Shown here in pieces: positions 1 to 64,000 of a stretch of 64,000 bases of DNA. The DNA lies in assembly GCF_027941775.1 (NCBI RefSeq), contig NZ_CP115917.1:664001-728000 (forward strand), written 5' to 3'. Within the stretch, counting starts at the first letter, position 1, and each line of letters starts with the position of its first letter. This DNA comes from Tenacibaculum pacificus (GTDB lineage Bacteria > Bacteroidota > Bacteroidia > Flavobacteriales > Flavobacteriaceae). The notes under the pieces were generated by a model. That model was not told where the DNA came from. It did no database searches and saw nothing but the letters and a program-made list of their open reading frames with translations. Made by a program: the position numbers and the translations under genes.

Positions 1-401
1 AATATGCCGTAGATTATGTATTAAAATACATGAGCGAAAGAGAAGCTTTTGGTAAAACATTAGATAAATTTCAGGCTTTACGACATAAAGTAGCAGAGAT
101 GGCTTCAAAAGTTGATATGTGTAGAGAATATAACTATTCAATCACAAAAAGATTAAACGGAGGTGATTACGTTGTAAAAGAAGCAAGTATGACTAAAATG
201 TTATCTACTAAAATGGCAGATGAGGTTATTTATGATGCATTGCAATTATTAGGTGGTTATGGTTATATGGAAGAATATCCGTTAGCTCGTTTATTAAGAG
301 ATAGTCGTTTAGGTCCTATTGGTGGAGGTACTTCTGAAATTTTAAAAGAAATTATCGCCAAAATGATAATTGATAAGAAAGAATATAAACCAGCGACTTA
401 A
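1..401 (+). CDS. Acyl-CoA dehydrogenase, C-terminal part (5' end outside window)
   Basis: The frame is open from the first bases of the window, so this is the 3' end of a longer gene; the first internal ATG (30) is not the real start. The visible part is the all-alpha C-terminal domain of acyl-CoA dehydrogenases: SEREAFGK followed by KFQALRH, then LQLLGGYGYMEEYP and a final GGGTSEI motif, which contact FAD and the neighbouring subunit in this family. The enzyme would oxidise an acyl-CoA to the 2-enoyl-CoA in fatty acid or branched-chain amino acid breakdown; substrate specificity cannot be told from this part. The gene ends with TAA at 399-401 and is followed by a non-coding stretch with an intergenic repeat, so it is probably the last gene of its operon. 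Confidence 0.93.
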   Translation, partial: YAVDYVLKYMSEREAFGKTLDKFQALRHKVAEMASKVDMCREYNYSITKRLNGGDYVVKEASMTKMLSTKMADEVIYDALQLLGGYGYMEEYPLARLLRDSRLGPIGGGTSEILKEIIAKMIIDKKEYKPAT

Positions 402-420
402 TTTTTTATATTAAATTGAT

Positions 421-509
421 TTTGGGCATTCCCTTGCAGGTCGCGCTTTACACTATATCTTTTTTATGAAAAATAAAAAAGGATGCCGTTTCAATCGCTA
501 ATGCAGTGA
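421..509 (+). repeat. Flavobacterial intergenic repeat element, copy A
   Basis: The non-coding stretch between the dehydrogenase and rpsU holds an element with a GGGCATTCCC-type left end, an AT-only inner inverted repeat (CTTTTTTAT at about 459-467 against ATAAAAAAG) and a right end GGATGCCGTTTCAATCGCTA. It shares its architecture and the motifs gcgcttt...cac and tTTCAATCg with the two copies at 38416-38514 and 57022-57113. Elements of this kind are familiar in Flavobacteriia intergenic regions; their function is not known to me. No open frame is visible in it. Confidence 0.6.
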
Positions 510-559
510 AAAACTTGAAAATAAATAAAAAAATAATAGTTAATTAAAATAAGACTCAG

Positions 560-567
560 TACATTTG
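560..567 (+). promoter_or_regulatory. -7 element of the rpsU promoter
   Basis: TACATTTG matches the Bacteroidota primary sigma -7 consensus TAnnTTTG exactly. It lies 51 nt before the rpsU start, so a transcript would begin near 573 with a leader of about 46 nt containing the SD. No clear TTG -33 element is seen at 19-21 nt upstream. Confidence 0.6.
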
Positions 568-600
568 CAGTCCTAAAAATAAAAATTTAGAGACTACAAT

Positions 601-611
601 GAAAGGAGGTG
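601..611 (+). promoter_or_regulatory. Extended Shine-Dalgarno of rpsU, likely autoregulatory
   Basis: GAAAGGAGGTG is complementary over 11 nt to the conserved 3' end of 16S rRNA (CACCUCCUUUC) and ends 7 nt before the ATG at 619. This stands out because flavobacterial genes generally lack SD sequences: their ribosomes hide the anti-SD with bS21, bS18 and bS6. Work on Flavobacterium johnsoniae showed that rpsU keeps an SD so that ribosomes lacking bS21 translate it preferentially. The same logic is inferred here. Confidence 0.8.
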
Positions 612-618
612 CTAATAT

Positions 619-816
619 ATGTTAATTATTCCAATTAAAGAAGGAGAGAATATCGATAGAGCGTTAAAACGTTACAAGCGAAAGTTTAGAGATGTAAAAA
701 TTTTAAGACAATTGCGTGATAAAAAACAGTTCAATAAACCGTCTGTTGTTAAACGTGCTCAACTTAAGAAAGCCTCTTACGTTCAAGGATTAAGAACTAA
801 AGAAGAAGTAAGCTAG
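619..816 (+). CDS. rpsU: 30S ribosomal protein bS21
   Basis: Sixty-five residues, the usual size of bS21 in this phylum, beginning MLIIPIKEGENIDRALKRYK and very rich in Lys and Arg, with the family pattern of an N-terminal strand and a long basic helix. bS21 sits on the 30S platform near the 3' end of 16S rRNA; in Bacteroidota it helps cover the anti-SD, which explains the general absence of SDs. The start is fixed by the strong SD at 601-611. A -7 promoter element lies at 560-567 and a strong terminator at 837-873, so the gene is probably a monocistron, independent of xerC downstream. Confidence 0.97.
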   Translation: MLIIPIKEGENIDRALKRYKRKFRDVKILRQLRDKKQFNKPSVVKRAQLKKASYVQGLRTKEEVS

Positions 817-836
817 AAATAACTTACTAATCACAT

Positions 837-873
837 AAAACCTGTATTGATTAATTTCAATGCAGGTTTTTTT
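837..873 (+). terminator. Rho-independent terminator of rpsU
   Basis: AAAACCTGTATTGA at 837-850 pairs with TCAATGCAGGTTTT, with a six-base loop and one G-U pair, and is followed by a T run. It closes the rpsU transcript 33 nt before xerC. Confidence 0.85.
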
Positions 874-905
874 GTACCTTTATTTTTCATAAATACATAT
901 GATAA

Positions 906-1793
906 ATGTTGATAACCGCTTTTTTAACATATTTAGAACACGAGAAAAATTATTCTAAAAATACAATTAACGCTTACCGTATAGATTTAACAGCATTCAA
1001 AGATTTTTGTATCACAGAATTTGATCAAGAAGAATTAACAACAATTCATTATAATCAAATAAGAAGTTGGATAGTTTCACTTGTTAATCAGAATATATCT
1101 AATAGAAGTGTAAATAGAAAAATAAGTTCTTTAAAAACTTTTTATAATTTTCTTCAAAAAATAGAAGAAATTGAACTGAACCCATTAGCAAAACATAAAG
1201 CCTTAAAAGTACAGCAGAAAATACAAACCCCTTTTGATACAAACGAAGTACAAGAGGTAATTGCTATTTTAAGTGAAGATACCGATTTTGAATCCGTAAG
1301 AAATAAACTAATTGTAGAATTGCTTTATTCAACAGGAATGAGAAGAATAGAATTAATTAATATCAAAGAAAAAGATATTGATTTTAGTAAAAAAGTAATA
1401 AAGGTGCTAGGTAAAAGAAATAAAGAACGTTATATAATGTTGCTATCAACAGTGTTGGAAACCTTAAATAAGTACTTGATTTTAAAAAGAAGCTATGAGT
1501 TAGAAAAAGAGGAAGCGCTTCTAATAACTGAAAAAGGGGTTAAAATTTATGAAAAACTTGTGTATCGAATAATAAATATGTACTTTAGTAGGGTGTCAAC
1601 CAAAGCAAAGAAAAGCCCACATATATTAAGGCATGCTTTTGCGACACATTTACTAAATAACGGTGCGTCGTTAAATTCGGTTAAAGAATTACTAGGGCAT
1701 TCAAGTTTAGCCTCTACCCAAGTATATACGCATAATAGCTTGGAGCAGATAAAAAAAGTGTATAACAAGGCTCATCCTAGAGAGTTAAATTAA
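906..1793 (+). CDS. xerC: Tyrosine recombinase, XerC/XerD type
   Basis: A 295-residue tyrosine recombinase of the length and layout of XerC/XerD: an N-terminal SAM-like core-binding domain (about 1-90, with YLEHEKNYSKNTINAYRIDL) and a C-terminal catalytic domain. The active-site set is complete: R146 in TGMRR, K170 in LGKRNKER, H239 and R242 in HILRHAFATH, H265 in LGHSS and nucleophile Y274 in QVYTH. In the family it resolves chromosome dimers at dif with its XerD/XerC partner and FtsK. It sits just upstream of hpf (14 nt), a common flavobacterial arrangement and probably one transcript. No integrase-specific neighbours or att-like repeats were seen, so a housekeeping role is favoured. XerC versus XerD cannot be decided from sequence reading alone. 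Confidence 0.9.
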   Translation: MLITAFLTYLEHEKNYSKNTINAYRIDLTAFKDFCITEFDQEELTTIHYNQIRSWIVSLVNQNISNRSVNRKISSLKTFYNFLQKIEEIELNPLAKHKALKVQQKIQTPFDTNEVQEVIAILSEDTDFESVRNKLIVELLYSTGMRRIELINIKEKDIDFSKKVIKVLGKRNKERYIMLLSTVLETLNKYLILKRSYELEKEEALLITEKGVKIYEKLVYRIINMYFSRVSTKAKKSPHILRHAFATHLLNNGASLNSVKELLGHSSLASTQVYTHNSLEQIKKVYNKAHPRELN

Positions 1794-1807
1794 AGATTGG
1801 AAAAATT

Positions 1808-2113
1808 ATGAAAGTATTCACACAGTCAGTAAACTTTACAGCAGATAAAAGCTTGATTGATTACATTGAAAAGAAAATTGAAGGTTTAGAAAAGTTCCAT
1901 GATAAAATAGTTGATGTAGAAGTTTATTTAAAAGTACAGAAAACTAGTGAAAAGGAAAATAAAATCACTGAGATCAAAATAAATATTCCAGGAGACGAAT
2001 TGATGGTCAAGAAACAAACAAAAACCTTTGAAGAAGGTGTAAACATTGCTATTGACTCTTTAAAAAGAAGCTTAAAGAAGTCAAAAGAAAAGCAGCGAAC
2101 TGTTTTAGTTTAA
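1808..2113 (+). CDS. hpf: Short ribosome hibernation promoting factor (HPF/RaiA family)
   Basis: One hundred and one residues, beginning MKVFTQSVNFTADKSLIDY, with the beta-alpha-beta-beta-beta-alpha pattern of the S30AE/HPF domain and a Lys-rich end. The length is that of the short HPF/YfiA class, lacking the C-terminal dimerisation domain of long HPF. Such proteins bind the decoding centre of idle ribosomes in stationary phase. It starts 14 nt after xerC and is followed by the tRNA cluster. Confidence 0.92.
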   Translation: MKVFTQSVNFTADKSLIDYIEKKIEGLEKFHDKIVDVEVYLKVQKTSEKENKITEIKINIPGDELMVKKQTKTFEEGVNIAIDSLKRSLKKSKEKQRTVLV

Positions 2114-2166
2114 TAAAAAAATTAAAAGTTTTTGAAGAAAAGCTTTAGAATATAGAAATTACTTCA

Positions 2167-2174
2167 TATATTTG
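2167..2174 (+). promoter_or_regulatory. -7 element of the tRNA cluster promoter
   Basis: TATATTTG fits TAnnTTTG exactly, 45 nt before tRNA-Thr. A transcript would start around 2180. A -33 TTG at the standard distance is not evident. Confidence 0.6.
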
Positions 2175-2204
2175 CAATCCGTTAGAAATAGCGGATTGTT
2201 TTTT
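2175..2204 (+). promoter_or_regulatory. Terminator-like leader hairpin before tRNA-Thr
   Basis: CAATCCG (2175-2181) pairs with CGGATTG (2192-2198) around a ten-base loop, followed by six T. It lies directly after the -7 element, at about the transcription start, where a terminator would be pointless for an upstream gene. It may serve hpf readthrough, leader processing or attenuation. Confidence 0.45.
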
Positions 2205-2218
2205 ATTGACAATTAAAA

Positions 2219-2292
2219 GCCGATGTAGCTCAGCTGGCTAGAGCAGCTGATTTGTAATCAGCAGGTCGTGGGTTCGAGTCCCTCCATTGGCT
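2219..2292 (+). tRNA. tRNA-Thr (anticodon TGT)
   Basis: Full cloverleaf: acceptor GCCGATG pairs with CATTGGC (2285-2291, one G-T pair), D arm with AGCTCAGCTGGCTAGAGC, anticodon stem GCTGA/TCAGC around TTTGTAA with anticodon TGT at 2253-2255, and T arm with GGTTCGAGTCC. CCA is not encoded. It is the first tRNA of the cluster leading into tuf. Confidence 0.95.
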
Positions 2293-2332
2293 CAATAAAA
2301 AGATAAAGTTCATTAATATAATAAAATACCAA

Positions 2333-2415
2333 GGGGAGATACCAAAGCGGCCAACTGGGACGGACTGTAACTCCGTTGTCTTACGACTTCGCAGGTTCGA
2401 ATCCTGCTCTCCCCA
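2333..2415 (+). tRNA. tRNA-Tyr (anticodon GTA)
   Basis: Acceptor GGGGAGA pairs with TCTCCCC (2408-2414). Anticodon GTA is at 2367-2369 in the loop CTGTAAC. A long variable arm (about TTGTCTTACGACTTC) marks a class II tRNA, as expected for bacterial tRNA-Tyr. Confidence 0.95.
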
Positions 2416-2487
2416 CTTTTTTAAAATTTAATCAGTCAGTATGTTGAATTTCAACTTTTAATTCTTGACTGAAGGTTTTGGAAATGT

Positions 2488-2560
2488 GCGAAAGTAGCTC
2501 AGTTGGTAGAGCGTCAGCCTTCCAAGCTGAATGTCGCCAGTTCGAACCTGGTCTTTCGCT
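2488..2560 (+). tRNA. tRNA-Gly (anticodon TCC)
   Basis: Acceptor GCGAAAG pairs with CTTTCGC (2553-2559). The anticodon stem TCAGC/GCTGA encloses CTTCCAA with TCC at 2521-2523. D and T arms are canonical. Confidence 0.95.
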
Positions 2561-2574
2561 CTGAAATTGTCCAC

Positions 2575-2647
2575 GCCGGTGTAGCTCAGTTGGTAGAGCG
2601 CATCCTTGGTAGGGATGAGGTCATCGGTTCAAATCCGATCATTGGCT
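2575..2647 (+). tRNA. tRNA-Thr (anticodon GGT)
   Basis: Acceptor GCCGGTG pairs with CATTGGC using two G-T pairs. The anticodon stem CATCC/GGATG encloses TTGGTAG with GGT at 2608-2610. Together with the TGT tRNA at 2219 it covers most Thr codons. It lies 77 nt before the tuf start. Confidence 0.95.
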
Positions 2648-2724
2648 CTTTTTTTAGGGTTTTTTTGAAAAAGGATTTTAAAGTAATACTAAATATATTT
2701 AACTAAAGAATTAAAATTAATATC

Positions 2725-3912
2725 ACGGCAAAAGAAACTTACGATCGTTCGAAGCCCCACTTAAACGTTGGTACTATTGGTCACGTAGATCACGGTAAAA
2801 CTACATTAACTGCTGCTATCACAAAAGTATTAGCTGATGCAGGATTCTCTGAAGCTAGAGATTTTGATCAAATCGATAACGCACCAGAAGAAAAAGAAAG
2901 AGGTATTACAATTAACTCTTCTCACGTTGAATATGCAACTCAGAACCGTCACTACGCGCACGTAGACTGTCCAGGTCACGCGGATTACGTAAAGAACATG
3001 GTAACTGGTGCTGCTCAAATGGATGGAGCTATTTTAGTAGTAGCTGCAACTGATGGTCCTATGCCACAAACACGTGAGCATATTTTATTAGGTCGTCAAG
3101 TAGGTATTCCTCGTATGGTTGTTTTCTTGAATAAAGTTGACATGGTTGATGATGAGGAGTTACTTGAGTTAGTGGAAATGGAAGTAAGGGAGTTATTATC
3201 TTTCTATGAGTATGATGGAGATAATGGTCCTGTGGTTTCAGGTTCGGCTTTAGGAGCTTTAAATGGTGAGGAGAAATGGGTTAATACTGTTTTAGAATTA
3301 ATGGCTGCTGTTGATGCTTGGATTGAAGAGCCTTTAAGAGAAACTGAAAAGGATTTCTTAATGCCAATTGAAGATGTATTCTCTATTACTGGTCGTGGTA
3401 CTGTTGCAACTGGTCGTATTGAAACAGGAATCATCAATTCTGGAGATCCTGTTGAGATTATAGGTATGGGTACTGAGAAGTTAACTTCTACAGTTACTGG
3501 TATTGAAATGTTCCGTCAAATCTTAGATAGAGGTGAGGCTGGAGATAATGCAGGTATCTTATTAAGAGGTATTGCTAAAGAAGATATTAAAAGAGGAATG
3601 GTTATTGTTAAGCCAGGATCTGTAACTCCACATGCTAAGTTTAAGGCTGAGGTGTATGTATTGAAAAAAGAAGAAGGTGGACGTCACACTCCATTCCATA
3701 ATAACTATCGCCCTCAGTTTTACGTGCGTACTACTGATGTGACAGGAAATATTGTTTTACCTGAAGGAGTTGAAATGGTTATGCCTGGTGATAACTTAAC
3801 TATTACTGTTGATTTAATTCAACCAATTGCATTAAACTTAGGTTTGCAGTTTGCTATCCGTGAAGGAGGTAGAACAGTAGGTGCAGGTCAGGTTACTGAA
3901 ATTTTAGACTAA
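2725..3912 (+). CDS. tuf: Elongation factor Tu, with an ACG where the start ATG is expected
   Basis: The protein matches EF-Tu from end to end (395 residues if begun at 2725): [21 protein letters not shown]1 motif GHVDHGKT, switch region EEKERGIT, G3 DCPGH, G4 NKVD, then domains 2 and 3 ending [12 protein letters not shown]-Tu carries aminoacyl-tRNA to the ribosome. The frame opens at 2707 after a TAA and holds no ATG, GTG or TTG before residue 91 (2998). The codon aligned with the normal ATG is ACG at 2725-2727, preceded by C, so the expected CATGG reads CACGG. This is either rare ACG (or upstream ATC/ATT) initiation or a sequence error, the latter favoured because ten other CATG sites in the window are altered. 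It sits in the classic order after four tRNAs and before tRNA-Trp and secE. Confidence 0.95.
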
Positions 3913-3937
3913 TTTATTAGTTTATAAATAATATAAA

Positions 3938-3969
3938 AAAAGGAGTCTCTTAAATGAGAGACTCCTTTT
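3938..3969 (+). terminator. Terminator between tuf and tRNA-Trp
   Basis: AAAGGAGTCTCT (3939-3950) pairs perfectly with AGAGACTCCTTT (3957-3968) around TAAATG, flanked by A and T runs. Readthrough or a promoter must supply tRNA-Trp and the secE operon. Confidence 0.85.
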
Positions 3970-3979
3970 AAAATAAAAT

Positions 3980-4051
3980 ACGGGCGTAGTTCAGCGGTAG
4001 AGCACTGGTCTCCAAAACCAGGTGTCGGGAGTTCGAATCTCTCCGTCCGTG
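3980..4051 (+). tRNA. tRNA-Trp (anticodon CCA)
   Basis: Acceptor ACGGGCG pairs with CGTCCGT (4044-4050, one G-T pair) with discriminator G at 4051. The anticodon stem CTGGT/ACCAG encloses CTCCAAA with CCA at 4012-4014. It lies between tuf and secE, the conserved bacterial position. Confidence 0.95.
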
Positions 4052-4059
4052 CATAATAA

Positions 4060-4090
4060 AGCGAGTTATAATGATAAATTATAGCTCGCT
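4060..4090 (+). promoter_or_regulatory. Hairpin between tRNA-Trp and secE
   Basis: AGCGAGTTATAAT (4060-4072) pairs with ATTATAGCTCGCT (4078-4090) around GATAA with a single G-U pair. No T run follows, so it is more likely an RNA processing or stabilising structure in the tRNA-Trp/secE transcript than a terminator. Confidence 0.6.
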
Positions 4091-4104
4091 AAAAGAATAA
4101 CAAC

Positions 4105-4296
4105 GTGAATAACTTTATAGAGTACATCAAGGGTTCTTTTGAAGAATTGAATACAAATATGACATGGTCTTCTCGTGAAGAAGCCCAAAAGTCTACTGTT
4201 GTAGTTGCGGCATTTACGATTGTTTTTGCTTTACTTGTAGCAGGAATAGATAGAGTTTTTCAAACAGGATTAGATAATTTCTTTAAAATGTTTTAA
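4105..4296 (+). CDS. secE: Preprotein translocase subunit SecE
   Basis: Sixty-three residues, the short single-span SecE form: an amphipathic N-terminal helix (FIEYIKGSFEELNTNMTWSS) and one transmembrane helix (about 30-50, VVVAAFTIVFALLVAGI). SecE clamps SecY in the inner-membrane SecYEG channel. It begins with GTG at 4105, the only start fitting family length. nusG follows after two bases, so the pair is translationally linked, as in most bacteria. Confidence 0.95.
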   Translation: MNNFIEYIKGSFEELNTNMTWSSREEAQKSTVVVAAFTIVFALLVAGIDRVFQTGLDNFFKMF

Positions 4297-4298
4297 TA

Positions 4299-4847
4299 AT
4301 GGCTGACTCAGTAATGAAGTGGTATGTGGTAAGAGCAGTTGGTGGTCAAGAAAATAAGGTTAAAGCCTACATCGAGACAGAAATTGCTCGTTTTGGTTTG
4401 TCTGATTTTGTAAGTAAAGTTATCGTTCCTACAGAAAAAGTTATTCAAGTAAGAAACGGAAAGAAAGTTAACAGAGAAAGAGTTTATTTTCCAGGTTATG
4501 TAATGGTAGAGGCTAATTTAGCAGGAGAAGTACCTCACGTGATAAAATCAGTAACAGGCGTTATTGGTTTTTTAGGTGAAACAAAAGGTGGTGAACCAGT
4601 ACCTATGCGTAAATCTGAAGTGAACAGGATGTTAGGAAAAGTTGATGAACTTTCTGTAAAAGATGAAAATATTGCAATTCCTTTTAACACTGGTGAAACA
4701 GTAAAAGTAATTGATGGTCCTTTTAATGGTTTTGACGGTACTGTCGAAAAAGTTAATGAGGAGAAGCGTAAGTTAGAAGTAATGGTTAAGATTTTTGGAA
4801 GAAAAACACCATTAGAGTTAAACTATATGCAAGTAGAGAAAATATAA
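4299..4847 (+). CDS. nusG: Transcription termination/antitermination factor NusG
   Basis: 182 residues with the NGN domain (from KWYVVRAVGGQENKVKAYIE to about 110) and a C-terminal KOW domain (GETVKVIDGPFNGFDGTVEK, about 128-160). It binds RNA polymerase, suppresses pausing and couples to Rho or the ribosome. It starts two bases after secE and precedes rplK by 68 nt. Confidence 0.96.
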   Translation: MADSVMKWYVVRAVGGQENKVKAYIETEIARFGLSDFVSKVIVPTEKVIQVRNGKKVNRERVYFPGYVMVEANLAGEVPHVIKSVTGVIGFLGETKGGEPVPMRKSEVNRMLGKVDELSVKDENIAIPFNTGETVKVIDGPFNGFDGTVEKVNEEKRKLEVMVKIFGRKTPLELNYMQVEKI

Positions 4848-4915
4848 TTGTTACACCTATATTTTGATGTGTTTGAAGCTTCCATTTTAAGCATATCGTT
4901 TTTAAATCTTAAACA

Positions 4916-5353
4916 ATGGCAAAAGAAATAAGTAAATTAGTTAAACTACAAGTTAGGGGAGGTGCTGCGAATCCGTCGCCACCAGTTGGACCCGCTTTAG
5001 GTGCTGCCGGTGTTAATATCATGGAGTTCTGTAAGCAGTTTAATGCTCGTACACAGGACAAGCAAGGTAAAGTTTTACCTGTTGTGATTACTGTTTATAA
5101 AGACAAATCTTTCGAGTTTGTTGTAAAAACACCACCAGCTGCAGTACAATTGTTAGAAGCGGCCAAAATTAAGAAGGGTTCGGGAGAACCAAATAGGAAA
5201 AAAGTAGCAAGTGTTTCTTGGGATCAGATTCGATTAATTGCAGAAGACAAAATGGTAGATATGAATGCCTTTAAAGTTGAATCAGCAATGAAAATGATAG
5301 CCGGAACCGCTCGTTCTATGGGATTAACAGTAACAGGTAATGCACCTGCTTAA
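4916..5353 (+). CDS. rplK: 50S ribosomal protein uL11
   Basis: 145 residues. The Pro-rich N-terminal segment [20 protein letters not shown] and the C-terminal rRNA-binding domain ending in [11 protein letters not shown] are typical of L11. It forms the GTPase-associated centre with L10 and L7/L12. rplA follows after 20 nt. The 68-nt spacer before it may carry the L1 regulatory site, but no clear mimic was recognised. Confidence 0.97.
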
Positions 5354-5373
5354 ACTTTAAAAGATATTTAGAA

Positions 5374-6063
5374 ATGGCAATTACTAGAAAGCAAAAAGAA
5401 GCTCGTTCTAAGGTAGATAGCTCTAAAGTTTACAGCTTACAAGATGCATCAGCCTTAGTTAAGGAAATTACAACTGTAAAATTTGACGCATCAGTTGATT
5501 TAGCAGTACGTTTAGGAGTTGATCCTCGTAAAGCAAATCAAATGGTACGTGGTGTTGTAACATTACCTCACGGAACAGGAAAAGACGTAAAAGTATTAGC
5601 ATTAGTTACTCCAGATAAAGAAGCAGAAGCTATTGCAGCTGGTGCTGATTATGTTGGACTAGATGAATACCTTCAGAAAATTAAAGGTGGTTGGACTGAT
5701 GTTGATGTGATTATAACTATGCCTAGTGTTATGGGTAAGTTAGGTCCTTTAGGTCGTGTATTAGGACCAAGAGGTTTAATGCCTAACCCAAAGACAGGTA
5801 CAGTAACTATGAACGTTGCAAAAGCAGTACAAGAAGTTAAAGCTGGTAAAATTGACTTTAAAGTTGATAAAACTGGTATTGTACATGCTGCTATCGGAAA
5901 AGTATCTTTTGATGCTCAGAAGATTCAGGAAAATGCAAATGAGTTATTACAAACGTTAGTTAAATTAAAGCCAACAGCGGCTAAAGGAGATTATATAAAG
6001 AGTATATTTATGTCTTCAACTATGAGTCCTAGTATTGCTGTAGATGAAAAATCTATATCATAG
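5374..6063 (+). CDS. rplA: 50S ribosomal protein uL1
   Basis: 229 residues, the full family length, with the signature around [20 protein letters not shown] and C-terminal [17 protein letters not shown]. It builds the L1 stalk and in many bacteria represses its own operon. It lies in the rplK-rplA-rplJ-rplL run with an 18-nt gap to rplJ. Confidence 0.97.
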
Positions 6064-6081
6064 GCACTTAAACTTTTAATT

Positions 6082-6597
6082 ATGACAAGAGAAGACAAAT
6101 TACAAGTAATACAAGATTTAACAGCAAGATTAGCAGATACAGGTACCATCTATTTAGCAGATATTTCTGGTTTAGATGCCGTTACTACTTCAAACTTAAG
6201 AAGAGCTTGTTTTAAAGCGAACGTAGAATTAGCTGTTGTTAAAAACTCATTGCTTTCAAAAGCAATGGAAGCTTCTGATAAAGATTTCGGAGATTTACCA
6301 GATGTTTTAAAAGGAAATACTTCAATGATGATTTCAGAGGTGTCTAACGCCCCTGCAAAAGTTATTAAAGAGTTCAGAAAAAAATCAGAGAAGCCTTTAT
6401 TAAAAGGTGCTTTTGTTGAAGAGTCTGTTTATGTTGGAGATGACCAATTAGACGCACTAGTTAACATTAAATCTAGAGAAGAACTTATTGGAGATATTAT
6501 CTCATTATTACAATCGCCTGCTAAGAATGTTGTTTCAGCATTACAATCAGGAGGTAATAAATTATCTGGTATATTAAAGACATTATCAGAGAAATAA
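6082..6597 (+). CDS. rplJ: 50S ribosomal protein uL10
   Basis: 171 residues: N-terminal rRNA-binding domain ([38 protein letters not shown]) and a C-terminal helix that binds L7/L12 dimers. The gap to rplA is only 18 nt, so no room is left for an E. coli-style L10 leader immediately upstream. Confidence 0.97.
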
Positions 6598-6643
6598 CAC
6601 GCGCACGAATAAACTAAATAATAAAATTCAAAACACAATTAAA

Positions 6644-7015
6644 ATGGCAGATTTAAAAGATTTCGCAGAACAATTAGTTAACTTAACAGTAAAAGAAGTT
6701 AATGAATTAGCTGATATTTTAAAAGATGAGTATGGTATTGAGCCAGCAGCAGCAGCAGTAGCAGTAGCAGGTCCAGCAGCAGGAGGAGATGCAGCAGATG
6801 AGCAAACTGAATTTGATGTTATCTTAAAAGCAGCAGGTGGTTCTAAATTAGCTGTAGTAAAGTTAGTTAAAGAATTAACTGGATTAGGTTTAAAAGAAGC
6901 TAAAGCAATCGTTGATAGCGCACCAGCACCAGTAAAAGAAGGAGTAACTAAAGATGAGGCAGAAGGTCTTTTAAAATCTTTAGAAGAAGCAGGAGCTGAA
7001 GCAGAGATTAAGTAA
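6644..7015 (+). CDS. rplL: 50S ribosomal protein bL7/L12
   Basis: 123 residues: N-terminal dimerisation helices, an Ala-rich hinge (about 34-52, [17 protein letters not shown]) and the conserved C-terminal domain with [15 protein letters not shown]. It is the multicopy stalk protein that recruits translation factors. The coding sequence is strongly biased to GCA/GCT Ala codons, fitting high expression. Confidence 0.97.
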
Positions 7016-7050
7016 TTTATAGCCCCGGTTTAACTGGGTAAAACAATTAA

Positions 7051-7211
7051 GGTTTAGGTACTAGAAACATACGTTTCTAGTCCTAAACCATTTTGTGTAT
7101 ATATTCGTTCTTTATTTGTTACAATTGAATTTGTAATAGTACGACTGTAAAGAGCTGATTTTGAATCAGCAAAGCAATTAAAATTGCATTATTGAAACAA
7201 GAAAGTTTCAA
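7051..7211 (+). promoter_or_regulatory. Hairpin cluster in the rplL-rpoB spacer
   Basis: The 231-nt spacer holds five consecutive inverted repeats: a long stem 7051-7068/7073-7089 with loop ATAC and one bulged T; TTACAA/TTGTAA at 7119-7136; GCTGATT/AATCAGC at 7154-7170; GCAATT/AATTGC at 7174-7187; and TTGAAAC/GTTTCAA at 7192-7211. None has a terminator T run. The E. coli rplL-rpoB spacer carries a partial attenuator and an RNase III site that set ribosomal protein and polymerase ratios; an equivalent role is inferred. Confidence 0.65.
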
Positions 7212-7246
7212 AAAATAATATTTTTAATTTAAAAATAGCATCTCTT

Positions 7247-10200
7247 TTGGCAACGATAAACACTACTGAAAGAATTAACTTCGCATCATCGCAATTAGGA
7301 ACCGACTATCCAGATTTTCTTGATATCCAGGTGAAATCTTTCCAAGATTTTTTCCAATTGCAAACTAAAGCTGATGAGCGAGGTGAAGAAGGTTTGTATA
7401 AAACCTTCATGGATAACTTTCCGATTACAGACACCCGTAATCAATTTGTATTAGAATTTTTAGACTACTTTGTAGATCCACCAAGATATAGCATCCAAGA
7501 ATGTATTGAAAGAGGGCTAACACATAGTGTTCCTTTAAAAGCAAGATTAAAGCTTTACTGTACAGATCCTGAACACGAAGATTTTGAAACTATTGTTCAA
7601 GATGTGTATTTAGGAACTATTCCTTATATGACAAATTCTGGAACCTTCATTATTAATGGAGCAGAAAGAGTTGTTGTATCTCAATTACACCGTTCACCAG
7701 GTGTGTTTTTTGGACAATCTTTCCATGCAAATGGAACTAAGTTGTATTCTGCAAGGGTAATTCCTTTTAAAGGATCTTGGATAGAATTTGCAACAGATAT
7801 CAATCAAGTAATGTATGCTTATATTGATAGAAAGAAAAAACTACCAGTAACTACGTTATTCAGAGCCATTGGTTTTGAAAGAGATAAAGATATATTAGAA
7901 ATTTTTGATTTAGCAGAAGAAATTAAAGTTTCTAAAGCTGGATTAAAAAAAGTATTAGGACGTAAATTAGCTGCTAGAGTTTTAAAAACTTGGCATGAAG
8001 ATTTCGTTGATGAAGATACTGGTGAAGTTGTATCTATTGAACGTAACGAAATTATTTTCGACCGTGATACCATTATAGAAAAAGATCATATTGATGAAAT
8101 AATCGATGCAGGTGCTAAAACTATCTTATTACATAAGGTAGATAACGACATGGCCGATTATGCCATCATTCACAATACACTGCAGAAAGATCCTACGAAT
8201 TCTGAAAAAGAAGCAGTAGAACACGTCTACAGACAATTACGTAATGCTGAGCCGCCAGATGAGGAGACAGCAAGAGGGATAATTGAAAAATTATTTTTCT
8301 CTGAGCAACGTTATAGTTTAGGTGAAGTTGGGCGTTTTAGAATGAACACCAAGTTACAGTTAAATGAGCCGATTGATCAGAAGGTATTAACTAAGAATGA
8401 CATTATTACCATTATCAAATACTTAATTGAGTTAATTAACTCAAAAGCAGAAGTAGATGATATTGATCACTTATCTAACCGTCGTGTAAGAACTGTTGGT
8501 GAACAATTAGCAGGTCAGTTTGGTGTAGGTTTAGCTCGTATGGCTCGTACTATTCGTGAAAGAATGAATGTACGTGATAACGAGGTATTTACTCCTATTG
8601 ATTTAATTAATGCAAAGACTTTGTCTTCTGTTATTAATTCGTTTTTTGGAACTAACCAGTTATCTCAATTTATGGATCAAACCAATCCATTAGCTGAGAT
8701 TACGCACAAACGTCGTTTATCAGCACTAGGACCTGGAGGTTTATCTAGAGAAAGAGCAGGGTTCGAGGTTCGTGATGTTCACTATACACACTACGGACGT
8801 TTATGTCCAATTGAAACTCCTGAGGGACCGAATATTGGATTAATTTCATCTTTAGCAGTATTTGCAAAGGTTAACAGTTTAGGTTTTATCGAAACACCTT
8901 ATAAAAAGGTTATCGAAGGAAACGTAGATGTAAACCAAGAGCATATATATTTAAGTGCTGAAGAAGAAGAAGGAATGAAGTTTGCACAATCTAATTTAGA
9001 GGTAAGTGCAGCTGGAGATTTTGTTGGAGATAAATTAATTTCAAGAGAAGGGGGAGATTTCCCTGTGGTAACACCTACTGAAATTGATTATATGGATGTT
9101 GCACCTAACCAGATTGCATCTATATCAGCATCATTAATTCCTTTCTTAGAGCATGATGATGCCAATAGAGCCTTAATGGGATCGAACATGATGCGTCAAG
9201 CAGTTCCATTATTGCGTCCAGAATCACCGATTGTAGGTACAGGATTAGAGCGTAGAGTTGCAAAAGATTCTCGTATTTTAATCAATGCTGAAGGACCTGG
9301 AGTTATTGAGTATGTTGATGCGAATAAAATCAGAATTAAGTATGATAGATCAGACGAAGAGCGTTTAGTAAGCTTTGAATCAGATGATATTTCATATAAC
9401 TTAATTAAGTTTAGAAAAACAAATCAAGGTACTAACATTAACTTAAAGCCAATTGTAAAAGTTGGAGATAGAGTTGAAGAAGGTCAAGTACTTTGTGAAG
9501 GATATGCAACACAAAAAGGAGAATTAGCTTTAGGAAGAAATATGAAAGTAGCCTTTATGCCTTGGAAAGGGTATAACTTTGAGGATGCGATTGTAATTTC
9601 AGAAAAAGTTGTTCGTGAAGATATCTTTACTTCTATTCATATTGACGAATATTCATTAGATGTTCGTGATACGAAATTAGGAGCTGAAGAATTAACAAAC
9701 GATATTCCTAACGTTTCAGAAGAGGCTACTAAAGACTTAGATGAAAACGGAATGATTCGTATTGGAGCAGAGGTGAACCCTGGTGATATCTTAATTGGTA
9801 AAATTACACCAAAAGGAGAATCTGATCCAACTCCTGAAGAAAAATTATTACGTGCTATTTTTGGTGATAAAGCAGGTGATGTAAAAGATGCATCATTAAA
9901 AGCTTCTCCATCATTAAGAGGTGTGGTAATTAATAAAAAATTATTTCAACGTGCTGTAAAAGATAAAACAAAACGTGCTCGTGATAAAGAAGCTATTGCT
10001 ACTTTAGAAGCATCTTATGTTCATAGGTTTGAAGATTTAAAAGATTTATTAATTGAAAAATTATTTAATCTTATTACAGGAAAAACTTCTCAAGGAGTAT
10101 TTAATGATTTAGGAGAGGAAGTATTACCAAAAGGTAAAAAATTCACTCAAAAAATGTTAAATTCTGTAGGTGATTTTACGCACTTACACGGAACTTGGAC

Positions 10201-11059
10201 TACAGACAAAGACTTAAATAGATTAGTTGTTGAATTAGTTCACAATTATAAAATTAAAGTTAACGATTTACAAGGTTCTTTACGTCGTGAGAAATTCACA
10301 ATTTCTGTAGGAGATGAATTACCAGCAGGAATCTTAAAACTTGCAAAAATTTATGTTGCTAAAAAACGTAAATTAAAAGTAGGAGATAAGATGGCAGGAC
10401 GTCACGGAAATAAAGGTATTGTTGCTCGTATTGTTAGAGCCGAAGATATGCCTTTCTTAGCAGACGGAACACCAGTAGATATTGTACTTAACCCATTAGG
10501 GGTGCCATCTCGTATGAATATTGGTCAGATTTATGAAACTGTTCTTGGATGGGCAGGTCAAAAATTAGATCAAAAGTATGCTACACCAATTTTTGATGGA
10601 GCAAACATCGACCAGATAAACGCCTTAACTGATCAAGCAGGAATTCCACGTTACGGACATACATATTTATATGATGGAGGTACTGGTAAACGTTTCGATC
10701 AGCCAGCAACGGTAGGTATCATTTATATGATTAAGTTAGGTCACATGATTGAAGATAAAATGCATGCGCGTTCTATTGGACCTTACTCATTAATTACTCA
10801 GCAACCACTTGGAGGTAAAGCTCAATTTGGAGGTCAGCGTTTTGGAGAGATGGAAGTTTGGGCACTTGAAGCATATGGTGCATCAAGTATATTAAGAGAA
10901 ATCTTAACCGTTAAATCTGATGATGTATTAGGTAGAGCCAAAACTTACGAGGCAATCGTAAAAGGTGAAACTATGCCAGAACCAGGTTTACCAGAATCAT
11001 TTAATGTATTAATGCACGAACTGAAAGGTTTAGGATTAGATGTTAAATTAGAGGAATAA
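7247..11059 (+). CDS. rpoB: DNA-directed RNA polymerase subunit beta
   Basis: 1270 residues, full length for Bacteroidota. Recognisable are the rifampicin pocket ([20 protein letters not shown] then [15 protein letters not shown]), the lineage form of the GRxxNMK core ([20 protein letters not shown]), the [12 protein letters not shown] active-site region and the C-terminal [11 protein letters not shown] clamp. The start is TTG at 7247 ([14 protein letters not shown]), with no better in-frame start. It is preceded by the hairpin-rich spacer and separated from rpoC by a 15-bp hairpin. Confidence 0.97.
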
Positions 11060-11071
11060 CAAACAGTGAAA

Positions 11072-11106
11072 TATCATTAGGTAATCGTCTTGATTACCTA
11101 ATGATA
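11072..11106 (+). promoter_or_regulatory. Perfect 15-bp hairpin between rpoB and rpoC
   Basis: TATCATTAGGTAATC (11072-11086) pairs without mismatch with GATTACCTAATGATA (11092-11106) around GTCTT. No T run follows. It covers the upstream in-frame ATG at 11101, which argues that rpoC starts further down, and may be a processing or mRNA-stability element. Confidence 0.7.
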
Positions 11107-11166
11107 AATCATTTTAAATATACGTCTCATTTAGAGGCAATTTTTAATTCGAATCCATTACTTATT

Positions 11167-14100
11167 ATGGCAAGAAAGAACGAAAAATACACTGTTAAAA
11201 AGTTTAACAAAATTTCAATTGGTTTAGCATCACCTGAGTCTATTTTAGAGGCGTCAAGAGGTGAGGTTTTAAAGCCAGAAACTATTAATTACCGTACACA
11301 TAAACCAGAAAGAGATGGTTTATTTTGTGAGCGTATATTTGGTCCTATAAAGGATTATGAGTGTGCGTGTGGTAAATACAAAAGAATCCGTTATAAAGGA
11401 ATCATTTGTGATCGATGTGGAGTTGAAGTTACTGAGAAAAAAGTACGTAGAGACAGAGTAGGTCACATTAATTTAGTAGTACCAGTAGCACACATTTGGT
11501 ATTTTAGATCATTGCCTAACAAAATGGGATACCTTTTAGGTTTACCATCTAAAAAGTTAGACATGATTATTTACTACGAGCGTTATGTAGTAATTCAACC
11601 AGGTGATGCTAAAACTGCTGAAGGAGAGTCATTGAATAAAATGGACTTCTTAACAGAAGAAGAGTATTTAGATATCTTAGATACACTTCCACAAGAAAAC
11701 ATGTATTTAGATGATACAGATCCTACTAAGTTTATTGCTAAAATGGGAGCTGAATGTTTAATCGATTTATTAGAAAGAATTGATTTAGATTCTTTATCAT
11801 TTGAATTACGTCATAAAGCAAATACTGAAACTTCTAAGCAACGTAAAAACGAAGCATTAAAGCGTTTAAATGTTGTAGAAGCTTTTAGAGATTCTCAGAA
11901 AAATAGAGAAAATAATCCTGAGTGGATGATTATGAAGGCTGTACCAGTTATACCGCCAGAATTACGTCCTTTAGTGCCATTAGATGGTGGTCGTTTTGCT
12001 ACTTCAGATTTAAATGATTTATATCGTCGTGTAATTATCCGTAATAATCGTTTAAAACGATTAATGGAAATTAAAGCACCTGAGGTTATTTTACGTAATG
12101 AAAAACGTATGTTACAAGAATCAGTAGATTCTTTATTTGATAACACACGTAAATCATCAGCAGTAAAAACAGAATCTAACAGACCATTAAAATCTTTATC
12201 TGATAGTTTAAAAGGGAAACAAGGTCGTTTCCGTCAAAACTTATTAGGTAAGCGTGTTGATTATTCTGCACGTTCGGTAATTGTTGTTGGACCAGAATTA
12301 AAGTTATCAGAATGTGGATTGCCAAAAGATATGGCAGCAGAATTATACAAGCCTTTTGTTATTCGTAAATTAATAGAAAGAGGTATTGTTAAAACTGTAA
12401 AATCTGCAAAGAAAATTATAGATAGAAAAGAGCCAGTTGTTTGGGATATCTTAGAAAATGTAATTAAAGGGCATCCAGTTTTATTAAACCGTGCACCTAC
12501 ATTACACCGTTTAGGTATTCAATCTTTTCAACCAAAATTAATTGAAGGAAAAGCGATTCGTTTACATCCATTAGCATGTTCGGCATTTAATGCGGATTTT
12601 GATGGAGATCAAATGGCTGTTCACTTACCATTAGGACCTGAAGCTATTTTAGAAGCTCAGATTTTAATGTTAGGTTCTCACAATATTTTAAACCCTGCAA
12701 ATGGAGCACCAGTAACGGTACCATCTCAGGATATGGTATTGGGTCTGTATTATATGACCAAAGAAAGAAAATCTACACCTGAAGTGATTATTAAAGGTGA
12801 AGGATTAACTTTTTATTCTCCAGAAGAGGTAATTATCGCCTTAAATGAAGAGAGAGTAGACTTAAACGCAGGTATAAAAGTTCGTACAGCAGATGTTGTA
12901 GATGGTGAGCACGTAACTAGAATTGTAGCAACTACGGTTGGTAGAGTTTTATTTAATGAAAAGGTACCAAAAGAGGCTGGATATATTAATGAGGTTTTAA
13001 CTAAAAAATCATTAAGAGGTATTATTGGTGATATTTTAAAAGTAACTAATATTCCTGCGGTAGGAAATTTCTTAGATGAAATTAAAAATATGGGATATAA
13101 ATACGCCTTTGAAGGTGGTTTATCTTTCTCATTAGGAGATATTATTATTCCTGAAGAAAAGGAAGGAATGATTGCTGAAGCTAATAAAGAGGTTGATGTA
13201 ATTGTATCTAACTATAACATGGGAATGTTAACAAATAAAGAGCGTTATAATCAGGTAATTGATATTTGGGGGTCTGCAAATAACAGATTAACAGAGTTAT
13301 CTATGAAACGTTTACGTGAAGACCAACAAGGGTTTAACTCGGTATTCATGATGCTTGATTCTGGTGCAAGGGGTTCTAAAGAACAGATTCGTCAGTTAAC
13401 TGGTATGCGTGGATTAATGGCAAAACCTAAAAAATCGACTGCTGGTGGTGGAGAAATTATTGAGAACCCGATTCTTTCTAACTTTAAGGAAGGATTGTCA
13501 ATTCTTGAATACTTTATCTCAACTCACGGTGCTCGTAAAGGTTTAGCGGATACGGCATTAAAAACAGCCGATGCAGGTTACTTAACTCGTCGTTTAGTAG
13601 ATGTATCTCAGGATGTTATTGTAAACGAAGTTGATTGTGGTACTTTAAGAGGGTTAGATGTTGCTCCATTAAAGAAAAATGATGAAATCGTTGAATCTTT
13701 AAGTGATAGAATTACGGGTCGTACTTCTTTACAAGATGTATATGCTCTTAACAGTGATGAGATTATTGTTGGTGCAGGAGAATTAATTACTTCAAAATTA
13801 GCGGATACAATTCAAGCTGCTGGTATTGATAAAGTAGAAGTTCGTTCAGCATTAACTTGTGAATCTGAAAGAGGTATTTGTGAAAAATGTTACGGACAAT
13901 CTTTATCAACAGGTAAAAAAGTTCAAAGAGGTGAAGCAGTTGGTGTAATTGCAGCACAATCTATTGGAGAGCCTGGTACACAGTTAACATTACGTACTTT
14001 CCACGTTGGAGGGGTAGCAGGAAACATTTCTGAAGAGAATAAGTTAATTGCTAAATACGAAGGTAAAGTTAAAATTGAAGATTTACGTACTGTAAATGGT

Positions 14101-15438
14101 AAAGATAAAGAAGGAAATGAAATAGAAATAGTTATTTCACGTACTGCCGAAATCAAAATCATTGACAAAAAGACGGATATAGTATTAAGTACTAACATTA
14201 TTCCTTACGGATCTATTATCTTTAATAAAGATATGAAATCTATCAAAAAAGGAGATGCAGTATGTCAGTGGGATCCATTTAACGGGGTTATCGTATCTGA
14301 ATTTGGAGGTAGAGTTAAGTTTGACAACTTAGAACAAGGTATTAATTACTCTGTTGAAGTTGATGAGCAAACTGGTTTCCAAGAGAAGGTAATGATTGAC
14401 TCTAAGAATAAAAAAATCATTGCTTCATTAATTATTGAAGATGCTGATGGTAATGCTTTACGTTCGTATAGTTTACCAGTAGGTGCTCACTTAATGGTTA
14501 GTGATGGTGATAAAGTTCAAACAGGTCATACTTTAGTGAAAATTCCACGTAAGTCTGGTAAAGCAGGCGATATTACAGGAGGTTTACCACGTGTAACAGA
14601 ATTATTTGAAGCACGTAACCCATCGAATCCAGCAGTAATTGCTCAGATTGATGGTGTAGTATCTTTCGGTAAAATTAAGCGAGGTAATCGTGAAATTATT
14701 ATTGAATCTAAAACTGGTGATATTACTAAATATTTAGTAAAATTATCTAACCAAATTTTAGTTCAAGAGAACGATTTTATTAAAGCAGGTATGCCTTTAT
14801 CTGATGGAGCAACTACTCCAATAGATATTTTAAATATTCAAGGACCTTCAGCGGTACAACAATATTTAGTAAACGAAATTCAAGAAGTATATCGTTTACA
14901 GGGTGTAAAAATTAATGACAAGCATTTCGAAGTTGTAGTACGTCAAATGATGCGTAAAGTTAGAATTATTGATTCAGGAGATACATTACTTCTAGAGAAT
15001 CAGTTAATTCATAAGAATGACTTTATCAAAGATAACGATGCTATATATGGAATGAAAGTTGTTGAAGATGCAGGAGATTCTGAGAACTTAAAACCAGGAC
15101 AAATTGTTTCAGCTCGTCAATTAAGAGATGAAAATTCTATTTTACGTAGAGCAGATAAAAATTTAGTAGCCGCTCGTGAAGCACAACCAGCAACAGCTGA
15201 ACAAATTTTACAAGGTATTACTAGAGCTTCGTTACAAACGAAATCATTTATATCAGCAGCGTCGTTCCAGGAAACTACTAAAGTATTAAATGAAGCCGCA
15301 GTAAACGGTAAAATTGATACATTAGAAGGATTAAAAGAAAATGTAATTGTTGGTAAACGTATACCAGCAGGTACAGGAATGAGATCTTACGATAAGCAAA
15401 TTGTAGGGCCTAGAGAAGAAATGGAGAAAAATTTATAA
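11167..15438 (+). CDS. rpoC: DNA-directed RNA polymerase subunit beta'
   Basis: 1423 residues from ATG 11167 ([20 protein letters not shown]), the usual N terminus in this group. An in-frame ATG at 11101 would add 22 residues but lies in the rpoB-rpoC hairpin. Features: N-terminal zinc site C66, C68, C81, C84; catalytic [12 protein letters not shown] near residue 475 holding the Mg-binding Asp triad; bridge helix/trigger loop region around [17 protein letters not shown]; second zinc site in [14 protein letters not shown] strong terminator follows, closing the superoperon. Confidence 0.97.
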
Positions 15439-15448
15439 TTTTTAATAC

Positions 15449-15484
15449 AAAGGCCTCTAAATTTTTTTAGAGGCCTTTTTTTTA
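15449..15484 (+). terminator. Terminator after rpoC
   Basis: AAAGGCCTCTAAA (15449-15461) pairs with TTTAGAGGCCTTT (15466-15478), followed by a T run. Confidence 0.9.
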
Positions 15485-15495
15485 ATATTTATATT

Positions 15496-15804
15496 ATGGA
15501 AGAGAATAAAGATCCACAATTAAATATAGAATTAGATCAAGATATTGCTGAAGGTACTTATAGTAATTTAGCAATTATTAATCATTCTGTATCAGAATTT
15601 ATAGTTGATTTTATAAACATTATGCCTGGTGTACCAAAGGCTAAAGTGAAATCAAGAATTATTTTAACACCACAACATGCTAAAAGACTAGCAAAGGCTT
15701 TAGTTGAAAATGTTCAAAAATTTGAGCAAGCAAATGGTGAAATAAAAGATTATGAGCAAGTGCCAATTCCAATGAATTTTGGAGGAACAACAGGTGAAGC
15801 TTAA
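15496..15804 (+). CDS. DUF3467 domain protein
   Basis: A 102-residue acidic protein matching the DUF3467 pattern: YSNLAIINHSVSEFIVDF, then MPGVPKAKVKSRIILTPQHAKRLAKAL and a Gly-rich tail. The molecular role is unknown. The position just after rpoC recurs in Flavobacteriia, hinting at a link with transcription or translation, but terminators on both sides (15449-15484 and 15810-15838) make it a separate unit. Confidence 0.88.
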   Translation: MEENKDPQLNIELDQDIAEGTYSNLAIINHSVSEFIVDFINIMPGVPKAKVKSRIILTPQHAKRLAKALVENVQKFEQANGEIKDYEQVPIPMNFGGTTGEA

Positions 15805-15809
15805 AAAAC

Positions 15810-15838
15810 AAAAAACGTCTATTATAGACGTTTTTTTT
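15810..15838 (+). terminator. Bidirectional terminator between DUF3467 gene and fnr
   Basis: AAAAACGTCTAT pairs with ATAGACGTTTTT, with A runs before and T runs after, between convergent genes. Confidence 0.85.
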
Positions 15839-15862
15839 GTTTTTATATTTAATGAAAGTAAA

Positions 15863-16549
15863 TTAAAATCCTGTTGCAATATCGCTTAAAGCTTGCTTAT
15901 CAAGAATAAAAACTTCTTTACCTTTTAAATTTATTATTTTTTTCTTTTTAAATTCAGAAAGCAATCGAATTGCCGATTCTGTTGCAGTACCTATAATATT
16001 TGCAATATCTTCACGAGATAATAATATATCTAAAGCCCCATTTTCGTTTTTAGAAAACTTACTATCAAGCCCCAACAATGTAGCTGCTAAACGTTGTTTT
16101 ACCGTTTTTTGAGCCATATCAACAATAACATTATCTGCTGTTTTAAGTGACGATGCCATACTTTTAAGAACATCCATAGTAAATTTTGGATTTGTTTCTA
16201 AATCTCTAACAATTTCATCTTTAGGGATAAAACAAATTTCCATATCATTTACGGCTATTGCTTTTAAGTTTGAGGCTTCATCATTAATTAAACTACGTTC
16301 ACCTAACAAATCACCTTTTCTTACAAGGTTTACAATTTGATCTCGTCCGTTATCACTCATTTTTGAGACTTTACAAATACCATCTTTAATACAAAAAACG
16401 CCATTTATATGTTCTCCTTCTTCAAATAAAACATCTCCTTTTTTTATAATTTTAGATGTTTTACAACCTGCAATCCGAACCAATTCATCTTTTGTGAGTG
16501 ATTTTAAAGAATTAAGTTTACGGATAACGCATTGTTCACATTTGCTCAT
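15863..16549 (-). CDS. Crp/Fnr family transcriptional regulator
   Basis: 228 residues: an N-terminal cyclic-nucleotide-type beta-roll (about 30-120, IKKGDVLFEEGEHINGVFCI, GDLLGERSLI) and a C-terminal winged helix (about 165-215, LSREDIANIIGTATESAIRLL). The N terminus has C4-x2-C7 and C29, reminiscent of the cysteines that hold the oxygen-sensing 4Fe-4S cluster of FNR, though the spacing is not identical; C52 and C58 could also take part. It is divergent from the copper ATPase, cupin and hemN genes, with an FNR-like palindrome between. Control of that microaerobic/anaerobic set is inferred. Confidence 0.9.
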   Translation of the reverse strand: MSKCEQCVIRKLNSLKSLTKDELVRIAGCKTSKIIKKGDVLFEEGEHINGVFCIKDGICKVSKMSDNGRDQIVNLVRKGDLLGERSLINDEASNLKAIAVNDMEICFIPKDEIVRDLETNPKFTMDVLKSMASSLKTADNVIVDMAQKTVKQRLAATLLGLDSKFSKNENGALDILLSREDIANIIGTATESAIRLLSEFKKKKIINLKGKEVFILDKQALSDIATGF

Positions 16550-16589
16550 AATAGTGTTTGGTTAGGCTAGTTCAAAGATAATAAAAAGC

Positions 16590-16601
16590 TGATATATATC
16601 A
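16590..16601. promoter_or_regulatory. FNR-like operator TGAT-N4-ATCA
   Basis: TGATATATATCA is a perfect palindrome matching the core of the FNR consensus TTGAT-N4-ATCAA (outermost bases differ). It lies between the Fnr-family gene and the P-ATPase. A weak -7 element GACCTTTG at 16625-16632 puts the transcription start near 16638, so the palindrome centre is at about -42, the class II activator position. Confidence 0.6.
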
Positions 16602-16652
16602 TGTTTTAATTCAGCTTCTTATAAGACCTTTGCACTAGGCAAACGAGTAAAT

Positions 16653-19024
16653 ATGGAAAACGCAAAATGTTTTCATTGTGGTAACGAATGTGATACCAAA
16701 ATCATCACTATTAAAGAGAAATCTTTTTGTTGTAATGGTTGTAAGACGGTTTTTGAAATTTTTTCAGAAAATGATTTAACCTGTTACTATGATTTTCAAA
16801 ACAATCCTGGAGCAATTCCAGAAGAAATTCAAGGAAAATATGATTTCCTTGACAATAAAGAAATTACCGATAAACTACTAGAGTTTAACGATGGTAATTT
16901 GCATGTTGTTAATTTATATATACCTCACATACATTGCAGTTCCTGTATTTGGGTGTTAGAAAACTTGCATAAATTACAACGGAATATCAGTTCATCACAA
17001 GTTGATTTTCCTAAAAAGACAGTTCGAATTACTTACAATACCGATATTATTTCGCTAAAAGAAATTGTATTATTATTGAGTTCTATTGGATACGAACCAT
17101 ATATCAGCTTAGAAGATTACGAAGTTGGCAAAAAAAAGTTGACCGAAGTTTAATTTATAAATTAGGAATTGCAGGTTTTTCTTTCGGAAATGTGATGTTT
17201 TTATCTTTTCCAGAATATTTTGAAGTAACTGGTTTTTGGTTAGAACAATATAAAGGAATATTCCGTTGGTTGATGTTTATTTTCTCATTACCCGTAGTTT
17301 TTTATGCTGGGCAAGATTATTTTATATCCGCATATAAAGGATTACGCTCTAAAATTTTAAATATTGATATTCCTATTGCTTTAGGAATTGCTGTTTTATT
17401 TATCCGAAGTTCTGCTGAAATTATTTTTGATATCGGAACTGGTTTTTTTGATAGTTTAACGGGCTTAGTTTTCTTTTTATTATTAGGGAAATTTTTTCAA
17501 CAGAAAACATATAATTTCTTGTCTTTTGAACGTGATTATAAATCCTATTTTCCTATTGCGGTAACTCGAGTTTCATCCGAAGGAAAAGAAGAAAATGTGC
17601 AAATTTATGATGTTGAAAAAGGTGATAGATTATTAATTAGAAATCAAGAATTAATTCCTGTTGATGGAATTTTAATCAACGGAAATGCAAAAATTGATTA
17701 CAGTTTTGTTACAGGTGAAGCAGTTCCTGTAGCTAAAAAATCGGGCGATAAATTATTTGCAGGAGGAAAGCAATTATCAGGAGTTATAGAAATGGAGGTT
17801 TTAAGTTCGGTTTCGCAAAGTTATTTAACACAATTGTGGAGTAATGATGTATTTAAGAAAGATAAAAACTCATCATTTAAAACATTAACTGATAGAATCA
17901 GTCAGAATTTTACAGTTACCGTTTTAATAATCGCTTTTGTTGCTACCGCATTTTGGCTGTATTATGATGCTAGGAAAGCTTTAAATGTATTTACCGCTGT
18001 CTTAATTATTGCCTGTCCGTGTGCGATTGCTTTAGCTGCTCCGTTTACTTTAGGAAATATGCTTCGGATTTTTGGGAAGAAGAAATTCTACTTAAAAAAT
18101 GCCACTGTTGTAGAACAATTGGCGGGAATTGATAGTGTTATTTTTGATAAAACAGGAACACTTACAACAAGTAAAGAAAATCAAATTGATTATAAAGGAA
18201 ATGAATTATCATCTGAAGAAAAATCAATATTAAAAAGTGCTTTACGAGCTTCAAATCATCCGTTAAGTAGAATGTTATATGGTTTTTTATCATCAGAAAT
18301 GTTACCTGTTGATAGCTTTAAAGAATACACAGGAAAAGGAATTCAAGCTACTTATAAAAACAGAGTTATAAAAATTGGTTCGTCATCTTTTGTAAATAAT
18401 ACTGATGAAAAAATTAACTTAGATACTTCTGTTCATATTAGTTTTAATGGAATTTATAAAGGTAAATATGTTTTTAAAAATGCGTACAGAAATGGTGTAA
18501 AAGAGTTGTTTTCTGAATTAGAAGAAAATTACAATTTAGCCGTAGTTTCTGGTGATAATGAAGGAGAAAAGAAATTTTTAGAAGATTTATTACCTAAAAA
18601 CACGTCGTTTTTATTTAATCAAAAGCCAGAAGATAAATTAAATTACGTTGAAAATTTACAAAATAAAGGACAAAGCGTAATGATGATTGGTGATGGTTTA
18701 AATGATGCGGGAGCTTTGGCACAAAGTAATGTTGGAATTTCATTATCGGAAAATATTAATGTGTTTTCACCTGCTTGTGATGCTATTTTAGATGCTTCAA
18801 AATTTAATGAAATTTCAGGATACATAAAAACATCAAAAAAAGCAATCAAAATAATTAAGTATAGTTTTATACTATCGTTATGTTATAATTTAATCGGATT
18901 ATATTTTGCAACAACAGGACAATTAAAACCTGTAATTGCAGCAATATTGATGCCTTTAAGTTCTATTAGCATTGTTTTATTTACAACGATTGCAACAAAT
19001 TTATTAGGAAAAAAAATAAAATAA
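16653..19024 (+). CDS. ccoI: Copper-translocating P1B-type ATPase, CcoI/FixI type (frame shifts at 17132-17138)
   Basis: Two overlapping frames make one ATPase of about 790 residues. The first (16653-17153, 166 residues) carries cysteines C6, C9, C13, C26, C27, C30 and a heavy-metal domain with C95-x2-C98 (IHCSSCIWVLENL). The second, entered by a -1 shift at 17138, holds the transmembrane part, TGEAVP, the metal-site CPC (IACPCAIALAAPF), phosphorylation site DKTGTLT, SNHPLS and GDGLNDAGAL. The family exports Cu for cbb3 oxidase assembly at the inner membrane. The join falls on A AAA AAG in the phase required for -1 slippage; one missing A in the eight-A tract is the alternative. No ccoS or ccoNOP follows; a cupin gene and hemN do. 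Likely under the divergent Fnr. Confidence 0.88.
17132..17138 (+). promoter_or_regulatory. Candidate -1 slippery heptamer A AAA AAG
   Basis: The zero-frame codons are GGC AAA AAA AAG TTG, so the heptamer is phased X XXY YYZ. After a -1 slip translation continues GTT GAC CGA AGT straight into the transmembrane part. Zero-frame translation stops at 17151-17153, five codons on. No clear downstream pseudoknot or upstream SD stimulator was recognised. Confidence 0.4.
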
Positions 19025-19041
19025 TTTAAAAGATAACTATT

Positions 19042-19374
19042 ATGAAAGTAGCCTCATTTTTAGAAGATATTAAGTTTAATGAAAACAAACCAGCAGTATC
19101 ATTATTATTGGATACTGATTTTTCGAAAGAAATACGTGTTGTCTTTAAAAAAGGGCAAACGATGGAGGATCATCAAGCACCTTTTGCAATAATTGTTCAG
19201 GTGATAAAAGGAGCTATTAATTTTGGTGTTGATAACGAAATTAATCAATTAAATGCTGGAGATATTATTTCGTTAAAACCTCAGGTCGTTCATAATTTAA
19301 CCGCTTTAGATGAAAGTATTGTTAGGTTGTCATTATCTAAACTAGATACCTTAAAAAGAGTTGAAAACGTATAG
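19042..19374 (+). CDS. Small cupin-domain protein
   Basis: 110 residues forming one cupin barrel: KKGQTMEDHQAPFAIIVQVIKG resembles cupin motif 1 with few metal ligands (only H43 is clear), and LNAGDIISLKPQVVHNLTAL is motif 2 with its His. It starts 18 nt after the P-ATPase and lies before hemN, so it is probably in the same Fnr-controlled unit. Function unknown; a small-ligand or metal sensor is possible. Confidence 0.8.
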   Translation: MKVASFLEDIKFNENKPAVSLLLDTDFSKEIRVVFKKGQTMEDHQAPFAIIVQVIKGAINFGVDNEINQLNAGDIISLKPQVVHNLTALDESIVRLSLSKLDTLKRVENV

Positions 19375-19425
19375 TTTTTTATTTTGATAAAAAATTAGAT
19401 TGATTATATATTTGAAAAAAAGCAC

Positions 19426-20787
19426 ATGAATTCACTGATACAAAAATACAACATTCCAGGTCCAAGATATACCAGTTATCCGACAGTTCCTTATTGGAAA
19501 AATGAAACTTTTTCAAAAGATAAATGGATTGAAACTTTTAAAAAATCGTTTATAGAAAGTAATTCATCCGAAGGAATTAGTGTGTATATTCATTTACCAT
19601 TTTGTGAAAGTTTGTGTACATTTTGTGCGTGTCATAAACATATTACAAAAAGACATGAAGTAGAAGAAGATTATATTGATACTGTTTTAAAAGAATGGAA
19701 TTTATATACAAATTTGGTGGATGAAACTCCGATTATAAAGGAAATTCATTTAGGTGGCGGAACACCTACTTTTTTTTCAAAAGAAAATTTAAAAAAGTTA
19801 ATTGATGGTTTATTTATCAAAGCTAAAAAACATCCGAAGCACGAATTTAGTTTTGAAGGTCATCCGAATAATACCACAAAAGAACAATTACAAACCTTGT
19901 TTGATGTTGGTTTTACAAGAGTAAGTTACGGTGTGCAAGATTATAACGAAAAAGTACAAGAAGCAATACACAGAGTACAGCCTTTTGAAAATGTTGAAAA
20001 AGCAACGCGTTGGGCTAGGGAAATTGGATATACATCAATTAGTCATGATTTAATTTTCGGATTGCCATTTCAAACCAAAGCAAACGTAATTCATACGATT
20101 AATAAAACCAAAGAATTACAGCCTGATAGAATTTCGTTTTATAGTTATGCACATGTTCCTTGGGTAAAAGGTGTTGGACAACGAGGTTTTAATGATGAAG
20201 ATTTACCAAAGGATGAAGCAAAACGTGAATTATACGAAATAGGGAAGGAGTTATTTGCCGAAATGGGTTACGTTGAAATAGGAATGGATCATTTTGCGTT
20301 AAAAACAGATAGTTTATATAAAGCAACTCAGGAAAAAACATTGCATCGTAATTTTATGGGGTATACTGCCAATAAAACGCAATTAATGGTTGGTTTAGGA
20401 ATGTCGTCAATTTCTGATTCTTGGTACGGATTTGCACAGAATGTAAAAACCGTAAAAGAATATCAAAAAATAGTGAACGAAGGAGAAATTCCTGTTTTTA
20501 GAGGACATATTTTATCCGAAGAAGATTTAGTTATCCGAAAGCATATTTTAAATATTATGTGTCATTTTACCACTTCGTGGGATGCTCAAGATTTAAAGGT
20601 TAAAGGTATCGAAATTCTTTTAGAAAAATTACAAGAAATGGTGGCTGATGGTTTGGTTTTTATCGATGGAAATACTTTAACAGTTCCTGAAAAAGCAAGA
20701 CCTTATGTTCGAAATATTTGTATGGCTTTTGATAAGCATTTACATAACAATAAACCAGATACAAAATTGTTTTCGATGACAATTTAA
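19426..20787 (+). CDS. hemN: Oxygen-independent coproporphyrinogen III oxidase
   Basis: 453 residues of radical SAM HemN. The N-terminal NIPGPRYTSYPTVPYW is specific to true HemN rather than HemW, and the cluster motif is C60-x3-C64-x2-C67 (FCESLCTFCACH) followed by C69. GGGTPTF is the SAM-binding loop. It converts coproporphyrinogen III to protoporphyrinogen IX without oxygen, fitting the Fnr-linked neighbourhood. The last codons form half of a 50-bp palindrome (20761-20810). Confidence 0.95.
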   Translation: MNSLIQKYNIPGPRYTSYPTVPYWKNETFSKDKWIETFKKSFIESNSSEGISVYIHLPFCESLCTFCACHKHITKRHEVEEDYIDTVLKEWNLYTNLVDETPIIKEIHLGGGTPTFFSKENLKKLIDGLFIKAKKHPKHEFSFEGHPNNTTKEQLQTLFDVGFTRVSYGVQDYNEKVQEAIHRVQPFENVEKATRWAREIGYTSISHDLIFGLPFQTKANVIHTINKTKELQPDRISFYSYAHVPWVKGVGQRGFNDEDLPKDEAKRELYEIGKELFAEMGYVEIGMDHFALKTDSLYKATQEKTLHRNFMGYTANKTQLMVGLGMSSISDSWYGFAQNVKTVKEYQKIVNEGEIPVFRGHILSEEDLVIRKHILNIMCHFTTSWDAQDLKVKGIEILLEKLQEMVADGLVFIDGNTLTVPEKARPYVRNICMAFDKHLHNNKPDTKLFSMTI

Positions 20788-20810
20788 ATTGTCATTGAAA
20801 ACAATTTTGT
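20761..20810. repeat. 50-bp near-perfect palindrome overlapping the hemN stop
   Basis: Two 25-base arms, 20761-20785 and 20786-20810, are reverse complements with one mismatch that becomes a G-U pair in RNA. The left arm encodes the last residues of HemN. A second inverted repeat TTCTGTTT/AAACAGAA follows at about 20815-20832 and a true terminator at 20867-20907. Confidence 0.85.
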
Positions 20811-20866
20811 TTATTCTGTTTGAAAACAGAATATGGTTTGGTGACTTCTTGACACACTTTTATTTT

Positions 20867-20907
20867 AAACAACAAAAAACCCTTTAAAAAAGGGTTTTTT
20901 GTTGTTT
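20867..20907. terminator. Terminator between hemN and tRNA-Met
   Basis: AAACAACAAAAAACCCTTT pairs with AAAGGGTTTTTTGTTGTTT. It works on both strands and can end both hemN and the convergent tRNA-Met. Confidence 0.88.
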
Positions 20908-20909
20908 TG

Positions 20910-20983
20910 TAGCGAGAAGCAGATTTGAACTGCCGACCTCAGGGTTATGAATCCTGCGCTCTAACCAACTGAGCTATCTCGCC
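20910..20983 (-). tRNA. tRNA-Met (anticodon CAT)
   Basis: On the minus strand the acceptor GGCGAGA pairs with TCTCGCT (G1-U72). The D arm has AGCTCAGTTGGTTAGAGC, the anticodon loop is TTCATAA with CAT, and the T arm has GTTCAAAT. Base 31-39 is an A-C mismatch. It lacks initiator features, so it is an elongator Met tRNA; a lysidine-modified tRNA-Ile2 cannot be strictly excluded. Confidence 0.88.
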
Positions 20984-20993
20984 TTTGCGGGTG

Positions 20994-21023
20994 CAAATAT
21001 ACAACTTCTTTTTAGATACACAA
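20994..21023 (-). promoter_or_regulatory. Promoter of tRNA-Met
   Basis: Minus-strand TTG (21021-21023) and TATATTTG (20994-21001) are separated by 19 nt, a full match to the Bacteroidota promoter consensus. Confidence 0.75.
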
Positions 21024-21083
21024 TAAAAAAATGAATTTTTTTTTAAGAAATAAAGATATACCTTGCCATACTAAGAAAAAAAA

Positions 21084-21464
21084 ATGACAAAAGTTAAATA
21101 CGAATTAGAATTTCCTATACACGCATCACCAAGTATGTTGTTTAATAGTTTGGCAACACCTTCAGGATTAGAGGAATGGTTTGCTGATAAAGTTAATTCT
21201 CGCGGAAAATTAATCACTTTTACTTGGGATGATTCAGAGGAAGAGGCAAAAATTTTAGCAAAGAAGACAAATGAGCGCATAAAATATAAATGGATTGAAA
21301 GTGAAGGTGATGAAAGTTATTTTGAATTTTTGATACAAGTAGATCCATTAACTAAAGATGTAGCTGTAATTATTACAGATTTTGCCGATGATGATGAAGT
21401 TGATGAAGCTAAAATGTTATGGGAAAGTCAAATTGAAAGCTTAAAGAATAGTATAGGAGCATAG
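21084..21464 (+). CDS. START-like (AHSA1/SRPBCC fold) protein
   Basis: 126 residues with the helix-grip pattern of the small START-like proteins common in Bacteroidota: YELEFPIHASPSMLFNSLATPSGLEEWFAD, strands to WIESEGDESYFEFLIQV and a C-terminal helix MLWESQIESLKNSIG. The pocket ligand is unknown. It starts on the other side of the tRNA-Met promoter and ends at a terminator (21483-21510). Confidence 0.85.
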   Translation: MTKVKYELEFPIHASPSMLFNSLATPSGLEEWFADKVNSRGKLITFTWDDSEEEAKILAKKTNERIKYKWIESEGDESYFEFLIQVDPLTKDVAVIITDFADDDEVDEAKMLWESQIESLKNSIGA

Positions 21465-21482
21465 TATTTTTATGCTTTATAA

Positions 21483-21510
21483 AAAAAACTCGGCATTTGT
21501 CGAGTTTTTT
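21483..21510 (+). terminator. Terminator after the START-like gene
   Basis: AAAAAACTCG pairs with CGAGTTTTTT around GCATTTGT. Confidence 0.85.
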
Positions 21511-21534
21511 TATGGCTACTAATTGCCTAAATTG

Positions 21535-21542
21535 TAATTTTG
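21535..21542 (+). promoter_or_regulatory. -7 element before the class IV aminotransferase
   Basis: TAATTTTG fits TAnnTTTG. It lies 20 nt before the ATG at 21563 and downstream of the earlier in-frame ATG at 21497, which rules out the longer start. Confidence 0.6.
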
Positions 21543-21562
21543 CAATCAAATTTTTTAAAAAA

Positions 21563-22393
21563 ATGATAAATTTTAACGGAAAAATAATATCAGAAAAAGA
21601 ACTACAATTATCTAATGATAATAGAGCTTTTAAGTATGGAGATGCTATTTTTGAAACTGTAAGAGTATTAAATACAAAGGTTGTTTTTATTGAAGACCAT
21701 TATTTTAGATTGATGGCATCAATGAGAATGTTACGTATGAAGATTCCAATGAAATTTACGCTTGAGTTTTTACAAGAAGAAATTTTAAAAATAACAAAGG
21801 AACTTCCTAAAGCTGTAAATTATAGAGTTCGATTAACTGTTTATAGAAAAGATGGAGGGTTATATAATCCAGCTTCAAACGAGATTGATTATTTAATCGA
21901 AGCAAGTGAGTTTAATCATATAGAAAAAACTAGTTATAAAGTTGATTTATATAAAGACTTTTATAACTATTCAGGTTTATTGTCAACTATAAAAACGACA
22001 AACAGAATGTTAAATACTTTGTCTGCTATTTTTGCAGATGAAAATGATTTAGATAACTGTATATTACTTAACGAACGAAAAGGAGTTGTTGAAGCAACAA
22101 ATGGGAATATTTTTGTAATAAAAGACGGTATTATAAAAACTCCAGCTTTAACAGAAGGTTGCATAAAAGGAATTATCAGAAAAAAAGTAATAGAAATTTT
22201 AGAAAAACATCCTGATTACAGTATTGAAGAAACACTTATTTCTCCATTTGAACTACAAAAAGCAGATGAGGTTTTTATTACAAATGCTATTGTAGGTATT
22301 CAGTCGGTTACAAATTATAGAAAGAAAGTATTTACAACAGAAATAACTAATAAAATAAAGAGTAGCCTTAAATTATTAGCTATTACTGGTTAA
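21563..22393 (+). CDS. PLP-dependent class IV aminotransferase (IlvE/PabC family)
   Basis: 276 residues from ATG 21563; an upstream ATG at 21497 lies inside a terminator and before the promoter. Typical class IV features are NDNRAFKYGDAIFETVRV near the N terminus, PLP lysine K144 in STIKTTNRMLN, and VVEATNGNIFVIKDG. The family includes branched-chain aminotransferase and aminodeoxychorismate lyase; the length and the motif FKYGDAIFET leave both open, with a PabC-like role slightly favoured. It overlaps the convergent algH gene by four bases. Confidence 0.88.
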   Translation: MINFNGKIISEKELQLSNDNRAFKYGDAIFETVRVLNTKVVFIEDHYFRLMASMRMLRMKIPMKFTLEFLQEEILKITKELPKAVNYRVRLTVYRKDGGLYNPASNEIDYLIEASEFNHIEKTSYKVDLYKDFYNYSGLLSTIKTTNRMLNTLSAIFADENDLDNCILLNERKGVVEATNGNIFVIKDGIIKTPALTEGCIKGIIRKKVIEILEKHPDYSIEETLISPFELQKADEVFITNAIVGIQSVTNYRKKVFTTEITNKIKSSLKLLAITG

Positions 22394-22947
22394 TTCATTT
22401 GAATATCACTTGGTGCATTTGCCCAAATTTTATATTTGCCACCTTTTTGAAGGAGTTTATTTTTCCAAAAGCTTTCGTTGTTGGTTTCTAAAATATTTTT
22501 ATAATCATTTTCAGAAATAAACCAAGAGTCAATGTTTAACTCATCAATTAATTGATCTGTATCCCAACCAGAATAGCCTAAAAAGAAGCGAATATCTGTT
22601 GGTTTTAACATGTTTTCAATTAAGAGTTCTTTTAAATGATCAAAATTACCACCCCAATAAATACCATTAGCAACTTCAATGCTATTGGGAATTAATTGGG
22701 GTACTTTATGTATAAAGTACAAATTATCTTGCTCAACAGGTCCTCCTTGATATATTCTGAAATCACAATCTATTTCAGGTACTAAATCACTCAAAGTATG
22801 ATTTAAGGGTCTATTTAAAATAAAACCAACAGAACTTTTTGATGTGTGTTCTGTTAGTAAAACAATAGTTCGTTTAAAAGAACTATCGTTTAAAATAGTA
22901 GGTTCTGCAATTAACAACCTACCTTTTTTGGGTTTAAGCGCAACCAT
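22390..22947 (-). CDS. YqgE/AlgH family protein (DUF179)
   Basis: 185 residues beginning KKGRLLIAEPTILNDSSFKR, then VGFILNRPLNHTLSDL, IYQGGPVEQDNLYFIH and FLGYSGWDTDQLIDEL, the four signature blocks of AlgH. The biochemical role is unknown. The stop overlaps the end of the aminotransferase gene on the other strand. Confidence 0.92.
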   Translation of the reverse strand: MVALKPKKGRLLIAEPTILNDSSFKRTIVLLTEHTSKSSVGFILNRPLNHTLSDLVPEIDCDFRIYQGGPVEQDNLYFIHKVPQLIPNSIEVANGIYWGGNFDHLKELLIENMLKPTDIRFFLGYSGWDTDQLIDELNIDSWFISENDYKNILETNNESFWKNKLLQKGGKYKIWANAPSDIQMN

Positions 22948-23146
22948 AAATTTATCGTTTAAGTAATACTAAAATAGGTAAAAAATTAATAAAAGTTTAA
23001 CATAATCGTTAAAATATATAATAAATAAAAAATGGTTGCTTTATTTTGTTTTTAATAGGTACAAAAATGATTATTTTATAGACTTTTTTTTACACTTTAA
23101 AGTCACTAAAAATAACTATGTTATTTTTTAGATAAATAATAGAATT

Positions 23147-24050
23147 TTATTCTTTTATAAAAGATTCAATAATGTTATTTATATCTTTTTCTTCTTTAAT
23201 TTTATCAGAAAATAAATGTTTATATAAAGGCTTATTTTCAACTTTTCTTTTTAAAGACAAATTTGTTTTTTTAGCAAATACTTTATTCCATTTATTTCTT
23301 GCCAATTTCCATTTTGGATTATTTTTAATCCACCAGTTTTGTGCTGCTTTACAACGACTATCAGCAACTTTAACATAAGTATTATAACCTTTTTCAGATG
23401 CTAGAATAATATCTTTTTCTCCTGTTTTTCTAATAATTTTTTTATTATCTTGATCATGTGCCCATCCGTAGTTTGTAATTTCACTGACGATTACCTCTTT
23501 CAGTTACATTATAATCATTTCTTTTAGTATATTCTCTACGAGGTAAGGGAGCATCAGTAGTACTTTCCCAATAACTTTTTCCATCTATATGAACCCAAGA
23601 TCCTGATCCTTCATAACGAGGACTATCATCAACTTGAAATACTTTTTGAGACCATTGTTTTTTTACGTCTTTTTTCGATTTATTTTCATACAACCAATTA
23701 TTATCACCGTTATACATGTAGAAATCTTGGTTTTGATACACCCAATCCTGTCTCCAATGTTTTACAATATGTGGTTTAGCAGGATTACCTACTTGTAACA
23801 AATGCTGAATAGCTATTTTATTATTACCATTTTTTATTAACTCAGCCCATTCTAAAGCGCTATCTTTTTTTGTTTTTGATGGTTTATATAACGAATCGTT
23901 ACTATTATTAAAAGTTTCTGCAAAATTAAAAGTTACTTCAAAACAACCACACATTTTTTTGATAGCGTCTTTATCTTTTGATTTTTTACTCTGAGCATTT
24001 ATTGTAAATATTGATAATAGTATGAAGCTTCCTAGAATTACTTTTTTCAT
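23147..24050 (-). CDS. DUF6607-like secreted protein (interrupted at 23482-23486)
   Basis: A protein of about 300 residues with signal peptide MKKVILGSFILLSIFTINAQ. The first part (24050 down to 23481) stops after NVTERGNRQ; the rest continues in the next frame as EITNYGWAHDQDNKKIIR and ends at 23147 after DINNIIESFIKE. Removing one base from CAGTGA restores NRHEITNYGW, that is an expected CATG. Known members of the family are secreted proteins of unknown function with many aromatic residues. No partner is evident; the TonB receptor gene starts divergently 90 nt upstream. The break is probably a sequence error rather than decay, since both halves are intact. Confidence 0.75.
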
Positions 24051-24116
24051 TTTTATGTTTTTATAAATTTCCTGTAAAAATATAAATTTTATTTAGATTG
24101 GTTTAAAATAAGTATA

Positions 24117-24124
24117 TATATTTG
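24117..24124 (+). promoter_or_regulatory. -7 element before the TonB receptor
   Basis: TATATTTG fits TAnnTTTG, 16 nt before the ATG at 24141. A TTG at 24098-24100 is slightly too close to be a standard -33 element. Confidence 0.5.
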
Positions 24125-24140
24125 TTGAAAATTATTAAGA

Positions 24141-26208
24141 ATGTATCTAAATAAAAAAATATTTACTGCTTTTGCTTTTATTAGCTTAACTGTTTTTTCT
24201 CAAGAAAAAATAGTGGCTGATAATGAAAGCTTAGAAATATCTAATTTAGATGAGGTTATTGTTACTGCAACAAGAACCAAAAGACAGTTGTCATCTGTAC
24301 CGATGCCTGTAACTTTAATAACAAAAGCTCAAATAATAAAATCGGGTACAGTAAGGTTAAAAGATATTTTAGTTGAACAAACAGGAATAACTTTAGCTTC
24401 TGATTTTGGAGGTGCAAAAGGAGTTCAAATTCAAGGAATTTCTGCGGATTATATATTAATTTTAATTGATGGACTTCCAATAGTAGGACGAGCATCTGGA
24501 AATATCGATTTAAATAGAATTACAGTTAATAATATTAAACAAATTGAAATAGTAAAAGGACCATCATCTTCTTTATATGGGTCTGAAGCAATTGGAGGAG
24601 TTATTAATATTATAACAGAACAACCTAAAAATGAAAAATTAGAAGGTTTAATAAGCTATTTAGCAAAAGGAGGAGCTACAAACCAATTGGATATAAGCAC
24701 CAATGTTAAGTGGAAAAGAAAAGGTTTTGGATTGGTTTCAGGAATAAATTTAAATTCAAGTAATGGATTTGATTTATCTCCAGAAACCCTTTCAAAAACA
24801 ACAGAAGCACATCAGAATTTTACAGGTAATTTACAAGTAAGTTATGATTTTTCGAAGAATTTAAAAACCGTTGTTTCTAATAGAGTTTATAAAAAATATC
24901 AAGGTAATAATAGAGAAGGTAATAAGCAAACAGATTGGAGTGTTAATGCTAAAGTAATTCAATGAAATAACGGATAATTGGACGCTAGATTATAATTTTT
25001 ATACAACAAAATATAAAGCAGAAAGTATGTTTGATAGAAATGCTACTTTATATAATCAAACATTAACAAGACCCGAAATTAAATCGAAAAATAGCTTTAG
25101 TTCAGGAACTTTAATTGTAGGTGTTGGTGCTAATTTTGATGTATTAGAAAGAACAGAATTTACAGGGATAAAAAAATATAATACGCCATATATTTTAGGG
25201 CAATTTGATTTCAATCCAATTAAAAATTTAAATATTGTTATTGGAGCTAGATTTGAAGATAGTAATAATTACGAATCAGCTTTTACACCAAAAATAGCGA
25301 CAAGTTATAAAGTCAATAATTGGCTTACTACAAAAGCGTCGGTTGGTTGCGGATTTAAAGCTCCTGATTTTAGACAGCTTTATTTCAATTTTAGAAACTC
25401 AGCTAGTGGATATGTAGTTTTAGGTACTCAAACTTTATATGATTTATATCCTAATTTATCAGAAATAAAAACTATTGAAAAAGAATTAAAACCAGAAACT
25501 TCTATTGGTTATAATTTTGGTTTTCAGTTAAAGCCAACAACAAATTTAAAATTTAATATCAATTTTTTCAGAAATGATATTAAAGATTTGATAGATACTT
25601 TTGATACACAATTAAACGCATCTGATTTAGGATTGCCTTTAGGTACAAGAATTTATTCTTATAAAAACATAAACGAAGTTTACACTCAGGGTATTGAACT
25701 TGATGTTAATTATAAATTAAATTCAAATTTTACTGTTTTAGGAGGATATCAATTTTTAGATACAGGTGATAAAACAGCAACATCAAAAATAAAGGCTGGT
25801 GAGGTATTTTTTAGAAGAACACCGTCTTCATCATCAGAAAAAATGACAATGTCAAATTATTTCGGTTTGCCAAATCGATCTAAACATATGGCAAATTTTA
25901 AAGTTTTTTATCAAAATTATAAACACAATTTTTCTGCAAATATTAGAGCTGTATATAAAAGTAAATATGCGTTGTTTGATACTAATAGTAGTCAGGGAAT
26001 TATTGATCAATTTGATGATTTTGTTTCTTCAAACACACAAATAAATATAGCAGGAGCAAAAACATTTTTTAGCTTAATGAATTTTCAATTAGGAATAGAT
26101 AATCTTTTTAATGAAAAAGAATCTGCAAATAAAAAACGTTTTGCAAATAATGATAGTGTTTTACGTTTAGGGAGAACTTATTACTGTAATGTGCAATTTA
26201 ATTTTTAA
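24141..26208 (+). CDS. TonB-dependent outer-membrane receptor (interrupted at 24960-24964)
   Basis: About 690 residues: signal peptide MYLNKKIFTAFAFISLTVFS, plug domain (DEVIVTATRTKRQLSSVPMPV, QGISADYILILIDGLPIVGR, VKGPSSSLYGSEAIGGVINI) and a barrel ending in a C-terminal aromatic (YYCNVQFNF). The first frame stops after NAKVIQ at 24965; the barrel resumes in the next frame as EITDNWTLDYNFYTTKY. Deleting one base from CAATGAAA gives CATGAAA and a continuous IHEITDNW. BtuB/HmuR-like receptors import cobalamin, haem or iron chelates. The HmuY-type lipoprotein just downstream favours haem. Confidence 0.87.
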
Positions 26209-26230
26209 TATATCTATAAATCAATAGAAA

Positions 26231-26866
26231 ATGAATATTTTAAAGTCAATTCTAATAATAACAATACTTACTTTTATTACTGTTTCATTGTAGTGATAAT
26301 AATGATACATTACCAGAAGAATCAATATCTAAAAGAATAGAGAATTTATATGCACAACAAACTACTGATTATTCGGTAAATCCACCAAAAGCTTCTGGAG
26401 AATTTATTAAATTTAGTTTTAAAAAAGGAGCAATTGTAACCGATGATAATTGGGATATTGCTTTTAGAGCAACAACAATTATAGTAAACGGAGGAGAAAG
26501 TACAGGTATAAAAGAAGAACCTAATAAAACAGGAAATGCATCTTTATTATTAGTTGATGGAACATTTTCGAGTGTAAAAACAATACCTGATAATGCTATT
26601 TTTAAACAAGATGCAAAAGAAGGAGTTTTAGCATTGCCAAAAAGTACTTGGTATACTTATAATATGGCAGATCATAGTATTAATCCTGTAGCTGGAAAAA
26701 TAATTATTGTAAGAACAATAGATGGTAATTATGCTAAAATGGAAATTTTAAGTTACTATAAAGATATGGATAGTTCTAATTCTGCTGATCCTCAAAATTC
26801 AGGAGGACAATATTACACTTTTAACTATGTGTATAACCCTAATACTGGAGATAAAAATCTTCAATA
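26231..26866 (+). CDS. HmuY-family lipoprotein (interrupted at 26286-26290)
   Basis: ATG 26231 encodes a hydrophobic signal segment (MNILKSILIITILTFITVS) that stops at TAG 26291. One base later, frame 3 begins with Cys (CSDNNDTLPEES) and runs 192 residues to 26866. CATTGTAG read as CATGTAG restores a lipobox cysteine directly after the signal segment. The mature part has HmuY-family blocks: WDIAFRATTIIVNGGES, WYTYNMADHSINPVAGKIII and GGQYYTFNYVYNP. HmuY captures haem at the cell surface for the HmuR receptor, and here follows a TonB receptor by 22 nt, so a haem uptake pair is inferred. Confidence 0.82.
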
Positions 26867-26899
26867 AAATATTGAGTTTTTGTTAATTTTTGTTATGTT

Positions 26900-26934
26900 A
26901 AAGCTGTCTGATTAATAACCAGACAGCTTTTCTA
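26900..26934. terminator. Terminator between the HmuY-like gene and uvrA
   Basis: AAAGCTGTCTG (26900-26910) pairs with CAGACAGCTTT (26920-26930) between convergent genes. Confidence 0.85.
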
Positions 26935-26936
26935 TT

Positions 26937-29728
26937 TTAAGTTATTTTTTCGGCTAAATAACTAGCTGTAAACGATTTTTTGTTTTTTGCTAATTCTTCA
27001 GGAGTTCCTGTGAAAATAAGGTTTCCTCCATTTTTTCCACCTTTTAAACCAAGTTCTATTATATAATCGGCACACTTTATTAATTCAATATTGTGTTCAA
27101 TTACAATAATAGAATGTCCTTTGTCTATTAAAGCATTAAAAGATGTTAATAATTTTTTAATATCATTGAAAATGAAGTCCTGTTGTTGGTTCATCAAAAA
27201 TAAATAAAGTTTTATCTTTTGTATTTCCTTTCATCAAAAATGAAGCTAATTTTATACGTTGCGCTTCTCCTCCAGATAATGTTGATGATGATTGTCCTAA
27301 TTGTACATAACCTAATCCAACGTCTTGCAAAGGTTTTAATTTACGAGCAATTTTATGTTGTTCTCGTTCATCGAAAAAAGTAATTGCATCATCAATAGTT
27401 AGGTTTAAAATATCATCGATTGATTTTTTACCGAAAGTAACTTCTAAAACTTCTTTTTTAAAGCGTTTTCCTTGGCAAGTATCACATTGCAAGTGTACAT
27501 CTGCCATAAATTGCATTTCAATAGTAACTTCACCTTCACCTTTACAAACTTCACAACGTCCGCCTTCTACATTAAAAGAAAAATGTTTTGGCTGATAATT
27601 TCTGATGCTCGATAATTTTTGATCAGATAATAATTTACGAATATCATCATAAGCTTTTATATAAGTTACAGGATTAGACCTTGAAGAACGCCCAATAGGA
27701 TTTTGATCGATAAATTCAACATTTTTTATATTTTCAAAACTTCCTGTAATATCAGTAAATTGACCTACTTTTTCGCCATATCCAACGAGCTTTTTCTGCA
27801 TTGCAGGATATAAAATTTTCTTAACCAAGGTGCTTTTTCCACTTCCAGAAACACCTGTAATAACAGTTAAGGTATTCAACGGAAAAGAAACATCAATATT
27901 TTTAAGATTATTTTCACGAGCACCAATAATATTGATGGTGTTTTTTGAGTTTCTACGTATTGTAGGGATTTCAATTTTTAATTCTTCGGATAAATACTTA
28001 GCTGTTAAAGAGTCGGATTTCATAATATCATCAAAAGTACCTTCAGCAACTACGTTACCACCGTAAGTTCCTGCTTCTGGACCTATATCGATAATATAAT
28101 CGGCTTCTTTCATAATATCTTCATCATGTTCAACTACAATAACGGTGTTTCCTAAATCACGTAAATCTTTAAGTACATCAATTAATTTTTCGGTATCTTT
28201 TGGATGTAAACCAATACTAGGTTCATCTAAAATATACATAGAGCCAACAAGTGAACTTCCTAATGATGTTGCTAAGTTTATTCGTTGACTTTCACCTCCA
28301 GAAAGTGTGTTTGAAGTTCTATTTAAGGTTAAATAATTTAAGCCAACATCAGTTAAAAATAGCAAGCGATTTTTAATTTCGGTAAGTAATCGTTTTCCTA
28401 TTGCTAATTCGTGTTCATTTAGTTTTAAATTATTGAAAAACACTGATAATTCATCTAAAGGAAGTGTTACTAAATCTGAAATTACTTTTTCAATGTACGT
28501 GTACATAATTAGCTTCTTTTCGAAGTCTTTTTCCGTTACAATCGTTACAAGTTGTTTTTCCGCGATAGCGAGAAAGCATTACTCTATTTTGAATTTTATA
28601 GCTTTTTTCTTCTAGTTTTTTGAATAAATCGTGTATTCCTTCAAACTTATTCGTTCCGTTCCAAACTAATTCTTTTTGAATTTCAGAAAGCTCAAACCAA
28701 GGTTTATGAATAGGGATATTAAAATCGACAGCATTTAAAATTAAGTTTTCTTTATAAATTTTATAGCTATCTGTTTTAAAAGGAAAAATAGCATCTTCAA
28801 ATATTGACAACCCTGTATTTGGAATTACTAATTCTTCATCAATACCAATTACGCTTCCGTAACCTTCGCAAGTAGGACAAGCTCCGTACGGATTGTTAAA
28901 ACTGAATAAATGTGTATTAGGTTCTAAAAAAGTAATGCCATCTAACTCAAATTTATTACTAAATTCGGTAACGGTTTTTTCATTTAAGTTTTCAATAAAA
29001 CAAACTCCTTTTCCTTCAAAAAAAGCAGTTTGAATAGCATCACCTAATCGATTATAAAAATCTTCTTCATTTTTAGTAACAATTCTATCAATGACTAAAA
29101 AGAAATCTTCATTATTAAAATTATCAATAGGAAAATCTTCAATTCTTAAAACGTTATTATTAAATTTTAAACGAGCATATCCTTGTTGAGTTAAAACTTG
29201 TAAAACAGTTTTTAAATCTCTATTTTTATTGATGATAATTGGAGCTAATAATAAAAGTTTGGTACGTTCTTCAAAATTTTTTACATGATTAAGAACATCA
29301 GAAACCGTATGTTTTTTTACTTCGCTACCTGATATTGGTGAAATAGTTTTACCAATACGAGCATATAATAATTTTATATAATCGTAAATTTCGGTTGAGG
29401 TTCCTACAGTTGACCTCGGATTTGTTGAATTTACTTTTTGCTCAATAGCAATTGCAGGAGCTATTCCTTTTATATAATCTACTTTTGGTTTGTTTAATTT
29501 TCCTAAAAATTGACGAGCGTATGATGATAAACTTTCTACATAACGTCTTTGTCCTTCGGCATATAAAGTATCAAAAGCCAATGATGATTTTCCAGAACCT
29601 GAAAGCCCTGTTATTACTACTAGTTTATTTCTAGGGATAACAACATCAATGTTTTTTAAATTATGGAGTTTTGCTCCTTTTATAATGATGTTTTCTTTGG
29701 GATTGATGCTAGAAAGGTCTCTTTTCAT
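26937..29728 (-). CDS. uvrA: UvrABC excision nuclease subunit A (two interruptions)
   Basis: Three abutting frames (29728-28490, 28506-27163, 27197-26937) together give a full-length UvrA of about 930 residues. Visible are the two Walker A motifs [12 protein letters not shown] and [12 protein letters not shown], signature [12 protein letters not shown] and [12 protein letters not shown], Walker [11 protein letters not shown] and [10 protein letters not shown], and zinc-module cysteines ([16 protein letters not shown] with CDTCQGKR). It recognises DNA lesions for nucleotide excision repair. The downstream break is an extra base: TTTTCAATGATA where TTTTCATGATA gives the family sequence GLHFHDIKKLL. 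The upstream break, around 28495-28503 (GTACACGTACATT), also needs one base removed and is not at a CATG. An essential repair gene broken twice in intact sequence points to assembly error. Confidence 0.9.
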
Positions 29729-30136
29729 TTACTTAAAAAATAAGCTATAAAAATAAGGTTTCTGAATTTAATAAGCATCAAATGTTTAATAGTTTGTGAG
29801 CTTTTTATAAAGAAGAACTTCCATTACTTATCAGTAATAAAAGTTTAAAATTTTATAATAAAATAAACTATTATTTAGCTACAGTAAAAGTATAATTTGC
29901 ATTATGTGAGCCTTGTTATGATTAATGTAATCAAGGTTTTAAGTGAAATACTTTAAGTTTCCTATTTCTGTTAATTGAATTTCTTAGATAGCTGTTTTCT
30001 AAATCTGATTTTATGTTGTGAAAACAATGTATTCAGTCAATAATTTTTTTTAGTGTATCTATAAAAATCAAAAGAACTCCAAAATATTACTTTTGAAACT
30101 CTTTTTTGATTTGTGTTTTTATAAAGCTGAAAGTTA
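29729..30136. other. Non-coding, AT-rich stretch
   Basis: Between the uvrA start and the GH18-like gene end. No credible gene, tRNA, repeat or terminator was recognised; the uvrA promoter must lie at its left end but no clean -33/-7 pair stands out. Confidence 0.6.
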
Positions 30137-30997
30137 TTATATTTCTACTTTCATAGGATTTTCTATTTTGCTATTTTCGATTGTTTTAGCTATTGATTTA
30201 CCCCATATTCCATTAATATCACTATCAACTTTCCAACCCATTACACCTCCAAATGGAATTTTGTTTGTGATAGCTGTACTTAAAATATCTTCAAAATTTT
30301 CTAGTGAAATATATCCTGTATTATTTACATCATCAGTAGTGATTGGTTTACCTACAATTAGTTTATTAGCAGGTATTCCTTGTCTGATAATACTAAGAAT
30401 AGCAGTAGGGTTTTCTATATTATTATACATTTCTTCAAATAAGGATGTATAATCTTCATAAGATTGATATTCCCATTCACCTTGATTGTAGTACTGAATA
30501 TTATAATAATTAATTATACCATTAGTTTTTTTTTCTATTTCACTATAGCCTTCATTAGCCATAAATAATGTAGCTTGAGGAGTATGATAAATTTCTAAAG
30601 GATAATTTTTTTCATTACTAATTTGATGCACAGTAATGGTAACATCAATTAACCATTGAATTACTTGAGATGTTATTGCTATATTTTTAATATCTAAATT
30701 AACGCCATCAAACTTATGTTGAATAGCAAAGTTAGCTAAGGCTGTACCATAATTAACTGCCTCGTAATTTAATGGATAAAGATATTTGCCTCCAGTAGCA
30801 AGAATACATTTTTTATTTTTACTTTTTAAGAATTCAAGAATTTCAGGTGTTTTTAAAACTTCTTCAGCAGCACCTGTCACACTTGTTTCAGGGTCTTGCC
30901 AAAACGAGAATAAAAGATCAGTATATCCTTCGTATTTGTTTTGAGCCTCTTCTAGAGGAGTCCAATTGTTAAAATAGCCTATTACTTTTTTTTGCAT
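30137..30997 (-). CDS. GH18 (chitinase-like) fold protein with degenerate active site
   Basis: 286 residues without a signal peptide (MQKKVIGYFNNWTPLEEAQN). The fold signs of GH18 are present: the N-terminal VIGYFNNW strand, KCILATGGKYLYP in the position of the SxGG motif, FDGVNLDIK in the catalytic strand, and C-terminal FGGVMGWKVDSD with the conserved Trp. The catalytic DxxDxDxE motif reads D97-G-V-N100-L-D102-I-K104, so the middle Asp is Asn and the proton donor Glu is Lys. Hydrolysis is unlikely; a sugar-binding or structural role is inferred. It is flanked by long non-coding DNA and a MITE-like repeat, hinting at acquisition. Confidence 0.75.
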   Translation of the reverse strand: MQKKVIGYFNNWTPLEEAQNKYEGYTDLLFSFWQDPETSVTGAAEEVLKTPEILEFLKSKNKKCILATGGKYLYPLNYEAVNYGTALANFAIQHKFDGVNLDIKNIAITSQVIQWLIDVTITVHQISNEKNYPLEIYHTPQATLFMANEGYSEIEKKTNGIINYYNIQYYNQGEWEYQSYEDYTSLFEEMYNNIENPTAILSIIRQGIPANKLIVGKPITTDDVNNTGYISLENFEDILSTAITNKIPFGGVMGWKVDSDINGIWGKSIAKTIENSKIENPMKVEI

Positions 30998-31176
30998 AAT
31001 TATTTGGGGGTTTTATTTTGATGAAAAAAATGTGATGTAATATTACATTTGTTCTTGCTTGTTGAGTTTTATAATATCTTTTATTTTAGCGTGGTTGTGT
31101 ATTTGTTTGTATCCTTTAATAAAGATAAATAGTATTGATTATCTTATTATGTAAAATTATTTTTTTATTATATAAG

Positions 31177-31357
31177 AGCCTGTTTAAATTTAATCTAAAA
31201 AGAGTTTTATAGTTAAGAAATTGAATCTGTCAAACTGAATTTATTTCAGTTTCACACCTTGATTTACCGTAGTTCTTCATTTTATGTGATTCTGAAATAA
31301 ATTCAGAATGATGTTTATATCTTAAAAAAGATACTTTATTTGAAATTAAAACAGGCT
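31177..31357. mobile_element. MITE-like element, nested inverted repeats
   Basis: Terminal inverted repeats AGCCTGTTTAAATTT (31177-31191) and AAATTAAAACAGGCT (31343-31357) match at 14 of 15 positions. Inside, 31234-31256 (ACTGAATTTATTTCAG...) and 31285-31307 (...CTGAAATAAATTCAGA) form a second inverted repeat of about 20 of 23. There is no coding capacity. The 181-bp size and terminal repeats resemble a MITE or a large palindromic intergenic repeat. No clear target-site duplication was found. Confidence 0.6.
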
Positions 31358-31913
31358 TTAAGTATTTGGTTTAATGTTATTTTTATGAGTTTTTTTTGAA
31401 AAGGTGAAGTTTTAAGCCTGTATATCTTATTTTTTATAAGAATTTTATAGATGATTTTTTTGTGTATGTTGATAGCTTTAATACCTGTTTTTAATTACAA
31501 CACTAGCCGTCTATAAGTCTGTAAAAAAGTTTAATTTTAAATAAATACATTTTTTAAGGGGGAGTTTTATTAAAAATAACGGGATTGTTATTTAAGCTAA
31601 AAAAGGGGATATGTTGAGGTTTATTTTTATGAAAAATAATATCTAACTGTCTTATTATTGCTTTAAAAGAAAAATAATTATCAGAAGGATAAATTAATGT
31701 ATTAATGATTTTATAATTTGTATTTAACATGTTTTCGGGGGGTAAAATTTAATTTACTATAATTTGTTGTAATGTAATATTGTAAATATATGTAATAAGA
31801 TTTTGTTAATCAGTTAATTATGTCTGAAATATGATGTGCTTATAATAATATTTGATGATTTAGAGGTTAAATCAATGAAATTTTAACTTTTTTTAATAAA
31901 TATTAAACAATTC

Positions 31914-31943
31914 TTGCTTTTTTGAAAAAAAATCACATATTTG
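31914..31943 (+). promoter_or_regulatory. Promoter of the ECF-type sigma gene
   Basis: TTG at 31914-31916 and CATATTTG at 31936-31943 are 19 nt apart; only the first base of the -7 element departs from TAnnTTTG. The leader to 32051 is about 100 nt. Confidence 0.55.
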
Positions 31944-32050
31944 GAGTCTAATAATCAATTAATTACACGCCTATATCTAAAAAATTACTTTTAAAAAAAA
32001 TATATCCCTTAACTAAAGAGTGCTTATAGTACTCTGTAAAAAAAAGTAAT

Positions 32051-32638
32051 ATGGTACATAAAGATATTGTAAGTGATAGTGTTTTAGTTAAAGACTACAT
32101 TAACGGAAAAGAACTAGCTATAGAGTTATTGATTAAACGTCATAAGCAACGACTGTACAGTTTTATTTACAGTAAGGTACAAAATAGAGATACTACAGAG
32201 GATATATTTCAAGATACTTTTATAAAAGTAATAAGAACCTTAAAAAAAGGAAATTATAACGAAGAAGGTAAGTTTTTACCTTGGGTTATGCGTATTTCTC
32301 ATAATTTAATTATTGATTTTTTTAGGAAAAAAAACAGAATGCCTAAGTTTAATAATACTGATGATTTTGATATTTTTTCGGTATTAGCAGATGGAGCATT
32401 AAATGCAGAAAATAAAATTATTAAAGAGCAAATACTAGCTGATGTAAGAGATTTGTTAGAAGAATTACCTGAAGAACAGAAAGAAGTTTTAAAAATGCGT
32501 ATTTATAATGATATGAGTTTCAATGAAATTTCTGAAAATACTGGTGTAAGTATTAATACTGCTTTAGGAAGAATGAGGTATGCTTTAATTAATCTGAGAA
32601 AAATAATTGAAAAAAATAAAATTATTCTAGTTAATTAA
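32051..32638 (+). CDS. RNA polymerase sigma factor, sigma-70/ECF family
   Basis: 195 residues with region 2 (LAIELLIKRHKQRLYSFIYSKV, DTTEDIFQDTFIKVIRTL, LPWVMRISHNLIIDFFRKK) and region 4 (LPEEQKEVLKMRIYNDMSFNEISENTGVSINTALGRMRYAL). Region 3 is missing, as in ECF sigmas. The regulon is unknown. No classical anti-sigma factor follows; instead a tiny conserved-looking frame (32681) is next, which might play that part. Confidence 0.92.
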   Translation: MVHKDIVSDSVLVKDYINGKELAIELLIKRHKQRLYSFIYSKVQNRDTTEDIFQDTFIKVIRTLKKGNYNEEGKFLPWVMRISHNLIIDFFRKKNRMPKFNNTDDFDIFSVLADGALNAENKIIKEQILADVRDLLEELPEEQKEVLKMRIYNDMSFNEISENTGVSINTALGRMRYALINLRKIIEKNKIILVN

Positions 32639-32680
32639 GCAATAAAGTAATATTGTCGTCGTTAAATACTTGAAAACAAA

Positions 32681-32843
32681 ATGAATAAAGAAAAAAAGTA
32701 TGATGAGAATTTACCTAGATAAATCTTCGGATTTAAAAATGAATCCTAAAAAAGAAACTATTCAATTTTTGATTAATTTTTCTAAATCATTGAAAGTAGA
32801 AAAAACATCGTCAAATTATTTTATAGAATTAAATTTGAATTAA
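32681..32843 (+). CDS. Small protein after the sigma gene (interrupted at about 32717)
   Basis: ATG 32681 starts MNKEKKYDENLPR and stops at 32720. One base further the frame continues DKSSDLKMNPKKETIQFLIN to a TAA at 32841-32843 (end FIELNLN). Removing one base near CCTAGAT joins both into about 53 residues. Similar short Lys-rich proteins often follow this kind of sigma gene in Flavobacteriia; role unknown, possibly regulatory. The break does not lie at a CATG. Confidence 0.55.
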
Positions 32844-32847
32844 TAAC

Positions 32848-32880
32848 AAAAAAGCTTCAACAAATGTTGAAGCTTTTTTT
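32848..32880. terminator. Bidirectional terminator between sigma unit and nth
   Basis: AAAAAAGCTTCAAC (32848-32861) pairs with GTTGAAGCTTTTTT (32866-32879). Confidence 0.88.
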
Positions 32881-33535
32881 ATGATTTATTTTTATGGTAA
32901 TCATTTAAAACTGTTTTTCTACCAATCGTTTTCGTAATAATATCATTTTCTAAATTCCAGCCACGAGCAGGAGAATATTCTCGTCCGTACCAAATTATTT
33001 GTAAATGAAGGTCGTTCCATAATTCTTCAGGAAATAATCGTTTTGCATCTTTTTCTGATTGAATTACATTTTTACCATTCGTTAAATTCCAACGATATAA
33101 TAAACGATGTATGTGTGTATCAATAGGAAATGCAGGAACTCCAAAAGCCTGACTCATAACTACACCAGCAGTTTTATGACCTACGGCAGGTAATTCTTCT
33201 AGATATTCAAAACTTTGAGGAACTTCTCCATTATGTTTTTCAATCAATATTTTAGATAAACCGTGAATTCCCTTTGATTTCATAGGAGATAAACCACAAG
33301 GACGAATAATTTCTTTAATTTCTTCGATGCTCATTTTTACCATGTCATATGGATTATCGGCTTTGGCAAAAAGTAACGGGGTAATTTTATTTACTCGAAC
33401 ATCGGTACATTGTGCCGATAATAAAACAGCAATCAATAAAGTATATGGATCTTTATGATCTAAAGGAACAGGTATTTCAGGATATAATTCGGCTAAGGTA
33501 TCAATAACAAATTGTACTTTATTTTCCTTGGTCAT
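32879..33535 (-). CDS. nth: Endonuclease III without the iron-sulfur cluster motif
   Basis: 218 residues with the helix-hairpin-helix LPAVGHKTAGVVMSQAFGV and both catalytic residues: Lys121 and Asp139 (IDTHIHRL). It is a DNA glycosylase/AP lyase removing oxidised pyrimidines. The C-terminal C-x6-C-x2-C-x5-C that binds 4Fe-4S in E. coli Nth is absent; the protein ends IIWYGREYSPARGWNLENDI. The same substitution is found in other flavobacterial sequences as far as I recall, so it is a lineage trait rather than a truncation. Confidence 0.93.
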   Translation of the reverse strand: MTKENKVQFVIDTLAELYPEIPVPLDHKDPYTLLIAVLLSAQCTDVRVNKITPLLFAKADNPYDMVKMSIEEIKEIIRPCGLSPMKSKGIHGLSKILIEKHNGEVPQSFEYLEELPAVGHKTAGVVMSQAFGVPAFPIDTHIHRLLYRWNLTNGKNVIQSEKDAKRLFPEELWNDLHLQIIWYGREYSPARGWNLENDIITKTIGRKTVLNDYHKNKS

Positions 33536-33660
33536 TTTTTATTTTTTTAATATAGATAAACAAAGGTACAAACTAACAAAGAACAACTATAAATTTATTG
33601 TTAATTCAAAGCAACTTTGTAACTTTGGTTTAATAACTAACTATTTTAAACTACAAAATT

Positions 33661-34113
33661 ATGACAACATTAAAAGTAGGAGATAAGGCACCTAGTTTCG
33701 AGTCTGTTGATGAAAAAGGAAACACCATAAAACTTTCTGATTATCAAGGAAAAAAGTTAGTATTATTTTTTTATCCAAAGGCAAGTACACCTGGTTGTAC
33801 AAATGAAGCTTGTGATTTAAGAGATAATTATCAGTCTTTTTTAGCAAAAGGATATGCTATTTTAGGTGCAAGTGCTGATTCTGCAAAGCGTCAACAAAAT
33901 TGGATTAATAAACATGATTTACCTTTTCCTTTATTAGTAGATGAAGAAAAAGAAGTAATTAATGCTTTTGGTATTTGGGGACCTAAAAAATTTATGGGAC
34001 GTGAGTATGATGGTATCCATAGAACAACTTTTGTTATTGATGAAAATGGAATTATTAAAGACGTTATTAGTAAAGTAAAAACCAAAGAACACGCAAGTCA
34101 AATTTTAGGATAA
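33661..34113 (+). CDS. bcp: Thiol peroxidase of the Bcp/PrxQ type
   Basis: 150 residues, thioredoxin fold, with peroxidatic C46 in PKASTPGCTNEAC and resolving C51 five residues later, the PrxQ arrangement. It reduces hydrogen and organic peroxides with thioredoxin. It is divergent from nth and ends at a strong terminator. Confidence 0.95.
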   Translation: MTTLKVGDKAPSFESVDEKGNTIKLSDYQGKKLVLFFYPKASTPGCTNEACDLRDNYQSFLAKGYAILGASADSAKRQQNWINKHDLPFPLLVDEEKEVINAFGIWGPKKFMGREYDGIHRTTFVIDENGIIKDVISKVKTKEHASQILG

Positions 34114-34116
34114 AAT

Positions 34117-34147
34117 AAAAAACCGAGTTTTTAAGCTCGGTTTTTTT
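34117..34147. terminator. Terminator between bcp and the esterase gene
   Basis: AAAAAACCGAG (34117-34127) pairs with CTCGGTTTTTT (34136-34146). Confidence 0.88.
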
Positions 34148-34163
34148 ATTATAATTTAATTTT

Positions 34164-34796
34164 TTATAAACGGTTTTCTATCCATTTTTGAAAACTGTAA
34201 AAATTTTGAGGAGCAACACCACGTCCTACTGGGTATTCTGAATAATCATTTTTTAAATTATTAGCATTTAAAAATACAGGTGCTCTTCTTGCCCAATCAA
34301 CAGGAATTACTTGGTCAACAGTTCCGTGAGAAATATAATAATCAGTATCACTTTTTGTTATATTTTCAGGAATTAATCCTTCATTAAGATGACCACTTAA
34401 AGCAATTACATGTTGTACTTTATTAGGGTAATTAAAACTCAAAGCATAACTTAAAATAGCTCCTTGACTAAAACCTAATAAAAATGTTTTATCAGGATTC
34501 GTGTTGTATTTTGTTTTAATTTCATCAATAAAATCTGAAACTTTATCAACAGATTCTTTTGCTTCTTCTAAATCAGAAAATTTTTCATCATTAGCATCAA
34601 AATTAATTGCATACCAAGCAAAAGCACCACCACCTATAGTATAAGGTGCTTGTGCGCTAACAATTAGCATATTATCAGGTAATTCTTGAGCAAATGAAAA
34701 TAAATCTTCTTCATTACTACCATATCCGTGTAATAAAATTAATAATGGTGGATTAGTAGTTGCCTGTTTAGGCTCTCTTACAATATAATTTAACAT
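34164..34796 (-). CDS. Alpha/beta-hydrolase of the carboxylesterase/phospholipase (YpfH) family, catalytic His replaced
   Basis: 210 residues: oxyanion motif LLHGYGSNEEDL, nucleophile elbow GFSQG with S110, acid D161 in HGTVDQVIP. The catalytic His is expected in a GHG(V)xP motif near the C terminus, but the sequence reads VGRGVAPQNF with R192. The codon is CGT; one base change to CAT would give both the His and a CATG tetranucleotide. Either the enzyme is inactive or this is one of the CATG-site anomalies of the window. Substrate unknown. Confidence 0.87.
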   Translation of the reverse strand: MLNYIVREPKQATTNPPLLILLHGYGSNEEDLFSFAQELPDNMLIVSAQAPYTIGGGAFAWYAINFDANDEKFSDLEEAKESVDKVSDFIDEIKTKYNTNPDKTFLLGFSQGAILSYALSFNYPNKVQHVIALSGHLNEGLIPENITKSDTDYYISHGTVDQVIPVDWARRAPVFLNANNLKNDYSEYPVGRGVAPQNFYSFQKWIENRL

Positions 34797-34813
34797 CGAA
34801 ATAAATGTGTTTT

Positions 34814-35143
34814 TTGTTTAAATATTTTTAAACCAATCTTGAAATTGATCTCCTAAAATAGGTATTTTTTTTCTTCACCTTTTAATGCTCCCATAAAACT
34901 AATTAACCAAAGAACGAATAAAAAAATACGAATAACGATTCCTCCAAAAAGACCAATATAATTACTAAGGATAAAACTATCTAATAATAGAAGAGCATTC
35001 AATCCAATCATTTGTCTAATATGAAAACTTGTAAAAGAATTATTTTTATCTTTATTCAATACTAGTGCTATAATAGTTCCTATAATTAAAAAATGACTAA
35101 TTATAGCATTTGTTTTTCCTTCTTTCACAGTATAGTTTTCCAT
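34814..35143 (-). CDS. Small membrane protein, DUF4870-like (interrupted in an A tract)
   Basis: The first frame (35143 down to 34853, 96 residues) has three hydrophobic segments: IISHFLIIGTIIALVL, IGLNALLLLDSFILSNYIGL and IRIFLFVLWLISFMGAL. It stops soon after KGEEKK. With nine instead of eight A in the tract at about 34865-34872 the frame would continue IPILGDQFQDWFKNI and stop at about 34814, giving about 110 residues, a natural ending for this type of protein. Function unknown. It lies between esterase and dihydroorotase genes on the same strand. Confidence 0.7.
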
Positions 35144-35145
35144 AG

Positions 35146-36405
35146 TTATATATTTAAAATTAATTGTTTATTGTTGTAAATCCCATATACTTTTCCTTTT
35201 AGCTTTTTATCTAAAAAAACACTGTTTTTTGAAGTAGATAAAATATCTTCTTCAGTAAAAATAGACGTTCCTTCAGGATTGAAAATAGATAAATTAGCAA
35301 CTTCATTTTCGTTGATACTTGCTTTTTGAATACCAAAACGTTCTTTTGGATTATCAGATAAACAAGTTACAATTGTTTCTAAATCTAATACAGAATTTAA
35401 AACTCCAAAAGCAGTTTCTAAACCGATAGTTCCATCTTTTGCACTTGAAAACTCTACTTTTTTATGTTCTATATCAATCGGATTATGATCAGAAGTAATT
35501 ATATCAATCGTTCCATCTTTAACTCCTTTTAATAATGCTTTGATATCATCCGAAGTTCTTAAAGGTGGATTTACTTTTTTATTTCCATCAAATTGATGTA
35601 ATTCATCATCTGTTAAAAATAAGTTATGAATGGCTACACTACAGGTAACATCCAATCCTTTCTTTTTACCTTCTTTAATTAATTGTACTGATTTTTTAGT
35701 TGAAATGGTAGGAATGTGTAATTTTCCGCCTGTATATTCTAATAAAAATAAATCACGAGAAATTTGTAATTCTTCAGCTAAAGCAGGGATTCCTTTTAAA
35801 CCTAAAAGAGTACTGTTTTTACCTTCATGAACAACACCTTCTCCAGCAATTGCGTTGTTTTTAGGAAAACTAAGTGCTAATCCGTTAAAATTTTGGGTAT
35901 AAAGTAAGGCTACTTTTAGTAAATTATCATTTGCTATTGGTTTTTTATAATCACCAAAAGCGATAGCACCAGATTGTTGCATGTCATATAATTCCGCCAT
36001 TTCAATACCTTTCGATCCTTGAGTTAACGTACCGATTGGGTATACATTTGTAGCAAATCCGTTGGCTCTATAAATTAGAAATTCAACAGCTGCTTTGTTA
36101 TCAATAACAGGATTTGTATTTGGGTTTACAGCAATATCTGTAAATCCGCTTTTACCAGCTACTTGTAAACCATTTTTAATAGTTTCACGTTCTTCATATC
36201 CTGGTTCACCTAAAGAAACACTGGTGTCAAACCAACCTGTAGAAACATGTAAATTATCAAGTTTTATAATTTGATATTCTTCTTTATCGGTAATATTACT
36301 ATCAATTTTAGTAATAATTCCGTCAGTAATTAAAATATCTTTAGTTTGTTGGTGGTAAGGGCTATGCGCATCAATAATAGTTGCCGATTTTAATAGCGTT
36401 GTCAC
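35146..36405 (-). CDS. pyrC: Dihydroorotase (fused in frame to the upstream gene by one extra base)
   Basis: About 420 residues of the amidohydrolase superfamily, beginning TTLLKSATIIDAHSPYHQQT. It matches flavobacterial dihydroorotase: VSTGWFDTSVSLGEPGYEER, KSGFTDIAVNPNTNP, GGKLHIPTISTKKS, CSVAIHNLFLTDDEL, NPPLRTSDD and ITSDHNPIDIEHK. It would cyclise carbamoyl-aspartate in pyrimidine synthesis. The HxH metal pair after the second strand is replaced (DTSVS), as in noncanonical dihydroorotases. As written, its frame continues into the BatA-like gene with GTG at 36403-36405. If CAGTGA were CATGA, the upstream gene would stop at TGA and pyrC start at the overlapping ATG, the common ATGA coupling. 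Confidence 0.85.
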   Translation of the reverse strand: MTTLLKSATIIDAHSPYHQQTKDILITDGIITKIDSNITDKEEYQIIKLDNLHVSTGWFDTSVSLGEPGYEERETIKNGLQVAGKSGFTDIAVNPNTNPVIDNKAAVEFLIYRANGFATNVYPIGTLTQGSKGIEMAELYDMQQSGAIAFGDYKKPIANDNLLKVALLYTQNFNGLALSFPKNNAIAGEGVVHEGKNSTLLGLKGIPALAEELQISRDLFLLEYTGGKLHIPTISTKKSVQLIKEGKKKGLDVTCSVAIHNLFLTDDELHQFDGNKKVNPPLRTSDDIKALLKGVKDGTIDIITSDHNPIDIEHKKVEFSSAKDGTIGLETAFGVLNSVLDLETIVTCLSDNPKERFGIQKASINENEVANLSIFNPEGTSIFTEEDILSTSKNSVFLDKKLKGKVYGIYNNKQLILNI

Positions 36406-38346
36406 TGGTTTAAAGAATTTTAAGATCAAAATTTCAACAAGCAAAGATACAATGGCAATCACTAAAAACCATTTCCAAAGCCATTGAATTTTGTATTCGT
36501 TGTTACTATTTATTAACGTTTGCTTTACTGATGTAGAAATTTTTTGGTTTTCAGTAGTTGTAATATCTAAAAAGTTTAACAAGCTTTCTTTCTTCGGATA
36601 ATTAAAAGCAATATTTTTTAAAATATTTTCTTGTTGTTTTATTTGATAAAATCCAGCTGTTAATGGTTGGTTTTTTGTTGTGATTTTTACACTATTTTGA
36701 AGTGTTTGTTGTAGCGGAATAAATGAAATTTCATTATTTGAAATCGATAGTACTTCATTTTTAGAAATAATCTTATCAATAGAAATAACATTTTGTTTAT
36801 CAGTAATATAATATCCTTTAGATAGTTGTAAACTTTGTTTTCCGATGGTATAAAAAACAGGAACAATTAAAGGCGAATTTATAAAATTACTTTCTTCTTT
36901 ATTAAGCGGAGATGCTAAAAAATACACTTTTGAATTCACCGTATTTATTTGTTGTATAAATGGTTTTTTGTTTTCAAAAGAAACAATAGTATTGGTGTTT
37001 TTAAAAGTAGTATTATAAGCTGTTTTTACAAAAGGATATTGAAAATTACGCACTTTTTTCTCAAACACATTTTTAAATAATGGATGTTTGTAATTAATAT
37101 CTGTAATTTTTAAGCTATCATTTTTTTGATTGTCATTTAATGAGTTGATATTTCCTATTTCAAGTCGATTTAATAAACTATTATAAGAAGAAATTGTTGC
37201 ATTTTTAGATGGAATAATAACTAAATTTCCACCTTTTTTAGAGTAATCAATTAGACTTTTTATGAGTGTTTCTGATAAATTATCAATTTCATTTAAAACA
37301 ATAAGATGTTGTTTCGGAATTAAATTATAATTTAAATTTTGTGTATTTAAAGCTGTAAAATCAAATTCATCATCACTATAAATTCGTTTTAAAAAGTTAG
37401 CATTTTTACCAATAGACAAAACTTTAATTTTAGAATTTGTATTAATCGCGAAATAAAAAGAATTATCAAACGAATAAGTATCTTTAAAATTTAATTCAAT
37501 TTTACCTAAAAAATCGAAAGTATTAACAATCGAAAAAACAACTTTTTTAGTTTCATTTTTTTCGATAGAAAACAGCTGTTTATTTATTAATTTTTCTTTG
37601 TTGTAGATAGCAATAGGAACTTCTTTTTTTGCATTTCCTTGATTTTTAACAACAATTTGTATTTCGAAATTACTTGAATTATTTGTATTTACAAAAACAC
37701 TATCAATAGATAAATTATTTTTTTCTTGCGGATTTAATTTTACGAAAGAAGTATTTTTAGGTAACTGATTAAGTACTGTGTTTTTTACATTCTGAAAATC
37801 AGAAATAATAATATTTTTAGTATTTTTATTTTTTAGTTGCTCACTCGAAATTTTTAATAATACAGTTTCTAAAGCTGTTTTTTTAGCCGTATTTTTAATT
37901 TCTAACAAAATATTTTTTAATTCTGAAGCTGTTTTATTTTGATGATAAGCATCATTTGTTAGCAAAGAATACATTGCTTTTTCTGAAGTGTTTTCAATAA
38001 TTTCTTGTGATGATACTTGTAATAAATCACCTTTTTCACCTGCTGTATTTGTACTTAATGAATTATCTAAATAAATAAAAAAATGTTGTTGTTCATCACT
38101 TTTATGATTGCTAAAATAAGGTTGTGCAAAGGCTAAAATTAAAGCGGTAAGCAATAATAAACGAGTTGCTAAAATCAGCCATTTTTTTATGCGTGAACTT
38201 TTTCGGGTTTGTGTTACTAATTTTTTTAAAATAGCAACATTGGTAAATGTAACTTTTTCAAAACGTTGTAATTGAAATAAGTGAATCAATATCGGAATCA
38301 GTAAAAAAAATAAAAAATATAAAATTTCAGGATGTTTAAATTGCAT
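36403..38346 (-). CDS. BatA-domain membrane protein with von Willebrand-like region
   Basis: About 645 residues. N-terminal BatA domain with two membrane segments (ILYFLFFLLIPILIHLFQLQ; LILATRLLLLTALILAFAQPYF), then a VWA-like domain (HFFIYLDNSLSTNT, KNIIISDFQ), a long periplasmic part with Ig-like strands, and a C-terminal membrane span (WKWFLVIAIVSLLVEILILK). BatA-type proteins stand before pyrC in many Flavobacteriia. The apparent 1066-residue fusion with dihydroorotase (junction KFFKPV-TTLL) is best explained by one extra base at 36403-36407. Function unknown; role in the cell envelope inferred. Confidence 0.8.
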
Positions 38347-38415
38347 AATTTTTTACTGTTAAGTGTACTTTTTTTAATGAATAATTAGTGTTTTTTATTA
38401 AAAACAATAAAATTA

Positions 38416-38514
38416 ATTTGAAGCAATTTCCCGCTTTCCGCACTCGCTTTTTTTATTTTTCAAAAGAAAAAAATAAAAAAGAGCTCAAACAAATGCTTCA
38501 ATCGGGGCTAGGCA
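38416..38514 (+). repeat. Flavobacterial intergenic repeat element, copy B
   Basis: Begins TTTGAAGCAATTTCCCGC, has an inner inverted repeat CTTTTTTTATTTTTC / GAAAAAAATAAAAAAG around AAAA, and ends ATGCTTCAATCGGGGCTAGG. Outer arms TTGAAGCA and TGCTTCAA also pair. It is almost the reverse complement of copy C at 57022-57113. It lies between divergent BatA-like and bshC genes. Confidence 0.8.
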
Positions 38515-38649
38515 TTTTTACAAATAATTAAATTACAGCATAAAAACCTAAATTCATTGTAAAAATAACAAAATCTCTGATTTAAAAAATAATGTAGTTA
38601 AAAATCTGTTAGATTATTGTTTTGTTTTCGACTTAGCATCAAATTTTAG

Positions 38650-38657
38650 TATTTTTG
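38650..38657 (+). promoter_or_regulatory. -7 element before bshC
   Basis: TATTTTTG fits TAnnTTTG. Transcription would start near 38663, on or after the ATG at 38662, which favours the TTG start of bshC at 38710. Confidence 0.5.
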
Positions 38658-38709
38658 AACCATGATTATAAATGATAATGATTGTAAACTTCAAGAAAAA
38701 ATAAGTACA

Positions 38710-40302
38710 TTGAAAGTAACACACATTCCTTTTAAAAAGACTGGTTTTTTCTCTAAAACAATGTTAGATTACTTAGAGCAATCTCCTGAAATAAAACCTT
38801 TTTATGCTAATTTTTCATCTTCAGAAGGATTTAAAAATCAAATAAAAACTAAAAAAGCCACTTTTTCAATAGAAAAAAGAAAAACGCTTGTTAAAGTTTT
38901 AGAAAAACAATATTTAAAAGTAACAACAACAGCAAATACGGCTCAAAATATTGCTAGTTTATCTTTAGAAAATACTTTTACAATAACCACAGGACATCAG
39001 TTAAATTTATTTACAGGACCGTTATATTTTTTATATAAAATAATTTCTGTTATTAATTTATGTGAAGATTTAAAGGCTAAAAATCCGAAGGAAAATTTTG
39101 TTCCTATTTATTGGATGGCAACAGAAGACCATGATTTTGATGAAATTAATTACTTCAATTTTAAAGGTAAAAAAGTACAATGGAATTCTACGCAAACAGG
39201 TGGAGTAGGACGTTTTTCAACAGAAGGATTAGCAGATGTTTTAGAGGTTTTATCGAATCATTTAGGAACATCAAAAAATGCAGAATATCTAAAGAAATTA
39301 TTTGAAGAAGCATATATAAAGTGTGCTAATTTAGCCGATGCAACTCGTTATATTGCCAATGAATTATTTGGAGAATACGGTTTGGTAATTATTGATGCAG
39401 ATGAACGAGAGTTAAAACGTGAATTTATTCCGTTTATAGAAACAGAATTAAAAAATCAAACATCGTATAAAAAAGTTACAGAAACGATTAAATCTTTAGG
39501 TGAAAATTATAAAATTCAAGTAAATCCGAGAGAAATTAATTTATTTTATTTAACAGATGAAATTCGAGAGCGTATTATTTATGAAGATGATACTTATAAA
39601 GTAAATGACACAAATATTTCTTGGAATTTAGATGAATTATTAAAAGAAGTTCATGAATTTCCTGAGCGATTTTCGCCAAATGTAATTATGCGTCCGTTGT
39701 ATCAAGAAGTGATTTTGCCGAATCTTTGCTATGTTGGTGGAGGTGGAGAATTAGCTTATTGGTTAGAATTAAAAAGTTATTTTGAAGAAGTTAAAGTGCC
39801 TTTTCCAATTTTATTATTACGAAATTCGGCACAAATAATTTCTGAAAAACAAGCTGGTAAATTAGATAAATTATCAATTTCATTAGAAGAGATTTTTTTG
39901 AAACAAAATATCTTACTTAAAAATAAAATATTAGAAGTATCCGAAGAAAAAATAGATTTCACCAAACAAAAAGAGTTTTTAAAAGAACAATTTTTTAGTT
40001 TAAAATCCTTTGCCGAAAAAACAGATATATCGTTTGTAGGAGCTGTAAATGCACAAGAAAAAAAACAATTAAAAGGATTAGATAATTTAGAAAAACGTTG
40101 GTTACGAGCAGAAAAACGCAATCATAAAAATTTGGTAGATAGAATTACATTATTACAAAATGAAATATTACCAAATGGAAGTTTAGAAGAGCGTCAGCGT
40201 AATTTTTCTGAATATTATTTATCCTATGGAAATACTTTAATAAAAGAGTTAAAAAAAGGCTTAAAACCTTTACAATTAGAATTTACAGTACTGATATTTT
40301 AG
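38710..40302 (+). CDS. bshC: Bacillithiol biosynthesis cysteine-adding enzyme BshC
   Basis: About 530 residues. From TTG 38710 the protein begins LKVTHIPFKKTGFFSKTMLDY, the family N terminus; the in-frame ATG at 38662 would add 16 residues but sits at the likely transcription start. Signature parts: TTGHQLNLFTGPLYFLYKI, FVPIYWMATEDHDFDEINY, RPLYQEVILPNLCYVGGGGE and a long C-terminal coiled coil. BshC adds cysteine to glucosaminyl-malate to make bacillithiol. rlmF begins directly at the next base after the stop. Confidence 0.93.
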   Translation: MKVTHIPFKKTGFFSKTMLDYLEQSPEIKPFYANFSSSEGFKNQIKTKKATFSIEKRKTLVKVLEKQYLKVTTTANTAQNIASLSLENTFTITTGHQLNLFTGPLYFLYKIISVINLCEDLKAKNPKENFVPIYWMATEDHDFDEINYFNFKGKKVQWNSTQTGGVGRFSTEGLADVLEVLSNHLGTSKNAEYLKKLFEEAYIKCANLADATRYIANELFGEYGLVIIDADERELKREFIPFIETELKNQTSYKKVTETIKSLGENYKIQVNPREINLFYLTDEIRERIIYEDDTYKVNDTNISWNLDELLKEVHEFPERFSPNVIMRPLYQEVILPNLCYVGGGGELAYWLELKSYFEEVKVPFPILLLRNSAQIISEKQAGKLDKLSISLEEIFLKQNILLKNKILEVSEEKIDFTKQKEFLKEQFFSLKSFAEKTDISFVGAVNAQEKKQLKGLDNLEKRWLRAEKRNHKNLVDRITLLQNEILPNGSLEERQRNFSEYYLSYGNTLIKELKKGLKPLQLEFTVLIF

Positions 40303-41157
40303 ATGGAAGATAAAAAAGGATTACACGAAAATAACAAGCACAAAAACGGATACGATTTTAAATTTTTAAAAGAAAAATATCCTCAAATTTCAGAGTTTGT
40401 TATTGAAAAATTTGATAAAGAAACTATTGATTTTTCAGACCCTGTTGCTGTTAAAGAATTTAATAAAGCATTGTTATTTGCTTATTATAATATTAAAGAT
40501 TGGAATTTTCCTGATGAAAATTTATGTCCTCCAATTCCGGGTAGAGTAGATTATATTCATCATTTAGCCGATTTAATTCCTGATGAAAAAGAAGTAACCG
40601 TGTTAGATATTGGTACAGGTGCAAGCTGTGTGTATCCGTTATTAGGAGCATCGGTTTATGACTGGAATTTTGTAGCAACTGATATAGATTTAGATTCATT
40701 AGATTATTCACAAGATATTATTGATGATAATAATTTAGATGCTAAAATTAAATTACGTCAACAATTTGATGAGTTAAATGTTTTAAAAGGAATAACAGAA
40801 GAAGATGATGCTTTTACTTTAACAATGTGTAATCCTCCGTTTTATAAATCGGAAGAAGAAGCAAGAGGTGCAAATAGAAGAAAATCGAGAAATTTAGGAA
40901 ATAATACAGTTCGTAATTTTGCAGGAAACTCAAATGAATTATGGTATTTAGGAGGTGAAAAAGCTTTTTTACATACTTATTTATACGAAAGTTCATTACA
41001 ACCAGAATTGAGTAAATGGTTTACTAGTTTAGTATCAAAAAAAGAAAATGTAAAAAGTTTACAAGATTCTGCTAAAAAACTAAAAGTAAAAGAATTTAAA
41101 GTAATTCCTATGAGCCAAGGAAATAAAGTAACACGTATTGTTTGCTGGAGGTTTTAA
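40303..41157 (+). CDS. rlmF: 23S rRNA (adenine-1618-N6)-methyltransferase
   Basis: 284 residues. SAM-binding motif VLDIGTGASCVYPLLGA, acidic VATDIDLDSLDY and catalytic NPPFYKSEEEARGANRRKSRN are typical of RlmF. It methylates A1618 of 23S rRNA. It abuts bshC (TAG then ATG), so the two are co-translated. A terminator follows. Confidence 0.93.
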   Translation: MEDKKGLHENNKHKNGYDFKFLKEKYPQISEFVIEKFDKETIDFSDPVAVKEFNKALLFAYYNIKDWNFPDENLCPPIPGRVDYIHHLADLIPDEKEVTVLDIGTGASCVYPLLGASVYDWNFVATDIDLDSLDYSQDIIDDNNLDAKIKLRQQFDELNVLKGITEEDDAFTLTMCNPPFYKSEEEARGANRRKSRNLGNNTVRNFAGNSNELWYLGGEKAFLHTYLYESSLQPELSKWFTSLVSKKENVKSLQDSAKKLKVKEFKVIPMSQGNKVTRIVCWRF

Positions 41158-41215
41158 GGAATATTGATGAGATTTTTTATCCGTAGTAATTTTTTAAGTG
41201 ATAAAAAATAAAATT

Positions 41216-41253
41216 AAAAATCTCAGATAAATTAATTTATCTGAGATTTTTTT
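41216..41253. terminator. Terminator between rlmF and wbqC
   Basis: A 26-base perfect palindrome (41221-41246, TCTCAGATAAATT and its complement) with A run before and T run after, between convergent genes. Confidence 0.88.
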
Positions 41254-41293
41254 GTGTAAAATTTAAAGGTAATAAGTTGTTTTTTAGTATCGT

Positions 41294-41905
41294 TTAAATT
41301 TTAATATTTTCTAAAAAAGTACTCGTATTTGGTCCTTCCATAAAAAGTAAATCTAAGATAGATAAATTAGGAATAAAGCCATGTTTATCATCAAAAATTT
41401 GAATGTAACGTTCCATTTCAATTTCAATACCCTTTTTAGCGATTGCTAAATTTCTAAAATCAGGAATATTTGGTGTTACTTCATAAACTTCGGTTTTTGT
41501 AAACGATTCCGTAATTTGTAAAGCATCTGTAATAAATAAATGTGTATCAATATTTACATCTTGTAAATACGTATATTTTTTATGAAATATTTTAGCAATA
41601 TCATCTTCAAAAAACTCAAAAAAAGGCGATGACTTATAAGCTGATTGTAATGATTTAAAGTGTTGTGTTTGCCACTGTGATTCATTATCAACTAAGGTAT
41701 CTTTTGTTTTTTTTCTGTCTTCTTTATAAAGATGTTTTACAGGAATATTTAATGATAATTTTCCGTTAGCACCATAAATATAACATCGGTTTCGGTAGGT
41801 TTGTTTTTGATAATTATCATCAAATTCAAAAACTACCGAATCAGCGTTATAAATTGTTGTGTATTGCGAAATAGGAGCAAAGTATGTTGGTATAAAAAGT
41901 GACAT
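41294..41905 (-). CDS. WbqC-like family protein
   Basis: 203 residues: PTYFAPISQYTTIYNADSVVFEFDDNYQKQTYRNRCYI, then LSLNIPVKH and AYKSSPFFEFFEDDI, the WbqC block pattern. Members occur in O-antigen loci and beside lepB in Flavobacteriia; biochemical role unproven. The gene follows lepB by five bases. Confidence 0.88.
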   Translation of the reverse strand: MSLFIPTYFAPISQYTTIYNADSVVFEFDDNYQKQTYRNRCYIYGANGKLSLNIPVKHLYKEDRKKTKDTLVDNESQWQTQHFKSLQSAYKSSPFFEFFEDDIAKIFHKKYTYLQDVNIDTHLFITDALQITESFTKTEVYEVTPNIPDFRNLAIAKKGIEIEMERYIQIFDDKHGFIPNLSILDLLFMEGPNTSTFLENIKI

Positions 41906-41910
41906 TTTAA

Positions 41911-43491
41911 TTATTTCTTTTTACCTTTTTTAAAACTATAAAATGTGTAACCTGCAATAAGCATTATTGCTAACCATAAATAAGAAGTAGGTTTTCCGCT
42001 ACCGCCTACGGTTGTAAACATTCTATCCCAACGAATAGAGTTTATTTTAGATGCAAAACCAGGTGCATTAGGATTCCAACTTAACCAAATCATTACAGGT
42101 TTACCAACAACATGATCAAAAGGAACATATCCCCAGCTTCTTGCATCCAATGATTTTTGACGATTGTCTCCCATCATCCAGTAATAATCTTGCTTAAAAG
42201 TATAGCTTTCTGCTTTTTTTCCGTTGATGTAAATATCATCTCCAAAAATTGTTAAATCATTGTTTTCGTATCTTCGGATAATTTGCTCGTAAAACGGAAT
42301 TGTATCTTCATTTAAGGCAACTGTAGCTCCTGCTTTTGGAATATAAAGTGGTCCGAAATTATCATTTGACCAAGCGTATTTAGGGCTATGAGGAAAAACA
42401 CTCGAATCATAAGTACCACTTGGCGTTAAATATTTTGTAACACTTTTTACAATAGTATTTTTTCTTAAAGAAGTTGCTTCGTTATCAGTAAGGTTTAAGT
42501 AATAAATGCCATCGTTAGACATTTGCCCCTCACCATTTCTGTTAAATTCACGGATTGTTTCGTTAGATAATTTTTTACCTTCCGTATCCACTTTAAAATA
42601 CCATTGTGGTTTTGCTCTATCTGGTAAAATTGTTTTTTTACCGTTAATAAATACGTAACCATCACGAACTTCTAAAGTATCACCAGCAATACCAGTGGCT
42701 CTTTTTACGTAATTTGTTCTTTTATCAATAGGCTTATAAGTTGCTTTTCCTGATTTGTCTCCCCACATAGTTTTTAAACTATCAGAGGGCCAACTAAACA
42801 CAACAATATCGTTGCGTTTAATTTCCTGAAAACCAGGTATACGCATATAAGGTAAAGATGATTTATTTAAAAATCCATCTTTGTTTTTATCATCAGAAAT
42901 AAAAGATTTAGAACCTAAAATAGGAAGCGTATCATGTGCCATTGGAGCTGCTATAGTTGTAGTTGGTATACGAGCTCCGTAATGAAATTTACTGACAAAT
43001 AAATAATCTCCTACTAATAACGTTTTTTCTAAAGAAGAAGTAGGAATCGTGTAAGGTTGCATAAAATACGTGTGAACCAAAGTGGCTGCGATAATAGCAA
43101 ATGCAATAGAACTTACCCATTCTCCTAAAGGAGAATTTGGTTGTAAACTTCTGTTTTCTATATAAGGTGTTTTTGTAATATAGTTGACATAATAAATATA
43201 AAATCCTAAGGTGAAAACGGCTAATAATGTATCAGTTCTTTTGTTAAAACCGAAACTTCTACAGGTTTCTATCCAAAGAATAGGAAACATTAATAAGTTT
43301 ACAATTGGAATAAATAATAAAATTACCCACCATTTTGGGCGATTAATTATTTGCATTAAAACAATTGCGTTATAAACAGGTATTGCCGCTTCCCAAGCTT
43401 TTTTACCAGCTTTAACATACAATTTCCAAGTTCCTAAAAAATGAATAACTTGTACTATTAAGAAGAATATAAACCATTCTATAAATGTCAT
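41911..43491 (-). CDS. lepB: Signal peptidase I, long Bacteroidota form
   Basis: 526 residues, about twice the compact bacterial enzyme. The N-terminal 110 residues hold several membrane segments. The catalytic part starts with YTIPTSSLEKTLLVGDYLFV (nucleophile Ser about 153) and DKRTNYVKRATGIAGDTLEV (general-base Lys), with the C-terminal MMGDNRQKSLDARSWGYVP box. A last membrane helix is at the C terminus. It cleaves signal peptides of exported proteins. It lies in the dapB-lepB-wbqC run typical of the family. Confidence 0.94.
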   Translation of the reverse strand: MTFIEWFIFFLIVQVIHFLGTWKLYVKAGKKAWEAAIPVYNAIVLMQIINRPKWWVILLFIPIVNLLMFPILWIETCRSFGFNKRTDTLLAVFTLGFYIYYVNYITKTPYIENRSLQPNSPLGEWVSSIAFAIIAATLVHTYFMQPYTIPTSSLEKTLLVGDYLFVSKFHYGARIPTTTIAAPMAHDTLPILGSKSFISDDKNKDGFLNKSSLPYMRIPGFQEIKRNDIVVFSWPSDSLKTMWGDKSGKATYKPIDKRTNYVKRATGIAGDTLEVRDGYVFINGKKTILPDRAKPQWYFKVDTEGKKLSNETIREFNRNGEGQMSNDGIYYLNLTDNEATSLRKNTIVKSVTKYLTPSGTYDSSVFPHSPKYAWSNDNFGPLYIPKAGATVALNEDTIPFYEQIIRRYENNDLTIFGDDIYINGKKAESYTFKQDYYWMMGDNRQKSLDARSWGYVPFDHVVGKPVMIWLSWNPNAPGFASKINSIRWDRMFTTVGGSGKPTSYLWLAIMLIAGYTFYSFKKGKKK

Positions 43492-43570
43492 AATATATCT
43501 ATTTTGTGTTCCTATATTAGGAATCTAATTCAATGTTATTAGTGTGTTTTATTAGGTGTTTGTTACGTAA

Positions 43571-44275
43571 TTAACCTAAATTTAACACATCTCTCATAGT
43601 GTGAACCCCTTTTTTATCAACTAACCATTCAGCGGCAACAACAGCACCTAAAGCAAAACCTTGTCTGTTATGAGCGGTGTGTTTTATGTCGATAGTATCA
43701 ATAGAAGAACTATAACTTGTAGTATGAGTTCCTGGTACTTCTGGAGTTCTGATAGCTGTAATAGGAATGTTTTCTTCGGATGTTTTAGTATCTAATTCCC
43801 AAGCTTTTTTATTCTTACTGTGTTCAATAATTCCTTCAGCTAAAGTAATTGCTGTACCACTAGGAGCATCTAATTTTTGTGTATGATGAATTTCTTCAAT
43901 AGAAATATTATACTCATCTAAAGTACTCATCATTTTAGCAAGTTGTTTGTTTAATTCAAAAAACACATTAACACCTAAACTAAAGTTTGAAGCATAAATA
44001 AATGCTCCTTTATTTTGGTTACATAATTCAACAGCTGAATCATATTTATCTAACCAACCAGTTGTTCCTGAAACAACAGGTACGTTGTTGTTTAAACAAA
44101 GACTAATATTTTTAAAAGCAACATCAGGGATGCTAAAATCAATAGCAACATCAGTATCTGTGATATCGTATTTTTCTACTCCTGAGTCTTTTATAACTAT
44201 TTCGTGACCTCTTTGTAAAGAAATTTTTTCAATTTCTTTACCCATTTTACCATAACCAAGTAATGCTATTTTCAT
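43571..44275 (-). CDS. dapB: 4-hydroxy-tetrahydrodipicolinate reductase
   Basis: 234 residues: Rossmann MKIALLGYGKMGKEIEKI, DFSIPDVAF, PVVSGTTGW, then the signature EIHHTQKLDAPSGTAITLAEGI. It reduces the dipicolinate intermediate in lysine and diaminopimelate synthesis. It follows the DUF5683 gene by one base and precedes lepB. Confidence 0.94.
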   Translation of the reverse strand: MKIALLGYGKMGKEIEKISLQRGHEIVIKDSGVEKYDITDTDVAIDFSIPDVAFKNISLCLNNNVPVVSGTTGWLDKYDSAVELCNQNKGAFIYASNFSLGVNVFFELNKQLAKMMSTLDEYNISIEEIHHTQKLDAPSGTAITLAEGIIEHSKNKKAWELDTKTSEENIPITAIRTPEVPGTHTTSYSSSIDTIDIKHTAHNRQGFALGAVVAAEWLVDKKGVHTMRDVLNLG

Positions 44276-44276
44276 A

Positions 44277-44855
44277 TTAAAAAGAATATTTTAAAGTTAA
44301 ACCAACTTTTGGTGCTTCTATAAATAAAGGATCTGGATATACCATTGGTTCTAATGATAAACTGTCATCCGTATTAAATTGTAATAAGTGAGCATTTACA
44401 CTCGCTTCAACAATTTGTAAGACATATAATAAAACACCTGTTAAAAGAGATAAGTCTCTATTTTTTCGAAGTACTTTTTGTGCATTTTCTAAACCAGGAG
44501 TAGAGATTAATTCTTTTCCTGTATCATCAGTAAATTCATCTTTTAAACCTTGTGTTCTTAGTTTAAAAGCAGTTCTATATTTATCATATTGATTACTATT
44601 ATCTACATAAAAATAAACACTAGTACCAATAGCAGCCCAAACAATAGGAGCTTTCCAATATTTTTTATTATAAATTTGTCCACCTCCAGGAAAAATAGCT
44701 GAATAAAAAGCTGCTTTTGTTGGAGATAACGGATTGTATTTGTCACTACTTATTTGTAGTTGATTAACTTTTACAGCTATAGAATCTTTTTGAGCAACTG
44801 ACATTTGGCTCAAAAAAAGACTCCAAAAAACGAATATGAGAGTACGAGTATGCAA
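44277..44855 (-). CDS. DUF5683 family outer-envelope protein
   Basis: 192 residues with signal peptide (LIFVFWSLFLSQMSVAQ) and the conserved block SPTKAAFYSAIFPGGGQIYNKKYWKAPIVWAAIG. Usual neighbours in the phylum are parA/parB upstream and dapB downstream; here the upstream gene is dnaN, so parAB is not adjacent. Function unknown. Confidence 0.87.
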   Translation of the reverse strand: MHTRTLIFVFWSLFLSQMSVAQKDSIAVKVNQLQISSDKYNPLSPTKAAFYSAIFPGGGQIYNKKYWKAPIVWAAIGTSVYFYVDNSNQYDKYRTAFKLRTQGLKDEFTDDTGKELISTPGLENAQKVLRKNRDLSLLTGVLLYVLQIVEASVNAHLLQFNTDDSLSLEPMVYPDPLFIEAPKVGLTLKYSF

Positions 44856-44990
44856 TTGCTTTAAATAAATTTGAATACAGTTAAAATCTTCTTATAACTA
44901 GTTTTGAAAAAAGGTAAAATTACAACTATTTATCTTTTTTTTTAGTGAAAATTGTTAAGAAATAAATGTACAATAATTGATTGATACAAA

Positions 44991-45020
44991 AAAAGCCACA
45001 TACTTGAATATGTGGCTTTT
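44991..45020 (-). terminator. Terminator after dnaN
   Basis: AAAAGCCACATA (44991-45002) pairs with TATGTGGCTTTT (45009-45020) around CTTGAA, 18 nt beyond the dnaN stop. Confidence 0.85.
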
Positions 45021-45037
45021 ATATTTATAGGTGTTTT

Positions 45038-46156
45038 TTATCCGTTTAACATTACTGGCATAACTAACATAGTAACCTGTTCACCTTCATCTGTTCCATC
45101 AATAGGAGTTAAAATTCCTGCTCTATTTGGTAAAGACATTTCAATTAAAACATCGTTTGAATTTAAATTATTAAGCATTTCGCTTAAAAAACGAGAGTTA
45201 AATCCGATTTGTACGTCATCTCCTTGATAATCACAATGTAAACGTTCATCAGCTTTATTAGAATAATCTAAATCTTCAGCAGAAATATTTAATTCTGTTC
45301 CTGCCATTTTTAAACGAATTTGATGTGTTGTTTTACTAGAGAAAATAGAAACACGACGTACAGAGTTTAAAAAAGAAGCTCTATCTACAGTTAATTTATT
45401 TGGATTCTCTTTAGGAATTACAGCTTCGTAATTAGGATATTTTCCATCAATTAAACGACAAATTAATACAACGTTTTCAAAAGTGAATTTAGCGTTTGTA
45501 TCATTATATTCAACAATAACATTGTTTTCTGATCCACTTAAAATTCCTTTTAATAAGTTTAAAGGTTTTTTAGGTACGATGAATTCTGCTGATTTATCGG
45601 CAGTAACATCAGTACGAGTATATTTTACTAACTTATGAGCATCGGTAGCAACAAAAGTTAATGCTTTAGCGTTGAATTGAAAAAAGACACCACTCATTAC
45701 AGGTCTTAAATCGTCATTTCCTGCTGCGAAAATTGTTTTTGAAATTGCAGTAGCTAAAATATGTGATGGAATTTCGGTACTACTTGGAGCTGGTAACTCA
45801 ACAGCTTTAGGGAATTCTTCTCCGCTAAAATATGCCATATCATATTTACCTTGTTCAGAAATAATTTCAATAATACTATCACTTGCTACATTAAAAGTAA
45901 GTGGTTGCTCAGGAAATGTTTTTAAGGTATCTAACAATAAACGAGCGTTTATAGCTATTGATCCAGCATCGCTGCTTTCTACATCTATAATTGAACTCAT
46001 CGTTGTTTCAAGATCTGACGATGATACTTGAAGTTCACTATTAGTTAGTTCGAACAGGAAGTTATCTAAAATAGGTAATGTGTTATTGCTGTTTATAACA
46101 CCTCCTAAAACTTGTAATTGTTTTAATAACTGAGAGCTAGATACGATAAATTTCAT
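45038..46156 (-). CDS. dnaN: DNA polymerase III subunit beta (sliding clamp)
   Basis: 372 residues, three-fold repeated clamp fold starting MKFIVSSSQLLKQLQVLGGV, with GVFFQFNAKALTFVATDAHKL at the first-second domain border and a C terminus ending VMPVMLNG that forms part of the partner-binding pocket. It is not next to dnaA or gyrB here, which is usual for this phylum. It stands as a monocistron between a terminator and the LpxR-like gene. Confidence 0.96.
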   Translation of the reverse strand: MKFIVSSSQLLKQLQVLGGVINSNNTLPILDNFLFELTNSELQVSSSDLETTMSSIIDVESSDAGSIAINARLLLDTLKTFPEQPLTFNVASDSIIEIISEQGKYDMAYFSGEEFPKAVELPAPSSTEIPSHILATAISKTIFAAGNDDLRPVMSGVFFQFNAKALTFVATDAHKLVKYTRTDVTADKSAEFIVPKKPLNLLKGILSGSENNVIVEYNDTNAKFTFENVVLICRLIDGKYPNYEAVIPKENPNKLTVDRASFLNSVRRVSIFSSKTTHQIRLKMAGTELNISAEDLDYSNKADERLHCDYQGDDVQIGFNSRFLSEMLNNLNSNDVLIEMSLPNRAGILTPIDGTDEGEQVTMLVMPVMLNG

Positions 46157-46240
46157 TGAGTATGTTTTCTGTTTATTAGATTTACAAATATATCTTAATT
46201 TGATGATTTTAAAAATTATTTTTTCGTCTAGATAAATAAT

Positions 46241-47186
46241 TTAATTAAATTGGTAATTAAGTTGGATTGTTCCGTAAAAATTTTTGTTAGGCACACGCAC
46301 ACTTTTTAGTTTTTTAGTGTGATAATTTATCGCGTAGCCAAAATTAAAACGATTTACTGTAAAACGTATTCCTAATTCTGTGGTAAAATTAAAAGGTTTA
46401 ATATCGTAAGTAATAGGACTTGTATTATTTAAAAAACTTCCTTCAATTGTTGCGTCATACATAACATAATTAAACATTGGTTTCAAATAAATGAATGATT
46501 CAGTTTTATTAAGATAATTTGTATGACTATCATTTAAATTACTGTTAAATGCAATTGAATTTATGATTCCTTGAAGTGGTTTTAAGCCAATTCGTCCATA
46601 AAAACCTGTAGCCAAATTAGTATAAACAGTTCCTAATTCTAATCTGTTAACCCAATTAATATCAAAATAATTATTACTAGCTAAACTTTTAATATAATCA
46701 ATATTTAAATTGATACCAATAGCTTTTTTAATTTGATATTTCCATCCGATTGCTTTTTCATAGCCGTATATAGTATGCACAAAATCCTGAAGTTCTTTAC
46801 TCATTGCATTACTACCAAGGGTACCTACTTGTATTGATGTTTTTAATATGTTTTCATTTTTATAAAATCGATTGATACCAAAACTACCAAATAAATATCC
46901 TGCAAAAGGTCGATCATGATCTCATGTATTGATTTACAGTTGCTTTAAATGGCGTGTACATATGATGCCCAAGCTGAATTTCAAATGTTTTTTTCTCAAT
47001 ATTTTCCGATGTTTTTTGACTTAAATATCGGTAGGTTAAAAGTACTCCGTTTGTATAATACCTGTCTTGTGTTGGTGAAATGAATAAATCATTATCATTT
47101 AAAAAATTAAACTCTTTACTGTATTTCTGTTGAGACAAAAGAGTGAAAGAGTATAGGGTTAAAAATAAAAAGATTTTTTGTTTCAT
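46241..47186 (-). CDS. LpxR-like (DUF2219) outer-membrane protein (interrupted near 46916)
   Basis: About 314 residues: signal peptide MKQKIFLFLTLYSFTLLSQ, then FNFLNDNDLFISPTQDRYYTNGVLLTYRY, matching the start of the LpxR/DUF2219 barrel with its Asn-Asp-rich motif. The first frame stops at 46914 after VNQYMRS; the second continues DHDRPFAGYLFGSFGINRFY to NYQFN at 46241. One extra base between two CATG tetranucleotides (46911-46926) explains the break. LpxR removes the 3'-acyloxyacyl group of lipid A; enzymatic activity here is unproven. Confidence 0.8.
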
Positions 47187-47255
47187 AGAAGTTTATATCG
47201 TCTTATTTTAGCAATGTAGGGTTAAATTAGTAGTAATTCAACATAATTTGTTAAA

Positions 47256-48125
47256 ATGAAAAATAGAGAAAAGCTTACAATTGCCGATTTTGAAAGTGTT
47301 GCAACAAATGAGCAACTATTAAATTTGATTGAAGAAAAAGGAATATCGATTAACAAGGTTAATGATCATTTAATATATGAACAAGAATTAAAAAAACTTC
47401 AGATAGAGTTAGTTAAACTTCAACAGTGGGTTGCTAAGAATAATAAACGAGTAGCTATCATTTTTGAAGGAAGAGATGCCGCAGGAAAAGGAGGGAATAT
47501 TCGTCGTTTTATGGAGCATTTAAATCCGAGATCTATGCGTTTGGTTGCATTAAATAAACCAACGGATGTTGAAAGAGGACAATGGTATTTTCAACGTTAT
47601 ATTAAAGAACTACCAAACCCAGGAGAAATTGTTTTTTTTGATAGAAGTTGGTATAATAGAGCTGTAGTTGAACCTGTAATGGATTTCTGTTCAAAAGATC
47701 AGTATAATAAATTCTTGGTTCAAGTACCAGAATTTGAACATATGTTACACGAAGACGGAGTAACTATTATTAAGTTTTGGTTATCTATTTCGAAAGATGA
47801 ACAAATGCGTCGATTTGATGCAAGAAATGACAATCCTTTAAAAAGATGGAAGTTTAGTCCTGTTGATAAAAAAGGACAAGAGTTGTGGACTAAATATACC
47901 TTTTATAAAAACGAAATGTTTACCAGAACACACACTACTTATAGTCCGTGGATAGTCGTAAAAACAAATGACAAAAAGAAAGCACGAACAGAGTGTATCA
48001 GACATGTATTATCTCAGTTTGATTATCAAGAAGAAGTAGATGAAGCATTAAAATTAAATACCAATACCAATCCTGATCCTAATATAGTAATGCGTTATTA
48101 TCGATCAGCAAATTATTTAGATTAA
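47256..48125 (+). CDS. ppk2: Polyphosphate kinase 2 family protein, copy 1
   Basis: 289 residues of one PPK2 domain: Walker A IIFEGRDAAGKGGNIRRF (71-80), lid region around GQWYFQRYIKELP, Walker B IVFFDRSWYNRAVVEPV. PPK2 uses polyphosphate to phosphorylate nucleoside mono- or diphosphates. The second copy begins one base after its stop, so both are co-translated. The pair are paralogues, not identical copies; which nucleotides they use cannot be told. Confidence 0.93.
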   Translation: MKNREKLTIADFESVATNEQLLNLIEEKGISINKVNDHLIYEQELKKLQIELVKLQQWVAKNNKRVAIIFEGRDAAGKGGNIRRFMEHLNPRSMRLVALNKPTDVERGQWYFQRYIKELPNPGEIVFFDRSWYNRAVVEPVMDFCSKDQYNKFLVQVPEFEHMLHEDGVTIIKFWLSISKDEQMRRFDARNDNPLKRWKFSPVDKKGQELWTKYTFYKNEMFTRTHTTYSPWIVVKTNDKKKARTECIRHVLSQFDYQEEVDEALKLNTNTNPDPNIVMRYYRSANYLD

Positions 48126-48126
48126 T

Positions 48127-48906
48127 ATGGAAAGTTTAACACAGAAAGACGTTAATAAATTAAATTCTAATAAAGGGTTAAAAGCTATTTTATCTAAACC
48201 GTTTAATTTAGAAAAAGCAATTCGTTATGTAGACTATGGACGTAAACTGAAAAAATTACAAGTAGAATTAATTCGTTTACAAACTTGGGGTATTAATAAT
48301 GATGAACGTATTATTATTATTTTAGAAGGAAGAGATGCCGCTGGTAAAGGAGGAGCTATACGTAGAATGACAGAAAGAATTAATCCACGTCATATGCGAA
48401 TTGTAGCTTTACCTAAACCTAATGAAGACGAAAAAGGACAATGGTATTTTCAACGATATGTAGAGCAGTTTCCTAAAGCAGGAGAAATTGTTTTTTTTGA
48501 TAGAAGTTGGTATAACAGAGCAGTGGTTGAACCTGTTAATGGGTTTTGTACAAAAGAAGAGCATGATATCTTTATGAATCAGGTGAACGATTTTGAAAGA
48601 ATGATTTTAGAGTCAGGTATTCGATTGGTAAAAATTTATATGTCTATCAATAAAAAAGAACAAGAAAAACGTTTTAAAGAGATTGTGAATAATCCATTAA
48701 AACAATGGAAAATTACTCCTGTAGATTTAAAGGCGCAAGAGCTTTGGGATGATTATACCGATTACAAACGAGCTATGTTTTCTAAAACAAATACAGCAAT
48801 ATCACCATGGAAAGTGATTAGAGCAAATAGAAAAACAATAGCACGTATTAATGTAATAAACCATGTATTAAAAAGTATACCATATGATAAAGATACAGTA
48901 GTGTAA
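48127..48906 (+). CDS. ppk2: Polyphosphate kinase 2 family protein, copy 2
   Basis: 259 residues with Walker A ILEGRDAAGKGGAIRRM (67-76), GQWYFQRYVEQFP and Walker B IVFFDRSWYNRAVVEPV. It is closely related to copy 1 yet differs through the N terminus and the C-terminal third, and lacks the last 25 residues of copy 1. It ends two bases before the convergent phosphatase-like gene. A heteromeric pair is an inference. Confidence 0.93.
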   Translation: MESLTQKDVNKLNSNKGLKAILSKPFNLEKAIRYVDYGRKLKKLQVELIRLQTWGINNDERIIIILEGRDAAGKGGAIRRMTERINPRHMRIVALPKPNEDEKGQWYFQRYVEQFPKAGEIVFFDRSWYNRAVVEPVNGFCTKEEHDIFMNQVNDFERMILESGIRLVKIYMSINKKEQEKRFKEIVNNPLKQWKITPVDLKAQELWDDYTDYKRAMFSKTNTAISPWKVIRANRKTIARINVINHVLKSIPYDKDTVV

Positions 48907-48907
48907 A

Positions 48908-49540
48908 CTACTGTTCTTTTTTTATCATATTAAAAATGAAAAATATTTCGCCAGCAATTTGTTTGCTGGTTTTTAAATAACCTTCTGTAACTAAATCTGT
49001 ATTATCAGTACTTTTAGGGTCTGAATATGGTAAGTGAAATCTAGATATTGCATCGGGTATAAAAGGGCAATTTTCATCAGCGCTATCACAAGTTGTAATG
49101 GCAATATATGGATAGGCATTATTAGGATCATCATAGATTTTCGAAAAACCTAAAATGTTATTCTTAGAGCCTTTAAAAGATATTACGTAATGTGGGTTTT
49201 GATGAGAGAAATCTTTAATGTTAAATTCAAAACCTGTTTTTTGTAAGCTTTTTACAGTATTTCTATGAAAAGCAGTAACTTCTGTTCCTCCTGAGTAAGC
49301 GAAAATATTTTTTAAATTAAAGTATTCAATAGCAAAAAAACTCCAAACTTGTGCGAATTGACTTCTTCTAGAATTGTGAGTACAAATAAAATTTAAATTG
49401 ATTCTTTCTCTTTCCTTATATTCACTAATAATTAGGTTAGCTATATTAGTCAGTAGTTCTTTACGTGTATCACTAATTATTATTTCTTTTGTAGCTTCTT
49501 CAAAGAATATTTTTGTATTGATATTTTTAGTGTTTATCAT
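48908..49540 (-). CDS. ArsC/low-molecular-weight protein tyrosine phosphatase-like protein
   Basis: About 210 residues from ATG at 49538-49540 (MINTKNINTKIFFEEATKEI); a longer start at 49585 lies inside the promoter. The P-loop is LNFICTHNSRRSQFAQ with C53 and R59 (C-x5-R), and the general-acid region reads DPKSTDNTD. The long N-terminal helix and CTHNSRRS resemble the arsenate-reductase-like phosphatases common in Flavobacteriia. Arsenate versus phosphotyrosine substrate is undecided; no ars genes are near. Confidence 0.85.
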   Translation of the reverse strand: MINTKNINTKIFFEEATKEIIISDTRKELLTNIANLIISEYKERERINLNFICTHNSRRSQFAQVWSFFAIEYFNLKNIFAYSGGTEVTAFHRNTVKSLQKTGFEFNIKDFSHQNPHYVISFKGSKNNILGFSKIYDDPNNAYPYIAITTCDSADENCPFIPDAISRFHLPYSDPKSTDNTDLVTEGYLKTSKQIAGEIFFIFNMIKKEQ

Positions 49541-49574
49541 TTTTTTACAGTTCTTTTGCAATATGCAATTATTG

Positions 49575-49582
49575 CAAAAATA
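49575..49582 (-). promoter_or_regulatory. -7 element of the ArsC-like gene
   Basis: Minus-strand TATTTTTG fits TAnnTTTG, 34 nt before the ATG at 49540, and sets the start choice. Confidence 0.5.
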
Positions 49583-49613
49583 CAATGTAAAGCTCTTTTT
49601 TTGAATTAAGTAA

Positions 49614-50171
49614 ATGTTAAGTATGTGTTTAGAAATAGGAAATAAAGTAGCGGTATTAGATGCTGATATTAGAGGAGTTATAGCACGAAAAGAAAACGAT
49701 CTTTTTTTTGTTAAGGATGAAGATGGAATGGAGTTTCCTTTTTTAGCATCGGAGTTAATTAAAATAGAGGTATCTCAGTATGAGATAAGTAAACATGTAC
49801 GTGTTAACAAATCATTATTAAAAGAAAAAACTCAAGAACCAATTAAAAAGAAAAAATCCTTTTTTGTAAAGGATAAAAATGAAGTAGTCATGGAGGTAGA
49901 TTTACATGCTGAAAAATTAGTAAAATCTACTAGAGGAATGGATAATTACGATGTATTGTCGTTGCAATTAGAAACAGCAAAACATAAATTAGAATACTGT
50001 ATTTCAAAAAGTATTTCAAAACTTGTGTTAATTCACGGAGTTGGTGAAGGAACTTTAAAATCGGAATTAGATTATTTATTGAATAATTATCCTGTAAAAT
50101 ATTACGATGCTTCTTATCAAAAATATGGTAAAGGAGCTACTGAAATTTATATTTTTCAAAACCCAAATTAA
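49614..50171 (+). CDS. Smr-domain protein with N-terminal DUF2027-like part
   Basis: 185 residues: a small N-terminal beta domain (IGNKVAVLDADIRGVIARKENDLFFV), a basic linker and a C-terminal Smr domain with VDLHAEKL and LVLIHGVGEGTLKSEL. Smr domains nick DNA or RNA branches or, in collided-ribosome rescue, cleave mRNA. ATG 49626 (MCLEIGNKV) is an alternative start. It precedes the cysteine desulfurase gene by 8 nt. Confidence 0.88.
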   Translation: MLSMCLEIGNKVAVLDADIRGVIARKENDLFFVKDEDGMEFPFLASELIKIEVSQYEISKHVRVNKSLLKEKTQEPIKKKKSFFVKDKNEVVMEVDLHAEKLVKSTRGMDNYDVLSLQLETAKHKLEYCISKSISKLVLIHGVGEGTLKSELDYLLNNYPVKYYDASYQKYGKGATEIYIFQNPN

Positions 50172-50179
50172 TTTACTTT

Positions 50180-51334
50180 ATGAAAACTATTTATTTAGAT
50201 AATGCTGCTACTACGCCTATGTTGCCTGATGTTGTTGAGGTAATGCAACAATCAATGTTACATAATTTTGGCAATCCATCTTCAGTTCATCAATTTGGAA
50301 GAAAAGCAAAATCAGCTGTTGAAACAGCACGAAAAAATATTGCGAAACATTTTAACGTATCTCCAAGTGAAATAATTTTTACAGCGGGTGGTACTGAAGC
50401 AGACAATTTAATATTATACAATGCTGTTTTAAATTTAGGTGTAACAAGAATTATTACTTCTGAAATAGAACATCACGCTGTTTTACGAACTGTTCAATAT
50501 CTTCAAGATAAACACCAAATAATTGTGGAATTTATCCCTATAAATAATCAAGGAGAAGTCGAATTAAATGAATTAGATACTATTTTAAAAAAATCAACAC
50601 AAAAAACTTTGGTTAGTTTAATGTATGTAAATAATGAAATAGGTAACTTATTACCAATTGATGCGGTTGTTGAAGTATGTAAAGAGAATAACGCTTATTT
50701 TCATTCTGATACTGTACAGGCAATTGGACATTATCAATTAGATTTACAAAAAACACCTATAGATTTTATTGCAGCAAGTGCGCATAAATTTCACGGACCA
50801 AAAGGTGTTGGTTTTGCATATGTAAAAAAAGGTGTTTCGATAAAACCTTTGTTACACGGAGGTGAGCAAGAAAAAGGGGCAAGAGCAAGTACGGAGAATG
50901 TACATGCTATTTTAGGAATGGAAAAAGCTTTAGATATTTCGTACGAGTATTTAGAGGAAGATAAAAATCATATTGAAGGAGTAAAAAAATATTTTATAAA
51001 GCAATTAAAAACACAGTTTAAAAATATTGAATTTAATGGTTTTTCTGAAAGTTTAGAAAAAAGTAGTTATACAATATTAAATGTACGTTTTCCTGTACAG
51101 GATAAAATGATGCTTTTTAATTTAGATTTACAAGGAATTGCAGCTTCAGGAGGAAGTGCTTGTCAGAGTGGAGCAAGTAAAGGTTCTCATGTATTGCGAG
51201 CTTTTTTAGATGAAAAAGCTACTGAAAAAACATCTGTACGTTTTTCATTTAGTAAATTAACAACACTAAATGATGTTAAATTTACTATTGAAAAACTAAA
51301 AAAAATAAAAGTAATTCAACATTTTTTGGTTTAA
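50180..51334 (+). CDS. Cysteine desulfurase, NifS/IscS-like
   Basis: 384 residues of class V aminotransferase fold: YLDNAATTPMLPDVVEVM, GGTEADNLIL, PLP lysine K203 in SAHKFHGPKG, and catalytic Cys328 in GGSACQSGAS within the mobile loop. It moves sulfur from cysteine to acceptor proteins. No iscU or suf genes are nearby; in Flavobacteriia the main cluster is suf, so this copy may serve tRNA thiolation, which is an inference. Confidence 0.93.
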   Translation: MKTIYLDNAATTPMLPDVVEVMQQSMLHNFGNPSSVHQFGRKAKSAVETARKNIAKHFNVSPSEIIFTAGGTEADNLILYNAVLNLGVTRIITSEIEHHAVLRTVQYLQDKHQIIVEFIPINNQGEVELNELDTILKKSTQKTLVSLMYVNNEIGNLLPIDAVVEVCKENNAYFHSDTVQAIGHYQLDLQKTPIDFIAASAHKFHGPKGVGFAYVKKGVSIKPLLHGGEQEKGARASTENVHAILGMEKALDISYEYLEEDKNHIEGVKKYFIKQLKTQFKNIEFNGFSESLEKSSYTILNVRFPVQDKMMLFNLDLQGIAASGGSACQSGASKGSHVLRAFLDEKATEKTSVRFSFSKLTTLNDVKFTIEKLKKIKVIQHFLV

Positions 51335-51552
51335 TATTAAAAAAATAGATTGATATTATTTAGAATTAATTTAAGTATTCTTATCTTTCTATGAAAATGG
51401 TGTTTTTGAATTTTTTATCTATCATATTATTTTTTACATCAAAAATAAAGCTGTTGATTTGTAATCAAAAATTACGAATAATATCTTTATTATCAGGAGT
51501 ATAAGGTATATTTTTAGTGTTATTAAAAGAAATAAACATAAAAGTACATAAA

Positions 51553-52477
51553 ATGAAGTTATTTTTGAATATAATCTTAGTATTTGTCTTTAGTATTTGT
51601 GCATTAACAAATGTAACAGCACAGCAAGATCCTCAATATTCACAGTATATGTATAATACTATGAATGTAAATCCTGCCTATGCAGGTTCTAAAGACTTTG
51701 GTGTTATTACAGTTTTAGGAAGAACGCAGTGGGTTGGTTTTGAAGGTGCTCCAAAAACTCAAAATATAAGTTATCACACTCCGTTAGGGGATTCTGGATT
51801 AGGTTTAGGAATTAATATAATGAATGATGAAATTGGTCCTTCAAAAGAAATTTATTTAGATGCAAACGCATCATATACCATTGAAACCGATTTAGAAGGT
51901 AATTTAGCTTTTGGTTTACGTTTAGGAGGACGTTTTTTGAATATTGATTGGAGTAAAGGAAAGGCTGATGAGCAAGAAGCTGTTTTTGGAGAAAATATAA
52001 GTAAATTTTTACCAACTATTGGAGCAGGGATTTATTATTATAAACCAGAATGGTATGTTGGATTATCAGTGCCTAATATTTTAAGGTCAGAACATTATGA
52101 TAATAAAAAACAGTTAGGGCAAACAGCTGTTGAAAAAATGCATTTTTTCTTAATAGCAGGGTATGTGTATGATATAAATTATGATTTAAAATTTAAACCA
52201 GCACTACTAGTAAAAGCTGTTTCAGGAGCTCCTTTATCTTTAGATGTATCGGCTAATTTATTGTTTAAAGAAAAATTTAGAGCAGGTTTAGGATGGAGAT
52301 GGGATGACGCTATAAGTGCTCTTTTAGGTTTTCAAGCATCGGAAAGTTTACTTGTTGGGTATTCATACGATTTAACAACATCTAATTATAATGTAACAAA
52401 TTCAGGAACTCATTGAAATTATGTTACAATACGAATTATCAAGAGGTGTAAAATATAGATCTCCTAGATTCTTTTAA
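51553..52477 (+). CDS. PorP/SprF family type IX secretion membrane protein (interrupted at 52411-52415)
   Basis: About 308 residues. Signal peptide MKLFLNIILVFVFSICALTN; an ATG at 51517 would add 12 residues before it. The start of the mature part QQDPQYSQYMYNTMNVNPAYAGS is diagnostic of PorP/SprF. As written the protein stops after NSGTH at 52416; in the next frame EIMLQYELSRGVKYRSPRFF ends at 52477, the family C terminus. CATTGAAATT read as CATGAAATT restores GTHEIMLQYE. Such proteins bind the periplasmic side of surface-attached adhesins secreted by T9SS. The OmpA partner gene starts two bases later. Confidence 0.92.
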
Positions 52478-52478
52478 A

Positions 52479-54553
52479 ATGATATTATATGAGTTTAAAA
52501 AAATCTTATTATTATTAATACTGATAATAGCTGTTAAAAATTTTGGTCAAAGTAAAAGAGTTGCTGATCGATATTTTAATGAATTCTCATATCTACAATC
52601 AGCTAAGCTATATAAAGCTTTAGTTCAAAAAAAGGAGATACATCTAAACATGTTCTAAGTCGTTTAGCTGCATCTTATTATAATAATTCAGAAACACTAC
52701 AAGCTGAAATTTGGTATAAAAAATTACTAGAAGTTCATAAAGATATTTTAGAAGATAAATATTTATTTAAGTACGCTCAAGTATTAAGAAGTAACGGAAA
52801 GTATAAAAAATCAGACTCAATTTTTTTATTATTATCTCCTTCGGATAAGAGTAATAGAAAAGAAGAACTTGAAAATGAAAATTATTTATCAGATTATTCT
52901 AATGAAGATATTCAAGTTGGAGTTAGAAATTTATCTATTAATACAGCGTATTCTGATTTTGGAGGTTTTTTGTTAAATGGAAAATCGTATTACACTTCTG
53001 CAGTGCCAAAAGGAGGTAAAAAAGAACGTATTTATAAATGGAATAATCAACCTTTTTTAAATGTTTATAAGGCAGATGAAAAAATAAGATCTTTTAATAA
53101 AAATCAAAAAGATACGATTTTAACACTCGTTAATAAACGTTTACTTACCGCTCCAATTAGTTCAGAGTTTCATGAATCTAATCCAGTTTTTACAAAAGAT
53201 GGGAAAACCCTTTATTTTACAAGAAATAATGTAAAATTAAATGCTAAAAAACCAAAAACAGATAAAAAAAATACATCAAATTTAAAAATTTACAAAGCAA
53301 GTTTTATTAATGGATTTTGGGTAAATGTCAAAGAATTACCATTTAATAATGATGCTTATTCAATTGGACATCCAGCATTAAGTGCTGATGAAAAAACATT
53401 GTACTTTGTTTCTAATATGCCAGGTGGTTTCGGAGCTACAGATATTTATAAAGTAGCTGTTTTAGGAGATAATAATTATGGAATTCCTATCAATTTAGGT
53501 GAGAATATTAATACTTCAGATAAAGAAATGTTTCCTTTTGCTGCTGAAGATGGGAATTTATATTTTTCATCAAACGGACATTTAGGCTTTGGTCTTTTAG
53601 ATATTTTTCAATCAAAAATAATAAAAGATTCGACTTATTTAAAAGCTAGGAATTTAGGACGTCCTTTTAATAGTCAAAGAGATGATTTTTCTTTTTATAT
53701 AAATGAAGATGGTAAAAAAGGTTTCTTTTCTTCGAACAGAAAAGAAGGAAAAGGTGATGATGATATTTATAGTTTTTATATGTATACTGATTCTCCTGTT
53801 TGTAGTCAATCGATAGAAGGTACTGTAAAAGAAACGGTAAACAATACGTTAATTCAAGGAGCACTTGTAACACTGGTTGATAATAAAGGTAAGGTAATTA
53901 GTGAAACATTATCCGACACTAAAGGTAAGTACTTTTTCAAGAGTGTTTTATGTGATGGTAAGTATACTGTTTTTGCTAAAAAATTAAATCATAAACCAAA
54001 AAACATAAAACAAATTACTGTAGTTAAAGAGCAAGTTAGTATCGTAAATTTAGATTTAATTCCTTTAGTTATAGGAAATCAAATAGTTATTAATCCAATA
54101 TTTTTTGATTATGCGACATCAATTATAAGAGAAGATGCTCAATATGAATTAGAAAATATTGTGTCGGTAATGACAAGTAACCCAGAAATAAGTATTAAAA
54201 TTGAATCACATACTGATAGTAGAGGTACTAAAGATTACAATAGAAAATTATCTGATAAAAGAGCTAAATCAACAAAAAAATATATACTTGAAAGGGGGAT
54301 TGATAAAAATAGAATTATAAGTGCTATTGGTTACGGAGAAGATAAGTTATTAAATAAATGTAACGATTTTAGTAATTGTTCAGAAGAAGAGCATCAAAGA
54401 AACAGACGCTCTTATTTTTATATTACTAAAGGTGCTGAAGTTATAAAAAAGAGAGAAGTATTAGAAAAAATGAAACCGAGAAAACTAACTCCTAAAAAGA
54501 ATAATTTTTTGCTTTTTTTGAAGAATAATTTTAAAAATAAGAATCAAAAATAA
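52479..54553 (+). CDS. OmpA-family protein with TPR, PD40 and CarboxypepD-like domains (frame break at about 52632)
   Basis: About 690 residues. Signal segment FKKILLLLILIIAVKNFGQS, TPR-like helices (YFNEFSYLQSAKLYKALV), a PD40 beta-propeller (NPVFTKDGKTLYFTR; HPALSADEKTLYFVSN), a carboxypeptidase-regulatory-like Ig domain (about EGTVKETVNNTLIQGALVTL) and a C-terminal OmpA domain (IKIESHTDSRGTKDYNRKLS) that binds peptidoglycan. This order is that of PorE and its relatives, partners of PorP/SprF. The first frame stops at 52659; the main frame is reached by a -1 shift in a seven-A tract (CAA AAA AAG), also a phased A AAA AAG heptamer. One missing A is the simple reading. No sprB-like adhesin is adjacent. 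Confidence 0.88.
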
Positions 54554-54558
54554 TATTA

Positions 54559-54939
54559 ATGGAAGATCTGTTTAAAGACGATTATCAAATATTAGAAGAA
54601 GAACCTTATGAATGTTTTTTAAATAGATTTAAAGGATTTGGAAAAGAACTATATACTGAGATAAAACTTCAAATTCCTTTAGTTTTTAAAAACTTAAAAT
54701 TGTATAAAGCAATAAAACTTAGAAAAGAATACAATGGAGTTTGTCTTCAAGATTTAGATAGTTATGCGCATTATTCTTTTGATAAAATAATATTTAGAAT
54801 TTATATTGATCCTGATTCAGAAGTTATCGGAATTCACAATTATGACCTTCTTTTTGAAACAGGGTTTTGGTCAGAAAACCCTACAAAAGAGATAGTTAGT
54901 TTTATAAAAAAGGAAATTATATCCAATAATTATATGTGA
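54559..54939 (+). CDS. Unrecognised small acidic protein
   Basis: 126 residues, no signal peptide, no membrane span, rich in aromatic residues (YECFLNRFKGFGKELYTEIKL; FRIYIDPDSEVIGIHNYDLLF). It starts five bases after the OmpA gene and is probably in the same transcript. I do not recognise the family. The codon use is like its neighbours. Confidence 0.7.
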   Translation: MEDLFKDDYQILEEEPYECFLNRFKGFGKELYTEIKLQIPLVFKNLKLYKAIKLRKEYNGVCLQDLDSYAHYSFDKIIFRIYIDPDSEVIGIHNYDLLFETGFWSENPTKEIVSFIKKEIISNNYM

Positions 54940-54995
54940 TTACACTTACGAAAGCTTTTAGTTTTTTTTATTCTATCAAAATTTTTCAAAAATAA

Positions 54996-55024
54996 AAAAA
55001 GCGCTCATTTTTGAGCGCTTTTAA
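54996..55024. terminator. Terminator after the OmpA unit, shared with the convergent coiled-coil gene
   Basis: AAAAAGCGCTCA pairs with TGAGCGCTTTT (GCGCTCA at 55001-55007, TGAGCGC at 55012-55018). Confidence 0.85.
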
Positions 55025-55049
55025 AATATATTGTAAAGTAAAATTTTGA

Positions 55050-55820
55050 TTATACAAATAAGTTATCAATCTTTTCTTTTTCTTCTTGAGCTAAAGCAGC
55101 ATCAACTAAAATACGTCCACTATGCTCATCAATTGTAATTTTCTTACGATTAGCAATTTCTAATTGTACCTGAGGAGGTATCGTAAAGAAAGAACCACCA
55201 GCAGCACCACGCTCAATTGCTACAACAGCTAAACCGTTTCTTACTTTTGTACGTATTCTGTTATATGCAGTTAATAAGTGTTTGTCGATAGATTGCGCAT
55301 ATTCTTCAGATTTCTCTTTTAATAATTGCTCTTCTTTTTCAGTTTCTTTTAAAATATCATCAAGCTCATTTTTTTTATGAGTTAAATGTGCTTGTTGTTG
55401 TTTTACTTTTTCCTTAGTTTTTTCAACAACTCCATTTTTTTGAGTTATTTTAACTTTGTACTCTTTAATTCTTTTTTCAGATAATTCAATTTCTAATTCT
55501 TGAAATTCAATTTCTTTTGTTAAAGCTTCAAATTCACGATTGTTACGAACATTTTGTTGTTGCTCTTCGTATTTTGTGATTAAAGCTTTAGATTCTACAA
55601 TTGCAGATTTTTTATTACTAATATCAGTATCTAAACTACCAGCTTCTTCTTTTAATTTAGAAAGTCTAGTATTTAATCCGGCAACTTCATCTTCTAAATC
55701 TTCAACTTCTAAAGGTAATTCACCACGAACGTTTCTGATTTCGTCAATTCTAGAATCGATTAACTGTAAATCGTATAACGCTCTTAATTTTTCTTCTACC
55801 GTTACTTCTTTTTTTGCCAT
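55050..55820 (-). CDS. DUF164-type coiled-coil protein with degenerate zinc ribbon
   Basis: 256 residues: a long antiparallel coiled coil (about 15-185) and a C-terminal ribbon. In the wider family the ribbon has paired Cys (CGGCxxxIPPQ, CEHCGRIL); here the places read GAAGGSFFTIPPQ and IDEHSGRILVD, with Ser or Ala for each Cys, so zinc is probably not bound. It starts six bases after nif3's stop on the same strand, an arrangement often seen in this phylum. Function unknown. Confidence 0.9.
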   Translation of the reverse strand: MAKKEVTVEEKLRALYDLQLIDSRIDEIRNVRGELPLEVEDLEDEVAGLNTRLSKLKEEAGSLDTDISNKKSAIVESKALITKYEEQQQNVRNNREFEALTKEIEFQELEIELSEKRIKEYKVKITQKNGVVEKTKEKVKQQQAHLTHKKNELDDILKETEKEEQLLKEKSEEYAQSIDKHLLTAYNRIRTKVRNGLAVVAIERGAAGGSFFTIPPQVQLEIANRKKITIDEHSGRILVDAALAQEEKEKIDNLFV

Positions 55821-55826
55821 CTCTGT

Positions 55827-56921
55827 TTATATATAGTGTATTGGATTTGTACTTTCTTCGCTTAAAGCAATCGCAAAAGTACTAAATTTTTTGCTAAGAT
55901 AATCAACCAAAAGGTTTTTTGTAAACTGTTCACTCTCATAATGTCCAACATCGGCAAGGACTATTTTTCCTTCGGCTTGAAAAAATTCATGATATTTAAA
56001 ATCGGCACTTATATAAGCATCTGCATTTTGTTGTATCGCATTTTTTATAGCAAAACTTCCCGAACCACCTAAAACAGCTACTTTTTTAATTGGTTTTTCT
56101 AATAATTCAGAATAACGAATACAATCAGTTTTAAATGTTTTTTTTACAAAAGATAAAAATTTATGTTCATTCATCGGAGTTTTAAACTCGCCAATCATTC
56201 CCATTCCTATATTCTGATGACTATTATCTAAAGTAATTATTTCATAAGCAACCTCTTCATACGGATGATTATTAAATAATGTTTTAAGTATTTTTCCTTC
56301 TAAATTATTGATGAAAGTTACCGAAATAGCTATTTCTTCTTCGGATATAAATTCACCTTTTTCACCTATTTTTGGATTTGAATTTTCATTTCCTTTATAG
56401 GTTGTTATTCCTTCAGAATTAAAAGAGCAATTATCGTAATTTCCGATACTTCCTGCACCTGCTTCAAAAAGTTTTGTGCGTAATTTTTCGGCATTTTTAA
56501 TTGGAACATAGGTTGTCATTTTTTTTATAATCCCTTTTTTAGGAATTAATGTTTGACAGTTTTCTAAGCCTAAAACTTCACACATTTTAGCTGAAACACC
56601 ATTGTTTACATTATCTAAAGCAGTATGTGTTGCATAAATTGCAATGTTATTTTGAATCGCTTTTAAAACAACACGTTCTACATAATTTTTGCCATTTAAT
56701 TTTTTTAATCCGCTAAAAATAATAGGATGGAAGCTTACAATTAAATTACAATTTTTAGCAATTGCTTCATCAACAGTTTTTTCTAAAGTATCTAGTGTTA
56801 CTAAAACACCTGTAACTTTTGTAGAATAATCGCCAATTAATAAGCCAACATTGTCAAAACTTTCGGCATAAGCCAGCGGAGCTAGTTCTTCAATATAATT
56901 TGTAACGTCTTTTATTTGCAT
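55827..56921 (-). CDS. Nif3-like dinuclear metal centre protein (DUF34/YbgI)
   Basis: 364 residues, the long form with an inserted PII-like domain (about 125-230, YVPIKNAEKLRTKLFEAGAG). Metal-binding motifs include IVSFHPIIFSGLKKL, IYATHTALDN and C-terminal VLADVGHYESEQF. Often annotated as GTP cyclohydrolase I type 2, but that activity is not established for this protein. Together with the coiled-coil gene it forms a two-gene unit. Confidence 0.9.
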   Translation of the reverse strand: MQIKDVTNYIEELAPLAYAESFDNVGLLIGDYSTKVTGVLVTLDTLEKTVDEAIAKNCNLIVSFHPIIFSGLKKLNGKNYVERVVLKAIQNNIAIYATHTALDNVNNGVSAKMCEVLGLENCQTLIPKKGIIKKMTTYVPIKNAEKLRTKLFEAGAGSIGNYDNCSFNSEGITTYKGNENSNPKIGEKGEFISEEEIAISVTFINNLEGKILKTLFNNHPYEEVAYEIITLDNSHQNIGMGMIGEFKTPMNEHKFLSFVKKTFKTDCIRYSELLEKPIKKVAVLGGSGSFAIKNAIQQNADAYISADFKYHEFFQAEGKIVLADVGHYESEQFTKNLLVDYLSKKFSTFAIALSEESTNPIHYI

Positions 56922-57021
56922 TTTTTTTAATTTAAAAAAGATGTTTCAAAGTTACTAAAACTTGCTTTTGATATGTTTTTTATTTTAAAAGATGAACAAT
57001 TTTTAAATCTGAGTACAAATA

Positions 57022-57113
57022 CCTAGCCCCGATTGAAGCAATTGTTTGAGCTCTTTTTTATTTTTCTTTTCGAAAAAAAAAAGCGAGTGCGGAAAGCGGG
57101 AAATTGCTTCAAA
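57022..57113 (-). repeat. Flavobacterial intergenic repeat element, copy C
   Basis: The reverse complement of this stretch is nearly copy B: ends CCTAGCCCCGATTGAAGCA and GAAAGCGGGAAATTGCTTC, core GAGCTC, and an A/T inner inverted repeat that differs in length from copy B. It lies between divergent nif3 and lpxK and overlaps an upstream in-frame TTG, which rules out the longer lpxK start. Confidence 0.8.
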
Positions 57114-57120
57114 TTATTTT

Positions 57121-57128
57121 TACTTTTG
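57121..57128 (+). promoter_or_regulatory. -7 element directly before lpxK
   Basis: TACTTTTG fits TAnnTTTG and ends only five bases before the ATG at 57134, so the message would be leaderless or nearly so if used. Confidence 0.4.
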
Positions 57129-57133
57129 ATGTT

Positions 57134-58162
57134 ATGAAATTACTTCGATTTTTATTGTTTCCGTTTGCTATTTTATACGATGTTATTACAACAATTCGTA
57201 ATTGGTTTTTTGATATAAATGTTTTAAAATCGACTTCTTTTAAAGTTCCTGTTATTTCGGTAGGAAATTTAAGCGTTGGTGGAACAGGAAAATCGCCACA
57301 AATTGAATTTTTAATCCGATTATTAAAAGATGATTATAAAGTTGCCGTTTTAAGTCGTGGATATAAACGAAAAACGGAAGGTTTTCAATTGTTAAATGAC
57401 ACACATTCTGCTGCTGATGTTGGCGATGAACCGTTACAATTTTACACGAAATTTAAAAATGATGCGACTATTGCAGTTGATGCCGATAGAACAAATGGGA
57501 TTCAAAATTTATTAAAAAATGATGCAGATTTACAAGTTGTTTTGTTAGATGATGCGTATCAGCACCGAAAAGTAACGGCAAGTACAAGTATTTTATTGAC
57601 AAAATATAATGATTTATATATTGATGATTTTATAGTACCTACTGGAAATTTAAGAGAAGCGAGAAGAGGAGCAAAGCGTGCAAAAATTATTATTGTAACA
57701 AAATGTCCTGAAAATTTATCTGAAGAAAAACAACAAGAAATTATTAAAAAGATAAAACCGAAAGCGCATCAGCAAGTATTTTTTACAACGATTTCTTATG
57801 ATGAAAATTTAAAAGGACTCGATACAGATTTGACAATATCAGATTTAAAAAATAAAGAAGTTTTATTGGTTACAGGAATTGCGAATCCTGTTTCATTATT
57901 ACAGTTTTTATCTGAAGAAAAAATAAGCTACAAACATTTAAAATATCCTGATCATTATGATTTTAAAACAAGTGATGTTGAAAAAATAAAAATGGAGTTT
58001 AATCAATTACCTTCTGACAATAAAATAATACTAACTACAGAAAAAGATTATATGCGATTACAATATAAACTACAAAATGTATGTTATGTATGTATAAAAA
58101 GTGCTTTTTTAAATAACGAAGAAATATTTAATGATTTTATTATCACGCAAATAAAATGTTAA
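57134..58162 (+). CDS. lpxK: Tetraacyldisaccharide 4'-kinase
   Basis: 342 residues from ATG 57134 (MKLLRFLLFPFAILYDVITT, an N-terminal membrane-associated helix). P-loop region VISVGNLSVGGTGKSPQIEF, then VLSRGYKRK, VGDEPLQFY, VVLLDDAYQHRKV and LREARRGAKRA. It phosphorylates the lipid A precursor at the inner membrane. It stands alone between repeat copy C and the thioredoxin-like gene. Confidence 0.94.
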   Translation: MKLLRFLLFPFAILYDVITTIRNWFFDINVLKSTSFKVPVISVGNLSVGGTGKSPQIEFLIRLLKDDYKVAVLSRGYKRKTEGFQLLNDTHSAADVGDEPLQFYTKFKNDATIAVDADRTNGIQNLLKNDADLQVVLLDDAYQHRKVTASTSILLTKYNDLYIDDFIVPTGNLREARRGAKRAKIIIVTKCPENLSEEKQQEIIKKIKPKAHQQVFFTTISYDENLKGLDTDLTISDLKNKEVLLVTGIANPVSLLQFLSEEKISYKHLKYPDHYDFKTSDVEKIKMEFNQLPSDNKIILTTEKDYMRLQYKLQNVCYVCIKSAFLNNEEIFNDFIITQIKC

Positions 58163-58219
58163 TTTTTTTTATTTTTGGTATTATTTTTGATATTTTTGAA
58201 GTAATAAACAATAATCATA

Positions 58220-58678
58220 ATGAGAAATATATTTTTTATTTTAGTATTTTTTTTAGGAGTAAACACTTCTTTTGCTCAACAAAGTGTTCTAGATGGAAAC
58301 GTAAAATGGGAAGAGTCTTTTGATAGCGCAATTAAAAAAGCTAAAAGTGAAGATAAACCATTATTGCTTTTTTTTACTGGTTCGGATTGGTGTCCGCCTT
58401 GTCAACAAGTAGATAGAGAATTATTTAATACAGATAAATTTAAAGGGTTTTCAGATGAAAACTTAATTTTATATAAAGCTGATTTCCCTAGAAATAGAGA
58501 TTTAGTTCCTTTATGTACCAAGCAACAAAATAGCAAATTACAAAATAGATATGGAATTAGTGCTTATCCTACAGTGTTAGTTGTAAACGCTAAAGGAAAT
58601 GTTTTAGGTAAGAAAAAAGGTGCTTATATGGCAGAATATTATTATCCTTTTTTAGAAAAAATTATAAAAAATAACTAA
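58220..58678 (+). CDS. Secreted thioredoxin-like protein, CPPC active site
   Basis: 152 residues: signal peptide MRNIFFILVFFLGVNTSFAQ, thioredoxin fold with TGSDWCPPCQQVDRELF (C58, C61) and the cis-Pro loop ISAYPTVLVV. Periplasmic; likely a thiol reductase or isomerase. A terminator follows at 58681-58712. Confidence 0.9.
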   Translation: MRNIFFILVFFLGVNTSFAQQSVLDGNVKWEESFDSAIKKAKSEDKPLLLFFTGSDWCPPCQQVDRELFNTDKFKGFSDENLILYKADFPRNRDLVPLCTKQQNSKLQNRYGISAYPTVLVVNAKGNVLGKKKGAYMAEYYYPFLEKIIKNN

Positions 58679-58680
58679 AT

Positions 58681-58712
58681 AAAAAACGAAGCTATTAAGC
58701 TTCGTTTTTTAT
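58681..58712. terminator. Terminator between the thioredoxin-like gene and manC
   Basis: AAAAAACGAAGC pairs with GCTTCGTTTTTT around TATTAA, between convergent genes. Confidence 0.88.
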
Positions 58713-58731
58713 TTAGTTATTTTTTATAGTA

Positions 58732-59791
58732 TTAAAATTTTTGATTAGCAGCTGCACTAATTTGTTTAATATCTTGTTCATCTTTTTTAGGACAAATTAA
58801 AATAACATCTTCTTTTTCTACAATAATAAAATCATTTAAACCTTGAATGATTATTTTTTTACCACTTTCTGTGCTAACCATATTTCCGTTTGCATCTCTA
58901 AAAATAGCATTTGCGCCTACAACAGCATTTTGCTGAGTATCTTTATTTAATTTTTGATATAACGAACCCCAAGTTCCTAAATCGTTCCATCCAAAATCGA
59001 CGGGTAGTATATGTACATTATTTGAAGGTTCCATAATTCCGTAATCAATCGAAATATTTTCACATTTCTCATAATTATTTTTTATAAACTTACTTTCATC
59101 ATTAGTATTATAAACAGTAGTACTGTTTAAAGTAGTTAACATATTTGGTAAATGAGTTTTAAAAGCATTTAAAATACTTTTTGTAGACCAAACAAAAATA
59201 CCTGCATTCCATAAATAATCGCCACTAGCTAAAAATTCTTCAGCTTTTACTATGTTTGGTTTTTCGGTAAAGTTTTTTACTTTTTTAATTTCTGAAATAT
59301 TTTCTTCAAACTTAATATAACCATAACCTGTATTTGGAGCATCAGGCTGAATACCTAATGTCATTAAAATATCATTTTTAACTGATGCTTCAAAGCTTGT
59401 TTTTATATTTCTTAAAAATTCAGTTTCGTCTTCAATCCAGTGGTCTGAAGGAGCAACTAACATTACAGCATCAGGATTTTTACTATTTATTTTTAAAGCA
59501 GCATATAAAATACACGGAGCTGTATTACGCATTGCTGGCTCTAACAATAATTGTTTTTTTGTGGTTTTTAGTAACTGTTTTAAAACTAATTCTTCGTAAC
59601 GTTCATTTGTTGAAATTAAGATGTTTTCAGCAGGAATTAATTGATTAATTCGATTAAAAGTACGTTGAATTAATGATTCTCCAGTACCTAACATATCATT
59701 GAAATTGTTTTGGGTATTCTTGTGTGCTTACAGGCCAAAACCTAGAGCCAATACCACCTGCCATAATTACTGCGTAATAATTGTTATTCAT
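58732..59791 (-). CDS. manC: Mannose-1-phosphate guanylyltransferase (interrupted at 59697-59701)
   Basis: About 352 residues. From ATG at 59789-59791 the protein begins MNNNYYAVIMAGGIGSRFWP with the nucleotidyltransferase loop GGIGSRFWP, then stops after YPKQFQ. In the next frame it continues DMLGTGESLIQRTFNRINQL and runs to the end, with VAPSDHWI, TGYGYIKFEE and FGWNDLGTWGSL. CAATGATATG read as CATGATATG restores the family motif KQFHDMLG. It makes GDP-mannose for surface glycans. Both parts are intact, so the break is probably not biological. Confidence 0.92.
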
Positions 59792-59810
59792 AAGCTGTTA
59801 ATTTTTTTAA

Positions 59811-60399
59811 TTATAGATTTACTACTTCTGTATTTTGATTAAAAAGATACACCCGTTTATTTGTTAAATTTAAGCATTCATAAAGTGTTCTTCGTTTATT
59901 TCCTTTTTTATAGATGTTATCTTTAAATTTAAAAGTAGTTCCTTTTATAATTTCAAAGATAAATTTTTTACCATTTTCAGCTTTTCCACCTCGTAAAGCT
60001 AATGATAAATGAATATCAGAGTCGGTACTTGCTTTTGGGTTTTTAAGATAATTAGCTAAGTAAGGAAGCATTTTCTTCGGATAAATAGCAGGATGTAAAA
60101 AAGGTAGCATTAAATGTTGAAAAACGGTTTTCCAATGTCTTCCGTGAGGTTGTACTAGTCCAAATTTTTTATGCGTAACATGATGTGCAATTTCATTGAA
60201 TTAACGTTAATAAAAATTGATGCTTATTTAAATTATTATTAACTGTTATTTGTGTTTCTCCGTTTGAAAAAGTTCTAAAATCACCATGTTTACTTTGTCG
60301 TTGATTTACAATTTTTAGGTTGATTTTATGGTCGTTAATTAAATATTCAACTAACGGAACAGCTTTTTCAGGGATATATTTTTGGAGTATAGCTTGCAA
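59811..60399 (-). CDS. SprT-like zinc metalloprotease family protein (interrupted in HExxH)
   Basis: About 196 residues. The first frame (60399 to 60193) ends LNKHQFLLTLIQ; the second continues EIAHHVTHKKFGLVQPHGRH and on to EVVNL at 59811. CAATGAAATTGC read as CATGAAATTGC restores LLTLIHEIAHHVTH, the HExxH zinc motif, with the third ligand likely in PHGRHWKTVF. SprT-like proteins resemble the DNA-protein crosslink protease SPRTN. Located between manC and a terminator of the SDR unit. Confidence 0.85.
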
Positions 60400-60442
60400 A
60401 TTTTATTTGTTCGAATGATTTTATTTTGAAATTAAATATAAG

Positions 60443-60494
60443 AAAAAAAATTGTATCAAGAACTAGCGAACTAATTTCTTAATACAATTTTTTA
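60443..60494 (-). terminator. Terminator after the SDR gene
   Basis: AAAAAATTGTATCAAGAA pairs with TTCTTAATACAATTTTTT with one mismatch, 47 nt beyond the SDR stop on the minus strand. Confidence 0.7.
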
Positions 60495-60540
60495 GTAACG
60501 AATATTAAATTAAAATTATTCTAAAAAATAATCGATTTTT

Positions 60541-61224
60541 TTATGGATTAGAGCTAGAAACTTGTAATACTTTTCCGTTGTAAAATTTGTTTCCTGTTAA
60601 TGAAAAATCAAAAATATAATCTGCCATTTCTTTTGCTGATAAAGGAGCAACATAACCAGGAAAAGCTTCTTCAAGCATTTCTGTTTGTACAGCACCTAAA
60701 GCTAAAACATTAAAAGCGATTTGTTGTTCTTTATATTCTTCAGCTAATAATTCTGATAAAGTAATTACTGCACCTTTTGCCGAGCTATAAGCTGCTAAAC
60801 CAGGGAATTTTAAGCTTCCTTGAATTCCGCCCATAGAACTAACAGTAACAACATGACTTCCTTTTTGCATAAACGGAATCATGTTTTTTGTTAACTCAGC
60901 AACAGCAAAAACATTCACTTTATAAACTTCTTCAAAATCAGAAGTTGTTAATTCTTCAAATGGTTTGTTGATTAATTTCCCAGCATTATTTATTAAAATA
61001 TCTACTTTATTCCATTCTTTTTTAATAAAATCGGTAGCTTTTTTTAAATCATCATTATTTGATAAATCAACAGATAATGTTGTTATGTTTTTATTATTTA
61101 CAGCTTCTAAAGGTTTTGTATTTCTTGATAAAGCTAATACATTATTTCCTTCGTTTGCAAATTTTTGAGCTAATTCAAAACCAATTCCTCGGCTAGTTCC
61201 TGTAATTATTATGTTTTTACTCAT
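60541..61224 (-). CDS. Short-chain dehydrogenase/reductase
   Basis: 227 residues: cofactor motif IITGTSRGIGFELAQKF, DILINNAGKLINKPFEEL with NNAG, catalytic Ser in VSSMGGIQG, and Y-x3-K in AYSSAKGAVITL. Substrate unknown. Its start overlaps the end of the beta-helix lipoprotein gene by eight bases (ATGAGTAA), so both are translationally coupled. Confidence 0.9.
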   Translation of the reverse strand: MSKNIIITGTSRGIGFELAQKFANEGNNVLALSRNTKPLEAVNNKNITTLSVDLSNNDDLKKATDFIKKEWNKVDILINNAGKLINKPFEELTTSDFEEVYKVNVFAVAELTKNMIPFMQKGSHVVTVSSMGGIQGSLKFPGLAAYSSAKGAVITLSELLAEEYKEQQIAFNVLALGAVQTEMLEEAFPGYVAPLSAKEMADYIFDFSLTGNKFYNGKVLQVSSSNP

Positions 61225-62720
61225 CTTTAAAAGTTATATGTTGATATGCTCCAATGTCAGTGTTTGGTAATCGGCTAACGCCTAAAATATCTTCTGAAAC
61301 AGCAGAAGATTTTGCTTTATTAATGGCATCGGAATCTTCTCCGATATTAAAATCATTTAAAATGATGTCTTTAAAATTAGGTGTTCCGTTTAAAATAATA
61401 TTTTGATAATGTAGGATATCATCAAAATTTAATTCTTTATTGTTTTTGAAAGAGTTATTAAAATCATTAAATCGAATCATTGAGTTTTCGATATTGTAAT
61501 TAAAGACTGTTTCATCTCGTTTATCTAAAATAAATTCAATATTATTAGTTCCTTCTATAATACAATTAGTAAAATTAGCGAGAGTTAAATCATTTGTGTC
61601 AGTTTTTACTTCATCATTACTATCAATAGATGTAAAATAATTATTGATTAAAACAGTCGGCGATTGACGTATGCTATAATTCCAATAATTCGCAAAAGTT
61701 GAATGTGTAAAAGTGTAATTACCGCCAAAAGTACAAGCTAAAGAGTTTTGTCCTGCGTTTCCGATAACAATATTTTCACCTTTAATATAGGTGTTTTTTC
61801 CTAAGATTCCATAATTAGAACTGTTATAAATTTCAGAGTTTTTGATAGAAAGTGTAGGTGATGTTTCTGTACCTTCAACTAAAAGACCGATTGTTCCATT
61901 TCTGATAATCGTATGATTAATTTCATTTTCGATACTTCCTTCACGCATCCAAATACTTCCCCATTGACCAGGTATTTTACTATAACGATATTCTAACCTG
62001 TCTCCTTCAAAAGTTACTTTTTTATCAAGTGTTCCCTTAATTTTTAGGCTAGCTTTTTTATCAATAATTAAACCTGAATTTTTATGGAAATAAATTTTTG
62101 CACCAGCATTAATAGTTAATGTTTTATTCGAAGGAACAGTAGCATAACCATAAATAACATATGACCTTTCATCAGTAAAATTTAATTCATCATCAGTTAA
62201 AAATCGACCTTGAATATCGGTGCTTTCGCCATCAATAATTATGGTTTCGATTTCTGTGTTTTTTTTTGATGGAAATATAAAATAAGCATCTTGTATTAAA
62301 GTAACTAAATCAACATTTTGCTGATTGTTTCCATTATCAAATAATAATTTATCAGTATATAATGGATCTGAAACAGTGTTAAAATCGACGGTAGTTTCTA
62401 TAAAAACATACATACTATCATTTGCTAAAAGATCGATATCAGCAAAATGTTTTCCTGATAATCCATCAACATTTAAACGATATTTTGAATCGATTCCGTT
62501 TTCTAATTTAATTTCAGGAATTGTAATTGATTTATTACTTCTATTATAGACTTTTAAACTGTAAGTAGTAGAGCCGATATTTGAAAAAATAGTATCTAAA
62601 AATACGGTATCTTTTGAGAATTCTAACTTTCCAAAATTAGGAATTGTATTAAAATCTTTTCTACATTGAACTAACAACAATTAAAATAATAATAGATAAA
62701 ATTAGTAGTAAATATCTCAT
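61217..62720 (-). CDS. Right-handed parallel beta-helix lipoprotein (interrupted at 62664-62668)
   Basis: About 500 residues. ATG at 62718-62720 gives MRYLLLILSIIILIVVSS and then TAG; the next frame goes on CRKDFNTIPNFGKLEFSKDT. CAATGTAG read as CATGTAG restores the lipobox SSC. After an Ig-like domain (about 20-130) a parallel beta-helix follows (KTLTINAGAKIYFHKNSGLI; GSIENEINHTIIRNGTIGLL; YNSSNYGILGKNTYIKGENI), ending with a SRLPNTDIGAYQH motif typical of choice-of-anchor repeats in Bacteroidota. Surface-exposed; ligand or substrate unknown. Confidence 0.83.
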
Positions 62721-62766
62721 ATATAATGTTGTTAGTTTTTTAAGTAACGTTTAAAATTGAAAGGTA

Positions 62767-63807
62767 TTATTTTTTAATCAATTCAATTTCAAATAATTTT
62801 CCCCAGTGTTTTCCTGTAACAAATAAACGGTTGTTTTCTTTATCATAAGCAATTCCGTTTAAAACATCATCGTTGGCATCTAAAGTTTGATTTTTTGCAA
62901 CAATATCTTTTAATCCGTTTAAGTTAGCAACACCATCAACAGCTCCTGTTTTAGGATTGATAATTAAAATAGAATTTTGTTGCCATTTATTGGCGTAAAT
63001 TTTTCCATTGATTAATTCAATTTCGTTTAAATTATCAATAGCATATTTATTTGTGTAAACCTGAATATTTCTTTTTTCAGCTTGATTTTTAGCATTCAAA
63101 AACCAAATTTTATTAGTTCCGTCAGATTTTATTAATTCAGTATCGTTATGTGTTAATCCCCAACCTTGATTACTGTTTTTATAATCAAATTCTCCAAGCT
63201 GTTTAAAAGTTTCTAAATCATAAATAAAACCTTTTCTCGATTGCCACGTTAACCAATAAATTTTATTGTTAAAAATGGTCATTCCTTCACCGAAATATTT
63301 TTTATCTAAATCAATTTTTTGAATAACTTCACCTGTTTTTAAGTCAACTTTTCGTAAAGTAGATTCACCTTTACGACCTGTTGTTTCGTATAAAAAGTCA
63401 TTTTTAAATTCTAAACCTTGTGTATAAGCATCTTTATCGTGTGGATAGGTATTTATAATTTTGTAAGAATATACTGCTGGAGCATTTTGTGCTAAAACCT
63501 CAATAGCCGCTGTAATTTTTTTCGATTTCTTCGGATAAAAAGCTAGCGCAGTAACTTCGTGCTTACCAACTCCAAAATCGGTAGTATTAATATTAACGCT
63601 TGTTTCAGTTTTGTTTACACGCTTTTTTTGAACAAATAAATGAACAGAATCTATTTTATCACCTTTAAGTTGTTCAAACTTAATAGCTGCTTTATCTCCT
63701 AAAGTAGTTTTTTTAGAGGTATTTAGTTTAAATTGATAGTCAGATTGACTACAAGAAGTGATGGTAACTATTGATAAAGCTAAGGCTAAGTAGGAGTAAA
63801 TACGCAT
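62767..63807 (-). CDS. Glutaminyl-peptide cyclotransferase lipoprotein
   Basis: 346 residues: lipoprotein signal MRIYSYLALALSIVTITSC with Cys19, a small Ig-like part, then the five-bladed propeller of plant/bacterial glutaminyl cyclase (YPHDKDAYTQGLEFKNDFLYETTGRKGESTL; KYFGEGMTIFNNKIYWLTWQ; GWGLTHNDTELIKSDGT; LNEIELINGKIYANKW; VLNGIAYDKENNRLFVTGKHW). It converts N-terminal Gln to pyroglutamate in the periplasm; many exported Bacteroidota proteins begin with Gln after cleavage, which fits. Confidence 0.93.
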   Translation of the reverse strand: MRIYSYLALALSIVTITSCSQSDYQFKLNTSKKTTLGDKAAIKFEQLKGDKIDSVHLFVQKKRVNKTETSVNINTTDFGVGKHEVTALAFYPKKSKKITAAIEVLAQNAPAVYSYKIINTYPHDKDAYTQGLEFKNDFLYETTGRKGESTLRKVDLKTGEVIQKIDLDKKYFGEGMTIFNNKIYWLTWQSRKGFIYDLETFKQLGEFDYKNSNQGWGLTHNDTELIKSDGTNKIWFLNAKNQAEKRNIQVYTNKYAIDNLNEIELINGKIYANKWQQNSILIINPKTGAVDGVANLNGLKDIVAKNQTLDANDDVLNGIAYDKENNRLFVTGKHWGKLFEIELIKK

Positions 63808-63867
63808 ATTTTATGGTTTGATTTCTTATTTATTCGATTACACTACAAATTAAAACAATTTATTTGT

Positions 63868-63896
63868 TTGAAAATTAAAAAATATGGTTAAATTTG
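63868..63896 (+). promoter_or_regulatory. Promoter pointing out of the window
   Basis: TTG at 63868-63870 and TAAATTTG at 63889-63896 are 18 nt apart. It would drive a gene starting near or beyond the right edge; a 13-codon frame (63950-63991) follows but is too short to interpret. Confidence 0.55.
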
Positions 63897-64000
63897 CAAC
63901 CTCAAACAGCTAAAAATATTTTTTAGTGTAAAACTTTACCATTTTTACAATGTTTGATAAAAAAATTAAACAATATTTAAAAGTCATTTAAGATGCGTAA

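Follow-up and report, generated by a model that had tools for sequence, protein, structure and literature searches.

Apparently broken genes in the window

The genome of Tenacibaculum pacificus 18-2881-A consists of one contig of 2.79 Mb, and the window analyzed here, a 64-kb stretch of that contig, contains a series of genes that read as interrupted, truncated or fused at words resembling CATG. A first-pass annotation had singled out eleven such words, nine as one-base insertions and two as substitutions, and all eleven were located. The sites, including two that were absent from that annotation (28491 and 38708), are as follows.

2724..2727, plus strand: EF-Tu start, CACG, a substitution; the start codon reads ACG, and is ATG in 6/6 aligned relatives
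23482..23486, minus strand: frame break in a DUF6607 protein, CACTG; CATG in 4/4 relatives
24960..24964, plus strand: TonB-dependent receptor, with the frame lost between its plug and its barrel, CAATG; CATG in 1/4 relatives
26286..26290, plus strand: near the start of a putative lipoprotein (first-pass name), CATTG; CATG in 2/4 relatives, the relatives being one base shorter
27164..27168, minus strand: second break in UvrA, with the C-terminal end lost, CATTG; CATG in 4/4 relatives, a count that omits one spurious 66% alignment
28491..28495, minus strand: first break in UvrA, CAATG, from local alignment
34220..34223, minus strand: Abhydrolase_2 esterase (PF02230), CACG, a substitution and a weak case; relatives have CGTG (three) or CATG (one)
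36403..36407, minus strand: BatA/dihydroorotase junction, CACTG; CATG in 4/4 relatives
38708..38712, plus strand: a gene start, CATTG, a weaker case; 4/4 relatives are one base shorter, with AATG (three) or TATG (one)
52411..52415, plus strand: PorP/SprF-family gene, whose open frame stops here, CATTG; 2/2 relatives are without the extra base, and both have CACG (0/2 CATG)
59697..59701, minus strand: N-terminal loss in ManC, CATTG; 320 aa, with the profile match starting at 32
60194..60198, minus strand: putative SprT-like gene (first-pass name), CATTG; frame-switch cluster at 60175-60206
62664..62668, minus strand: unnamed protein, close to its start, CATTG; one poor alignment only, and a Pfam search without a match

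The first piece of UvrA corresponds to residues 2-412 of the T. salmonis protein and a later piece stops at residue 854 of 929, and the two pieces abut at histidine codons that contain the CATG word. PF20311 matches only the first piece of the DUF6607 protein (profile positions 2-175 of 296), and the TonB-dependent receptor has its plug in one frame and its barrel in the next. BatA and dihydroorotase are apparently fused in one 1066-aa frame, with BatA at 1-76 and dihydroorotase from about 650. The PorP/SprF-family gene still matches positions 2-267 of its 273-position profile; relatives have intact copies of this gene and of the receptor gene. Six of the nine proposed insertions (23482, 24960, 26286, 27164, 36403 and 52411) were supported by local alignment, and a seventh, at 59697, by the length of ManC, which is 352 aa in a copy attributed to T. 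salmonis. The insertion at 60194 coincides with a cluster in the frame scan described below, but no alignment supports it, and the Pfam search matched neither of its flanking pieces. For EF-Tu, the first ATG frame starts 91 residues into the family profile, and together with the aligned relatives this makes the ACG start very likely an error.

A one-base insertion within CATG recurs across the genome

The insertion places one extra base between the A and the T of CATG, giving CA[N]TG. When CATG sites in relatives were aligned to T. pacificus, 13 of 486 sites (drawn from six overlapping reference sets) had become CA[N]TG, against 0/344 in the reverse direction, and seven other palindromes containing G or C showed the same central gap at 0 of 4,859 aligned sites. 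The insertions at CATG thus exceed chance. For palindromes built from A and T only, a small number of central gaps turned up whichever direction was compared (towards T. pacificus, ATAT 1, AATT 6 and TTAA 7). That annotation had taken CATG itself as the target; the core held, but the word proved too broad, as insertions prefer [ACT]CATGAA (HCATGAA) or nearly so. Counting sites with CATG in a relative, the insert was present in 11/50 [ACT]CATGAA sites and in 2/167 other CATG sites (Fisher p 2e-6), leaving 39 of the 50 preferred sites without it. Its further suggestion of a class of T-to-C substitutions found no support, since CATG is replaced by CACG or CGTG at 68/486 sites towards T. pacificus and at 52/344 in reverse, with no enrichment. 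When the agreement of three relatives was demanded, 10 CATG sites remained (8 intact, 2 insertions, 0 substitutions), too small a sample.

A reference-free scan for frame switches ranked the CATG word top of 136 words. In regions outside the window the word lay at 26/117 places against 8.7, and in 320 kb of fresh hold-out sequence at 9/45 against 0.6; the signature was found in stretches sampled across the genome. Seven relatives put through the same scan gave no consistent counterpart, the control genome G076 reaching 2/11 against 0.3 (p 0.037). The minus-one frame class showed a smaller excess, at 7 of 140 unique clusters against 1.3. Before repeats were removed, CA.TG lay in 18/115 minus-one clusters against 7.6 (hold-out 9/39 against 2.3), an excess that consists in part of repeat copies, as 153 clusters reduce to the 140 unique ones. 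Such concentration at one short motif would be expected of modification-induced Nanopore consensus error. By our estimate, the assembly may carry about 170 to 190 false breaks of the CATG class.

The context of the error is asymmetric despite the palindromic core. Where a third A follows HCATGAA, 33 sites were broken and 75 intact; where it does not, 12 were broken and 147 intact. Apart from this graded preference for A at the next position, the flanks hold no other fixed base, and 222 intact HCATGAA sites were counted in 1.02 Mb. A bipartite type I motif was also considered and is not supported, there being no clear distal context around HCATGAA. Both the asymmetry, expected of a pore effect, and the grading with the following A-run would suit an error of the base caller or of Medaka at unmodified HCATGAAA, with modification not involved. 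We regard this as quite unlikely. Against it stands that, judged by protein length, UvrA is complete in T. retecalamus and T. dicentrarchi and ManC in T. retecalamus, a comparison that covers two genes only.

Intact copies in relatives and the origin of the assembly

'T. pacificus' is a fish-associated bacterium of which 18-2881-A is the proposed type strain, and it has since been judged conspecific with T. salmonis, whose assembly from hybrid reads has 96.58% OrthoANI to it (T. salmonis paper). According to a 2025 paper, no culture collection has the strain 18-2881-A. In that T. salmonis hybrid assembly, GCA_041053065.1, UvrA is full length, at 929 aa, and ManC measures 352-353 aa in contigs attributed to T. 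salmonis (352) and T. retecalamus, against 320 aa here. For these two genes, intact sequence exists in an accurate assembly from the species, the ManC contig being presumably T. salmonis. UvrA and ManC are both full length in T. retecalamus, where a same-pipeline comparison, judged by protein length, covers these two genes; UvrA is also full length in a T. dicentrarchi contig of 2,782,778 bases (putative isolate 18-3141). The T. retecalamus assembly apparently comes from the same Nanopore-only study as that of T. pacificus. Completeness of T. pacificus is 95.5% in the genome table, and the T. salmonis paper gives 97.77% for it and 99.16% for the T. salmonis hybrid assembly.

Could the breaks be real, as pseudogenes, phase variation or the restriction-driven destruction of CATG? 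The word is depleted in T. pacificus, with an observed/expected ratio of 0.54, the lowest of nine sets, but the other eight, which come from this genus and related ones, also fall short (0.56 to 0.73), and we therefore do not take a shortage of CATG to signal error. Depletion of CATGAAA is likewise weak as a direct error count, as the rate varies among relatives and a Polaribacter set lies lower still. Mutation would also have to strike conserved genes, with two hits in UvrA and others in ManC, at the dihydroorotase junction and elsewhere, and always at a single point of a single word. The two genes checked in the conspecific T. salmonis, UvrA and ManC, have their full length there. We consider real mutation extremely improbable. 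The pattern is genome-wide and real, yet most likely an artefact of assembly and not mutation.

The contig ends exactly at rpiB, as published for 18-2881-A, which was sequenced with Nanopore R9.4.1 reads only and polished with Medaka. It is a Nanopore assembly free of accurate short reads, of the kind in which modification-induced consensus errors may arise. The proposal that systematic long-read consensus errors mimic gene breaks is strongly supported by the alignments, the frame scan and the hold-out, and it agrees with the published method. Judging from sequence and method together, the gene breaks are very probably R9.4.1-only consensus errors; they would be triggered by modified CATG, read as carrying an extra base. 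The adenines of CATG would be N6-methylated on both strands in 18-2881-A. Where a run of A follows, a base caller without training on the mark would take the altered signal for an additional base, usually T, and the majority call would survive Medaka. Observations that count against this explanation are the asymmetric context, the 39/50 intact sites, the lack of enriched substitutions, the minus-one excess and the control genomes G076 and G147.

Candidate methyltransferases

Two genes were considered as sources of the modification.

G000:C1:1824982-1825815, minus strand: phage-type D12 adenine methylase (PF02086), an intact frame of 279 aa
G000:C1, about 1280 kb: type IIG enzyme, an open 1079-aa frame, 1,173 bits to the type IIG model

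An HsdM is also encoded in the genome. Intact adenine methyltransferases, as the first-pass annotation would require, are present, but none can be assigned to CATG. The D12 methylase adjoins a thymidylate-synthase-like gene on the chromosome, and among the matches listed its nearest protein, from T. salmonis, is 94% identical. It had seemed absent from relatives because the family search overlooked the homologues in G101 and G147 (78% and 72% identical). G147 gave no CATG signature in the frame scan; its sequencing method is not given. PF05315 (ICEA, which we take to be NlaIII-like endonucleases) had no match in the T. pacificus genome, nor in any control.

The asymmetric error context and the high-scoring open frame would both suit a type IIG enzyme modifying an asymmetric motif that contains CATGAA, with the breaks still sequencing errors. 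However, beyond HCATGAA there is no fixed base except the graded next A, and 222 such sites are intact, and we hold this assignment to be unlikely. The D12 methylase is the best candidate for modifying CATG, with the type IIG enzyme as the alternative; that it is the responsible enzyme would be a weaker step than the others in the proposed mechanism.

Relation to known systems and implications

Nanopore errors at modification motifs have been reported at Dcm sites in Klebsiella pneumoniae (PMC6591954) and, as mismatches, at GCAGC and GCTGG in Listeria (PMC10687267). As reported there and as in T. pacificus, the errors cluster at one short motif with only some of its occurrences affected, and Medaka polishing leaves them in place (PMC6591954, PMC10687267). 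Strains under one pipeline are also reported there to differ, as the two genes compared here may suggest. Unlike the mismatches described for Listeria (PMC10687267), those in T. pacificus are one-base insertions at the center of a palindrome, and hence break reading frames. The same word is known from Helicobacter pylori, which belongs to another phylum, where adenine methylation of CATG by the hpy product is reported to be visible to Nanopore (PMC10689673). A literature search at the level of titles and abstract openings found no precedent for CATG insertions, which is no proof of absence from print.

Among the matches listed for the D12 methylase were 12 phage copies (Bacteroides phage p00 and others) with 49 to 50% identity over 97% of its length; the T. 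pacificus gene is chromosomal, in contrast to these copies in Bacteroides phages. The [ACT]CA^TGAA scar might, tentatively, be the footprint of CATG N6-adenine methylation, and assembly errors alone would then show which sequence is recognized by a phage-borne D12 clade also present in Bacteroides phages. The false breaks in T. pacificus are open to being mistaken for pseudogenes, truncated proteins or fused genes, and completeness estimates may be lower because of them. The same test could single out other Nanopore-only genomes that are affected and give hints of modification motifs, and, if the explanation is true, methylation motifs could be recovered from old R9.4.1-only assemblies with no need of raw signal.

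Insertions at CATG in alignments to relatives

The T. pacificus genome consists of a single contig of 2,791,743 bases and is 95.5% complete; the window covers positions 664001-728000. All eleven disrupted CATG words listed in the first-pass annotation, nine with an extra base and two with a T-to-C substitution, were found in place in the window. The sequence was aligned to relatives with blastn, and the alignments were screened for uncompensated frame-changing gaps within the open frames of the relative. CATG with one extra base between A and T (CA[N]TG) accounted for 10 of the 13 and 7 of the 13 plus-one gaps in two such screens, and the plus-one gaps elsewhere were mostly A/T-rich or close to gene ends. 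With six reference sets taken together, CATG of the relative was aligned to CA[N]TG of T. pacificus at 13/486 sites, compared with 0/344 in the reverse direction and 0/4,859 central insertions for seven other palindromes containing G or C; the six sets overlap, and these counts are therefore not independent. Palindromes of A and T only had a few central gaps, towards T. pacificus and in reverse. The proposed concentration of insertions at CATG relative to other palindromes was thus upheld. When each site was counted once over nine reference sets, with T. pacificus reading CATG or CA[N]TG only, 13 of 217 sites carried an insert: 11/50 in the context [ACT]CATGAA, 1/61 where only [ACT]CATGA was matched, and 1/106 elsewhere.

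CATG is scarce in the window (65 observed versus 146 expected from shuffles). Depletion was ruled out as the signal because all nine compared sequence sets are depleted (0.54 to 0.73, T. pacificus being lowest). Also strongly under-represented in the window plus 640 kb of the genome were CCGG (0.14), GGCC (0.25), GATC (0.36), and CGCG (0.44; all observed over expected), as in several relatives, perhaps owing to restriction avoidance.

Reference-free scan and sequence context

Same-strand changes of coding frame were also detected with a codon-usage scan of T. pacificus, which needs no reference. In 704 kb, 129 plus-one places were found, and the word CA.TG occurred in 30 of them (9.6 expected), ranking first of 136 words; with the window left out, it occurred in 26 of 117 (8.7 expected). 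The enriched words were of the form CA[N]TGA, and the context [ACT]CA.TGAA was derived from 41 sites preselected for a following A. In a hold-out of 320 kb of previously unused sequence, this context was present in 9/45 places (null mean 0.6, p 0.0005). The claim that gene breaks gather at CATG holds for [ACT]CATGAA, found at 35 of all 170 unique plus-one places (null 2.0), but not for CATG at large, since CA.TG outside [ACT]CA.TGA accounted for 1/170. Seven relatives served as controls (G128, 2/58; G131, 3/29; G076, 2/11; the other four, 0), among which only G076 exceeded its null (0.3, p 0.037). The minus-one class was likewise enriched for the word (7/140 versus 1.3), which may reflect two insertions close together. 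Copies of one short sequence, each carrying a minus-one frame change, were seen at three stretches (L163 ~17660-17730, L165 ~18315-18390, and L111 ~9155-9230) of the genome; they may belong to an insertion sequence that uses programmed frameshifting.

The extra base sits at the centre of symmetry (dyad) of CATG, and its identity in 45 oriented sites, a set selected to exclude a preceding G, was T in 29, A in 7, G in 6, and C in 3. G preceded the word at 0/41 insertion sites versus 86/445 intact sites. Only the base immediately after [ACT]CATGAA had a strong effect (A, 33 broken and 75 intact; non-A, 12 broken and 147 intact), and weaker differences were seen at +6 (p 0.004), -9 (p 0.03), and -8 (p 0.05) among 24 positions examined. 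This pattern looks like a base-calling context effect rather than a long recognition site, although a CATGAA-type recognition motif is a possible reading compatible with the same data. From the 222 intact [ACT]CATGAA sites in 1.02 Mb and the 11/50 rate, we roughly estimate about 60 broken sites in that span and about 170 genome-wide; the scan gives a similarly rough figure of about 190 (38 matches less about 5 by chance, with about half of positions scorable). Alignment and frame scan together show the original observation of insertions to be sound.

Assembly provenance and affected genes

As described in PMC9864904, ten salmon isolates were sequenced with Nanopore R9.4.1 only and base-called with Guppy 6.0.1, most were assembled with Trycycler, all were polished with Medaka, and rpiB set the orientation of circular chromosomes. 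Assembly of isolate 18-2881-A, for which the name T. pacificus was proposed, yielded a single 2.79 Mb contig sharing about 88% identity with T. dicentrarchi. In the T. pacificus contig (G000:C1), rpiB (PF02502) starts at the very last base, and this contig is almost certainly the one obtained from 18-2881-A. Near it, a gene that looks kinase-like by eye is broken up, its two ORFs overlapping (stretch L238, 3920-4614; G000:C1 about 2789920-2790620), probably another assembly error. At 17132-17141 of the window, an A run lacks one base that is present in four relative sets, and the reading frame is shifted in a gene similar, in its first part, to the N-terminal domains of a cation-transport ATPase; this is a homopolymer deletion, usual in Nanopore assemblies.

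T. salmonis P3-BQ1 is described in PMC12617846 as a hybrid Nanopore and Illumina assembly conspecific with T. pacificus (96.58% OrthoANI). UvrA of T. salmonis has 929 aa; its residues 2-412 and about 413-854 are covered by the two UvrA pieces of the window, both piece boundaries falling at a histidine, the site of the CA[N]TG word. ManC has 320 aa in T. pacificus versus 352 aa in what is presumed to be T. salmonis. Among the genus UvrA matches listed, a short open frame was present only in T. pacificus (471 aa) and the relative G102 (545 aa). Since UvrA and ManC are both full length in T. retecalamus, apparently from the same Nanopore-only study, the fault seems, from these two genes, to be tied to the strain rather than to the pipeline. 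The gene breaks at CA[N]TG are very probably not true features of the organism.

The EF-Tu start codon is ACG in T. pacificus and ATG in 6/6 aligned relatives, and one A is absent directly upstream relative to them; the ACG start is in all likelihood an error. Substitutions of CATG to CACG or CGTG showed no excess (68/486 towards T. pacificus versus 52/344 in reverse), and the inference drawn from two T-to-C changes in the first-pass annotation is not supported.

Candidate methyltransferases

A PF02086 profile search identified one D12 adenine methylase, directly followed by a short thymidylate-synthase-family protein (PF00303; both within stretch L143, 644-2124; G000:C1 about 1824340-1825820) and close to a collagen-like repeat gene named by eye. 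The setting is phage-like, and the cassette might make or guard modified bases. The genome also encodes a type IIG enzyme and a type I HsdM; PF01555 had no match in the genome, and two weaker Eco57I matches resemble by eye the housekeeping methylases TrmN6 and PrmC. A C5 DNA methylase, its first piece preceded by an excisionase-like domain, is split over two frames (stretch L235, 1207-2453; G000:C1 about 1891640-1892890); because CA[N]TG is absent from the frame overlap, this break is of another kind. As a putative candidate, the D12 enzyme is the best fit to a palindrome of four bases, and the type IIG enzyme stays in play because the error context is asymmetric. Adenine methylase genes (D12, type IIG, HsdM) are present, as the predicted CATG methyltransferase would require, but CATG specificity is assigned to neither the D12 nor the type IIG enzyme.

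DNA modification at CATG is the likely cause of the insertions. Consensus errors have been described at untrained modification motifs, namely Dcm sites (PMC6591954) and GCAGC and GCTGG in Listeria (PMC10687267), and those in T. pacificus likewise gather at a short motif. Motif-linked errors are described as affecting only some occurrences of a motif (PMC12392509), and CATG methylation is reported in H. pylori (PMC10689673). The CATG insertions of T. pacificus represent a new instance of a known artefact, and they predict a methyltransferase acting at these sites.
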